64,000 nt of DNA. Source: Taeniopygia guttata. Its lineage: Eukaryota; Chordata; Aves; Passeriformes; Estrildidae. Positions 1 through 64,000 of this stretch are shown here, one piece after another; position 1 is the stretch's first letter; each line of letters starts with the position of its first letter. Under the pieces are notes generated by a model. That model was not told the origin of the DNA. It did no database searches and saw only the letters and a list, made by a program, of their open reading frames with translations. A program made the translations under genes and the position numbers. Location of the stretch: positions 16,248,501 through 16,312,500 of the forward strand of contig NC_133032.1 in the NCBI RefSeq assembly GCF_048771995.1. The letters run 5' to 3'.

Positions 1-960
1 CTGTTTAACAATTTGGACACCAAAGTGAAGTAGTGTTTTAGATACCATTTTATACTCACGGCAAGAAAGTGAAAAGTCCTTTGGAAACCTCATTCCAGCT
101 TCATAAGGACTTCCTGGTTGGCAAAAGGCCTTGACTACTGCAGCTGTTGTATAGCACTTGGAGGCTACAGATGCCTTACTTACCTTAACTGTCAGGATGT
201 GAGCTGATCACGTTGAGACTACTGAATCGTCTTGAATACCTGAATGTTGATAAGTCAAACCATATAAGCAATCTGGTTATTGTAACTAACTGAGAGAATG
301 GTTTAAAGAGTCTACTTTTTTACCCATATTCTAAAGCCTTGGTACTATTTAAGAACAAAGATTTAGCTCACACTTATGTATTCCATGTGAAACAAAATTC
401 TGCTCAAAAAGTATGCATGTTTAATTGCTTCTACTATGAACTATGCAAAAACCTCTTGGTACTTTTTCCCCTCATAGGGTAAAAACCTGCTAGGAGGGCA
501 GTTGTCAAATATCTTATTTTTACTGCTGATTTTGAATGTACCTTCTTGGAAGGTGTGGTCACCTAAAATGTTACCTTTTAGTGTTAACTAAGATGAGTTT
601 ATTAAACTAGATAATCTCAGTATGTTATGACCCTGACTTTATGAATGCTTACATATTAATTCAGATGTTACCCAGTTTTTTAGCTGTTAGAATCCTAGTT
701 TATTTGCTTAAAGGCTCAGCAGCATCAGAAGCCAGGCTCAGCAGGGGCCAAGAAGCTTGAGAAATACCCCTGAGTATAAAATCAGATTGTGGCCCTCATC
801 TAAGAACATGAATGTCTTAGCAGTGTTAAAGTTCTTGAAAAATAAGTCACGTCATTGGTATATATTTTTATCTCAAACTTTTGTTACACCAGCTAAGAAT
901 GCTACATCATTCCATGATTAGAAATTACCTGTGGATATTTGTATAGAAGTGTGAAATAAA
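1..960 (+). other. Probable 3'UTR tail of an upstream gene (ITGA6 candidate)
   Basis: No coding exon is visible. The stretch is AT-rich and ends in a canonical AATAAA at 955-960, followed by T/A-rich sequence and then a change of character. In human the gene immediately upstream of PDK1, on the same strand, is ITGA6, so the 3'UTR of that gene is the natural candidate. This is inference from synteny and the poly(A) signal only; there is no protein evidence in the window. Confidence 0.35.
955..960 (+). terminator. Candidate polyadenylation signal AATAAA
   Basis: Canonical hexamer on the plus strand followed by a T-rich stretch. It would end the transcript whose 3'UTR is proposed upstream. A hexamer alone is weak evidence. 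Confidence 0.3.
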
Positions 961-1944
961 TTTTTTTAAATTAAAGATGGTCTTGGTAATAGTGATTTTA
1001 TCATACTTAACTGAGGTGGCCACAGTTCCCTAGAAGAACAGGCGGAAAGTGGCAGGCTTTGACACGTTCTCCTGCAGCATTGCTGTAGCTCTTGCTGCCC
1101 TGCTCCATGCAAAGGGCAGATAAGGAGCAGTAGGAGATAAGGCACAATCTCAGGCTCGCAGGCTCTCTGCTGCGTGCTGCTGTTACCAGCACTGGTAGGA
1201 GTCAGAGCACCACGTGCCAGCTCCCACCGGGACACGGCTCCCCTCTCCTGGCTCCATGCTCGCACTTAGGCTGCCCTGGAGCCCTTTCATGGAAGCAACC
1301 TCCTAAAAAGCTTCCTAAATAGTGCCAGATGAGTATTGGAGTAAGTAGTAGAGATGGATACATACCCCAAAATTGGTCAAGAACTTTGCATACCTATTTG
1401 TATTTAGCAGTGGAGATTTGATATAACACAATTGCAGGGTTTCAAGTCCACCAAAAAAGCCCTGTGGAAAAGCCAAAATTATGCAGGGAAAAAATCCCAC
1501 GGAATCCGACAGACAAAATGTGGCTCCACCTCTTAAGATGTCAGCCCTCACTGGATGCTGAAAGGCCTTTTGATGCAACAAAGCCCAAAGAAAAAGGTTA
1601 GCTGGATATATGCTAGGCCACTCTTTGTAGTTAAGGCCAAGAAGCTTCCAGAACTAGACCCAGAAAATGCCACTAGACTCTTCAGAGCATCTCAAAGATA
1701 AGAACTCAACCTGCTCTTATTAAGAAATTACTCTCCTTTACAGGATGGCCACAAAGATTTATCTACAAGAAGACAAAATATCAACTGGCAGAACCGTTAA
1801 ATAGCTGATTATAGTAAGCTTTTGAAGAAATCTAATGTATTTGGCTTTATATGTATGCTCGTATATACCATACACATAATAGTACTAGATGTAGTCTATA
1901 CAATATATACAGTGGTACAGCATCTAATAGTGTATGTGTACAAA

Positions 1945-1973
1945 ATGCACATGTACATGTACGCACATGTGTG
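1945..1973. repeat. Alternating purine-pyrimidine tract (Z-DNA-prone)
   Basis: An uninterrupted alternation of purine and pyrimidine for 29 nt, rich in ACATGT and TGTACA palindromes, embedded in about 200 bp of TA/TG-rich sequence from 1850 to 2050. Confidence 0.5.
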
Positions 1974-3466
1974 ATATATAAAACTTGCTGTTCACTATAG
2001 ATATAGTGTGTTTTATATCTGTACAAAAATATACACTATATTGTCCAAAGTACAGAAACAGAATGTTGGTAAACTGCAATACTTTCCCATACATTTAACT
2101 ACTGCAGCACAGCAGACACCTTATGAGAGAATATACCTTTCAATTTAAGGGACCACCACAGCTCAGTTCCAGTAGCTACCCGTACATAAAAGTTATATGT
2201 AGAAAAAGAGAGGCAACAGCGTGCTCAGTTGGACACAAATCAAGAATCAGCACATGAGGTAAAAGGAAACTCTGAAACGGGCACTGAACCACCAATCTCC
2301 ATACAGCACCCTTGTTGCAATGCTGATGATCATGGCTGCAGCGTGTCCAAACTCCACAGAGAGCTGCTCATGTTCAACAGCTGCAGTAACTTCTGCCAGC
2401 ACAGGGAAAGTGTGGTGTCAGCAGCTGGTTTGCAGAGGCCAGGAGACCAAGCTGTGATGAAACAACCAGGCAGTTGCAGCCAGTGCTCTGAGCAAGCAGC
2501 AGCCTGTGGACGTGCTTGGACGTGCTTCAGCTGCCTCACCAGACAGCACGGCTGTGCGGCACAGGAACAGTGCGAGTTGTTTCCCTACAGGGATTGTGTA
2601 ACCAGTTGCTTTAGTTTTTTATTCCAGTCCTCAGATACCTTTCAATGTCTATCCTTCCAAGCCCCAGAGTCATTATTCATACTACAGACCTTTTACAGGC
2701 TTATAAACCTTGCTGAGTCCTAACCTTGTGAGCCTTGTAAAAACACTGCAAAACTCCTATCCCAAAAGACGGCTGCTGCAACGGGCCTTAAACCCCAGCC
2801 AAGGTGTGTCATGGTAACTATGAAGGTCTTGGGGACCTACAGTTTCCAGTTTTCATACTGCAAGAAAGACTCCTTTCTTCCTTTTCTAGCTCTACAAAAC
2901 ATCTGTTTGCAAGCAGCACCTTTTCAGGGCCCTACCTGCTTCAAATATCCTAGAAAACACAAAGAAAAGATTTTTGCAAGAGGTGTCCTTGCTGCTGCAG
3001 ACCAAGATAAATCCCTCTCATCACTGATTCACAATGGTAACTATGTATTTTATCCCTCAATCCCAGTGTTTTAGGGGAATAGGGAAGGAAGGGACAGAGG
3101 AGTTAAATACTTTTGTTAGGAACATACGAAATAATACAACTGGTAAGTTGATTAAAAGAAATGTTTGCAGGATACTGATTGGTTTCTTGAAATGGAGGGG
3201 TCCAACAGAGTACCCCAGTACAGAGCCAAGAAGTGCATCACTGCCAGCCTGCTTACAAGGCACTGACCAATTCCAGCTTAGCAAGGAGGAACAACATGAA
3301 AACAGCCATTGTGGACCTGACACATATCCACCTGGACGAGCAGTCCCCCTCTAACAGCTGCTAAGAGTTGTCCACAAAATACTTTGCTGTACCTGTTCCC
3401 CAAAAATGCTAATGCTTCATTTCAGTAACTGTATAGTATATTTTTCCTGCTTCTAAAAGACATCCA

Positions 3467-3535
3467 TAGAATGCTAAGAGAATCTCAGACTGGAAGAGCC
3501 CCATAAGGATCAAAGCTCCTCACAAAAAAGAGATC
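3467..3535 (-). mobile_element. Possible CR1 LINE 3'-end fragment
   Basis: The stretch reads like a decayed reverse complement of an avian CR1 3' terminus: a 'catagaat..agaatc' start, then 'ggaagagccccataaggatcaaag', matching the usual 'ggaagggaccttaaagatcat' pattern. It is short and divergent, so chance similarity is possible. Confidence 0.4.
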
Positions 3536-3690
3536 AAAGCCACACAAACCAATGTAACGCTAAGAATTTGTCTAGCATAGCAAAACCTCAATTTACCAAC
3601 AGAAACCTAAGAACAACAATTTTAAGTACACAAACTGGCTAGATGGGCCAGGTGATTGTGCAGGCATTGCAGCCAAGTGTATAAACCACT

Positions 3691-3732
3691 GAAAGAAGGA
3701 AAGGAAGGGGAAAAGGAAGTGGAAAGGAAAGG
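3691..3732. repeat. Purine-rich (GA) tract
   Basis: A run of 29 purines, one T, then 12 more purines. This is simple-sequence DNA able in principle to form a triplex. No gene context. Confidence 0.5.
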
Positions 3733-6700
3733 CATTCTAAGGATACTCATACGTGGCAACTTAAGCTTTTTTCTTAATCTGAGGACCTTAAAGAAAAGGA
3801 AAAAACCACTTGTACATGCACCCAAGAATTGATGACTTCCAGTAACAACAAACTTTTTCTATGTAACACAATGCAATATTAGAACTTAAAAAATAAATGA
3901 AATTGAAATTCAACTATTTCCAGTTATTTTGAGGACTTAATTGTTCTGTCTCATTTAAATTATTTATCTAGATGTATCAGAATTTCAACAACACCAATAA
4001 GCATGAATAAGAGTAGTAAAAAATGTAAAATAATGAACAAATTTCTCCTTTATGGTTTACTTAAGAAATTGCAGAAATCACTACATTAGAGTTCTGGCTA
4101 GTGTCACACTGGATCACATCAGAGCAAGCCCCTAGAAAATCGTCAGTGAGAGAAACAGGTTTTAGGAGAGAAAGAGCATTCAGAATTTTCTCCAATATTC
4201 TAACAGAACATGTTTACATGGATCAGGATCTGATCAATTGTTTAAACAAGATAAGGAAAACACCACTAGGTAAACAGAGAGGTTCTTCTCGGAGCACAGC
4301 ATTTAAAGAATTATCCACCATTCTTTTATCAACATTCTATTATCCAACATTCCATAGTTACTTCTGTGACTGCTCATCCTGCACAACTTTTTCAGAGAAA
4401 AGTGCTCTCTGTTTACATGACTATGTATGGTCTCTAGCTTACAAAGAACAATGATTTATTTAACCTCTGGCAGCCTCTGCCATATCTTGTGGCTGGGGAC
4501 TGCTGTCCAAAGATAACTTTAGGCAGAAGGCCAGTTTTTAAGGCATGTCTGTAAAGCTGAAACACAACAACACAGTAATATATACATCTAAAAGATTAAG
4601 CCAATCCAGAGCCATCATAAGAAATTGCAACAGTTTACAAAGACCCCATGCACTGCTTGTAGCCACTGCTTTAAACTAGTGCTGGCTCATAGCTGAGAGG
4701 CCGTCATAAAATGTTTTTGAGCACAGCAATTTTCAAGTACAAGTTCCAAACTATACAAACTTGAGGAGCATGCGGTACTCCTTGGTGTTCCTGGAGTGGC
4801 CTACAAGCAGCAATAAGCAAAAACTGCCAACAAGCTGTAATTGGAAAAGTCTTGAAGAGACAGACAAGGTGTCTGTTTGCCCAATTAGCCAGCACTCCCT
4901 GGCCAGAGCAGAACAAGCCATTCGGTTTGCAGCATAAAGATTAAGGTATGGTTGGATTACAAACCCAATGAAAAAAGCAGTCTAATCCTGCTTCTTTCTC
5001 AAATACTGTTGGTGCAGTTCAGGAAACTGCACCAGGAAGCTGACTGAATCAAATGCTTTCTGTATTTCAATGCGACATTAACAAGAAATAAGACAACCTT
5101 AAATGGGAGGAATCTAACAAAGCACTGAACCGATTAATGTGACTGCTGTACCAGAACTGCTCTAGTGGATGCCATAGGATATCCAACCTCACTATCAGGT
5201 CATACACAAGTCAAAGGTACAAGGTTTGTTTACAGGAAACCAATCAATATTGAAAAGCTGATTTAACAAATTTATGGGGCGAATACTAATATCCACAATA
5301 GAAAAATCAAATGAATGCAGGGCATAATCCACTGTGGATATTGTTTTCTCTTTTCAGGAATGGCACTGGGAATGATACCAGCACATCTCCACTGGAGATG
5401 AGGTTAGCCATCAAACGATTGCTTATCCTTCTTGCAGGAGCAACCATTGACTGTTCTATGATTTCAGGAATTGTCACCCCCAGAGGCCCTTTGAACTCTC
5501 CCACACCCCAGCAGGCTGTGATCAGCACCTCTCCAGGTGGGACACCACCTGGAGCTCATGAACTTTCAAGCCTGCCATACAGGAAAGACCATTCCCCTAC
5601 AGGCCTTGAGGAGCAACTCTTGACTGCTGAGAAATGTAAATGGATTTGATGCATTCTACTGAACTCCAGAGGAACTTTCCATAGTAACTTTGTACACAGG
5701 TATAGATGTACACACCTCTGTCCCTGTGTGTGAATAATGGCCTAGGTAGTAATTAACAGAGTGAACCTTGCCTTCAAACTCTGCTAGGGCACGGGGTTAA
5801 ACTAGTATCAAATACTAAATTATTAATCAAATTATTAAAGGTATGCTTATCAAAACAAAGGTAGAATGATTGAAAAATTCATATTCATATTGAAAGTAGC
5901 TATGTGCTTGCTTGGCAGAAGTAGCTAGAATTATTATAGCAAGCTGAGTTATATGGTTGTATTGCAGAAGTCAAAGATGTATCACAGTGAAACCTGGAAC
6001 TAACACCCTAAACATTACCAATAGTTAGACTAGACACAACTGTAATTTAAATATTACTCAAAAGTTAATAGCTGAGCAACCACATTATAACATGGACTCC
6101 AGAACTGACTGAAACTACCACAGAAACAGACCTAAGAGGATGTGAAGATGACCACGTGGCAAAAACTTGGTAACAAAAGAGCAAAACAGTGAAGGTCAAG
6201 AAGGGCCTAGACTCTAATATTGCTATTCATCCACACTATTGTGTGCAGAGTTTAGACTGTAATAATAATTACCCAGGAATTTCTTTGTCTGGGGTTCCCT
6301 CTTTTGAGGCACCTAGCTCAAGCTACCAGGTATCAAAATTTACCTGTAGCAATAGATCTATCTGATGGAGATGAGAGCCTAGTGTCAAAGATAGTTATAT
6401 ACTGAAGTAAGTTTATCAGAAATGCTTATAATCACCATTAGTGGCCTTTTTTTTGTTAGTATTCTAGATATTTCTACCACAGCAGGACAATAAACTATTC
6501 AATACCCAGTCTGGTACCTCACATATTGAATTTTAACAGGCAGTAAAGTGATTCACTATGACACACAGTCCAAGTGTTTTTCTACCAATACACACGCATA
6601 TTGTGCTCATTGCTGACCGATCAGGAATGCATCTGTAAAGGCAGAAGCCCTATTCTTCCTCTGTGTTTTTTGTTTGTTTGATTATCTTTTTTCTAGCGAC

Positions 6701-7334
6701 TGAAAGAAACCCCAGCCCCCCCCGCAGCTGGGCAGACACAGGTGCGGCAGTGAGAAGACACGCGGCTGTTCAAGCGCGGCCGATGCCCTCGGGTGAGGCT
6801 CTGCCCTCCCGCCGGCGCTTCTGAGAGTTTCTCTAGTTCCCGTTCCGCCTCCATCCCAGGGCGAGGGGGAGCCCCGGGTGCTCTGAGCCCGCACGGCCGA
6901 GCCCCCGGGCACCGCAATGCCAAGCGAGAGCCGCTGGTGCTCGGGCATCTCTCGGCCTCGCCGCGGGTCCCGGGTCCCGCCCCACAGCCCTCACGGCTCC
7001 CCGCCGGGGCAGGGCGCACCGCAGCCCTTGGCCGGGCAGGCGGCGGCACCGGCACCCGTAACGCCGCGTACCTGCGCCTAGCCGGGCTCCTCCACGAAGC
7101 GAGCGTCGCCTTCTCCCATCGGGCCCCAAGGTGCAGGGGATAGCCGAGCGCCGGCCTCAGGCGCCGCCGGGCAGCTCCGAGCTCCCTCAGAGCCGCCCTC
7201 TCCCCCGCCCCGCGCCGCTGCGGGGCCGGGCCGGGCCGGGCGGAGACGCCCACCCCCCTCGGGCACCTCCTCCCGGCGGCGCGGCGGAGGCGGCCGCGGC
7301 CTGGGCAGGGGCCGGGGGAGCGGCGCGGCGGGAA

Positions 7335-7355
7335 ATGGCGGCCGGGCCGGGCTGA
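7335..7355 (+). promoter_or_regulatory. Six-codon upstream ORF overlapping a YY1-like motif
   Basis: An ATG with G at -3 and G at +4 opens a frame of six codons (MAAGPG) ending in TGA at 7355, 22 nt before the PDK1 start and out of frame with it. The bases around this ATG (AAATGGCGGC, 7333-7342) also fit the YY1 consensus, which often lies just downstream of transcription starts in TATA-less promoters. If transcription begins upstream of 7335, this could act as a uORF. Confidence 0.45.
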
Positions 7356-7377
7356 GCTGAGGGGACGGAGCTGCACC

Positions 7378-7495
7378 ATGAGGCTGCTGCGCGCCCTTCT
7401 GCGCGGCGCTGCCGCGGGCAACATCCCGCAGCAGGTGGACTTCTACTCACGCTTCTCCCCCTCGCCGCTCTCCATGAAGCAATTTCTGGACTTCG
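7378..7495 (+). CDS. PDK1: PDK1 coding exon 1
   Basis: Starts at ATG after CTGCACC and ends before gtgagt, after 39 codons plus one base. It encodes the Arg-bearing presequence [10 protein letters not shown]... and the start of the mature enzyme ([20 protein letters not shown]). The ATG agrees with the family N terminus MRL. Confidence 0.95.
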
Positions 7496-10400
7496 GTGAG
7501 TCCCCGGCGAGCCGCCCTCGACCGCTGCCCCTCCTCCCACAGGTGCCTGTGAGGAGCGGGACGGCCACGCCCCCTCACCCCGTCAGCGCTGCCCGGCTGC
7601 TGCTTAGCTGTTAATGCTGTGCTTTCTGCAGAAAGGGGCTCTGCTTCCTTCTGGGACAAGGGAGCCTGGTTGGCTCATTCCCGGAGACCGCAACTATGGC
7701 AAGGTTGAAATTTAGCTGAAAACTCCGGTTTTTGGCACCACTAGGCTAGTCGGGTGTTTTCCTGCAGAGTCCGCAGTGTTGGGAAGAGGTTGGGAACAGC
7801 TGTGACAACTGGTAGCGTTAGAGCAGTGACTCAGACAGGTGAGACTGGTTAAGCCTTTTGCCAAGCAGCATGCAGCCTTTTAAAGGCACCTTCCAAACAC
7901 ACGAAGCGTTTAGCCTCAGCTGGCAGCGAGGGGCCGGAACAATCATCACTGCTCAGTCACTTGGCCTGTGCCCTACAGAAACATCCTATCCAAATGCTGC
8001 TGTTTAGAAGGTGTGTGAGAGAAGGAACAGGATGTAGACACCGGGAGCCATCCTGGAGGGTTTGGAATCTAGTCTTCAAAATGAGTAAATAAGTAACAGG
8101 ATACTCAATCTTACACTCAGTGCCAAAACCACTCCGAATGCTTCCAGACTTGACTATCAGCTTGGAAACAAAAGGGATCACAGGAATTGTTCTATTCTGC
8201 TTCAAAGCAAAGACCACATAGAGAAAGGTTGTGTAAGTCACACTGAGGCACCTTTTCAAAGCCTGAGGTTGGAGCCATTCTATAGCACGTTCTCTTTCTG
8301 TACCCAAGGCACTTTGGTGTACATACCTGTTTATGTGTAATATATTTAACTAGTTAATAGTTTCGTGTCTTTTTATAGTTTTGCAAATAAAACCTAAGTG
8401 AGAACTAATCCTAGAACCCCAAACTTTATATAAGCAGGAAGATTTACAAAGAAGATTTTCTCACAATTATCTGCTATCACTTCATCCATCTATTCAATGT
8501 TTCCCTTGTGGCAATGAAATGTATCTGACGTTTAAAACTCCATATTCCTACAGGAACTCCACCATATGTTCTGTTGCTACTGTACTTTTAAACAAAGAAT
8601 CTTGCAATTCAGAGTTTGTTTTGACCTGTATTATCTTACCACTACTGATAAAATGCTTACCATAAAATCAGTGCTTATTTTCAAGGCACACTATTTCCTT
8701 GTGTCAAAAGATAGACTACTTTTTTGCTCTTAGTACCTGAACATTAGGTAAAAATCTTGAAAACTTCTACAGTATTTTTTTCCTCTCTTTTCCTTAAGGA
8801 TATAATCTTTACAGAGAGTAAAAACTAATAACACAAATAAAAAAGACTGCAAGACAGAGGCAATATTTCTCTATAAGAGATTTTGTAGCCATTATTATCT
8901 GATGGTGTTTTCATTAAGGATTTTTTTGCTCCTTTTGCAAGAGTGAGAACAGTCAAAGAGGAAATAATAAAATCTGGTAAAGCTAACTTTAAAAAATGAA
9001 ATGTTCTGTAAGCAAATTTAGGTCTGGTCTTGGGTTATAAGACCACAGTATTTTCTGTAGGAGTTTTACCCATTCTTTGCCAAGATACAGACTGTTTCTG
9101 CACCTGGAAAGAGTCATTTACCTGTTCAATTTGCCTGCTCTATACTGCCTTCCGTATTTCACCAAGATTACAAAGATAAGGCCTTCAGATACAAAAACTA
9201 TTTTGTAAAATGAAAATTTTTAAGTATATGAGGCATTTAAAGATTATATTTACACTTTCATACTTCCAATCTGATTTGTTCTTGTACTTTTACCCAAGAA
9301 AAGGGAAAGGCCAGTAACAGTTGTGCCTGTGCAATCTGACTAGGAAGAAGAATGAAAGGTTTCTAGGCAGAGGTCATATATAGACAGTGCATAGTGCTGG
9401 TAAATGCCATTGTGGAGGAATTTCTTGTAAATTATTCACTTTTTTATTAACTGACATTCTTTTATCAGTGTAGTTTATTATGTGTCTGAGTCTGCATGCT
9501 TTAAAGTAAACTTCTCTATTTCAATGTGGTGAAGATTTTTCATGTTTAAGGCAGTCCAGGCTTCCTTTTTTCTTTCCTCATCCCTTCCTTTAATCTTCTC
9601 CAACTTCCCCTTGCCAAATGGAAGGAGTGAACTGAGCAGTAACACAGGAGTTAATTTGTAGGAGATACGTTTTGTGAAACATGAGACCTGAAGTAGACAC
9701 TTCACTGCAGCAGATGGGCAGGTTAGAAGTTCAGATGCTGTTTATGTGACAGTCTTTAAGTCTAGAAAGAAGTCTGGCTGACAATGAAGTACAGCATTTC
9801 TTAGTCTCTTCCCCACTCTGCACCCTCTTTTCTCACCTAGGAAAACAAGCTTTGTGGGAGTAAAAGCAGGTCTTGATTTTAATAAAGACATTTAAACATT
9901 TAATTGCCACCCCCACAGATGACACTTGTTCTCCCAAAAGGACAGGTCAGTTATGAAAAGAGGCAGTATTTCCACTTCTGGCTTTTAAAAATGTAAAAAT
10001 TTAACTGTATTAGTATCCTAATGGCTAAGCAGAGTAGCTGTCTTGCTTTCATTTCTTTCTCACTATTCATGTGAATTCATTCACCTGACTTCTGTTCTTG
10101 TAAGACTGAATTTAAACTACAACAGATGCAGTTGAAAATGAGATCTCTATTTCTGAATTTATTTTCTCAAAGTATTTGAGAATGAGTTATGATAATTAAC
10201 TAAGATCAGTGATGAAAAGCAGGGTGTATGGGACTACGATACTTTCTCAAGCATCCTTCTCATAGTTTCCTGTGCTGGTTTCACTTCTCTGATGTGCTCA
10301 GAATGACAGTGTTGGTTAGAGTTTGCTGCAAATAAATTGAACAATAGACATGGATAGAAGCCATATTTAAATTTGAACAGTAAAGGTCTGTAACCATTGC

Positions 10401-13400
10401 ATTAGTTTCTGTTTATATATTGAAGTTCTCATTACTGCAAGAGGAAGGTTTCAGTATGCAATAAATTTTGAAACACAAGTGGGCTGCTGCCATGAAAGAA
10501 ACACAGGCTTACCAGCCTGGGAGAGTCTGCCTTGAATTCAAGGTATAGGCCTCTAATGCAAGCAACTAAGTTTGTGTAGTTTTCTACCATAGTATTGACT
10601 TCATTCTGATGTCATATTGGTCTTAGGATCTGAAAATGCTTGTGAAAAGACTTCGTTTATGTTTCTGCGACAAGAGTTGCCTGTGAGATTGGCAAACATA
10701 ATGAAGGAAATAAGCTTGCTTCCAGACAACCTCCTAAGAACACCTTCAGTTCAGCTGGTGCAGAGCTGGTAAGAACAGTGACATTCCATTCCTTGAAGGG
10801 TGACCTGCATATACACAGGTTGGAGGAAATCACTCTCTTCTACTGAAAGGACATTCGTAAGCTTGTTGCATGAACATCACTTATTGATACTGAGATTCTA
10901 AATATACCAGTGATCAGAAACTGAATTTACAGATGTGGGAAAAAAGCATTTAGGAGCAATCAGAGAACCCGCAAAGGTATTTAAAAAATCATTAAGCATT
11001 GCACACACTCATGTATGAGGAATCAAACTTTTTTTTTTTTTAAACAAAAATCTGCCAAAAGAGTGTTTAATAAGGAATTTACCTAACAGTGAAGAAGCTA
11101 GTTGAAGAAAACAACAGAAGCAAACTAAGGCACAAAATGTTTGCAAAAGATAGCAGAAACCATTTACAGACTGAGAGTAAAGGTACAGAAAATATGAAGA
11201 AAAAGCAATAGAAAGTCCCAAAGCCAAAACATAAAACAACAGAGAGAACATGAAGGTATTAAAGTAAAAAAGACATTATTTGAAAAGTAAAGTTTGCTTC
11301 CAAGTAAGAAACATAGATATAAACTTTTTTAAGATGAAAGCAAAACAAAGAGATTGTTTGGTAACTGCTAAAGGCACAAGGATTTCTGTAAGGGCTTTTA
11401 AAGTTAAGATATCTGCCAAAATCTGCCAGTAAGTGGGATTGACTAGATGACTGAATATGAAAAGAGCTATCAATAAGGATACCTAAATGAATTCTTACTG
11501 AAACACAAATGCTTACATTCTCATGATACTAGATGACACTGATCAAATGGGAAATTAATTCCATTTGGGCAAATGCAAAGTAGAGCACAGGGAAGAACCT
11601 CCTCTCCTGTTTGCTTGCTTCCTTACAATGGAAAAAGAAATGTTGATGCTATTTGGAATATTTTTCTGCATATGTCAGTTGATGGCAAGAAGGAAAATAG
11701 TTTTAGGAACTAAATAACCAATGGGTAGGAATATAATTGTACCACTGTGTTAGCCCATTATTCTCCTGAATTGCATGCAGCTCCATCCTGAACAGAAAAG
11801 ACCAAGAGGGATAATCAGGGGGTTGGAACAATTCTACGTGAGGAGAAACCAAATAGAATTCTTCAGCTTGGAAAATATGTATCTAAGGAAAGGGATGGCA
11901 GAAATACTTAAATCGTGCGCAAATGGAAAGATTTTTCTACTAACGGGAACATACAGGGGCTGCAAATAAGTGATCACCTACTGGGTTTGAAACACAAAGA
12001 TGATATTTTATGCATTCTAATTAAATTGTGGAGTTCATTGCTCTGGAAATTTTGGAAGAAAACTTTATAAACAGATTCAAAGGAATCTAACAAAATTCAC
12101 AGAGAGACAGGTAGAATGATTTGGAAACACACAACATTGGAAGACCACAAACTGCTAACCAGAGAGATCTGGGGAGGCATATTAGATTGATCTTTATCCT
12201 GTTTATTTCATTGAAAGGTATGTCCAAAGTCTTCAGGAGATTCTTGACTTTAAGGACAAAAGCTCAGAAGATTCAGGGGCTATTCACAGGTAAGGCTTTG
12301 CTGTCACATATATCTTGTTAATATTGTATTGAAGAACTGGCAAAAAAACAATATCTGAAAAAACATTTCCTATCTCAGATCTTTACAGAAGAATTGCAGC
12401 AATGTCATCCCGTCCCTAAAAAAGGAGGGTACATTAACACAGGAAGTTAAGCACTTCAGCATAATGTCATTCTGTAGAATGCTTTGGTCAGTGCTAGTTG
12501 ACCAGAAGTGCCATTTGACAGGTACAGGTTGTTCTGCATGAAAACAGTTGACACAGTTTTCTCTTTCTCTTGGCAGATACCAAGATTATTTAATAAATAA
12601 ATAATAATTTTATAAACAGTCAAAATAGTGGACTACTGATTGTTTCAATGCTAGTCACCTGAAATGCGCTGTAAAGACTTAACCTGCCTTCTTAGTGCAG
12701 TAGGCAGACGTGATATTTTTGTATGTAAGTCTTCATTTTTGTAGACAGGCACTGTTTGCTGGAGGATTAAATTCCCTTGAAAGTGAAGTAGCAACAATGT
12801 ATCCATTTTAGTTTTACAGATACTGTGATAAAAATCCGGAATCGCCACAATGATGTAATTCCTACCATGGCTCAAGGAGTAATCGAATACAAGGAAAGCT
12901 TTGGCATTGATCCAGTGACCTCACAGAACGTGCAGTATTTTTTAGACCGCTTCTACATGAGTCGCATTTCAATCAGAATGCTCCTTAATCAACACTGTAA
13001 GTGTTGAAAGGAGGGGAAATTATATCTGTACCATGCCAACTGTATTTTTCTTTAAGTGCTTAATATGTACTAAGGTGCCACTTAGGAGAATACTATTTGT
13101 CTTGCTGTTTATAACTCATTCTTAATACAATTCCTAAAATATTTATTAATTGTAGGCTTTTCAGTATGGTGAGGACTGAAATTATAGATTTCCTATAAAT
13201 TTTTTATTTAGCAAAATGGAAGACACAAAGTAAAATTTTTATAAAGTTACACTGGATATTAAATGATGTTTTCTTTTTTGGCAGCTTTACTGTTTGGTGG
13301 GAAAATTAATCCAGCTCATCCAAAACATATTGGAAGCATTGATCCTAACTGCAATGTTGTTGAAGTTATTAGAGGTAAATTCAGATGATAAGCATCTTGA

Positions 13401-16400
13401 AAACTTGCATGAGAGTATATACTAAGAGCAAATACACATCCTGATAGGCATATATTGTTTTGTTCTTGCCTACCAGAAACATAAGTGAAATACAGTTTTG
13501 TTTCTTTTTCCTATAAACACAGTTTTTCTGAAAAGTACAAATCTCCCTGAAAATGCACAGTACTTTCAAATTTTTTTTTTGGGCAGATTCTGAAGGAGAA
13601 AAAAAAAAAAAAAGTGGGAGGGCGAAATGTAATTTCCTGTGTTTTTTATTATAGATGGCTATGAAAATGCCAAGACACTTTGTGATTTATATTACATGAG
13701 CTCTCCAGAACTTATCCTTGAAGAGTTGAATTGTAAGTGAATGTGGACATTCTTCTAAAGGAGCTGGTGGTGAAATGTTCTGCTTTTCACATAGTTCATG
13801 TGTTCTCTGTACCTACTGGGTTTTTTAAATCTGGTACAATGCTTTCCTCATTCCTACCTTTAACCAGAAAACTGACATGAGTAGAAGTATTTGATTCTAC
13901 AGCTGTTGATAGAATAAATTTTAGCAGGCTCCTTCCGTCACTAAGATTTCATGTTTCTTCACCTGACAATCTGCATCTCACCCTCTCTGCATTTTTTGCA
14001 ATAATGTTAAAGATTTATACAATACTTTCTATTCCATCTTTGTGATACCTATGAGGTTATTTGAAAGCATGATATGCCCTAGACAGTGATCCCATACTGG
14101 GTTTTAAGATTAATTTCTAAAGCAACAAGCAACATTTGAAAATCTTGATTATGACTTTTGATTAACATACAATTTTTCAAAAGATTTCTGTTCAAATTTT
14201 CCTTCTTTAAACTTAACAATACAAATTCACATTTTTAATTACTGTGGGAATGAATAAAAGACATCTCATTTGCTGTTTAGTTATTCAGACTCTCTTCTCT
14301 CCAGCTAAATCACCAGGACAGCCTATGCAAGTGGTGTACGTGCCATCACATCTCTATCACATGGTTTTTGAACTTTTCAAGGTCTGTGCACTTACCATTA
14401 ATTACTCAATTCTTTCATACATCTTTGTTTAATGAGATTGTATTACTTTGACTTTTCAAACTGATTCTAGATCACAGCGTGTTTTTCCAAGTACAAACTT
14501 CTTGCCATTTGACTGCAGCAACACAGCAATCCTGTACTATTAGAGAAACAATAAATGCATAGAAAATTAACAGCTTTGGAAGATGTATCTCTTTAACCTA
14601 GCCACTGAATACCTTCTGAATAGACATCTTAAACCTTAAAATGTATGATGAAAGTAGTTAATAAAGCAAGTGAGAATAAGATATCCCATAAATTCTGTAT
14701 TTTTAAATCTGGTAAAATACGTAACACATCCTACAGAGCTTTTCTCCCGCAGTTTAGTCCTAGACTTTTCTTGGACTTTGTGTCAGATTGTGTGTACTAT
14801 GTGCATTATGAAGAATTCTAGAACACAAATGCTGTACATTAAACAGTTTACATTTCCTTTAAAAAAATTAAATATTTCAAGTCTCAGTATTCTAATAAAC
14901 TAAATGTACTGATACTGAATAAACTAGGAATATAAAAAAAAAATTCTAAACCAATACATATTTGTTCTGATTCTAAATATATTATAAAAATAACTACTAA
15001 ATGATATTTTAAGTTAATATAGAAAGTGAATAGGATTTAAGTTGTACTTGAAAATTACAGAATGCAATGAGAGCCACCATGGAACATCATGCTGATCGAA
15101 GCATTTATCCTGCAATTCATGTACACATCACCTTGGGAAATGAGGATTTAACTGTGAAGGTACTAATTTTTTTTTTTTTTTTTTCTATTCTGAAAGTTAT
15201 TTTGATTAGGCTTTTCTTTTCCTGTCATGAGCAGCATATTAGCAACTTGAGCTGGTGATCTGGTTCCATCAATAGATTGTATGTGATGATGCATGTAAGT
15301 AAAAAGCCCTTTTGGGATTTCACATACTGCCTCATGAAGAGGCTGCAGTCACATTGAGGGCTTTGCAATAGCATCCTATACTTGCTTGTGTCTTGCCTAG
15401 CTTAGAAGCAACCATGACTAAAAATGAAGTAGCATCTTTATACAATTGTAACATCAACATCTAAGTGACAATGACAGAGCTATACAGGTGTGAAACAAAT
15501 GAAGGGAAATATATATTTTGTATTCCACACAAAACAAAGCTCCTGAAGTACAGTTTCCAGTTTCCTTTTTCTGTACAACATTCATGTTTGATTTCAACAA
15601 CCAGCTGCAAGCACTGGATTTTTCATAGGTCTAACTAAACTGTAGGAAAACAACTCCTTTGACTTACTCCTTCAAGTAAAAGGTTTTAGTAAATTATATT
15701 TAAATGACAGTATTCTTGAGAAAAAAAGATAAAATACACAGAGAACCTAGAATTTGCTAAAAGGTATAGATAATCACTTCAGACAGAAGTGTGTTATGAA
15801 CAAGATAAAAGCAATGCAGAAGTCAAGCAGAATTTCCTTTTCTCCAAGAGATTATAAATGCTTCTTATGGCAGTATTTTTGGATAAAGGATGAAAGGGAA
15901 GGATTCATCTCTCTTTGGTCATTGTTGAAAGTGAGAATTAAAGAAAATCTGTAACTTAGTAGGGACAACTTCAAATAATACTTTACCATAACTTTCTCTG
16001 GCTTATTATTTGAGAGAAGATATATTTTATAAAAAAGTATTCAGGGATATAAAGCTAAATGCTCCTTCTTGTTCCAGATGAGTGACCGTGGTGGTGGTGT
16101 TCCTATGAGGAAAATTGACAGACTGTTCAACTATATGTATTCAACAGCACCACGTCCTCGTGTTGAGACATCACGAGCTACACCTTTGGTATGCAAGACT
16201 TTTATACCATGGCATTGTGGATAGCTCTAATTGTCACAAAAACCATTTTGCTAAAGCTATGAAACACTGAGCTTATAGATATTACATTGGGTAATATTTG
16301 AATTTTACTTAATTCACACTTAAAGTATTTTTCAAAAAATACATGAAAAATGTCACAAAATACCAAAAATTATTTAAATTTTTTCAAGATTCTCTTTTTA

Positions 16401-17750
16401 TCTACTAAATCTAACGATCAGCACCTCAAGCAGAATACTTAGCTATGCTGCATATACTGCAGTGAGAGCAGGATTCAGAATTATTTTTGTAGCCACTGAA
16501 TGGAAGGAGGAATAATTATAGCAGTGACTTTAGATCAAGGCCATAGTTCATTTGTATTATGTAGTCAATTGCACCAACTCCCAGCAAGGATGAAGGCACA
16601 TAGATGTGACAGGGCATATGAAGAATCCACTTTGGTCTCATGTGAATGTAATAAATGCACAAGAAATAAACCCAAGTGCTCAGAAATTAGAATCTCTGAA
16701 CAGCTTTCCTGTATTTATTCTTTCACATTGCATCATTAAAAATATATATAGTTCTGCATGTAGATGACTCTGCAACTTACTAAACATGAAATCTTTACAG
16801 AGGACTGTTGTGTACACTCACTGAGAGATTACCTCTAAAATTTAAACAAAAATTAGTATTTAAACAAAATATTTAGTAATTAAACAAAAAATCACGCTTA
16901 ACACTTCAGGGCTCTGTCCTGCTACTGCAGCCAGGGCTTAGTAGAATTTCAGTATAAGCTGCAAAGTCATAGGTGTTGCATATTGAACCTTTTTTGTATG
17001 TACTGATGATGACATGTATTTGACTTAAGAACTCTGTGTACTTAAAGAGTAGTGGCTCCATGAAGCATCATGCAGACACACAGCAGAGTTTTCTCTAATC
17101 TCTTCAATAAGCTACCATAATCCAGGAAGTGTTATCTACCACCCCTGCCTAACAAAGGAATCAAAACAGTTTTCTCATAATCACAATCATTCATGTATTC
17201 TTCCGGTTTTGGGGTATATAATAGCTTGGTGGAGGGCATAACAGTTACACCTGAGCTCCTGTTATTGTCAAACATCATGCTTAGTTTGTCTATTTTACCT
17301 ATTAAGTTTAAACAGAAAATGCCACTGATTAATGCAATTAATGGAAGTATACTTTTTCTCCTGATCAGGCTGGATTTGGTTATGGCTTACCTATATCACG
17401 TCTGTATGCACAGTACTTCCAAGGAGACCTGAAACTGTATTCCTTAGAAGGCTATGGTACAGATGCAGTTATTTACATCAAGGTATGCTGTAACACTCTG
17501 ATTTTACATTTATCAGCAACTCTAATCTGAACTGCTAATGGAACTCCTTGTTCTGTTATGGTAACTTCAGTTAAAAAGACTCATCAGCTAGAGCCTTTTC
17601 TCCTTACAGGCCTTATCAACAGAATCAATTGAAAGACTCCCTGTATACAACAAAGCAGCCTGGAAACATTATAAAGCAAACCATGAAGCTGATGACTGGT
17701 GTGTGCCAAGCAGTGAGCCAAAGGACATGACCACTTTTCGGAGTATGTAG
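7378..17750 (+). CDS. PDK1: Pyruvate dehydrogenase kinase isozyme 1, mitochondrial (11 coding exons)
   Basis: Joined CDS: 7378-7495, 10627-10768, 12218-12289, 12812-12996, 13285-13374, 13655-13732, 14305-14381, 15061-15159, 16078-16188, 17369-17482, 17610-17750 (1,227 nt, 408 residues plus TAG). The protein phosphorylates serines of the pyruvate dehydrogenase E1-alpha subunit in the mitochondrial matrix and so shuts the complex down. The sequence shows a short Arg-rich presequence (about residues 1-18), the all-helical regulatory domain (about 20-175) and a GHKL ATPase domain with N-box E251/N255 ([14 protein letters not shown]), G1 box DRGGG (290-294), G2 box GFGYG (326-330) and the C-terminal DW motif (391-392). 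Near-identity to human PDK1, including [20 protein letters not shown], separates it from PDK2-4. It is shorter than the human protein (436) because the presequence region lacks about 26 residues. His replaces human Tyr136. All splice sites are GT-AG. Confidence 0.97.
7496..10626 (+). other. PDK1 intron 1
   Basis: 3.1 kb. The CpG island continues into the first 100 nt or so and the rest is AT-rich. I see no exon, RNA gene or recognisable repeat in it. Confidence 0.8.
10627..10768 (+). CDS. PDK1: PDK1 coding exon 2
   Basis: Acceptor ctttcttag-like (tcttag), donor gtaaga; enters in phase 1 and leaves in phase 2. Encodes [20 protein letters not shown] and the [27 protein letters not shown] block, virtually identical to human PDK1. 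Confidence 0.96.
10769..12217 (+). other. PDK1 intron 2
   Basis: 1.4 kb, AT-rich, with no recognised element. Several short open frames cross it without family resemblance. Confidence 0.75.
12218..12289 (+). CDS. PDK1: PDK1 coding exon 3 (72 nt)
   Basis: Acceptor ...cattgaaag, donor gtaagg; phases 2 in, 2 out. Encodes [20 protein letters not shown] followed by AIH. It aligns to human YIQSLQELLDFKDKSAEDAK-AIY, which puts His at the human Tyr136 position. This is the least conserved exon of the gene. Confidence 0.92.
12812..12996 (+). CDS. PDK1: PDK1 coding exon 4
   Basis: Acceptor atccattttag, donor gtaagt; enters in phase 2 completing a Ser codon. Encodes [20 protein letters not shown] and [20 protein letters not shown], core helices of the regulatory domain. 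A second acceptor-like 'ttttacag' seven bases downstream is rejected because it breaks the frame. Confidence 0.96.
13285..13374 (+). CDS. PDK1: PDK1 coding exon 5
   Basis: Acceptor ttttttggcag, donor gtaaat. Encodes [20 protein letters not shown] and the following CNVVEVIR. The loop after LLFGGK is two residues shorter than in human and has lost the GKGSPSHR sequence. Confidence 0.94.
13655..13732 (+). CDS. PDK1: PDK1 coding exon 6
   Basis: Acceptor tttattatag, donor gtaagt. Encodes [20 protein letters not shown]. The two Tyr that match human Tyr243 and Tyr244 are retained. Confidence 0.95.
14305..14381 (+). CDS. PDK1: PDK1 coding exon 7 (start of N-box)
   Basis: Acceptor tctctccag; donor gtctgt, a weak but GT-type donor, placed by the homology FELFK|NAMRA. 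Encodes [20 protein letters not shown] and the first residues of the ATP-binding N-box. Confidence 0.93.
15061..15159 (+). CDS. PDK1: PDK1 coding exon 8 (N-box)
   Basis: Acceptor gaaaattacag, donor gtacta followed by a long T run. Encodes [20 protein letters not shown] and [13 protein letters not shown]. It carries the N-box Asn that coordinates magnesium in GHKL ATPases. Phase 0 at both ends. Confidence 0.96.
16078..16188 (+). CDS. PDK1: PDK1 coding exon 9 (G1 box)
   Basis: Acceptor cttgttccag, donor gtatgc; phase 0 at both ends. Encodes [20 protein letters not shown] and [18 protein letters not shown] is the G1 nucleotide-binding box. Confidence 0.96.
17369..17482 (+). CDS. PDK1: PDK1 coding exon 10 (G2 box)
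   Basis: Acceptor cctgatcag, donor gtatgc; phase 0. Encodes [20 protein letters not shown] and [18 protein letters not shown], with the G2 glycine-rich ATP lid. Confidence 0.96.
17610..17750 (+). CDS. PDK1: PDK1 coding exon 11 and stop
   Basis: Acceptor ctccttacag; phase 0. Encodes [20 protein letters not shown] through ADDWCVP and ends TTFRSM-TAG, where human ends TTFRSA. The DW pair takes part in the cross-tail dimer contact of the kinase. Confidence 0.96.
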
Positions 17751-18605
17751 CTTTCTCCTCAGCAGCTCCTAAGAAGTAGGTTTGTCTGTAAAGGGAATTT
17801 AGAAGATCTAATTTATGATGTTGAGCTACTTCTGATATGTGAAAGTAATTTTAAATGGTGTAACAGAAATTGGAGTGTAATGAGGCTTTTCTGAAATTAA
17901 AAAACCAACAGCCACCAAAACCCCCAAACATGCACTTATAAAAAAAGGTCATACTTAATTTGTTCCACTTTCTATTTATGACTGCTTTCAGAGCTAAGTC
18001 AAAGGAACATATTTTGGTCTTTATAGGGATCAATTCAACAGCTATCACATCTGGTATTAATTTGTATTATTAAAAAATAATTTTATTAGAAGAATTATTA
18101 AAAACGTAATTGGAACATTCTTTCATTATACAATTCTACAGACTAATGAAAAATTTGTGTAAGAAATACTGAGCTCACAGCTATACCTTTGCAAGTGTAT
18201 GGCACAGTTCTTTTATCTTAAGCATGCTGCAGCTTAATTTTGTAAAGTTAGATATGTTGCCTACATACACTGCCTACATCAAGGGTTTTTTTTTCAGCTG
18301 TAGAAATCACAACTCTGTAGGGATAAAAATTTTTTAAAAGCGTTTTTTAACTGCTACTACTGATATGATGTATCTCAGGTACGTGGCATCAGTTCTATTT
18401 CTTTGGTTGTAATGTGAATATATAATAGATGTGAAAAACTTACCTTGCCCTGATCATTGTGAATTAAAAAACAGCATTAGCTTTTATACAGTAGAGAAAT
18501 ATTAGTCTTGCATTTGCCTGTATTTCTATAGGTCATATCAAAATGCAGTATCAACATTCTAGCCTTTGTAAGATCTCTGACTTAAATATAAATGGGAACT
18601 ATTTT

Positions 18606-18611
18606 AATAAA
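18606..18611 (+). terminator. PDK1: Candidate PDK1 polyadenylation signal
   Basis: First canonical AATAAA downstream of the PDK1 stop, about 860 nt into the 3'UTR. Later AATAAA copies at 18883 and 19800 are alternatives; PDK1 has a long 3'UTR in mammals. Confidence 0.35.
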
Positions 18612-18882
18612 CCGATTCTTAAAATTTGTCTGTCATAGGGCATCTCTATTACTTTGACAGTATAAACTGCCTTCTCAGGAGTAAGTAAGAGTAAGTGGAA
18701 TTAGCAGTTTTTGAAAATACCTTTGCATTTGTGATATGCTTCTAGCCTCGTTTTTGTAGTAACTGAAGTCACACTATAACATAAACATGATAACCAGAAT
18801 ATGTTAATCAGTAAAGACAAATCAGAACATACAGGGGAAGATAGAGAGGGGAATGAATCTTGCATTTCAGGTACAGAGTCCT

Positions 18883-18888
18883 AATAAA
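18883..18888 (+). terminator. PDK1: Alternative PDK1 polyadenylation signal
   Basis: Second AATAAA on the gene strand, about 1.1 kb after the stop. Which signal is used cannot be decided from sequence. Confidence 0.3.
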
Positions 18889-21800
18889 GAATTCAACTGT
18901 ATGAGTTTTGTTCAAATCATACACATCTGTGTTGCACCTCGATCCCTGTCATTCCTGAGCATTTCTGGAGTGATGCAGTTAAAGCCATTGAGAACCAATC
19001 CTTTTCTCAGTTAATTAAACTGCATGTAATTCTGTGGGTTTTGTTCTGCAGCAGACATGCATAATCCATCTCAGAAACAAGAAGCCTAACTTTTGCTAGT
19101 TTACTATCTCTTTGCAGAGCAGAAGGTGAGATACCACAAGTGAAGGGAATAGTTGGATGTTGGAAATTGAAGTAATGCTACTCTAGTTGTAGCTGAGCCA
19201 GATTCAAGATTTATCACTTGCTACCTCCCTAGCCAAGTTCTGCAAAACAACAAAATGGTTTTATTACCCTGGTTAAGCTAATGCAGATAACTTTAACAGA
19301 AGTGCATTACAGGCTGGGCTGTATACAGTTAAACTGACAGTCTGAGGGAGGATTATTGTATCTTAATTGTCACCAGATCAGTAAGGTTACCTATTCCACT
19401 CAAGCTTGTGGGCACCTTCAGGCCCCTAATTCTTCCTTACAAGGATGCGAGTTGATAACTGGCACACCTTTCAATCTGCAGGGCTACAAGTGAGGAGAAC
19501 TGGCAGCTGTTCTCTTCTTTGGCCCAGCAAGAGGATGTGATAAATGCCACGTAGTGTAAAATGGGGCCTGTGCAAATGTTGGAAGGGACACTTGCAGCTA
19601 TTGCTTTTGCTAAACTAAAGCTGAAAGTTACAGCAAGGGCTTTTAAAAACTCAGGTCTGAAGCTGAGCATCCCAGCCTATAAATGTTTTAACTAACTCAA
19701 TTGATTTTAGTAACACTGGACAACTACAAGCAGTATTTCTGAAGAAAAGCTAGCAGTTTGTTTACTACAAAGTCTATTAAGTATTTTAGATATTACTGTA
19801 ATAAAGGCTCTTTCATGTTCTCAGCTAACTATCAACTGAATTCTGATTACCAGAGCAACTTGCTGTATTATTATATTTGTAGTCATCTCTTTGACTGTCG
19901 CCCCAAATGATTGTGGTGAAAACAATGCAGTGTTTTGATCTACAATATTTAATCATAAATAAAAATTTGATCTTTGATAACTTTTGCTTTATAGAAGTGC
20001 AGAAGACAACTTTTGTGTTTAGTATTTTCATTACTACACTGAAGTCATTGTGAGCACACTGGTTAATCTGAAGTGAATCACTACAGAAAAGTAGTATACT
20101 ATCAAAATGCTGAGATTAATAGTTTTGTATGCAAATTAGCTCAGTCTTGCACTGTAAAATTAATCTTGGTTTGCGTTAATTTTTTGAAAGAATTGCTGCA
20201 TTTATTCATTAAAACTATTGTAAAAATGAAACTTTGTTGGGTGACTGTGTAGCTTTGGTACTGAGCTGGCTCCGTGCATCCAGCCCAGTTCAACATCCGC
20301 CAGGTGTTAAACGCTGTGGGCTGCGATAATTGGTGTTCTCAGGTGCCAGGGGAGTTTATCCTCCCTGCTATGGCCCCTCCTTACCTGCTACAGCTTGCAC
20401 ACAGGGAAACCTCTGAAACCATCATTTCCACTAGCCTCTTTCAGAAGAAAACTATTCCCAGGGTGCAACCAGTACACTTGAAGAAAAAAGGTAAAACAGT
20501 GTTTTAGCAATATTCTCTGTTCTAGCTGTGAAAATACTCAACTTTCTTGACTGAATTAATTAAATGGTGTTTTACGTGGGAGAACCTGAGCATTTCATGA
20601 TTCCGTACTTCTAATTCCTTTCTCTTTCATCAGTAGGGCAGCATTCCACTTTGGTTCAAGGTCTGTAAGTTTGGCATACAACTCAAAGCTACTGTAAACA
20701 AAGTAAATTAGTTAAATCTTGACCAAAGAATGCATAAAAATGAAATATAATATCTTTTAAAAAGTATTTATTACCAAGATTTTCAAACTTTATATTGGAA
20801 ATGCCTAGTGTGCAGAAGCATTTCCACACAGTCCTTTTACTGAAATTCTTAAGACATTTATAAAAAAAAAAATAATAAATGTGAAACACCAACAGTGAAG
20901 TTCATTCATTTAATTGAAATGAAAAAGAGTCCATAGATTTAAAGGAGAACTTGGTCCACATAAATGAACTACGTAAGTTTTGTTCTAGTCCATTCTATGG
21001 TGGAACTGATATTTAATCTAATCTATGTTTCTGGAATAATCTAAATTAAGGAAGTGCTCTTGTAGTATCTCTAGAAAATAGTATGTAAATATACAAAACA
21101 CCAAGTCATGTTCTAAGCTATTTCAAGAATCAAATCCTCCTTTAAAGAGAAATAATCTGTAGTCTACAACTGAACATTTAAATACAAGGCAGAAACCCAG
21201 GGCGTCAGTGATAATTTTTCCTACAATTCTTCCCTCAGTATTTTAAGTCTGAAAAACAGTATTGTTTAGCAAATATATAAATTTGGTCCGCAGAAAATCT
21301 TGTTGCATGTAGAAAAGAGAAATACACATATTGCAAGTTGATCTTATTCATAGCATAAATCTATAAAACTATGTATTATTTAGGAAAAATAGGTTAAAAA
21401 GGATCTTATTTATAGGCTTAAACCATGTCCCAACACCATACAGGGAGTGTACAGAAAACTTAGCATTATGCTTAGGATATGTAGTTTGTGAAAAACGACT
21501 TAGTATTTCTTGTTATTTTCTCATTAAATTGCAACACATAGAATTCAAAAACAATGGGCTACTAAAGTGAACTCTGACTGAAATTCCAGAAGTAAAAGAA
21601 TTAAAATAATCCTAAATTCGAATACATGCTTTCTTTTTAAATTAATTCGACATTACCATTTCTTAAACTTAATTTTTACTATACATCTTTAGTGGCAACA
21701 GATAAACAGACTGTCACAGACTGAATTTGTTGGCAGGATTTTTCTATTGTCCCTCTATCACCTTCAGCTCTATCAAATGCTAGTTGACTAAAACTGGAAT

Positions 21801-21961
21801 GATTTTAATACAGTATTCTACTTTCCACAAACATCAATTTCGATGGAAAGGGCATATGACACACCTTAGAAGCAGAAATGTTACTTAAGGCAGAAAGTTA
21901 AATTGTCCATTAGTATAGGCAGAGTCAACTAGAAATAAAAATACTGAAAATATTATTTCAT

Positions 21962-21967
21962 TTTATT
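21962..21967 (-). terminator. Candidate neurabin-like polyadenylation signal
   Basis: TTTATT on the plus strand is AATAAA on the gene strand, about 160 nt after the stop codon, followed on the minus strand by an AT-rich stretch. It would give a very short 3'UTR; more distal copies such as 20767-20772 are possible. Confidence 0.35.
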
Positions 21968-22123
21968 GGGCTGTAATGGGGAGGGACCAGAATTAAAAAG
22001 TAAAAAACCACCTACCACGTTGAACTGTTGCACTTTCCCTCTTCCCTCAATTGTACAATTATATACAAATCTGCTGAACTTCCTCAAAATTAGGTAAGTC
22101 TGCATTAAAATAAAATGGTAATT

Positions 22124-22291
22124 TTAGCAGCTTGATTCAAGAGTGGCCACAACTCTGCCAGTCTTGCGAACTTCTTTCTCCTTCTTTTGAACCTTTTCCT
22201 TCTGCTTTTCCAGTTTTTCTTGTGTTTTTCTAATATCTTTAATTTTTTTCTTTATTGTTGATCGGTCATTTTGACTGGAAACTCCCAAAGC
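22124..22291 (-). CDS. PPP1R9A-like: Neurabin-like coding exon 18 and stop
   Basis: Acceptor cctccaaag; 55 codons and TAA. Encodes [20 protein letters not shown], the last SAM helix, and a Lys/Glu-rich coil ([20 protein letters not shown]) ending ATLESSC. Family equivalents are KALGMTASQDRAVVKKKLKE and the following basic coil. Confidence 0.96.
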   Translation of the reverse strand, partial: ALGVSSQNDRSTIKKKIKDIRKTQEKLEKQKEKVQKKEKEVRKTGRVVATLESSC

Positions 22292-25200
22292 CTTTGGAGG
22301 AGGAAAACAAAACAAAACCTCATCAGTAATTTTTTTCAACAGCACTGTTAACGGTGCTTGTGCATTAACAATAGAACAGTGTCACTCACTTTTTGACAAG
22401 ATAATCTGTTTATTTGAAAGGTAAAAACTTAAGGCTGCAAAAACACTGCAAATAATCATCTGGGTAACAAGGCAGGTAAGAAAACCAAGGCCACCTCTTA
22501 AGTTTTGAAATAACAATTTCATGTTGCATTTTACAAACATATAAACCCCTGAGAATTCCCAGAAGATAACATCATTGGTATTAGTCTCCAGATCTTTTTC
22601 TAGCTCTTTTTATACACGAGGAAATTTTACTGAGTAAGAACTCTTTAATTTGAAGGATTTTGAAGTGAGTTGTTCCGAGGCGGCTCAGGAAGCGGACGGT
22701 ACACTTCCACTTGCGGACGGCAGGTGGCAGCACGCGATTCCGAGTGTCCGACCCGGCTCCGCAGCTGGACACAGCGAATCACAGGCCAGTCACTGCTATT
22801 CCCTCTGTGCCCACCAAGTTTTGTAAAATACAGGACATTTAGTGTTGCATGCCTATTTAAAATGCAGGCATATTTTTGAGACTGAAGTCAGAACAACTTT
22901 TTTCCCCCTAAGCTCCTCAAATTCTGCTATTGATCATTAATAATAATTTGCCTTATGCCAGAGTAGACCAATGAACCTCTTCTAGCTGCACATCTTGCCT
23001 GTCCATAATGCAGTCTCGTAATCTAACAAGAAAGAAAAACTGCAGGAATTTACCAGAACTATAAGGGACACATATATACTGCAGCTTCCAGGTGTAAAAT
23101 GGTAAGAAAAGGATCAAAATATTCAGAATATGTATTTTCAGCAGGCATAAAAAACTTGAAACATTTAAAATGTCACCAGATAGGGTTTTAGCCTTCCCAT
23201 TTGAAGAGAAAATGTTGAAGAAACAGATTTCTAAAACTGGATCCTGCAATTCTATTTGAGTTGGCCAGAACTTGTTTTGATATGACTTTATGTTGAGATT
23301 GGTGACAGATTTATCAAGACTCTTTGGACAATTCTGGTTCCTTTTATTTCCTCAAGATACAAACAAGGAAGCAATATTTGTTATTTTTCTGACTATAAAC
23401 AGCCTTTAATTCTACAATCAATTACTAATTACCACCTAACTATACAGTCTCCAAGTATTTCAAAAGCAACTCAAAATAACAAGAGCAAATAACTCTTATT
23501 CCTTAAAAAGCCACAGAACCAGCAAACTGGACTTTGTAGATTAAATATATGTCTAAATAAGCAGTGAAACCTATACAGTTACAAATCCATCCTGGGATGT
23601 GCACATACCTTCAACTTCTCACTGTCGAGCTGCATCAACTGCTGTCCATCTACATTCATAGCTGTGAACTCCGTAATATACTGCTCCATGTTCATTCCCA
23701 TTAGCCAGTGGCATACTTGCTGGGTGGTCCATTCAGAAATAGGTCTACTGTGCCACTGATTTTGCTTTCCTGTTGTTGTAAGTTCATCATCCAATGCCTA
23801 ACCAATTGAGAAAAGTCACCATAAACAATATTTTACTTGACTGTATGTTGAATTCCAGTTGTCAGTTTAGTTTGGTTAACAAAGTGCATTTTCACACATG
23901 CTCTACTCCAAAAGTAAAGATCTTGAGATCGCTTTGCCTAATTTACTATAAACAAGACACTTCAACATTCATCACAAACTAAGGCAGAAACAGAGAACAT
24001 AAATGGTAAATTGGACCTATCCAAACAGTGTACACACTGCCTCAGTTAAGGTAGCTCGGTCTTAATGTTAAATGCTACCTTACACAGCATGAAGAACTAT
24101 TAAGAACTTCAACTCCATTATTATTGTTAAGTGATGGAAATCCAGAATAAAAGCAATTCTAGTAGTCAGTAAATGTGGTGAACGTCCTAGGTACAGGTTT
24201 GTTACGTTTTGTACATTTGTCAAGAGAAGTCTGTTCTTTGAACTAATGCTATTACGTTGACATTTTATAAAGTCTGCCCAAATAGAAGATGACCATTTCA
24301 GAAACATAACAGCTTGTAGACTTCCACTGAAAATACACTTTGGCAGCTCACAGAGCTTTTGAGACACTCTGCTTCAATTTCATTTTGCTTCAGAGGGGAA
24401 AAGGTACTGCTGTTTGTCCTGAAGCACTATTACTTCATCACAAAAGAAAAACTACACAACAAAGCTCAGTGTGTGTAGAGAAGAAATTCCAGTGTAGTAT
24501 TTGAATCACTAACATCAGTTAACTGAAGTCTTATTAACTATCCACAATCATCTCTCACCAGCTCATGACTGAGTACAGGCTGCATTAGACTGCTCACCCA
24601 AGATATTTGCAAACAGAAGAAAATATTCTCCCCTTTTCCAGCGAGTCATTCCCTTTTACAGGCATTTGTAAACAGAAAACACAGAAAAAAAAGTTTTCTA
24701 GTTACAGATTTGAGAGATGACCGTTAAGTCGCAGGTGAACAACTACAGCTGCCAGCCAAACGGATCTCACAAAATCCAGCTTGTTTGATGGAATATTTAT
24801 GAGAGTTGATTGATATAACAAAATTATTGTGGTGATTACAAGTCAAAGACAGTGAGATGTAGCCCTGTCACATGATCTGATCATGCAACACAATGGATCT
24901 AAGCAAGCAATATGGAAGACACGTATGAGGAGACACACAAAATTTTCAAATTTCCAGTGTATTGAAGGACTACATGTTATTTGAAATGGTTTTGCTTTCC
25001 CTGGTCTGTGAAACAAGGGACAGGGACTATGTTAAGAGGCAATACAAATAGAAATGAGTTTGTAGAGCCGAACAGCTTGTGCTGAGGTCTGAAAATCCAC
25101 ACTACAAGCATTTCAAAGGATTTTCACTTCCAAATAGCTCTAGTGTGATCACAAATACTCAATGGCTACTAGCTGCTGGAACGTAGCAGGACCACTGTTG

Positions 25201-28200
25201 AAGCACATCTGATTTGATTTCTGAGATAAATCGAAGTAAGGCAAGTGGGAACAATCAGAATATTTATTTCAAAAATGAACTCCTTATCCAAACCAAAATG
25301 CTTATGTAGATATAACAAGTGCATCCGCCTTGCTGATGTGTGAAAGGAGAATAGCAATTTGCATAAAATAACAGCAAAGGGCTCTAGAAGAGGATTGGCT
25401 TGAAGTGCTGTATACAGCACCTCTATCAAGACAACTGGAGCACTGAGTCTTCTAGCCAAGCCATCAAGCTTGAGATGCTTCATACAGAGAAGATTAGTTG
25501 GATAAATTACCAGGGGAATTTAAAAATGCACATTCATTTAAAATAATTTTACATAACAGTACTCCCCAACCTGATAGTGCAATAATAAAAATATATTGGC
25601 AACTTTGCCTCATACTAACAAGTGTTCATGAATAGTACATAAAAAAGGGAAAACACTTTTCATTTTAAGTTGGACTTGTATCTCAGGTGTGGTCTGTCAG
25701 CCACAAGAAATACTAAAATATATTGTTGCCACATACGTATTTTTTAATATATCTATGTATTTTTATCATTTGAGGTGGGAGTGTGTATCTGTGTATCTCC
25801 TTTACATGAAAAAATGTGTAAAGTGTTTCATTCCAGTTGGAACTCACTCTAGATTTGCTGAATCTGTGCAAGCCATGGCAGAACTTCCCTTCTGTAATTT
25901 CAGAATGTAACTACTTGCAGATGTATTCTTGTCAAAAAAAGAATGAGACTCAGATTTTTTCATTTTGTCAGAGAATTGCTGTCCCCTGACAGAATCTTGA
26001 GGGCTCTCTAAACCAGTTTGTCCAAGCAGCACAGATTAGAGCATTTAACATACTGCACTATGGAGGAGTCTCCAGGCTTAGCTATGAATTACACCTTCAG
26101 CATCATTAATTGCTAACAAACTCCTTCTACTTCATATTGGTAAAACAGAACCCTAAAACCAGAAGTAGTAGCAACACCTGAATCTGTGTTAAAACACAGA
26201 CATCATCTCCTCACAGATATTTAATATGTCCATTCAGAGGCAGAAGGAACATGCCAAGCTGTGTTTGTACACCTAAGTTAAGAGTCCCCAGAACAGCCAC
26301 TACACACACAAGAAAGAGATTAGCTGCAAATTTAGAAAGCAGAACTAAAGCTACTTCTAGGTATGAAAGCATGACAAAGTCATGTGCTCCTGCACATGCA
26401 TGTGACTCAGAAAGCTATGGAGATAAAAATACAAAGCCCAAGAAAACACCACTGCCATCACACCATTTAACATATTAAGAACATTAGAAGGATTACCCAG
26501 CTAGCTTGCTAACCACCTGTGAGTGAAGTGCCTCTACTGTAATTAGCTGGCTACGAACAACTGAGCTCTCACCAGGCAGCCATGTGCCCAAACTGCCTGT
26601 GAGCACCTGTCCAGCAGAGAGGCAGACTCCTCAGTGCTGCCCCTAGCTAGGTCTCCAATAGGTGTTTCCATCCAGTTTCCCAACAACTCCAGGATTTATA
26701 AGGCAGTGTGCAATAGCCCACTTCTCTGAGAGCTGGAGTTACACTGGCCAGGCTGGATCGATGGGCCAGACCAAGAGCATGAGGTCCAACATGACCAACT
26801 GCTGAGTCCTACAAATTGGCCACAACAGCCCCATGCAGTGCTACAGGCTGGGGGCAGTGGCTCAGTGGGAAAGGGCTTGGGAGTGCTGGTAGACAGCAGC
26901 TGAACATGAGCCAGTGTGTGCCCAGGTGGCCAGGAAAGCCAGGGGTATCCCGGCCTGTATCAGAAACAGTGTGACCAGCAGGGCCAGGACAGTGATTGTC
27001 ATGTACTCAGCACTGGTGAGGCCATACTTCAAGTGCTGTGTCCAGTTCTGGGCCCCTCCATTCAGAAAGGATACTGAGGTGCTGGAACAGGTCCAAAGAA
27101 GGGCAGTGAAGCTGGTGAAGGTTGTGGAGCACAAATCCCATGAGGAGCAGCTGAGGGAGCTGGGAGTGTTTAGCCTGGAGGATACTCAAGGGGACCTTAT
27201 CACTCTCTACAACTCACTGGAAGGAGGGTGTAGTGATGTGGGGGGGGGCAGCCTCTTCTCCCAGGTAACCCGTGACAAGAGGACATAGTCTTCAGCGAGC
27301 CAGGTAAGATTCAGGTTGAACATCAGGAAGACTATCTTCACAGAAAGGTTGATTAAACATTAGAATGGACTGCCCAGGGAGGTGGTGGAGTCCCTGGAGA
27401 TGTTTAAGGAAAGACTGAACATTGCATTCAGTGCCATGGTCCAGTTGACAAGATGGTGTTCAAGTTCAGTCATAGGCTGGTCTTGATAATCTCAGAGATC
27501 TTTTCCAAACCCATCGATTCTGTGATTTGAAATACTTTAAATTTCTGTAAGATTGATTACTTTTCCCAGACCTAGACTACAAACTTTGAAAAACTCCTAA
27601 GAATAGAACTACTTATTTTTCTTCACATATACTGCTTTCCAGATGAGGAAACAGTTCAGAGTTTGTTCCTTGTTTTCCTCAGAGTAGACCCTTGATACGC
27701 AATGTAATTACTGAAAAGATACAAACAGCTTTCACTGGTCATGCAAAACCAGGACAATAAGCAACATATGAACTAGACAGAACACTGGAGCTCATCCATA
27801 ACAAAAAGAGGCTTAAGTTTACTGAAAGTTTGTAATACTGATCAAAGAACAATATTCAAGAAGACATCTTCAATAAAGCCTTACAATTTATACTCCTTGA
27901 AAGTTTTAGAAATGCATATTCCATTCATGAAGCATTCCATTCAAAAAACTGCAGGGAGTATTTTGAAAGATAGATAATTAACTGGAGTTCCTCTCGTTTT
28001 CATTAGATCCAAGACTATTATCTCCAAAAAACCCTGCAAAACCTTAATGCACTACTACAACCTGTAAACTAGTTATATTATTTTTGACACCTCAGATGCT
28101 TATGTCAGTGAATTTATAACAATGTTTGTAAGACTGTGCTGACTCTCTACATATTAGTAGGCTATTACAAGATTTTCACCAATGACTGACTTAAGACAGC

Positions 28201-31200
28201 TAATAAAAATCCCATCACATTCATGAACCACCAGTCTGGAAAGCCCTCTAATTCATTTTACATAAGATAACGATGTTCTATTTTTAATGAGTTTTCCTAA
28301 ACTAAAGAATTTATTAAGATGTCTATCAGTCAAACACCAAATGAGACAATATCTCAGAATGCTACCAAAGTGTAGACTTTGGGCTTCAGCTGTAGCCAAA
28401 GGAGTAAGTTCTCCAGGGGAATGAACACACTTTCAGGTGTCTAATTTCTACCTATATATCAGAACCACCATGTTCTGACTTCTTTCCTTTTTTCTTTTGT
28501 TTTATTGACATGAAATTTTATCATAAAACAAACTTGCACAAGATGTGAAGGCAAGGTCAAAAATGTTGCAGTTTTCATTCACCTGGGAAGCTGCTTTAAA
28601 TTAGTGGAACAGAACAGCGTTATATTTAAAACTAAAAACTTTGATTTGATCACTGAGTTCAGATTCAGATTTTTTATGATATAACTAGGATCAGAGCACA
28701 CAGGCTGATGTGTCATGCACTAGTGCATGTCCTTAGTTCATTTAGCTTCTTTACAGTGCTCTTCAACATTCAAATATGTAACAGCCATCCAGTTTCACGT
28801 ACACACATCTGTTTCTATTAAACATGCTGTAGTGTGAACAACAACATCAACAACACACATATACACACTTTGAAACTCACCTCATTTGAAGAGAAGGTTA
28901 AAGTGTGTGAACGACCTGACAGATTTGGTTCTGTCACTAACCCTGAAAGTTCACAACTTGGCTTGCTATGGTATGTATCATCTATGACAATTCTACTCTG
29001 CAAACAAGTGGAAATAATGTTTTATTAACTCACTTCTTGGAAAAGCAGGTCATTAGGTGACATTCTAGCAATTCTGATTTTTGGTTTAAAAAAATAGTAC
29101 GACTCAGTTACCTTTAGAACACATATGAAATGTACTAACTATATCAAGCATCTGACTTGTTTTTGATAAACTTCTGAATTCAGAAACGCAGTAACAGATT
29201 TAAAGCAATATCCCCAATAAGAACAACTCCTGCAGAGAATTGGTCATAACCAGAAATGGTGTTAGAATACACAAGTAAGTGCATCAGTCACTTTTTTAGC
29301 AGGCATACCACACTGTGGGAGAAGCAATTTAAAATGCATTTATTGGACTTATTCATGATTTCATTAAACTGAAACCTCCACAAACACTACGAATGTGTTT
29401 CAGAAGGTAGCACTCTGTTGATTCCCTTGATTTCCAACTCAGATTGTGACCTTGAAAATATTTTTCGGTAGTGAGTGAAAAATAATTTTGCCAAAACCAT
29501 GCCTCAAAATTTTGCCTTTCTAAAAATTTATGTCTCAGCACTACTCTTTGCTGCCTACAAACAGTACGTAATCATTTACCAGTAATTTCTCTAATGTTCT
29601 CTAAGTCTCTACTCAACTAATTGCACTTTGTAAGGATGCCATACCACATCTCTACATACATAAATAAACTAAAATCCTAAATTAAGTTGATCTCAATGAT
29701 ATTTTTCTCCAGTTAGTTATGCTCATATAAGACAACTACATTTTTGCAGTTACCGTCATTTAGCACTTCTTGTATGTGTGTTCTGATTTCAATTTCACCT
29801 GAACTCTCAGTTTTCTGGAATATTCTATTTTTGTTTTTTAAGTGCACTCCCTTATACTCTAAATTATTGATACACATTTTCAGCCTTAAAAACACCTCAC
29901 CAAAGCTCAAGAAAAAAGCCATCACCACCACAGCACAACAAACATAAAACCTCAAACCACAACTTGACTTCTCCTGCTACCTCTGTGTAGCACTTTTCTT
30001 GACTGAGAAATGGTGTTCTAGTTATCATGTAGATTATTTTATCAATTACATTAAATGTTAGGGTCTTCTTCATTCTTTCAGATGTAAAAAGTATTACCAG
30101 AAACAGCTGAATACTTTGTCCATCAACCTATTCTCAAATTACCTTCAACCCAAGGTGAAAATCTAAGAGCTTTTCTTTTAGCCACCCTCAGTTCACTCTT
30201 TCTACCCTTACACAGAAAATCAGGAACAACTCAGACAAACAAAACTAGAAGATAAAATAATAAAAACACAGCCAAAAGTAAAGCATCTGAGCACCAGTTG
30301 TAATGCTTCCTCCTCTCCCTCCTCCTCCTAATCAGTTTATAGAAGTAATTTCCTTTTAACCACTTAGAGCCAGTTGCAAAGATTTTTAACTCTTGAATAG
30401 CATAGAAATTGGACAGAAGAGGTTTCACAGGTATGCTTCCTATTATTTAAGGTACTAGGATATAGTTTATACCACACTGTTCTTCCTTACCCTGAAAATG
30501 AGACTGCATGCACACTTACAGAAGCTAAGTAGTATTCTGGAAAAACAATGAGTATAAACACTCTGTATGTGTGTATATTGTATCAGAAAATAGGACAGAT
30601 TTACATCAAGGGAGTAATTTAAGAACTGTCTGAAAGCACACAGGATTTTAGTTCCTGTGTTTCTTGTTTTCACAAGGATCAAGAAGCTGACTAACTACTT
30701 TGTCAAACAGTAAGTTTAAAACTAACTTCAGAACCATTTTAAGAAAATAAAAACATTTCAAGTGTAGTAACTTTCAGAGGCAAATTTTGCAAACCAGAAA
30801 CCAGAGAAAAACGAACCTAATTCTATTCCTTACATCGTCAATGCTAAAACACAACTACAAAAATTATACATGATGCAAAGGACTCAGTTCTACAGAGATT
30901 TTTACATGACAAAATTCTTATTTTAGGCTTTCTACTTTTACCTCCTGTTTAAGGAATGCTGTCACATGATCACATGGGATACTACAAACATAAAAGGAAT
31001 ACATTCTATTGCTATATTTATGATATATTGCTTTATTTATAAACTTTGAGCTGATATCAACAAAAAGGAGTATTCTTCCCTTGAATTCTGGGAAGATGAC
31101 TTTGTTCCTTGCTTTTATATTGTTTTAGTAACAAGACTCACTTCTGAGTGGTCAAGCATGTTTCTTTGTCAGTTTTAGTGCATTTTCACAGCAAAAAAAA

Positions 31201-34200
31201 GCCAAAGCCTTGTTACTGTACAAATGTAATTATCAATCCTAAATTCAGATCTACAACAATTAATCATTAATTTGAAGCAGCAACCACTGTCAGGTTACCA
31301 TGTTTACAAAAGACCGCAAACATTGCAAAGTGAAAACAGTCTGACTTTGGAGAGGAAAAGTATGATTTTATGATTAATGAATGTCTAAGAATCTGTTCTT
31401 CAATGGGATCAACTTTCTACCATTTCACAAAGCAGGAATATAACTGGAGACTTGCATAATCTTCCAGCTGCTGGTTTGCAACTGGAACTACGAAAGAGAG
31501 CACAAAACAACAATTACATACTGGAGCATGAGAAAGAAACAAAAAAAACCCAAACCAGTAGGCAAGAAACCAGCTGGAAGGTTGAAGCAGTAATCATCTT
31601 GGGAAGTATAGTCCAGTAAGAAGAAAAGACTATTACTTCAGAACAATGTGGAAAGGAAGAGAGCATTCAAATCTGGTAACATCTGTACCTTTTTGATTGC
31701 CAAAAGTAGGTGTATATGGTAGGTATATGAAAACTTCAAGAGCTGCTTAAGCACATTATGGGTGCTTAGAATAGAAATGCAGCAGTGGGACTTCTACTAT
31801 GCTTACAAAACTTATTTAAATCAGATAGGAGCAATGAAAAGGGGACCAGTGGGTTCCTCTGAATCAATGAATTTGAAAGACAAACCCACTGGTTGCTTAT
31901 CTATAGAGGAAACACCTCTTCATAGCTTTGCTACAGCCTATTAGAAGACCAACTACAGCCTATCAAAAGACCAGCCTATTAAGAGACTAACCATGCATTC
32001 CTATTTAATCAAAAATTGTATCCAAGCATATGCATATATCTTCCAAATTCTTGGGTTATTTACAGAAATATCTTTTGGCCAGTGCAGGCTCCAAGAAAAG
32101 CAACCAATGCAGGAGCTGTAAATGCACAAGACTGATGCGCACTGGGCAGCATTTTGTGAAGTACTGTTCTACTTCAGAGATTAAAAAATTCCTACTCTTA
32201 TTGAGTTCCTGCATTATAATAAGGATTGTAAGGTTCTAAAACCACTTTCTATACTTTTTAAAAACTATGTATGCAGACAATTTATTACTATCATAGGGAC
32301 TGTCGGTTTACACTAGTGAAACAAAATATTTAAAAAAGGTACTATAAGAGCGTTTATGTGCAATTGCCATCTGGAAACATGGAAAGCAAACTTGCAATCT
32401 GCAATCTCTGCAAAATATCAGTGACTTCATGAACTACAACCTGGCAAGTTTCTCTTCTATATATACAACTCATTCCTTTCTAACAGCACAGAAGAAAAGC
32501 AAAACACGAAGGTGTATTTTAGCCACCCAAAGTGAAGAAAAAGTGTGCAACTCAAGAATAAATCCCCTTACTCAAATGATTGCAATTTCCAATTTGACAA
32601 AATCCAAAGGAAACAAGAATATAGTCAGTAAAATTGCTGGGAACAGTGTTAAATTGAAAAAGGTTTTACCAAATATTCAGACAACACACACATTACACCT
32701 TTTAGTTTCTAAAGCTGTTTCTTTCAAATAGTTTAAACTGTTAAGAGGGTAACTATGGTTATGGACTGAACTGTGTAGCCTCACTCTTTAGATCTGATTA
32801 AAAGACTCTAAATTATTCGATTATTAGCTACTCAGAAACCTGGAAGAAAGTGTTCTATAGATGTGTTTCCTGGCTTTTAAGACTACATTTGTTAATGAAA
32901 ACTAGGATACTATCTTCCTCCACCTGTCTGGTACTCCAACCCCACATTCCAGTACAGTAAGAACTGGCTGGCCAACTATTTGGACAGCTGACCTCTATTT
33001 ATGCACAATTCCTCTGTGAACTAGTCTAGAAAACAGATTAGACTTTTAACACTATGCTTGCCTGAAACTAGCATTACTTTTAGCACTACCAACTAGTGAA
33101 AAAGCATGCTCTATGATTCTTCCGTAAATTCTACTTCAGCTTGAATAGCCTCCACTGATGCTTCAACTGAAGAAGGGAACAGGAACACTCACACAATTCC
33201 TGCTTGTAAGAGCTGTAGTGTCTCAAACTTCTCCAGCAATGTTTGTAAGAGGTGATGTGGTCAAGGACTAAGTTATTAGGCTTCCACACACTAACCACTG
33301 ATATTTTTACTTTATCAAGATGCAACACTTAAATATTCAAAGCAAAAATTAGTAATCTTTACCTTGCTTCTGTTCTTGTCTTGACCATGCTCACAACCAT
33401 CCTGCCCACTCTGAGTAACCTGCAGACTGCTACTTGAAACCTGAGGCTCTTTGTGGCTGTCTCCAAACCAAGAGAAAGGCATGCAAGTAGGAACAGGGGA
33501 ATCTGAATCTGATGCAGATAGATTGTTGCCAGAGTCATCCAAAAGTTCTCGGGAGCCTCTGAGATAAGCAGATGAAATTCTGTTTAAAGAACAGCAAAAA
33601 ACTGCATACCATCCCTCATATACACGACCACCCCGTAAAAACAAGAACTAATTCAAAACACACCACTTATTTTTACCAGTTTCACAGCACAACTGATTCT
33701 TGAAATGAAAACTGATACTTGTCTTTAAATATTCATGCAAAATAATGAGTTATATAATGTTGCATATTTTTGCAGTATTTCACACAATAATTTCAAAAAA
33801 TTGCTAACTTAATTTACTCAACATTCATCTTCCTAAGCAAAATACAGTTTTAATGTTGTCTCCAATACCCTCTTCTGGGAGATTAGAAACTCATCTCTGT
33901 ATCATTAAATCTTCACAGAATTTTGCTACTGTTATACAAGAATGTAATAGGATCAAACATTAATGACAATTTAAAAGAAATCCTTAGGTTACAAATTTTA
34001 GGAATGCAGCATGTATGTATAAACTAACAAAAGAACTACCTGCTATCCAGAGAACCTCTTAGATTTTCTTTTTCTTGCTTCTTACCCTTGCCCCCAGATT
34101 TCCGCAATCCACTGAAGTGAAAAAACCACAAATTGAGTAAAGCACTTATATTTACATTTCTTTAAATCAGCAAGTTAGTTTTCACATTGACATCAACAGT

Positions 34201-37200
34201 TACATAAAGCCACATTTATACTGATACACAAAGCATAATTTCGCAGATTATGCACGCAATTAAAAAAGTTCTGGCACTCCTATTTAAGAAGCATGGCACT
34301 AACCTTTTAAGAGCCACAGATAACCAAAATAAATACAGAAAATGCCTAAAGAAGCTTAGCATATAGTGGATACAACCAGGAGGAAAACCACAGTTTTATT
34401 GCTACATTAATGCTCCTAAGCAATGCACAGCAACTTGAACAAAGTCACTAACTACATTAGCAGTGTGTGAAATCAGCTGATTTTTATCTTATACACTATG
34501 TTGCATTTATTGCACTACCAGCCTAAGTCTTTAATGTTAGCTGGCTTCAACAAGCTTTACCCCATCTTCAAGGGTGTTACAAAGTAGCATTACTGGACTC
34601 CTCTACACTGTTTTATTTAGAGAACATAATATTCTCAAAAATAACACAGAACAACACTTATTTCCAAAGGAACACATGTAAAATCTTACCCAAAATCTGG
34701 AAATCTCCTTTTGGACTTCCCTGATGGAATTCCTTCATTTGTTTCTGCTGTCTTGTCTTCATTTTTCCTTTCTTCTGTTTTTCATAGAGAGGTGAAAAAT
34801 AAAAATGTTGTCGTAAAAATACCTGCAATTTTCAGCTACTAATGATGATGCTTGTAAGTCAGATACTAAGACCTGGGTGACTGTTAAAACTCCCATTCTC
34901 ACATGCAGGTAATAACTGAAAATACTACAGCCATATCAGCCAGCCTAAGTTATTTTCTGTGGCATCCTCCCATCATTCTGTCTGTACCAGGCCATTGAAA
35001 AATGGCAACATACAGGTGCTGACAACTACTCAAAAATATTCCTTTTGATAAAGAGTAATTCTATACTGTCTACAGAAAGGTAAAAATTACCACAGTATTT
35101 TGCTCTAATAAATGACAAAGAAAAGTCAGTTTATGACAGGTTTAGAAAGAAATACCTCTTTCTTCTGCAAAATGTCAACTTCAAAACATACAACCACTAT
35201 ATATAACCATATATATGTATAAGATATAGCATTTAGTATTTCTCTATTACTACTGAAGTATTAGAGATGCTCCTCTAGTATTATTTTTGGCTCAGTAGCT
35301 AGTCCAGGCCAGTGGCTGCAAACATGGGCTACGAGCTGCCAGCTCCACAAGGTGTGCCTAACCAACGTGATGCTCAGCACCTGGAGAGCAGACAGCTCCT
35401 GACAAGCTGAATGGCTTACTGGAAATGGCATACAAACTGTGACTATTCTGAAGAAGCAACTGGGACTTTGAAGCTCCTCCAAGACTCTTATTTTCAAAAC
35501 TGGAATACAACCTCTTAGGACGCAATTTTTTGCCAAAGTCCTGTTTAGTACACAAAACTGAGGTCAACTACCCATCACTCCATCAGCTAACCATTATATA
35601 TTTCAGGAAGGATTAACTCAAAGCTTACATAACTGACAGTCAGGATAGTCAAGAGTTTACCCCCTTTTTTTTGCATATCTAATCAGTAGTTTCCGATGAA
35701 CATTAGAACTTTAGCTCATTAGTTAAGCACTCTTTCTAAATATATAAGATCCAATAAATTATAACTACAGTTAAGCTGGTTATTTTCCCTATCAACTTGG
35801 ATACAAAACTAGAAGAATTACTTTTAATACTGACATTTGTTTCCACCTGTTTCCAGACGTAGTATTTTAAGAAAGGAGGTAATTTCTTAAACACAGGACA
35901 GTAGGTTAAAATACAGACTGATACATGAATGGATGAAAAGGTAATAGAAATTATTAATTCAATAAAGTAATAGGCAAACATTTAAATACAGTTGAAAGCA
36001 ACAATCTAGCAGAAACAGCATTTAGTGTCATTTTGTTCACAAAAGAGCAAGCTTTCAACACCATTCCTCATGTACTGCAATAATTAGCAATTCCAGGGGC
36101 AAATATATAGAAAAAAATTTACAAAGCTTCTGTCATCACAAAAAAAATTGTAGAAAAGAAAGCAAAATCACAGATATATTAGGCATGTGTCTTAGTAAGT
36201 GGGGCTTTTTTTAGACTGTTTTTTTTGAGACTTTATAGAAACACAGAAAATAATAACAGTATAAAACAAGTCCTGTTTTGGGGTATTAAAATAATGGTTT
36301 TGCCTGAGCTGTAGGGCAAAGACAGCAAGTCATCTGTCTTTATACATTTGTACTAGCTGATTACAGAAAATACCAAACATTTAAATGATTATATTAGATC
36401 CCTTTTTCAATTATTCATAAGAAAAATGCCAACTATTCCTTTCAAATAATGACTAGTAGTGACTAGGCTGATTACAATACTTTTAACCATCTTGTAGTGA
36501 CAAATATCCTAAGAGGGCAGGATGAGTAATGCAGTAATTCCCACAATACTCAGAATCTGTATCTTGTTTAAACACTTGCATAATGTCTGGAAGCACAAAG
36601 CCAACAATGAATTTTTCTGGGAATCAGGAAATCCATCAGACTTACTCTCAAATACAATAACACTTACAAGGCTTAGTGTTTTGCAAAAATGTATTAGAAC
36701 CTTTCCTGATTACATCAAAAAGATGTACAACTTAAATCCCAAAGAATTAAAATAATAATAAACCCTTTAGCCTTACCCTTGGCTTCCTTCCCTTTCACTT
36801 TTGCTTCTCTTTGCTTAACATTCTTGAGATACCCTTGAGGAGAATTTGGAGTCATCCCTTCAGGAGGAGGTGAATGAGTGGTGGTTGTGCTATTTTCATT
36901 GTTTGGTTTGTGTACTGGAGAAGAGTGTGTGGAAGCAGAAGGACTTGACTCTAGAGGACTTTCTGTGCTTTCTCTTTTCTCAGGCTTTTCACTCTTCCGA
37001 TCTGCGTCATCCAGGCATGGGAGAGGTAATTTTTCACTTGTTTCTAAGGTCTTAGTTAGGTACACAGTGGAAGATTCTCTGTTGAGAACACTGTCTTCTG
37101 AATCCTCATCCTTCAATAAATTTAAAAGTTATTTTATGATAAACATGACATATACTCATTTATTATCTGTTCTTTTACCAGGGTGGAAGGATGTGCTAAG

Positions 37201-40200
37201 CAAATTTCCTTAGTTCAGGAAAATTTCTGAACTTACATACTTATGGATACCATCTGAATCACATGGATCTGATTTAGAGGCTGTTAGCCACCTCTATACA
37301 CATCTTTCTGCACATCCCAAGTAATCTTTTCCGAGCCAAATCAGAAATATTCTAGTACACTTTAGCCATTCCAATTCAATGTGGCCAGTTTGCAGTCTCA
37401 CTGAATTAGTTCAATGTCCTCCTTCTATGACAGGCTCTCTCATATATTGACTATACCTCAATTCTTCAGTTGTTTTCCATGAGAACATTCTACTGGTACA
37501 CTTCTTGTGAACTCAAATGATGATTTATGGAATAATGAAGCATTTCAGAACTCTTTAGTTTTCAAAGAAATTTGGTAACTAACTTGTTCCAGATGAAGGC
37601 ATAACAAGATAAATCAGTATATTTCACAACATATCACTGCATCAAAATCTTTCAGCAAGCAGAAGTAGCACAGAACAAGCTCACATAGTTATTTGCTAAC
37701 TTCAAATTAACTGTGCCACAAAAACACGCTGGAGTTCACGTGTATGTTATGAACCCTAAAGGGTTTTTTGTTTGACACAGCATAAAACTACGTTGTTTTG
37801 GCACGAAGCATGGAGAACACTTGCAATTGCAAATACAGACAAAACTCAACATATGGTCAGTATCCAGAGTGCATGATTATCAATGTCAGTACCAGTGTCA
37901 GTACCTGTAGATTTGCAATCTGTTGTCCACACCCAAGAGATTCTTTCAGCTTTGATCGAGAAGGTGGCTGGCGTTTTACCTTCAAAGCAAGCTGAGCTTT
38001 TGCTTTGTGGGCACTGGTGTCTAATCTGGGAGTATCCCCAACAAAAGCATCAAAATCTGCAACAAACACATACTTATAAAAAAAGTAAACAAAAAACCCA
38101 GCAAAAACTGGTACACAAGTTTACCAACCCACTGTCCGGAAAATATTCAGAATCTAAGTCAGAATTATTCTATCTGTTAACCATTACTGTATGAAAATAC
38201 TTTTAATATTATACTGCACTATTTTACATATTGCGTTAGCAATTTCTATATTTGAAATATACTTTTACTCAACTCCTTCAATTAAAAAATAATAAAATCC
38301 AACAGAATATAATTGTCTTATGGATTGAGAACTGAATTCTGTTCTAAAATTGATGAAAATTTGTGCCCCAGATGTGCTTTCCTAACATCATTCTGTAGGA
38401 TAGAAACTCTTTACAAAATAAGAATTTACCAAGTATTTTAAAAATTTCATTCTCATTTGAACCTCCATCTGATATTTTGTAACATTCTGTACATAAAATT
38501 ATGAGACAAAAAAATCATAGCAAGTTTACAGCAAATTACAGCTTGAAACAAATGGGATTTTAACTGACATACCTCAGTGTTTTAGTCCCACTATTAATTT
38601 CACTAACAGACAATCTGAAGAACAGTTAAAATAGTTGTCTCTCCATCCATCTCCTCTTTCCCACAACACTTAAGAAATAAATTAGAACTATACTGAAATG
38701 CTGGGGGAACCTAAACTCACGTATCCACACTGACTCAGCTAAAACATTCACTCAGTCAGTATGAAACAGCAAACACTTCACTTCTCTTAACAACAAAAAA
38801 ACCCACTATATATACAACTCCTCCTAACTTTCCTTAAGTGCAAATAAAAAATACTACAATCTACTTACCAGAAATCAGCATGTCTAGAGAATTTATTCTT
38901 TCTTCTATTGATCTGGTTTCTTTTTCATTGTCTTCTTTTATCTTTGACTCATTAGATTGGCCTGGACTTTGACAGTCACCATCCAATAAACTGGCACCTT
39001 CAAACACATAAGGCATTTTCTCATATGCTTTTAATTTATTTTCAAGCTCTGAAATCTGCAATAATTAAAATTCAGAAATGAGATACAAGTCTCCAGAAAT
39101 GCAGAAGTTTATTTCAAAATATAATAATGCTTTACTTTTTCCTGATATATTTTCAGTTGTTCTGCATATTTCTGGTCTCTCTCTTCAAGTAGCTTTGAAT
39201 GATCTTCTTCTTTCTTCATAAATTCTATTTCTCTGGTGAAAGAAACATATACATGTCTATGAAGTAGTAATATACAGAAATATAGAAAAATATGTTAAAC
39301 AGAAATATGCACAATTGCATTTATTAAAAAGCATTCCATTAGTGAATGGTGACAAAAATCAATCTGCAAGGTGTAACTGATCCATTAATCTTATAGTGTC
39401 ATAAAATGACATATTTATTGGTATGCGTCTACTGTCTTCAAAAGAAAATACAGATGATTGTTATTTACTCTGGGCAGAAAAGGATGCATGGCAACACTTT
39501 TTCTGCAAAGTTACAACTATCTCTCATTTTAAAAGTGGCAAGTTGCATATGCATAAGCCTGAAATACATGCATGACTCCAATAATTACATCTTACTTTCT
39601 TCCACAAAGATACATGCACACACAGAGTATGTTTTCCTTCCAAAAGCTATGGCAAAATTCTGTTGGAAAATAAACTGCATTTCAAGTTTCTACTTGGTTC
39701 ATCCTACAGCATTTGCAATGGCTGGGTTTTACAAAAAAGAAACAACGACTACAAGAAGGAAACAAAAATTAAAGCTGTTTTTGCCTGCGTCATATCAAAT
39801 GATATACAAAACCAGAAAATAAGCATAAAACATCTACAACAGATGCAGAAGCTTCAGGGACAATCAAACAAGGAATGGAAATTTGCTAAACAGCGAGGGA
39901 ATGGGAAGTAGCATGTTAGCAGTCATCTTCACGTACTTGTGAACTTCCATGCGGATAAGCTTGGGAGGAGAGGGGAAAGGAGACCTTTAAAAAGCTGACC
40001 AAACAGCACAAAAACGTACTGTGAGAAGTAACACTTCTGGATGTGGACTATAGAGCAAAAGATCATAATAAATTGCCTTTAAAAGTAAGTATCAAGTGGA
40101 GAAATTTAGAACAAGAAAATTATATGCTTACAGCAACTACCAAAAGCAACAGTTGTGCTCTGTATTATCAGGATATATCTACAAATATTTTGCAACTTCC

Positions 40201-43200
40201 TCTTCTTTTGCTAAGCGGGAAGATCATAGAACAATCAGACACTACCACAAAACAACAGTGCTGGAGTCCCCCACAGTTGTACCTAATAAATGATATTATT
40301 TCTACTAAAAAACCCAAAACCTGTAACAGATTGAAGATACTGTTTTCATACTGCCATTTTAGTGGGCTAGATACATATCCACAAACTTTAAATTTCTCCC
40401 AAAATTCTTTTTACTCCTCCTACAAGATATAACTAACTCAGACTAAATCACATGTATCTGGCTAGATATTATGAAATATCTTTTGATGCCTACTCTATCT
40501 GGAGCAATGAAGTCAGCCAAGCTGAGGGTTTTTCAAAAACAGCAAAAGGTATTGCCTAACACCTCATATCAAATTTCAAGGAGTCCTTCCAAAATGTATA
40601 GATGCATTACAGCTTTTAAACTAAGTTGGTTTTTTTACGTTGTCATTGAAGTATTAAAGAATTTTTCATTAGCTATAAATCAAAAGTAGCAGCGAGATTT
40701 TCAGCTAACCTTTCCAGAAGGTGGTGATGTAAGATATGGAATAATTCAGCATTTAGAGCCCACTTCTTCCCTGCACTCTAACAAATGAAAAGAAATTCAT
40801 TCAATACCTATTCCCCTAGGTATTGCTGACAGCTTTCCCCAGGTTGCACAAAACATACAAGAAATAAATAGAGACCTGGTATTTTGGGGTACTTACTTTA
40901 GTTGGTAGTCTTTAAGCAATTTCTTGGCCTTGTTGTATTTCTTTTCAAGGGCATCACATTGTTCTTGAGTCTCTTTAAGACGCTCATTTACCGTTTTGCA
41001 TAAATTTTGTGCCTCTAACCAGTAGGTCTCTAACTTCTTAATTTTCTCTTTGCTTTCATCCAAGTTTTGCTGTAGTTGGGCTCGATTAAATTTCCATTCA
41101 CTTTTTTCTGCTTCAACAACTTTTAACTGAAAAGATTAATATATAACAAATTAATCTAATCTAAAAGATGAAATAAAAAACAGTTGCTGGTACTTAAGTA
41201 GAGAAGAGCTAATAATAATTAAATACTTATCAGTAATACAAAAACAGGACACAACTTTTAAAGTAATCACACCAACTCTTCCAACCCTTGCTAATCTAAC
41301 CAAGTTTAGAACTGAAACCCAAGAGTCTTTTACTGCTTTCTCATTGGTATTGCATCTTTCTAGACAGATTAAATGACGAAGATCTGTATTATTAGCTTGA
41401 ATTATTTAAGATCTCACTAGATCTTAATATCTCTGGAGAGGCCTACTTTGAGTACCTTCAAAGGCAACTGCAGATAAAGAATCTTAACCTGTATAAGACA
41501 AGCTCCCTGTCCTACTACTTTGTTACCAACAGCTTTTAAAATAAAGATAGCATGACCAGTTGATCTTCCCTGGTAACTTGATATGATGTGCAGGGTTTCC
41601 TTTTCTTGAGCTAATGTACAAAACCACCAAATACTCCCTCAGTAAAGGAAAGGGATGCTACTACCCCTTCAGCTTGATAGCAGCCACATTACACATGAGA
41701 ATGTTAACATGTGAAGCTCTCCAGCCTTGGAGGAGCGAACAGGCAAGATACAGCCTCGTTTGTCCATGCCTCCTTCTTTGGGGACACCACTTCCACTGAG
41801 GAAATAAATCACTGTTTTTGAAGCCTGTTAAGATCACCTGCCAATGGAACAAGGATGTTGAAAGGACCGAGAATTTCTTGAATTTAAAAACGGGGTTGTA
41901 AGTTGCACCAACACCAACATTTTTAACAGCTTTTGTGCAATCCAGCTGGGCCACATACCAAGAATACTAGAAAGAGGAGGAGCACTGTCAGAAATCAAAA
42001 AGGGAACTGTCATAAGTAGTTTTGTCTGTGTTGCCTCAACAATTGCAGAGTGCATGAAATGCCCCAACAGATACTGCTACTGTGAATTATTGCAAACTGC
42101 AGCACTGTGCCCTCTTCACTTGCTACCTGTTCCCAGCAATGTGCTGCAACTTGTCCTAGGATATGCATTTCTGAGCAAGGCAACACAAAAGGCCAATGGA
42201 ATAAAAGAAGCTGCTCGCTCACACTTACTTTCAGAAAAAGCCCATGTATAAACCAGCATCAGTGGAAAAAGCAGCAAAAAAGAACAAGAAACCCTTTCTC
42301 AGAATAAGCAGAGGCATTGAATCAATCTTCAGCAAAAAATAAAACTACTGAAAAACCTCTCTGCCCAGACCAGGTCATAAATTTGAGGAGGGAAAGAGGA
42401 TAACAGAAATAACTTTCTGGTAACAGAAAGACAGCCACAAACCATTGTCTGGCCAATTCAATTCTCAAATAAGACAAGTTCGATCCACTGGTAATATTCT
42501 CATATTTGTTTATGAGATGGTTCACACAGCTCTCCACAATATTCAGCTACTCTCAGCAGATTTAAAGTGGAGCCTTGGGGTTTTTTTTTAGTTGTTTTAT
42601 GTGACTTTTGGGACTTTATTTGTTTGGTTGATTTCTTTTTTTTAATTTTATTTTTAATTTGAGCACAGATCTTCAACTCATTCAGAAATGGCTGTCTAGC
42701 ATAGAGTAGAGAGCACCTGAGGAATAAACTGGTTGCTACCTTTTGCATTCAGCCTATTCCTGGTAAAATCAGTAGCCATAAAAACAAACAAACAAACAAA
42801 AAAACCCTACAAAACCACAACCCCCCAAAAAAACCCAAAACAAACCACCCAACACCAAAACCACCCTAATAATAATAGTCATATTTCAAAACTTACTTTC
42901 TCCTTCAGTTGATTCACTTCAGCTGTTGTTACTGCATGCTTTAATTGTAGCTGGAACAGATGAGAAAAACTGTATGAGCACACACAAAATTACATTTGAA
43001 AATGCTAGTTTTAAGTATTTTTCCATGATTCCCTTTTTACCCAAACCATTGTTAGTGTGCTATAAAGTCAACATAATTATTGGTCAATTACAGGAGAAGT
43101 AATCCTGAGCTTTTATTTGAAAAAAAATTTAAATTACTCAAACCTCAAGCAAATTCCACAGTACATAACCACCCTAAAAATCTCCCATTGTTGTCTATAC

Positions 43201-46200
43201 ATTAAGATGAAAAGATTATGATAAATTTTCAATGTGCCAGGGTAATGAAAAGGCAGCAATGCACTTATGATGACAACTGGGACACAGAATAAAGGAAAGA
43301 CTTAACAGTACTAAATATTTTTACAATCAGCACTTAAAAATAAATGTGCTGGCTTTATTTAAAAATTAAGCCATGTATTAAGCCACAAATCTTCCCAGGA
43401 TTATTAGAATTCAAAAAGACTACACTTAAGCCAAATGTAAAGATTTTTTAAAACAAGTATTAATTGTTCCTTGTATCTCCCTTTCCATCTGTAACCCTGA
43501 GGAGATTTTCTTTTTTTTTTTGTCAAGGCACATTGCACTAATCCCAAATTAAAACTGGTGAATCCATGACAATTTTTCATTTAGATTTTGTTAGTAACAG
43601 CACAGTAATGATTCTGCATGAGATTATAATTGTATCCCAAGTAAATACAGCACTTAAGAAGCTTCAGCTTGCTGCAATGTTTCCAAACCGAGAAAAATTG
43701 TGAATGTTCTCTAGAGATCAGCAGCCTGCAATTTCTACTTCCTCAATGACACTGGCACCATTATCAAGAGAACAAACTTAGGAGACCTGCAAAACACCAA
43801 TCCTTCACAAAAATAAGCTGATGTAGCAGCAAATAGCATCTGACAAAACAGGTTCTTTGCAGTATATTTTTCTCCTCCCAGAGTGAAATTGACAGGCATT
43901 TAAACCTACCAGAGAAGCCTAGACTCCTAAATGCCAAAGTCTGTACCATTTAAGTCCCTGACTAAATCCCAGCCCTGAATAAAGCAAATATGCTCCTTTA
44001 TAAAAACCTTGGGAAAAGAGAACCCTACTATTTCCAATTATGTTAAGTTGTGATTCAGAGCCTGGAATGCTCTATTGTGTTTACAAATCCATTCCTTCCA
44101 AAAAACACACCATAAAAATACTCTCCAAGCCAAAAATATGCCTATCTACAGAATCAAGTGCTTTTATGTACACAGATTTCTCAGACGATTGCAGGGACTA
44201 AACCAAGAAATTAGATATATATTTCTTGTCTTCCTGAAAAATATTTCACAACAACACCAGAATCTATTCAAAACAGGCATATTTGCACAACCCCCATGCT
44301 CTCTGCAGCTAAAGCCATTCTACTGGGCAGCAAACACAAGCCAATGGGCCACAGGAGAACTAAGAGAAGCCATTGTATCTATCTAATGCAATACTCATAC
44401 AACAAGGACAGAGTTCTGGCTGGGCTCTACTGCCTGTTTCCAAGGGCTTTGAAAATTTAATTTAAATCAAAAGTGTTTAATGAAAATATGCATAGGGAAA
44501 CTGGATATAAAAAAATTACAGAAGACCTACATTCCAATGGACATTTACCAGAATATTTATTCGTGACACTGGGAAAAAACAAACCCAAAGTAACGAGACG
44601 GAACATGAAGGAGATTATATCCAAATCCTACAAGGTTCAGATGTTCCCCAGTGTATCACAAAGAATATTTAAGAAACTGCTACAACACCTCTTTAAATTT
44701 AAGAAGAGACTGTGCTGAATCCATATCCAGTAGTAAACCAATATCTTCATTTTCAGGAAGATCAAAAACTTCTACAGATTTTCCATGTAAATGTGACTCA
44801 TATGTATCCTCCTCATCATCATCATAGTCATCATCCTGACAAAATGAGAAAATCATGACATTTTGTAATACATACACATACACATTTTTGCATTAAGGTA
44901 GTAGCAATAACCAAAGCATAAGATTAAGGAATCCAACCAGCTGCATAATTTTTCTTGACTAGTTGCTATTCCTTTTTAATTTCTTATACCTACAGTAAGT
45001 GTTAAAGACGACTTGCAAACACTTTCAGCAAAGTTCCACAAAAGAGAGCTAAGAAAGACGTGCACGAAACTATCACATCCAGCTGACAGTTAAAAGAGTA
45101 TTTTGAATGAGTGATAAAGCAATAATCATGTGCCTTGACAACAGTAGGGTATGAAGTGCTTATTTTCCTGTTCTTAACAAGTTGCCTGTGTTATACTTTT
45201 TTTGCTTCAGTTTGATTAAATCCCACCATTGGTAAATTAGCAAAGCATGAACAATGTTTTACCTGCTCTGTATCATCATGAACATAGTGCTGCTCGTACA
45301 GACATCTCTCTTGCTCTAAGGTCTCACTAATGAGACGGGCTACTTCGCTCTCAGCCCCCGGCTTCTCTCTCCCGATCAGGAACCTACAGGAAAAAAAACC
45401 AAATTATCTTGCAGCAAAAAACCTTAAGACATGCGTAAGAAATGAGTTTGCTACACTGCTGACTTCCACAACATCTTTGTAAAATTTTCACACTGTGGTT
45501 TTGTGTTCTCCAGGAATGAAAAATGAAAAAGAAACTATTATTTCAGAGAAAACATACGTACCTCACGGTGCCTTTGGTGTTCTTTAGTACAGTGGCTGCA
45601 AAGAACTGAGTAACTCCCACTAGACTTATGCCATCAACCTCAACAATCTGATCATTTACTTGAATTCTGCAAAATAAATAAATGCTTAGCTATCAGTTAA
45701 GCAATAGTATTTTGGCTTGAAACATTACTGACATGACAAATATCACTTAAAACTATCATTTACAATAATAAATTCTGACTCATTGCTTAAAAATAGTCTC
45801 CTCATCCTCTGTTACTATGCAAATCATCAATTGAAATTTACACAGTATTTGACTTAATGTTTTTACATTATTTACACAGTGACTGTGTTCTGGAGTGTCA
45901 ACATGATTTTGTGGTACTTCTACACATAAGCTCATTTTGGACGTTTCTCATATGTGCAGCAGATCTACAGTTACTTAGCAAAAATGTCCTATAATAAAAA
46001 ACTTATTTTTTAAAATTTAACATAAAGCAGAAATGTAATAATCACTCAGCTGCGCTCAGTACTTTTTTACTTTTATTCACAGTATTCAGCAGATCTAATA
46101 AGTCAACAAGGCTCAGTTAGAAATTTGTAAAAAGCATAATCGATTCAACAAAAAACTCACCGTCCATCCCTCTGAGCGGCTCCCCCATCCGTTATTGTTT

Positions 46201-49200
46201 TTACAAAAATACCTAGTTTTTCCAGTCCCTGATCAGCACCAACTCCCATTCCAATGATACTGATGCCCAGACCCCTGTCACCTAAGGGATTCAAAAATCT
46301 AACATTAGCTGCATGACACATGATGTAACAGTTAGCAGTACTGAGTTGTTTCAAAGCATTCCAAGTCTTTCTACACAAAAGATAATAGAAACTCAAATTT
46401 TAAAAAGAGAAACTGCACTTAGTAGAGGCCTGCCCAGTTAATACTCACTGAAATTCAACAGAACCAGCCACAAATCTAACCCTAGACATACATTCAAAAA
46501 TTCAAGACCTAAATTTGGGGAATATACAGTTATGGTTTTATCTTTTGTTCCCACAATATCTCTTGTAAATGTTCAATATTTGTTTTGTACCTTTTTCAAT
46601 TTCCACAGGAAACACTTCCATTTTTTCCACCCTTTTCTCAAGTTCATACTCAGCTGAGGCTGCCACAGGGTCAACTTCTTCATTACGTCTATCATAGTCC
46701 TCATTTGAGTAAGTACTGAAAACCTAAAAAATGTAACAGAAAACTTTTTAAAATGTCTTCTCACCTCGTTTCAAACATCATATAATGGAAAGACAATCTG
46801 TAAGGAAATTATAATGGTATTTTCAGAGATCTCATTTTCTAAACAACCATCAATTTAATAAATACTGCTGCTGTCACACAGTTTCCAGCTTGCACAGAAG
46901 TAACATTTTAAGTTTCAAACAATTACTTTAACAGATTTTATCTTGCAAATGCACCAACTAGTTAAATCAGTCAGCTCCTCTTTAACATCGTGTGACTTTT
47001 TTATTAGGACTACATTCCATAAAATCCTTCCTCTCTTCTTCTTCCCTCCCCCCACACCATCTGCCAATTGCAGTGTTTCAAACAGATGTAGTTTTCTGAT
47101 TCTGCAAGGGAATCACGCAGTTTCCCAGGAAAAGGAAATGCCTTGCTACATACATTACTATTTTTAGTATTCACTCCAGCTGAGTTTCTGAATTGTTAAA
47201 AATAAAATATAAACAAACAACAAAAATTAAGACAGAAATCTAGAAATGAAGAATAAACTATATGTAACAGGGTTAATCTTACATACCAGCATGTTCAGTA
47301 ATTGTATTTAAATTAAGAAGTTCAGAAAAAAACAGGGAAAATATTGCTCCCTCATTTGTCTTAAAAAATAAGGTTTATCTGATAAATGTTTTGCAGGCAC
47401 TGAGAGTTTTATCCAACATCATTGTAAGACAAAAAAACACCCATTGCAGCTGCAGCAGCCATCTCCCTAATCAAGAACATGCAGCACTGACATGAAGTTC
47501 ATTCACACTGTCTTACTGTATTTTTGCAACTGTTGTATTTTCTGCTGAGATTACTTAAACAGGTAACTGCAATCATGGAAACACCACAGCACTAACTGTA
47601 ATTAACATTTTCCCTGTGAATTTACATTCACTAGTATATAGCTTTAGCTCTGCAGAGCAGTAGATTCAGACACCGAAAAATGGTCATTGAAACAGAATAT
47701 TGAAAGGCAACCAATATAATTCAGTATTTCCCATGAGGAGCCTACTGCATCACCTTCAGACTACAACTAGAGATCAGTTTCACAAACTCTTCCCAAGCCC
47801 TGCAAAACACCTACTCCAGAAATGCAGCATGGCCATATAGTCAGTCCAGTAAGCAAGCAAGATTAGATCCTTGGCTGAAAGGGAAGGAAGAAATTCACTC
47901 TCAGAAATCTTATGACTTCCACAATGAAAGAACCCTCCTTAGAAGCTGTTATTCCTACATCTTGCATAAAGTTTAATAAATAAACTCCTCGTGACTGTCA
48001 TACAGATACCAGTAGGCAACAACAAGACACAGAAGGACAACAAGGGTCACACTTACAGTATGTCTTCCATGAAATTTATAGAAAAAATCTGCAAAACAGA
48101 CAAAGAAAACCATCTAAATGGTCTTATTCTACCACTACCAGAAAAAAGGTGGCCAAGTTCTTTAAATTAATCACCCTCCTCAGCCCCCAAATCACTAAAT
48201 CAGATACGCAGCAGAAGCATTTCATGAAGCATTATTCACCCTTTGGAACAAGACTGGCCTAGTCTGTGTATTTTTCATCCCAACAGAAAAAGCAGCATCT
48301 CCAAAAACATAGTCAAATGATAATAAGATGAATTTTAAACTAATAATAAAAAGGAAGTTCATGAGTGAACAAATGATAACTTGTTAGTGAGAACATTTGA
48401 GCTCTTGAGGACAAATCAAATACTAAAGCATGAAAAAAAAGTATAAATGCATATCCATACAACCTAGTATTAACAATATGACTAAATGTTAAAAAGATAC
48501 CTTAACTACCAAATGGTTGAATGAGCAAAATGTGGAGAATGGCAGTAGTCCATTTTGGAGACGGTGACAACTGTATTTTCTTAGTTCTTTACTACTCAGT
48601 AGTCTAACAGAGCAGAAGATTATGCAAATAGCTACTTTCCACTGAAGAATAACATTACCACAGGGATGACCAGTTCCTTGCACAACAATATAAAGTGCTA
48701 GAAAATTGGGGAAACAAAGTTGCACTGTAACAACGGCATTATGTATGCTGCATGCCCTGGGCCAGCATTAAAATATCTCTGGAACGTCTAAAAATGATTT
48801 ATTATTTTTCCAGTTTAAAAGTAACAGAACTGTACTTTAGAGTCTCACGGAATTTGCTCATTTTTATACAAAATTGATCACAGAAATTGTTCATCTACCA
48901 GGTGTGGATAACAGAATCTAAAACTAGTGGTGGCTTAAGTTCCAGTGATGTTTACAATTGCTATTAATAAAACAATGGCATAAACATATCTATGCAAATG
49001 AAGAATCCTAATATTTATGCATACTAGCTTTCTAAGAAAAGCCTATTTGAAACTAATTCTGCATAGTTCACTAAGAGAAAGAGTTCATACTTTTGTCTTA
49101 AAGAGACAGGTGACAACTGTATGAGAACATTTGGGTAATGTTCTAAAAACCATAACCTCACAATTAAAAGATAGTCCCATTTTAAAATAGTAAGAACAAC

Positions 49201-52200
49201 ACACCCCTCTCCAAACTTCAGAAAAATAATTATTAGGAAAAACATAAATTTACAAAGAAAGAAGGAAAGTAAAACTTATAACCAGAAGCCAAACACTGCA
49301 AAAACAGAAAGAAAAGCAAAAGCACACTACAAAAACTATGACTGAAGACTCAAGGGTAGAAAACAGAATGTTTTATTGTGTACATGTGGAATCATAATGT
49401 TGTGTTCATCTTTTATGAGAGAGAAAAAAACGTTGATATTAATATAGAAAATACAGAAGTGGTCAGCAAGTTGTTCTTGCCAAGTAGCAAAAGTAACATT
49501 TAAACGTGGATAATAAATAATGTAAGTTCACAGTTTAGAAGACTGATGAGAAAGCTAAACATGTTCATCCCTGCACTATGTCTGGCAGGGTTTAGTCACT
49601 GAATCAAATGTATTACAGACAAAAGAATTCTAATCTTACTATTCAGAAACCACTGCTAGCTAGAGATTTTAAAATTATTAGTACCACAACTGGTATTTTT
49701 AAAAGACATGCTTTAGCAAACACAAGTTATTGGCTCAATACAGGGGAAACAGATGAATTTTTTTGTGGAAACCATGTGAATTTCACAAGCCTTTTAGCAT
49801 GGCTTGTTATATATCCAGGAGATTACCCAATCTACTATTGTAAAATTTACATATCAAACATTTACTAAACATCAAACCAGAAGATGTATGATTAAAAAAA
49901 AGAAAAAAAGCCAAAGACAGCTTGAGTTGAAAGAGTTTTTTTCCAGACAGCTGAACAATCATCATAGCATCAAAAAACAAGGACCACAAAGGCACCAGAA
50001 AGATTCGTCACAGAACTTTTTAACACAGGTAAACCTATAAGCAGAATTAACTGCCTTTAGGCTTAATAAACTTTTAACTTAAGAGAAAATTTATTTATAT
50101 GAAAACTAAACTTTCAGTAAATGCTTAAGGATTATATTTTCTCAAAAAAACCAAAACAACAAAAAATTTCAAATGTGTGTGAAAATATATGCATTCTTCC
50201 TCCAGTTATTATCCATGTTTTTAAATCTTTCATACTGGTTAAGTAAGTTGCAGGAACGCCATACTCTCAGATACACACAGAACAAAATAGAATTATTTTT
50301 TGTGAAAAGTCACTGAAAAGCACCGTGGATAGACTAAGATGAAAATATGAAGTTATTTTGACGTTACGTTACAAATGTCGTAATGTTGATAAACAGAGCT
50401 TCAAACCAATTAAAATCTATGACTTTAAACAAGCAAACTGTCATTGGAAAAGATCCCAAACTAAAATGGGAAAACACATTATTTCTGCCAAGAAAAAAAA
50501 AATTAATTCCCACATATATGTCAATTCTATTTAAATCTACTCTCAAATCAAATCTCTATTTTTCTTCATCAACCCTCACCCACATCACATCCTTGCTTCT
50601 TAATGTCACAGAAGTACTTTACTGAAGTGCTTGAGCAATGGCTGAAAATTGACCAGCCATCAATTCTCTAATTATAAACTCCAGGGTTTGGGTATCTTCA
50701 ACCAGCCAGTGTATTTTGCGCCCCTTTTTGTGTATGGCATCATAAGTACACAAGTGAACGGTTCAAAAATCAGAGGCTGTATGAAGCTGAAGCACTATAC
50801 TACAACATTGTGTTAAAACACTAGAGTCCACACATTGAACTAGAAAATTTGTGCATCTCCTAAAAGCATTTGCAGGTATGCTGTCAAAATCTAATTCAAG
50901 GGTTATCTTCATTTAGCTCTTCAATAACTTCCACACCAAGCAGTTTTGTACTAAAAACGTTTAAGAATAGGAAAGGCTGAACACCACCATTTGTGCCCAG
51001 CTATACGTAAAACAACTTTACTGTGACATGCAAGACAAATGGCAATACTGCAAAGGATTCCCATATTCTCTCAGAAGCAGCTTAAACTAGACTGCTTAGG
51101 ACAACACACAAACTATGAAACTGCTTTCCGTTTCCTTATGAGACAAATTTATGCTCAGCTGTGACAAATATAAAAGTAATGCCTTTATGAAGGTTAGGGG
51201 TTTGCCTTGTTTACTTTTTTAAACTGTTTTCTTTACTAAACCAGCTCAAAATACATTACTATTCACAAAATGCTGGGAACAGACACTCCCATGCAACATA
51301 AACTAGATAACACTGATAAGTAAACTGAAGCAAACAGCAGCAACAGCTGCATTATCTATTCAGCTTACCTGAGCTACAGAATTATTAAGGATCATAAATC
51401 ATTGCAGAAATTAGTCACTGTGCTATTAAAGGCTTGGAGGACAAAGTTTGACACAGTCAGAGGTGAAAACATCTCAAGAAATCAATTTGAAAACAAGCAT
51501 TTGTTTTCCAAACAGAAAGTTTCAAAATTACAAATGTCGAACAGCACTCAGTCATTACATTTAATTAAAGTCTTTCAAGGTAATCTCATAACAGACAGCA
51601 AGTTAATGCCTACATTACAAAGGAAAAATGAAATATAAAGGGATGGCAGAAGAATTACCTGATGTTATTTGCATTGTGTGTAATGCTGATTGTTTACACA
51701 ATTTACTCAGAAAACTTTAAGACAAAGGCAAATTCAGTTCCCTTGCAAATACCTTGGACTGCTGAGTGTGCTTTACATTCCTTACTGGCTTCATAGGTGC
51801 CAATAAGAGACTAAAAATTGCTCACGTACCATAACACAAACCCAGGCTCTGAAGTTCTGCTAATAACTGTACTGTATCATTCTCTAAACTACTCCAGGAA
51901 AACAAGAACCGAGATAAAATGTTCCCCAGGGTCTGGAAAGATCAAAGAGCAGCAGGACTTAAGAGAGTCTGGTCACCCACAGCAAGTAAAAAATCCCATA
52001 TGTCATTTATCAACAGCTTCTATGGAATTTAAACATTTCTTTTAAAGTCTGTGCTTGCTTTCACAGGCACAGGGCAACACAAAAACAGAGTATTTGTGCA
52101 ATTATGTTCCATCTTTCCTGAAATTATCAGATCAAATTATGTTCTCAAGCCCTGCTACAGATGTCAACAATTATGGACCTCCATCACAGGTCAGATGCAG

Positions 52201-55200
52201 TGCTAACAGTGTTAGCTACCTTATACACCCCTTGGGAGCTCCCCAATCTCCTTTTACTCAAAGACCCTGCCAATATTCCAACTGACTAGAAGCTTTGAAA
52301 CGAAATATTAATCCAGTTCTCTTTGTTGCAGTAGATTAAATGCTATTTTTAAGGTGCCTTAAGTTTTACCCATTACTGACACACATATCCAACCCCCCTT
52401 TTGCATATTTCAAATACAACAGTCAAAGCTACATCACTGCAGAATGCTGAAGATCTGAGAATGTCTTTTTTTCTGAACATTTTGAATTCTTCAACTCTAC
52501 CAGATACCTGCTAAACAACAACTGCAAGAGACACAGATGGCTTCTTTGTCATCACTAGAGATGCAGAATGAAAGCAGCAAGAATGCAAGGGCAGCCTGGC
52601 CTCTCTCAGGAGCATCTGTGAGGAGAAGAATCACAGACCTTCTCTAGTGGCTATGAAGGTCTGAAAATGGCACTCCCATTTTAGTAAAACTTATTACTCT
52701 AAATTAAGCTGAAAAAAAGAAGCTACTAGGATACATTTCTCACTATGGCACTGCTCTAAGCTGTGGGTAGGGACCAGGAATAATCTTTTAGCTACCACTG
52801 AGATTTTTTTCTCTTCCAATTTAAGATGAACCAGAATCTATGAAGAAAAACGGAGAGATTCCCTTCTGTGAGATAAAACTGGGATTTTCTAAAAGGTTAT
52901 TGAGATATCAGAAATACACAACTAAAGAAAGTTCTAGGTAGGCATAAAAGAGCTGGAATTCTTTATTTTACAGAGTACAAATCCCCAAAACCATATAACC
53001 AGGACTTATTCCCACTAAGTAGCATAGAAAACATGAAGCAAAAAGGCAGACATGGGAACAGAAATCATTGCTCAGGGAAAAGGAACAAAGAGGGAAAACC
53101 TATTGAAAATGGCATGCAGAAAGTGGTCTCTATACCCAATGTAGGAAAGATACAGTCAAGTTTCACTGAAAGGGGATAAAGGAAGGCAAGTATGACAAGC
53201 TTCAATTTAAGGGCCTTAAAACGTATCTCAATAACCTATTGCTATTAACTACAGTTTATTCTACCAATCCAAGTGGGGCATTATGGCAATAACTGTTATT
53301 TTTCATAGGAAACCACTAACAGTTGTTTCTAATGAAACAGTTGTTTCATTCATCTCTCAGATAATGTAAATGATAATATGAGACAGGTTGCTTACTGTGG
53401 CTTTCAGAGAAGCAGCTATAATTGAACAGTGCTTGTTACCAAAACCTGAGTTTTTGTCTACATGAGAGCTTCCATCATAGTTGGCACTGAGATTTCTACT
53501 AGGGTTCAACTATGCCTGGTATAGACACAGCAAAGAAGGCAAAAGTCTGTTAACAGCCACTGCTTCAGTAGGGTATCAGCAATGATCAGTAAAACCCTGC
53601 CTACAGCAGGAAGTCACTTAACACATTTATAGTAGACTCTACATGGCACTTTGCTCAGACACTGACTGCACAAATGCATGCAGAAATGGACTGATGCCCC
53701 TCTGGCTCTCTCCCAGCCCTAACCAGACTCATTATGCAGTTTTCAATAGCAGCACTCTCCCCTTCAGTGCTCCAGGTCACCACTAAAGCAACATCAACTA
53801 GAAGAAAGCCATATAAAGTCAGCTTGTCTATGGAGAGACTATAAAAAACCCACATGCAACAAAACTCACATTTTGCCAAATTTTTTTGCCACAATCAAAA
53901 CATCTTCTGGGGTACAGCACTGGTCTGCGCTAGCAAACTGGGAAATTACAGCTCTCTGCTGTGGGAAGTTCAAGAGTCAACAGAATTTTTCCATCCCTCT
54001 GATCAGTAAAATGAGTCCTGACTCTCTACAAACAAAGTGTAAAAGCTGTTTATTAAAAATTATTTCTTTCAGTCATGTGATAGTAGAAGAGAAGCATGCT
54101 GAGAAAAGTCTGTACCGTCTCCCATTCCATCCTTGTCCATGTCTCCCAATTCTCCTTCCAAAGTTTAACAAAGACTAGAATAATTCAAGTCTGCAAGAGA
54201 CTATGGGTAAACATAGTTTGAATTGTGGAGCAACTTATTTTGTGGGTATTTTTGTTGGGGGAAGATCAGACACGCAAGTATTTTTAATTTGTTAAAGTTA
54301 TAACTTACACTCCTCCTCATTAGCCAGTCTGCCCTCTAACTTTCACTTCTGAAACTTTGTAACTCCAAAATAATCATGTTAACACTCCTAAGGCATGTTC
54401 AGCTATCAGTATTAGAACCAAACGACATATATATGGGTATTATTGGAGAGAATTCTAGAATCTTAAAATACAAGAACCAGTCATTTGGTATTTTCTTATA
54501 GTTAATTCCATAAACAAGCCTGAAGTTGAAAGTTTGAAAGTATGAAAGTTTTCTATGGGAAGGCTTATTGATTTGTCTGGATTTTTAAAAAAACTTTTGT
54601 GCCAAAAGGAAAACTGAAAATAATAATTTCTAATGCAATGCCTCAGTTTAAAAAAAAATTAAAGTATTAAAGGTCACGGTGTTAGTATCTGCTCCGAAAA
54701 TATAACTGCTGCTGAAAAAGTCCAGCAAGTAAAATTTCATGTGCTTCACTACACTATCTTATGAAGCAGCTGTAATTAAGAAATCACTTGTGACTAATAA
54801 TTAATTTTCTGAAGTGGTAACTTCTCTCATACTTAGTGTTGAATAAAAGTTATAAACATGCACTTATTAAATGCTTTTTAGAACTTAGAAACACAAAAAA
54901 AAACCCTCAAAATTTATTTCCTGAGTATTTTTGACTGCAAAACAATAAAAAAAACCAAAAAAAACCCAAAAAAAATAAAAAACCACTCAAATGTACTTAC
55001 TTTGATAGGAGCTGTTGAGAACTTGACTTTTCGGTCTGGCGCTGGATCTTCCTCTTCAGAAAGTCCAGGAAACTCCTCATATTCGCTGTCATACATATAA
55101 TCCTCCTCTCCCTCCAAAATTTCTTTGCCTTCAGGCTCTTGGTTTTCTGCCTCTGTGTCCCTGTCATAATCAAAAGCTGCATTCTCTATTCCAAAATCAT

Positions 55201-56614
55201 TTAAGTTTGCCTCACTTTGCTTTTCTAACGCTTGCTCCTCTTCTTCGGTATCATCTTCCTGCTCTAGAACATCCTGCACCTGTGTAACTCCACCATCTCT
55301 TACAGACATCCCATCTCTTTCTTCTTCCCAACTGGTCTTGCTGCCATCCATAAACTCTTCTACCACTTCCAAAGCATAGTCGCTTCTCTTCCTTTCCTGT
55401 ACATCACATATGAGCTCCTGATTCTCTTGATTAACGTGATCTTTCTCCAAGCCTTTTTTTTCATGCCCTGAGGTTTCATCTTGTGCAACCAGCTCTGTGC
55501 AAGTCACCTCTGTGGGAGAAAACGAGGAGCAAACACTATCTGGTATCTGCTGAGCCTCCTGAGCAGGCACACTATCCATATTCCATTGGCTTCTCTCAAG
55601 TACCAGTTGCTCTCTTTTGTCTTTTCCAAGTGCCTTGCTTGGCTCATCTCTGCAGATCTCAGGCACTTTGGGGAATGCACCTTTCTCCAGACACCTTTCA
55701 GCAATAGCAGATGAATTCAAAGTGTGCTGGCCTCTCAAAGGGTCCTGATTCGGAGAACTACAATTTTTGGAAGTTTCTTTGGATTCTTCAGTATCACTGT
55801 CACCCAGAAAGCTTTCCAGCCTCCTAGAAATGGGCCCTGCATTCAGAAAGGAACATTTGGAACCACTATTACCATGTTGCTGCTTCAACTCCTCATTACT
55901 TTGATTTTCAACTTTCTCCGGTGCTACTGGAGGACTTGCTTCTGTATTAAAACTGAAGTGGTCCACCACATTGCTGCAATCAGAAGCTGAACCATGTCTC
56001 CTCTTATCTTCACTTCTTTCACATTTGCTAGGGGAATATCTGTCCACTGAGCTCCGCTGTTTTATATTTCTCTCGAAGAGCTTCCTGGTCTCTGAAAATT
56101 TTTCTGCCAGGGCTACTTTGTCTAAGTCTGCCTCATCGCTGCTACGGATGACTTTGTCAGCAGCAGAAGACACAGACAATGAATCCACGGGACTGCCACT
56201 GGAGCTGGTAGTTGTATTAAGAAGATTATTTTTTTGGAGAATGAGAAAAGATGGACTACCCGGAGACGATCCATACTCTGCTGCTGTGGCCCGGCTGATC
56301 AGTTTAGTCTCAGCAGGTGGACTGCTTTCACAAGAGGTTGCGGAAGAAGAGCTTCCCATTTGCAGAAACATATTTTTGATCTTGTGTACTCTGTTGCCAT
56401 AAGTGGCAGCTCTGCCTCGACTGTGTGGGTCACTTCCCCCTCCATTGGAAGAGGTGCTCAGCTTCTGATGCAAGCCCGTTTTGCTGGAAGCGTTATCAGG
56501 ATTGTTTACACCATCAAAAGAACATTTGATAGCATGGAAATCAGATTTGTAAGCATTTCGGTGAGGAGAAGCACTTCTTAAAGTCCTTTCCCCCTTGCCT
56601 TCGGTTTTCATCAT
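22124..56614 (-). CDS. PPP1R9A-like: Neurabin-family PP1-targeting scaffold, third paralog (18 coding exons)
   Basis: Joined CDS in transcript order: 55001-56614, 46591-46723, 46161-46281, 45562-45666, 45263-45383, 44689-44835, 42897-42950, 40897-41126, 39136-39232, 38869-39055, 37905-38056, 36777-37110, 34690-34774, 34040-34111, 33363-33579, 28881-28997, 23609-23797, 22124-22291. Total 4,143 nt with all phases consistent: 1,380 residues. Domain order: F-actin-binding N terminus ([10 protein letters not shown] at 13-22; [11 protein letters not shown]), PP1 docking KVKF at 529-532 with the following Ser, PDZ about 573-663 ([14 protein letters not shown]), acidic patch, coiled coil about 735-935, Ser-rich linker like SAMD14 (940-1262), SAM about 1275-1340, Lys/Glu-rich tail. 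Neurabins recruit PP1 to actin in spines and cell junctions. It is not PPP1R9B, which has no SAM, nor a simple PPP1R9A, since exon 1 and the linker differ strongly. 'PPP1R9A-like' is a descriptive label. Confidence 0.93.
22292..23608 (-). other. Neurabin-like intron 17
   Basis: 1.3 kb, AT-rich except for an isolated CpG-rich patch at 22,670-22,775 described separately. Confidence 0.8.
22670..22775. promoter_or_regulatory. Isolated CpG cluster with CTCF-like site
   Basis: About 105 bp with roughly a dozen CpGs inside an otherwise AT-rich intron. At 22717-22730 (+) the bases ACGGCAGGTGGCAG fit 12 of 14 positions of the CTCF core, including the full AGRKGGCRS half. Candidate insulator or enhancer element near the junction of the two convergent genes. 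Confidence 0.4.
23609..23797 (-). CDS. PPP1R9A-like: Neurabin-like coding exon 17 (SAM domain)
   Basis: Acceptor attggttag, donor gtatgt; 63 codons, phase 0/0. Encodes [60 protein letters not shown] and KLK. It is clearly the neurabin-1/SAMD14 SAM fold (WSVQQVSHWLMSLNLEQY in neurabin-1). Confidence 0.96.
23798..28880 (-). other. Neurabin-like intron 16
   Basis: 5.1 kb, AT-rich apart from the CR1 copy. No additional coding exon was needed: exons 16 and 17 join in phase 0 to read SSNEALDDEL, matching the family. Confidence 0.75.
26700..27530 (+). mobile_element. CR1 LINE, 5'-truncated, in intron 16
   Basis: Avian-type chicken repeat 1, inserted antisense to the host gene. From about 26,745 (ctggatcgatgggcc) it follows the CR1 consensus through ATGAGCCAG...GCCCAGGTGGCC to a 3' end TTTTCCAAACCCATCGATTCTGTGATT at about 27,500-27,525. 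A frame at 26914-27288 encodes the C-terminal end of the reverse transcriptase ORF ([41 protein letters not shown]). Most of ORF2 and all of ORF1 are missing, and indels break the frame after the GVFSLED motif. Its clear but imperfect match suggests an old, inactive copy. The start is less certain than the end. Confidence 0.93.
28881..28997 (-). CDS. PPP1R9A-like: Neurabin-like coding exon 16
   Basis: Acceptor cttgtttgcag, donor gtgagt; 39 codons, phase 0/0. Encodes [20 protein letters not shown] and LTFSSNE. It aligns to neurabin-1 SADLSGLGAEPKTPGLSQ...LALSSDE, just before the SAM domain. Confidence 0.93.
28998..33362 (-). other. Neurabin-like intron 15
   Basis: 4.4 kb, AT-rich. No exon, RNA gene or repeat family recognised; short frames present are unlike any protein I know. 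Confidence 0.7.
33363..33579 (-). CDS. PPP1R9A-like: Neurabin-like coding exon 15
   Basis: Acceptor tttaaacag, donor gtaaag. Encodes [20 protein letters not shown], then [15 protein letters not shown] and [25 protein letters not shown] matches PFSWFTDS of SAMD14, a distinctive shared motif. Phase 2 in, 0 out. Confidence 0.92.
34040..34111 (-). CDS. PPP1R9A-like: Neurabin-like coding exon 14 (72 nt)
   Basis: Acceptor tttcacttcag, donor gtagtt (weak). Encodes [20 protein letters not shown] and LDS, comparable to the basic TLRRASTGKSRKEKG region of SAMD14. Phase 2/2, so it can be skipped in frame. Confidence 0.86.
34690..34774 (-). CDS. PPP1R9A-like: Neurabin-like coding exon 13
   Basis: Acceptor gaaaaacag, donor gtaaga; 85 nt, phase 1 in, 2 out. 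Encodes [20 protein letters not shown] and SKRRFPDFG, comparable to SAMD14 KTRRKFLDLG. Too short to be found as an open frame; placed by phase and homology. Confidence 0.88.
36777..37110 (-). CDS. PPP1R9A-like: Neurabin-like coding exon 12 (Ser/Thr/Pro-rich linker)
   Basis: Acceptor atttattgaag, donor gtaagg. 111 codons, rich in S, T, P, E ([36 protein letters not shown]) and ending in a Lys-rich piece VKGKEAKG. Disordered linker. Phase 0 in, 1 out. Probably part of a block that is alternatively spliced. Confidence 0.88.
37905..38056 (-). CDS. PPP1R9A-like: Neurabin-like coding exon 11 (start of SAMD14-like half)
   Basis: Acceptor tttgttgcag, donor gtactg. Encodes [20 protein letters not shown] and [20 protein letters not shown]. 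This parallels SAMD14 RLDSSLHKARAQLL...RPSRSRLRDS and neurabin-1 RAQLSVKNRRQRPSRTRL. Confidence 0.94.
38057..38868 (-). other. Intron 10, inferred spinophilin/SAMD14 break point
   Basis: 0.8 kb AT-rich intron with no recognised element. Upstream exons align to spinophilin and downstream exons align to SAMD14, as recalled from the human proteins. It marks where the PDK2-linked gene would have split. Confidence 0.5.
38869..39055 (-). CDS. PPP1R9A-like: Neurabin-like coding exon 10 (end of spinophilin-like half)
   Basis: Acceptor aattattgcag, donor gtaagt. Begins [15 protein letters not shown], comparable to the ISELEGNL near the spinophilin C terminus, then diverges ([20 protein letters not shown] and [13 protein letters not shown]). 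Homology to spinophilin ends inside this exon. Confidence 0.93.
39136..39232 (-). CDS. PPP1R9A-like: Neurabin-like coding exon 9 (coiled coil)
   Basis: Acceptor tttcaccag, donor gtaaag. Encodes [20 protein letters not shown] and [12 protein letters not shown], resembling spinophilin KEIEFLKKE. Phase 2 in, 0 out. Confidence 0.94.
40897..41126 (-). CDS. PPP1R9A-like: Neurabin-like coding exon 8 (coiled coil)
   Basis: Acceptor atcttttcag, donor gtaagt. Encodes [40 protein letters not shown] and [18 protein letters not shown], the conserved family coiled coil that drives dimerisation. Leaves in phase 2. Confidence 0.96.
42781..42866. repeat. A/C-only tract (G/T-only in the neurabin-like intron 7)
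   Basis: 86 nt on the plus strand with no G and a single T; the first part is an AAAC repeat. In the transcript of the minus-strand gene it is GU-rich with several runs of three or more G, starting 31 nt after the exon 7 5' splice site. Confidence 0.7.
42897..42950 (-). CDS. PPP1R9A-like: Neurabin-like coding exon 7 (54 nt, coiled coil)
   Basis: Acceptor tctgttccag, donor gtaagt. Encodes [18 protein letters not shown], matching family LQIKHAVTEAEIQKLK. Small symmetric exon (phase 0/0), so it could be skipped in frame. It is followed by a strongly G/T-only intron stretch. Confidence 0.95.
44689..44835 (-). CDS. PPP1R9A-like: Neurabin-like coding exon 6 (acidic patch)
   Basis: Acceptor attttgtcag, donor gtgttg (weak, fixed by homology). 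Encodes [20 protein letters not shown] then [13 protein letters not shown] and LLKFKE, matching the family IEVFELPENED...HKFKE segment. Phase 0 at both ends. Confidence 0.95.
45263..45383 (-). CDS. PPP1R9A-like: Neurabin-like coding exon 5
   Basis: Acceptor tttcctgtag, donor gtaaaa. Encodes the PDZ C-terminal strand [20 protein letters not shown] and [17 protein letters not shown]. It lacks the RRQRELL-type insert that neurabin-1 and spinophilin have after TLEQER. Confidence 0.94.
45562..45666 (-). CDS. PPP1R9A-like: Neurabin-like coding exon 4 (PDZ, second half)
   Basis: Acceptor attttgcag, donor gtacgt. Encodes [20 protein letters not shown] and [14 protein letters not shown]. Phase 2 in, 2 out. 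Confidence 0.96.
46161..46281 (-). CDS. PPP1R9A-like: Neurabin-like coding exon 3 (PDZ, first half)
   Basis: Acceptor aatcccttag, donor gtgagt. Encodes the carboxylate-binding loop [15 protein letters not shown] and [20 protein letters not shown]. Phase 1 in, 2 out. Confidence 0.96.
46591..46723 (-). CDS. PPP1R9A-like: Neurabin-like coding exon 2 (PP1-binding extension)
   Basis: Acceptor cattttttag, donor gtacaa. Encodes [20 protein letters not shown] and [20 protein letters not shown], nearly identical to neurabin and spinophilin. In spinophilin this stretch folds on PP1 next to the RVxF groove. Phase 0 in, 1 out. Confidence 0.96.
46724..55000 (-). other. Neurabin-like intron 1 (8.3 kb)
   Basis: Longest intron of the gene, AT-rich throughout. 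I found no exon, CR1 copy or RNA gene. On the gene strand its first 60 nt after the donor (54,946-54,994) are almost pure T runs separated by GG or GGG. Confidence 0.75.
55001..56614 (-). CDS. PPP1R9A-like: Neurabin-like coding exon 1 (actin-binding region and PP1 motif)
   Basis: Start is the first of two tandem ATGs (56614), giving [20 protein letters not shown]. The family begins MMKTE (spinophilin) or MLKTE (neurabin-1), and an in-frame TAA lies ten codons upstream. 538 codons, donor gtaagt after APIK. Conserved islands are [32 protein letters not shown] and, at the end, [20 protein letters not shown]. Between them the sequence is Ser/Glu-rich and unlike either mammalian paralog. Confidence 0.95.
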
Positions 56615-56639
56615 TGTTGAAGAGAAAGCTCCCTCCACT

Positions 56640-57379
56640 CCTTAAGAAGAATGGGAAGAACGATTCCCTAGCACAAAGCTTCCAGCCTCAAACACTATCC
56701 CAGAGAAGGTCCCAAAAGCAGCCTTTCACTTAGTCAGCCTCCCTGCTCGTACTGAAATGGAACGCAGGGGACTCTACGTGGAGAGAAAGAAATCAAAGCG
56801 CGTGAATGGCCACATCGGGAGTTATCCCCAGCGCAGATCGCGGTATCCGGAAAGCCATCTGCAGAGACACAGAGAGTTTCCATTAACGCGGGGCCTCGCC
56901 GGCGTGTGACACGAATCCGAAACTCGGGGTGGGAATCGCAGCCCAAGATCTCTCTGCGGGATAAAGCCCATTGTGTCGGCCGGGACGCGCGGACCCAGCT
57001 GCTCCTTGAGCACCGACCTGACGGCTCTGGCGGGGGATGCGGCGCCGGGCGGCCGCCCCGCCACCTCCGGCTGCCGCCCCTCCGCCAAGGGCCGTCCCGG
57101 GCCGGGCCAGGCCAGGCCGGGTCGGGCGGCGGGGGAGGGCAGCGCCAGCCCTTCCTGCCGCCCGGGAGAGGCCGGGCCCGGCCGGACCGCGAACACGCAG
57201 CGCGGCGGGGCAGGACGGAGCGGCCCTGACTCCCCGCGCCGCCCAGAGCGGGGGAAGCCGCCAAGTTTCGGCCCCAAGCTGGGGCTTCCCCGCGGTGGCG
57301 CTTCTGCGCCGCGGGGCCTGCGGGGCGCGCAGCGGGGCCGCCCCGGTACCTCGCCCCAAACTTTCCGAGCCAGCCTACC
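56640..57379 (-). other. Possible 5'UTR intron of the neurabin-like gene
   Basis: On the gene strand a pyrimidine stretch ending ttcttcttaag (AG at 56641-56642) could be an acceptor just upstream of the start, and CAG|gtaggc at 57373-57378 could be the donor of a noncoding first exon. Neurabin genes commonly have a noncoding first exon. Splice-site inspection only. Confidence 0.3.
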
Positions 57380-58330
57380 TGGGGGCGGGGGTCCTGCCGC
57401 CTCCTTCCCCTCAGCGTTCCCAGCCGCCCAGCGGCCGCACACACCACGCCATCATTATCCGCCGCCACAGCCGCCCGCCTTTCCCCTCTCTCTCTCTCCC
57501 TCCCTCCCACCCCCCCGCCCTGCCGCCGCCGCCGCCCCGCGCTCCTCACTCCACCTTCCTCCCGCCCCCGCGGCGCGCTCAGAACCGCCGCCCGCCCGCG
57601 CCGCTCCCCGGCCTCACGCTGCTCCGCGCCCTCCTCCGCGCTGTGTCTCGGGCCCGCCCGCGCGCGCTCCCTGCCTCGCTCGCACACAAAGAGAGGGAGC
57701 GGCGGGCGCGCCCCTGCTCCTCTCAGCGCCGCGGAAGAGACGGGCTGGGGGCGGCGGGCGCGACCGGCCCGAGGGAAGCGCCTCCTGCGCCGGGATATAC
57801 CACGCCATAGCGGGATACGGGTTTCGGGTGATACCATGTCGGCGAGGCGAGCCGGCGCGGGGCAACGTCGGTGGGCGCGGAGCGCTCACCGGTGCCTCCG
57901 CCGGGGGAGCTGCACACGGTGGGGCGAGGGACGCTGGAGAAACGCGAGCTGCTGTGATGCTGCGCGCTACTTTCAAAGCCCGGGCGGCCAGCGCGGCGCG
58001 GGGAGCGCCAGCCCCGGCTTCACCGCAAAGCAGCGCGCTTCCCGGGAGGGAAAAGTGGCGACAGCTGCCGCGACCGAGGCTCGGACAGATGAAGTAACAA
58101 CAGTATCAAGTATTCATTTTCTCCCCCCCTCCCCCTTCCTTTCAAAAATCAAGTTTGGTTTTAGCCTCTCCCGAGCAGGTAGGTGTCAGAGCACAGGAGG
58201 ATCCACAGCCGAGGCGGTGTCCGGCCCCTCCGCGCACCTGCTGCCCGCGCCCCGGCGTGGGGAGCCGCGGTGCCGTGCGCGGTCCGGACACCGTGGCATG
58301 TCCGCGCAGGAACGGGGCTGAGCCCGCTGG
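56880..58330. promoter_or_regulatory. CpG-island promoter of the neurabin-like gene
   Basis: 1.4 kb of extreme GC and CpG content immediately upstream of the minus-strand start codon, bounded on both sides by AT-rich DNA. It contains CCG repeats (57522-57536), a CT-repeat and C-run tract, and many GC boxes; no TATA box seen. Long open frames on both strands here are by-products of GC richness. A good donor-like site (CAG|gtaggt, 58179) on the opposite strand hints at divergent transcription. Confidence 0.8.
57498..57520 (-). promoter_or_regulatory. G-quadruplex motif in the promoter
   Basis: On the gene strand this 23-nt stretch has at least five runs of three or more G separated by single bases, next to a GA repeat (57482-57497). 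It fits the G3N1-7 quadruplex rule and lies in the likely 5'UTR or core promoter. Confidence 0.55.
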
Positions 58331-58702
58331 GATCCTCGCACGCTCCCCGGGCGGGAAGTCACTGCAGCTCCCCAAGACTGGGAAAATCCTGCTCGTCAGC
58401 GGTAGCCCTAGCCCTAGGCAGTAATAACAGCAGTTTAGAAAGCAGTATTCCATACATTAAGTTCTCTCGTTTGTTAGTCCAAATAAAAGCACTGGCTTCA
58501 ACCTACTGATCAGTCAAAGACAGAATTTGGACGACTGTTTAATTTCGATTGCAGTTCCTTTCATACATATAAAGCTCACACAAAATTATTAGAAGAACAC
58601 AGAAGAGTAGTGGTAGTTACCAATTACCTGGCAACTCTTGTTGGCACCTGGCAGCAAATTGTGTAACAGTTATTTAGAAGTCTAAATACTTAGCTCCTTG
58701 GG

Positions 58703-58737
<35 letters not shown>
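58703..58737 (+). repeat. Homopolymer (A)35
   Basis: 35 consecutive A after 'ccttggg' and before 'gcttcactgg'. Length may be affected by sequencing slippage. No retroposed sequence or target-site duplication could be recognised around it. Confidence 0.85.
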
Positions 58738-58740
<3 letters not shown>

Positions 58741-59973
58741 TCACTGGTTTATTACTCAAGTCTATGATGAAATTTATGCATTCTCCCAGACATTCCATTC
58801 CAATTGACTCTGGCTTAACGTGGAGTCACAAGCTCAATCTAACATCTATGTTACGATATCTCACAGCTTGATCTAAAATCTGTGAATCAGTTTCAAATTA
58901 GCCTTAATCATGATTTTACAATAAAATAAAATATTATTGATATAACAGTCTTTCTACAACACAGACAACATTGTTCAGACGTTTTGTGTTTTCAAACATT
59001 GCAGAGGCAATGGAATTTCACCAAGGTCTGCCATTAGAGTCTTACATACACTTGGTAATATAATTCAAACATTTTGAATAAAATTTCAATACAGATAGTT
59101 TCACTGTAAGAGCAACAAATGTTTCATATTTTGAATATGTAGAGGTGATCTCCCACACGCTATGGAGGTGGTCCTTCATATCGCATTTGTAGTTTGGGTT
59201 GAAATTGCAAGGCTTAACCACCATCTCTCAATAAATAGTCTGCAAGAAGCTACTAAGGAAATGTTTTTTTAACAAACCAAAGGTACGTACAAGGTTGCTC
59301 AGCAGTTTAAGCACTGTGGGCAGAGAACATTCTGCATTCTGAGCAGGGAACCTGGCAGTATACAGGAGACCGTTCAAAGGAAAAATGGCAAGAGTTCAGG
59401 GACAACATAAAAACAAAGCCCAAAGCAGCTCTAAACCATGCTCAGGAAAGCCTGTGGCCTTTGTACTGGGTGCTGGTTTAAAGAGGCTGGAGCAGAAAGA
59501 TACTCTTGAATTCTCCCATAAATCAGAAAGCAGGAATTGTAATTAGAGATCCTGAAAACAGATTTAATTGCATCAAAGAACTCCTATTTCTTTACAATTT
59601 CCATCCTAAATAGGAAAACATACAGGTTATTTTGCCTAGCTCTTCTGCTTAAGGACAATATTTACCTACATCAGTTTTCTGGGTTTTCTAGTGAGAAAGA
59701 TTGATTTGCATTCAAGATGAGTGCAATGTGAATGTGAAAGAAATAATAGATTTGTTTACTGAAACAATTATTAGATGATGGGAAGGATTCAAGATGAAGA
59801 CCTTTGGATTTTGAGCAATAAGTCTGGAAAGGTGACGTAGTATATGATTTCATCACAGTGAATAACTGCAATAAAACCTGGGAAGAGTATCTTACACATT
59901 TAGTCTGTAGTGCTTTCCTTGAAAGATGATGAAACAATGGTGAGTAAGCAAATGGTTTGCACTGAGCAAAATG

Positions 59974-59996
59974 TTAGGTAACATTTTGTTACCTAA
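59974..59996. repeat. Perfect inverted repeat, 10-bp stem
   Basis: TTAGGTAACA and its exact reverse complement TGTTACCTAA separated by TTT. Confidence 0.7.
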
Positions 59997-60512
59997 ACTT
60001 AGGAAAAAATTAGGAGTTTCAAGGGGGACCTTGGCAGCACAGTCTTGGGGAAAAAAATGTTGCTGTATATGAAGTTGTGAATCTAATGAAGACAGATAAA
60101 GAGGAAAAAAATTTTCAAGAAAAAAGATTCAATTGAGGGCACTTCTATAAACCCAGTTGTTAAAACCACCACTGAGGTACAATGTTTATTTCAGATGTAC
60201 AAAAGAAATCTGTTTCAGTGATCATCATGGAGTGTTAAAGCATCTTCTGAACAAAACAATGATCCTGTGACTACTCTTGTCTTGGTTTAATTGTTTTAAA
60301 ATCCCTCTTCTATTGTACACACATGGCTGAGCTTATGGTTTGAGGGCAATGTTGACAGACAGCAAACACTCCCTATGAGTGTATCAGAAGAGTGTCTAAA
60401 CCAGAGTTGCCGATGAAAAAGACTCTCAGGAGGTCTAGATGAGGGAGATGTTCTGTTGTTGGTATGAAATTATCTTGTAAGAAAGCTCCAATAAATATGT
60501 AAGTACATCAGA

Positions 60513-60565
60513 CTAGAGAAAATTATTTCTCTAGTTTCTTAGAGAAACTAGAGAAAGTTATTTCT
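60513..60565. repeat. Compound inverted repeat (three alternative hairpins)
   Basis: A 14-bp perfect stem (60526-60539 with 60543-60556, 3-nt loop) whose left arm also pairs with 60513-60521 (9 bp, 4-nt loop) and whose right arm also pairs with 60561-60565 (5 bp). The hairpins are mutually exclusive. Confidence 0.65.
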
Positions 60566-63500
60566 TAAATGGTTTATATGCTTTTCGCTTGTAAGGACAG
60601 CTATCCTTTTATACTTTTATAATTACTGTAGCTAAATGTAGCTAAAATGGGGCACATATGTCATGGTCTGGATTAGTATTTATTGACACTGGTGGATTCA
60701 ATTGTTGCTATTCATTTAAGGTGAGTATTAGAAACCACTAATCACATGTTCCATGCCAAACAAGTTTGAAACTGGTCTCATCACCCCATTAGCATACTTT
60801 CAACAAGTCACAAAAATTTTGCTCTTAAATCTTTTTAGAAACTAGAAGACTTGTGCCAGCAATGCTTTGGCTGGGGGCAGGCTGGTAACGCTCCCTCTCT
60901 CTTCATTGTTGCTTTACTGCTCCCTGCCCTGACTGGGCAGGACACAGCAGAGAAGGAATAAGTGCCTCCCAGGGCAAGGAGAGCTCAACAGGTGATGTAA
61001 CAGTTCAACAGTCTTAAAGCTGCTGATCCGCTGAGCTGAAAGTGGCAGTGTGGGACAAACCCAGGTCTCCAGCATTCATTGCAAAATTTAATTCTCTGAA
61101 CTTTTAAAAAGTTATCTGCTTTATCCACATTTTAGTTTTATAATGTAATTTGAAATGTAGTTTTATTATGTAATTTGAAATACAGTCTCACTACATTTGT
61201 ATTTAATCTATTTAATGTGAGTTACATCAGCAGTTTTAAGTCAGAACAAGTCTGTGATTTTTAAAATATTTTTTCAAAAAGCCAGGAATAGAAGGAATAA
61301 TTAGGCACTCAGAGTTCCACAACTATTTCTGTAGATTTTAAAAGTTGTATTTTAAGAAAATATTTTTCTATCATTTAGGAGAAATTAAAATGTTCTGGAA
61401 GTATTTCAGTCATATTTAGTATAATTCAAACAGCAAATTGAATTTGAAATAGAGCACCTTCTGTAAGTCTGGCAGGTAATTTTGTTATTTCAGTTATTAG
61501 AATTAAGAAAGCAACCTGTAATTGTAGAGGACTACTTATGTTAAATACAAAACTGAAATAATAAAGTAGCATTTTACATTAATTGCTTTGTAGCACTTCT
61601 TCACTAAAATAAAGTAGAATTTAAACCCAAAATTGTATTTAATGGTCAATAGCATTTGATCAATGAAGGAGGAGGAAAAAGTTTCAGAGCAGATGAAGAG
61701 AGACAAGTAATTTGGTAAAGGCAATGCAGCAATGACTGCAGACAGATATGGAACAAAAATCTGCAGGAAAAAAGCTCAGTGTCTAAATATGGTCAAATCC
61801 ATGAAAGACATTTCCCAGGATAAAGGGCTGGACCAGCCAGGCTGTCATACAGTACCATGAGAAAAAAGGATGCAAAGATACCCTAGAAGAAAGTGAAAAA
61901 AAAACCCCAGACCACCACTATGGTAAGAGTTACAGTATGTGATGGTAAATTTGGGCAGATTTCAGAATGGGATTCTCCTAACAGCATTTTGTGTACAGCA
62001 TTACAGTTGTGCAGCAGGATCCTAAAGACTACAAATGTGGGCAGAGAAATGCTCTAAACACAAGCTAATTAAAATTGACTTGGTTTCATTCAAATAGTGC
62101 TGGGTAATGTGGCAATGCCAGCAGTGCCATGAAGAAAGTCTGAGACATCCTTGTGATGGTCTTCGCCATTGTGTATGACATACATGTTCAGTATTTATTT
62201 TCAGCTCTAAAACTGAAGGCACAGTGGTTTGGGTGAGTTAGTGCCTACTCCAGGTTTTGATTCTCTTTCCTCAAACTGCTCTCCAGCACATTCAAGAAGC
62301 AGCAGGTAAAATACAGTGGTTCAAGTTGAAATAACAGCTAGTTCCTGTAGCTTTAGTTTTGTTTTCTCCTGCAGCTGTGACCCCTGAGACTCTCCGATTC
62401 TCCCATTCTGTGGTCAGCTGAGACAAGTTATATAGAAAGAGCTCTTTGGATAGAGCTGTGCTTACTGGTGGATGCTTTATTTTACAAACCAAATATCTAA
62501 TACATATCCTATAACTAGCACTCTGATCTAGAAAAAAAAAAAATCACTATCAGTACAAACCTTAGTAAGATTTATTTTTAGTGCAAGTAACTATCATAGT
62601 GAGCAGTGTTATTAAAAAGATATCAATACTCAAGACTCAAGTCTTCGGCTTGCTGGGTTCTCTCTCATTGCAGTAGTATATATGTCACAGCAAACTTTAA
62701 ACATAGGATATGAAATGGAATTTTAGAAACAGCTCCAGCAAAGAGGGGTTGTCATCTCTCATTCCCCAACATACCTGTCATGCACAGCTCCAGGGAGGGG
62801 CCATTCTGGTGAATTATACATCAGTGTCTACCTTGCTGGATTAAATTTAATAAATCAGAATTTCTTTGCTGATTGTTCACTCTCTCATAGATCCTCTCTG
62901 CAGAAAGGTGAATTTAATAATTAGTTCTATTACATCCTCCTACAGCCCACCCAAGATGCTGTTCCCCAGAAATGCTCTGAATTAATACCCTGACCACATC
63001 TTCTGGCCACAGAACCACAAATGTTGAATGAAGGTTGGTGGAACATCAGTGAAACCTGCAATGAGCACAGCCGGCCTGCCAGCACATGTTACTAATGGTC
63101 TTTGCAAAATGAGTAAAACTCCCTATGTTACAGGTCCAAGAAATGTTGAAGATAAACATAGAAGAATTTCTTAAGTCTCAAGAATCTCCTGAGCCTCAAA
63201 ATAAAATATTGGCAGTTGAATTTCAATGTTGCATTTAAAAAAAGAAAGCCAGTTATTTATTGCCAGGAAGACTGAATAGAAGGAGTTTCCTCCCCTTTCA
63301 AGTCCCATTCCTGAAGTGTCCAAACCATCAGACTCACTTGCTACATTGTCAAATTTGTGAGTGAAAAAGAACAAGGGATGAAAGAAATGAGCTCTGTAGA
63401 ATTGTCTGAAATGGTGGTTCGAGACCATGCTGAATTTTTCAAGCACAAAAAACAGATGTCAGCTTGACAAGGAGGCAGGAGTCTCGATAACAGCACCCTA

Positions 63501-64000
63501 CTGAAAACAAAACTCTGTGAGTGCACTTTTCAGCTTCATAACTGCAGTACTGTTGGCATAGCTTTTACAGGATTTACAAGACTTTAAGACATAAACTTTG
63601 TGGTTATTGTTGATTTAACTGATTTCCAGTGCGAGAAACATACTGTTGCACAGTCTCTGTTTGCATCTGAGTGTTTCTTTACTCTGCAAGGACTTGTGAA
63701 AATGGGCCAGCTGGTTCAACCAGATTTGACACAGGCTGAGAGTTTTCAACAATAGTTATGTTCCTACCAGTTTCTTAAACATAGGGAGCCGGGGGAGAGA
63801 GGAGAAAGAAAGATCTTGCAAGATCAATCAAAGGAAAGGCTACAGCAAGAGATCACCCCTTATAAGCCTCCAGATAATCCTGTATAAGCCACACAAGACT
63901 GAAACCTGATGAATATATTAGTCACAAGAAAAGCCTTATTTTGAAGTTGCATCTTTCTTAAAGCCAAAGTCAGAGACACACACTGGGAGGTTCACTGGCT

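Follow-up and report, generated by a model that had tools for sequence, protein, structure and literature searches.

Work on neurabin and spinophilin in mammals treats them as a family of two genes, and to our knowledge mammals have only two neurabin genes, PPP1R9A and PPP1R9B. A neurabin-family gene lying beside a pyruvate dehydrogenase kinase (PDK) gene in Taeniopygia guttata raises the question of whether it is one of these two genes, a copy of one of them, or a third member of the family. The stretch of DNA analyzed here, called the window, comprises 64,000 nucleotides (C9:16248501-16312500 of the T. guttata assembly; 1.14 Gb, 41 contigs), and the neurabin-family gene in it is called the window gene. 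PPP1R9A and PPP1R9B are abbreviated to A and B, bird A being the gene on contig C3 and bird B the gene on contig C29.

Structure and domains of the window gene

The window gene was rebuilt as 18 exons on the minus strand, running from position 56614 to 22124, with 4,143 coding bases, 1,380 residues and a single terminal stop. Exon and residue numbers were the same as those of the intact neurabin claimed in the earlier note. One frame runs through the whole model, and a GT donor and an AG acceptor were present in 17/17 introns, with phases that chain from exon to exon. The exons are as follows.

Exon 1, 55001..56614, minus strand: begins MMKTE; N-terminal part homologous to the actin-binding region of neurabin; ends with RKVKF (528-532); placed by the model and by alignment with exon 1 of A and B
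Exon 2, 46591..46723, minus strand: PP1-binding helix region
Exons 3-5, 46281-46161, 45666-45562 and 45383-45263, minus strand: PDZ domain and tail; PF00595 at residues 579-661
Exon 6, 44689..44835, minus strand: acidic linker
Exons 7-10, 42950-42897, 41126-40897, 39232-39136 and 39055-38869, minus strand: region matching the neurabin coiled coil, a putative coiled coil here as well
Exon 11, 37905..38056, minus strand: 30-residue stretch matching neurabin-1 and the published capping-protein-binding stretch of SAMD14
Exons 12-15, 37110-36777, 34774-34690, 34111-34040 and 33579-33363, minus strand: linker
Exon 16, 28881..28997, minus strand: linker preceding the SAM domain
Exon 17, 23609..23797, minus strand: bulk of the SAM domain (1283-1345, extending into exon 18); PF07647, PF00536; neurabin-1 SAM 2gle
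Exon 18, 22124..22291, minus strand: end of the SAM domain, C-terminal charged helix, stop codon

Pfam matches above the cut-offs were obtained for PDZ_5 (PF17817, residues 509-570), PDZ (PF00595, 579-661) and SAM_2 and SAM_1 (PF07647 and PF00536, both at 1283-1345). The PDZ domain directly follows the PP1-docking region, as the family requires (PF17817 followed by PF00595). An RVxF-type motif, RKVKF, is located at residues 528-532 and is followed by the conserved helix, so that the PP1-docking feature of the family is present and binding is predicted. The 49 residues from RKVKF onward were identical to neurabin-1 (9gsu) at 43/49 positions and to rat spinophilin (3egg) at 41/49, both from solved PP1 complexes. 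Towards the N-terminus, a 13-residue motif-x-x-V-x-x-IKN-x-F-x-QMG and ETRK-x-FER align across all three neurabin genes and mark a putative actin-binding region. Two exon-1 motifs common to A and B are missing from the window gene, and its exon 1 is identical to that of PPP1R9A at 128/440 aligned residues.

Of the traits named in the earlier note as spinophilin-like, one proved uninformative. The MMKTE start, read there as a sign of spinophilin, is not diagnostic, since bird PPP1R9A starts MMKTE and bird PPP1R9B apparently MLRTE. The spinophilin-like end of exon 1 was borne out by a 14-residue stretch that resembles rat spinophilin (3egg). The SAM domain was likewise recovered with Pfam, and it is absent from bird spinophilin, the frame of which stops in exon 10.

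The least certain exon was exon 13 (34774-34690) with its poor acceptor score. It was picked among six phase-compatible candidates and ranked second, the first being only 13 bases long; leaving it out gave 12 stops in frame. No counterpart of this exon was found at the PPP1R9A locus on C3. Other splice sites, such as the donors of exons 2, 6 and 11, also had low scores on the crude scale used. Weak splice-site scores, above all that of exon 13, and the extra divergence of the linker are compatible with a decaying pseudogene, but 1,380 codons are read over 34 kb without a stop or frameshift and the PDZ domain is 71/89 identical to that of the fly, as against 68-70/89 for the five A and B rows. 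Decay is accordingly considered highly improbable. Exons 12-15 total 708 bases and their joint skipping, a hypothetical event, would by arithmetic preserve the frame; a short form of neurabin-1 presumably skips the matching exons. The sequence at 56000-58500, at the 5' end of the neurabin gene, is GC-rich; the long open frames on its two strands seem to be a matter of base composition, and it may contain a promoter common to neurabin and an upstream gene.

Sister neurabin genes in the same genome

A whole-genome search with a 515-residue query resulted in 23 matches among the best candidates scored: ten in the window gene, six on C3, five on C29 and two weak PDZ matches on C40. With exon 1 as query the same three loci, and only these, were found among the best candidates scored, C29 weakly (E 0.04). 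No fourth neurabin was seen with the two queries among the best candidates scored. A search of the whole genome with the PDZ family profile, in which the best 150 of 299 candidates were scored, was too broad to discriminate. The C3 locus (neurabin at 24.71-24.84 M, exon 1 at 24712458) has a SAM domain and is PPP1R9A; the C29 locus (neurabin at 0.82 M), where the frame stops within exon 10 without a SAM domain, is PPP1R9B. Separate PPP1R9A and PPP1R9B genes, for which the earlier note had proposed a search, are present in this genome, and each is convergent with a PDK gene. The lack of another PPP1R9A, which would have refuted the reading in that note, is thereby ruled out.

The eight exons E2-E9 have equal phases in the window gene, A and B (8/8) and equal lengths in 6/8, namely 133, 121, 105, 121/136/136, 147/156/153, 54, 230 and 97 bases (window/A/B where unequal; the acceptor of A exon 6 was chosen by phase). 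Chance can be excluded for the window-gene model because of this match in phase and length with counterparts in both paralogues. Past exon 9, A has counterparts of window-gene exons 10, 11, 14, 15, 16, 17 and 18, and at the position of exon 12 it has an open exon of the same phase and dissimilar sequence. A processed copy was ruled out by the 18 exons with family phases. Near C3:24826379 (approximate position), a PPP1R9A reading frame, PLRRSSSKGKKRKEKE, resembles window-gene exon 14 and a stretch of the provisional SAMD14 sequence described below; it is probably an alternative exon.

Sequence identity and phylogeny

Identity was counted over 126 PDZ-region residues in three A rows (bird and mammal), two B rows (bird and rat) and the window gene. 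Bird A was identical to mammalian A at 121-122/126 positions and bird B to rat B at 123/126, as compared with 108-111/126 for the window gene against the three A rows (bird A 108) and 104-105/126 against the two B rows. The closest match in this genome to mammalian neurabin-1 is therefore the C3 gene (121-122/126) and not the window gene (110-111/126), and that to rat spinophilin is the C29 gene (123/126) and not the window gene (104/126). In exons 2-9 the identity was 65% (219/336) between window gene and A, 64% between window gene and B and 73% between A and B, the window gene being the most diverged. Its domain set, SAM included, is that of PPP1R9A, which would speak for PPP1R9A or PPP1R9B itself having been translocated to a place beside PDK1. 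Such a translocation has practically no probability, since C3 and C29 carry separate genes that are 121-123/126 identical to mammalian A and B and that each converge with another PDK.

The PDZ-region tree was rooted with the fly PDZ domain (4xhv) as outgroup, over 89 columns. In the best such tree the window gene fell outside a group made up of A and B (SH-aLRT 90.9, UFBoot 79 for this group). The A rows were not monophyletic in the same tree, B joining rat A (74/48), which indicates that the PDZ-region alignment is short on signal. Four columns unite A and B against the window gene and fly, and one unites A and the window gene against B and fly. In a five-tip unrooted tree, bird A and rat A were set apart from the other tips with a bootstrap of 82. 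In AU tests a place of the window gene beside bird B was rejected (p 0.003-0.004 for the PDZ region; 0.003 and 0.0096 in further tests), and a place beside bird A was not (p 0.10-0.15; 0.06-0.10 with SAM added and the SAMD14 row left out; 0.20 with five unrooted tips). Neither a sister position to the whole A clade (p 0.28-0.54) nor one to the whole B clade (p 0.05-0.11) was rejected.

The earlier note had made its reading depend on the window gene falling outside the A and B clades. This held for the best trees, which place it outside A+B, and for the rejected position beside B; the position beside bird A was disfavoured, and here the AU test did not reject. The outside position may in part be a rate effect, the window gene being the most diverged in exons 2-9 and two exon-1 motifs being missing. 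Identities and best trees agree with a duplication that may predate the split of birds and mammals; a place beside bird A was not rejected in the AU test.

Genomic neighbourhood

The loci used in the comparison of neighbourhoods are as follows.

PDK1-type pyruvate dehydrogenase kinase gene, 7378..17747 of the window, plus strand: six coding pieces; convergent neighbour
C9: DLX 16.12 M, PDK 16.26 M, neurabin 16.27-16.31 M, Hox9 17.73 M
C29: neurabin 0.82 M, PDK 0.834 M, DLX 0.857 M, Hox9 1.13 M
C3: neurabin 24.71-24.84 M, PDK 24.91 M, DLX 25.48 M, Hox9 33.76 M

The convergent PDK1 neighbour claimed in the earlier note was recovered as six PDK1-type pieces at 7378-17747 on the plus strand, with the neurabin gene on the minus strand; the two genes stand tail to tail with about 4.4 kb between the PDK1-type coding pieces and the window-gene stop. 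A genome search with the PDK family model resulted in 11 matches; C9, C29, C3 and C1 had two apiece and C18 had three. The coding pieces of the C29 PDK run from 836.4 to 830.7 kb (minus strand), convergent with PPP1R9B, and the C3 PDK at 24.906 M, likewise on the minus strand, lies about 70 kb from PPP1R9A in convergent orientation. The model of the distal-less N-terminus gave three matches, one each on C3, C29 and C9, a partial count of the DLX genes, of which vertebrates have about six. Four matches were obtained with the Hox9 activation model, on C3, C29, C9 and C31; on C31, the fourth Hox9 contig, there was no neurabin, PDK or DLX-model match. For C1, a fourth neurabin adjoining the PDK was ruled out, C1 having no match to the 515-residue or exon 1 query among the best candidates scored. 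Two matches to the sarcoglycan model adjoin the loci of A and B. We assigned the names PDK1/2/4 and HOXA/B/C/D from family models, position and known synteny.

The window gene thus lies within a duplicated block together with other ohnologs, PDK, DLX and Hox9 matches being found on the same three contigs. A neurabin-PDK-DLX-Hox9 block in triplicate, with the fourth neurabin missing, is the pattern expected from two rounds of genome duplication. A PPP1R9A copy that arose later, in the reptile or bird line, and was inserted beside PDK1 would fit the place beside bird A that the AU test left open (p 0.06-0.20). It would need a chance landing, in convergent orientation, beside another PDK gene and on a contig that carries a further DLX and Hox9 copy, and it is further opposed by the identity of the window gene to bird A (108/126) as against that of bird A to mammalian A (121-122/126); we regard it as very unlikely. 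Because synteny decides where the tree leaves the matter open, the window gene is very probably a third neurabin of vertebrates, intact and ohnologous, on the HOXD side, to PPP1R9A on the HOXA side and PPP1R9B on the HOXB side. It would have arisen when the genome was twice duplicated early in vertebrate history and have been retained in this lineage. The same reading in the earlier note gains its support from the three convergent neurabin-PDK pairs with DLX and Hox9 on the same contigs.

RasGEF matches were located at C9:16506103-16512060 (plus strand), about 200 kb beyond the window-gene start, and presumably belong to RAPGEF4, judging from known synteny; in the interval 58.5-74 kb no exon 1 of RAPGEF4 was recognised. 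Further RasGEF matches were at C31:4577018 and C3:31724457-31727585, which with C9 makes three of the four Hox9 contigs, and another was at 2.98 M on C29. By position we take those on C9, C31 and C3 to be RAPGEF4, RAPGEF3 and RAPGEF5, and these genes, too, may belong to the duplicated block.

Predicted function and comparison with known neurabins

Members of the neurabin family bind F-actin with the N-terminal region and self-associate through the coiled coil and the SAM domain. By analogy, we infer that the window-gene protein is a PP1-docking, F-actin-attached scaffold like neurabin-1. Its N-terminal region would attach to F-actin and its coiled coil and SAM domain would self-associate, both as in neurabin-1; PP1 would dock, as judged from the family, on RKVKF and the helix that follows, and the adjoining PDZ domain would bring substrates to PP1. 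Substrate choice by PP1-neurabin is mainly through the PDZ domain, as shown with 4E-BP1 (PMC12185105).

Neurabin-1 and the window gene have in common the domain order, SAM domain, intron phases of E2-E9, convergent PDK and MMKTE start. They differ in sequence (PDZ region 108-111/126, exons 2-9 219/336, exon 1 128/440), and PPP1R9A is located on another contig, together with a separate DLX and Hox9. Spinophilin is similar in a 21-residue docking stretch, PDZ domain, exons 2-9 and convergent PDK, whereas its bird form stops in exon 10 without a SAM domain and the window gene runs eight exons further. Fish annotations include ppp1r9ala in carp and neurabin-1-like in salmon (there with the symbol ppp1r9a) and eel. 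By their names, fish ppp1r9ala/b and neurabin-1-like may be the same third gene; the earlier note proposed zebrafish ppp1r9ala/b as possible orthologs.

The neurabin family is already known, with matching gene names in fish, and the window gene is an additional member. Among the open-access matches listed by title and start of abstract, neither a third neurabin in birds nor an account of SAMD14 as a spinophilin fragment was described. With a third intact gene, studies in birds, and perhaps in fish, must count it before either of the other genes is called essential or redundant.

SAMD14 and a probable split of spinophilin

The C-terminal half of the window gene is similar to SAMD14. The human SAMD14 sequence used was provisional and was compared with published landmarks. 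According to these publications, residues 38-54 of SAMD14 align with neurabin-1 at 64.7%, R43 and R45 were probed and the stretch binds capping protein (PMC9282853); the SAM domains of SAMD14 and neurabin-1 are 57% identical, with SAMD14 SAM limits of 323-390 (PMC7242717); and N339 is named in SAMD14 (PMC7689012). The provisional sequence carries R43, R45, N339 and a SAM domain at 323-390, and it was identical at 40/68 positions to the neurabin-1 SAM domain (2gle) and, for residues 38-54, at 10/17 to bird A. Because published residues, SAM limits and identities agree, it is probably right. The exon 11 counterpart of the capping-protein stretch was identical at 8/17 positions to the provisional SAMD14 and at 9/17 to bird A.

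The provisional SAMD14 is collinear with exons 11-18 of the window gene, its pieces aligning in order with residues 935-976 (22/42), 1118-1231 (38/93) and 1241-1369 (58/118). Alignment scores were 108, 90 and 274, and 300 shuffles per piece reached at most 55, 71 and 63, the middle piece being the weakest. Within residues 935-1369 the likeness includes the capping-protein-binding stretch, an RR(K)F..LR(R/K)..FSWF block, the SAM domain and the charged tail. The differences are that SAMD14 has no counterpart of exons 1-10 and that it forms a gene of its own beside PPP1R9B in cattle and human. The authors of PMC3833843 state that SAMD14 adjoins PPP1R9B in both species, that RNA-seq and the human map make them separate genes, and that a cattle automatic gene model ran PPP1R9B into the neighbouring SAMD14. 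Bird spinophilin ends just before the point where the SAMD14 collinearity begins.

One split of the spinophilin ohnolog is the simplest reading, given the collinearity of SAMD14 with exons 11-18, the spinophilin stop in exon 10 and the adjacency in cattle and human. It is likely that an ancestral neurabin split in the spinophilin line, with exons 1-10 becoming PPP1R9B and exons 11-18, its detached C-terminal half, becoming SAMD14, and that the window gene is the unsplit form. A SAM tree that included the provisional SAMD14 preferred SAMD14 with A over the window gene, with three alternatives unrejected (AU p 0.10-0.29); SAMD14 being nearer to A than the window gene is predicted by the A+B grouping. 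SAMD14 could instead always have been separate and have joined neurabin either in two events, one in A and one in the window gene, or in a single event before these two genes diverged. A pair of independent fusions that arrive at the same order and the same join is less simple than one split, and the SAM tree, with the alternatives just given, also speaks against a SAMD14 that was always separate, which we hold to be unlikely.

SAMD14 was not found in this genome with the window and bird A SAM domains as queries across the assembly, nor at 800-870 kb of C29 with the C-terminal half of the window gene or motif patterns. SAM matches outside the neurabin loci were 25-38% identical, and the interval of about 2.4 kb from the PPP1R9B stop to the PDK2 coding end (C29:828294-830683) contains no SAMD14-like frame. 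SAMD14 may have been lost in this bird.

The undivided window gene offers a direct and testable origin for SAMD14, which three publications describe as a regulator of red-cell recovery and as a lymphoma autoantigen common to neurabin-1 (PMC7242717, PMC9282853, PMC7689012). The split of spinophilin, if true, would explain why the capping-protein stretch and the lymphoma autoantigen epitope are common to SAMD14 and neurabin-1.
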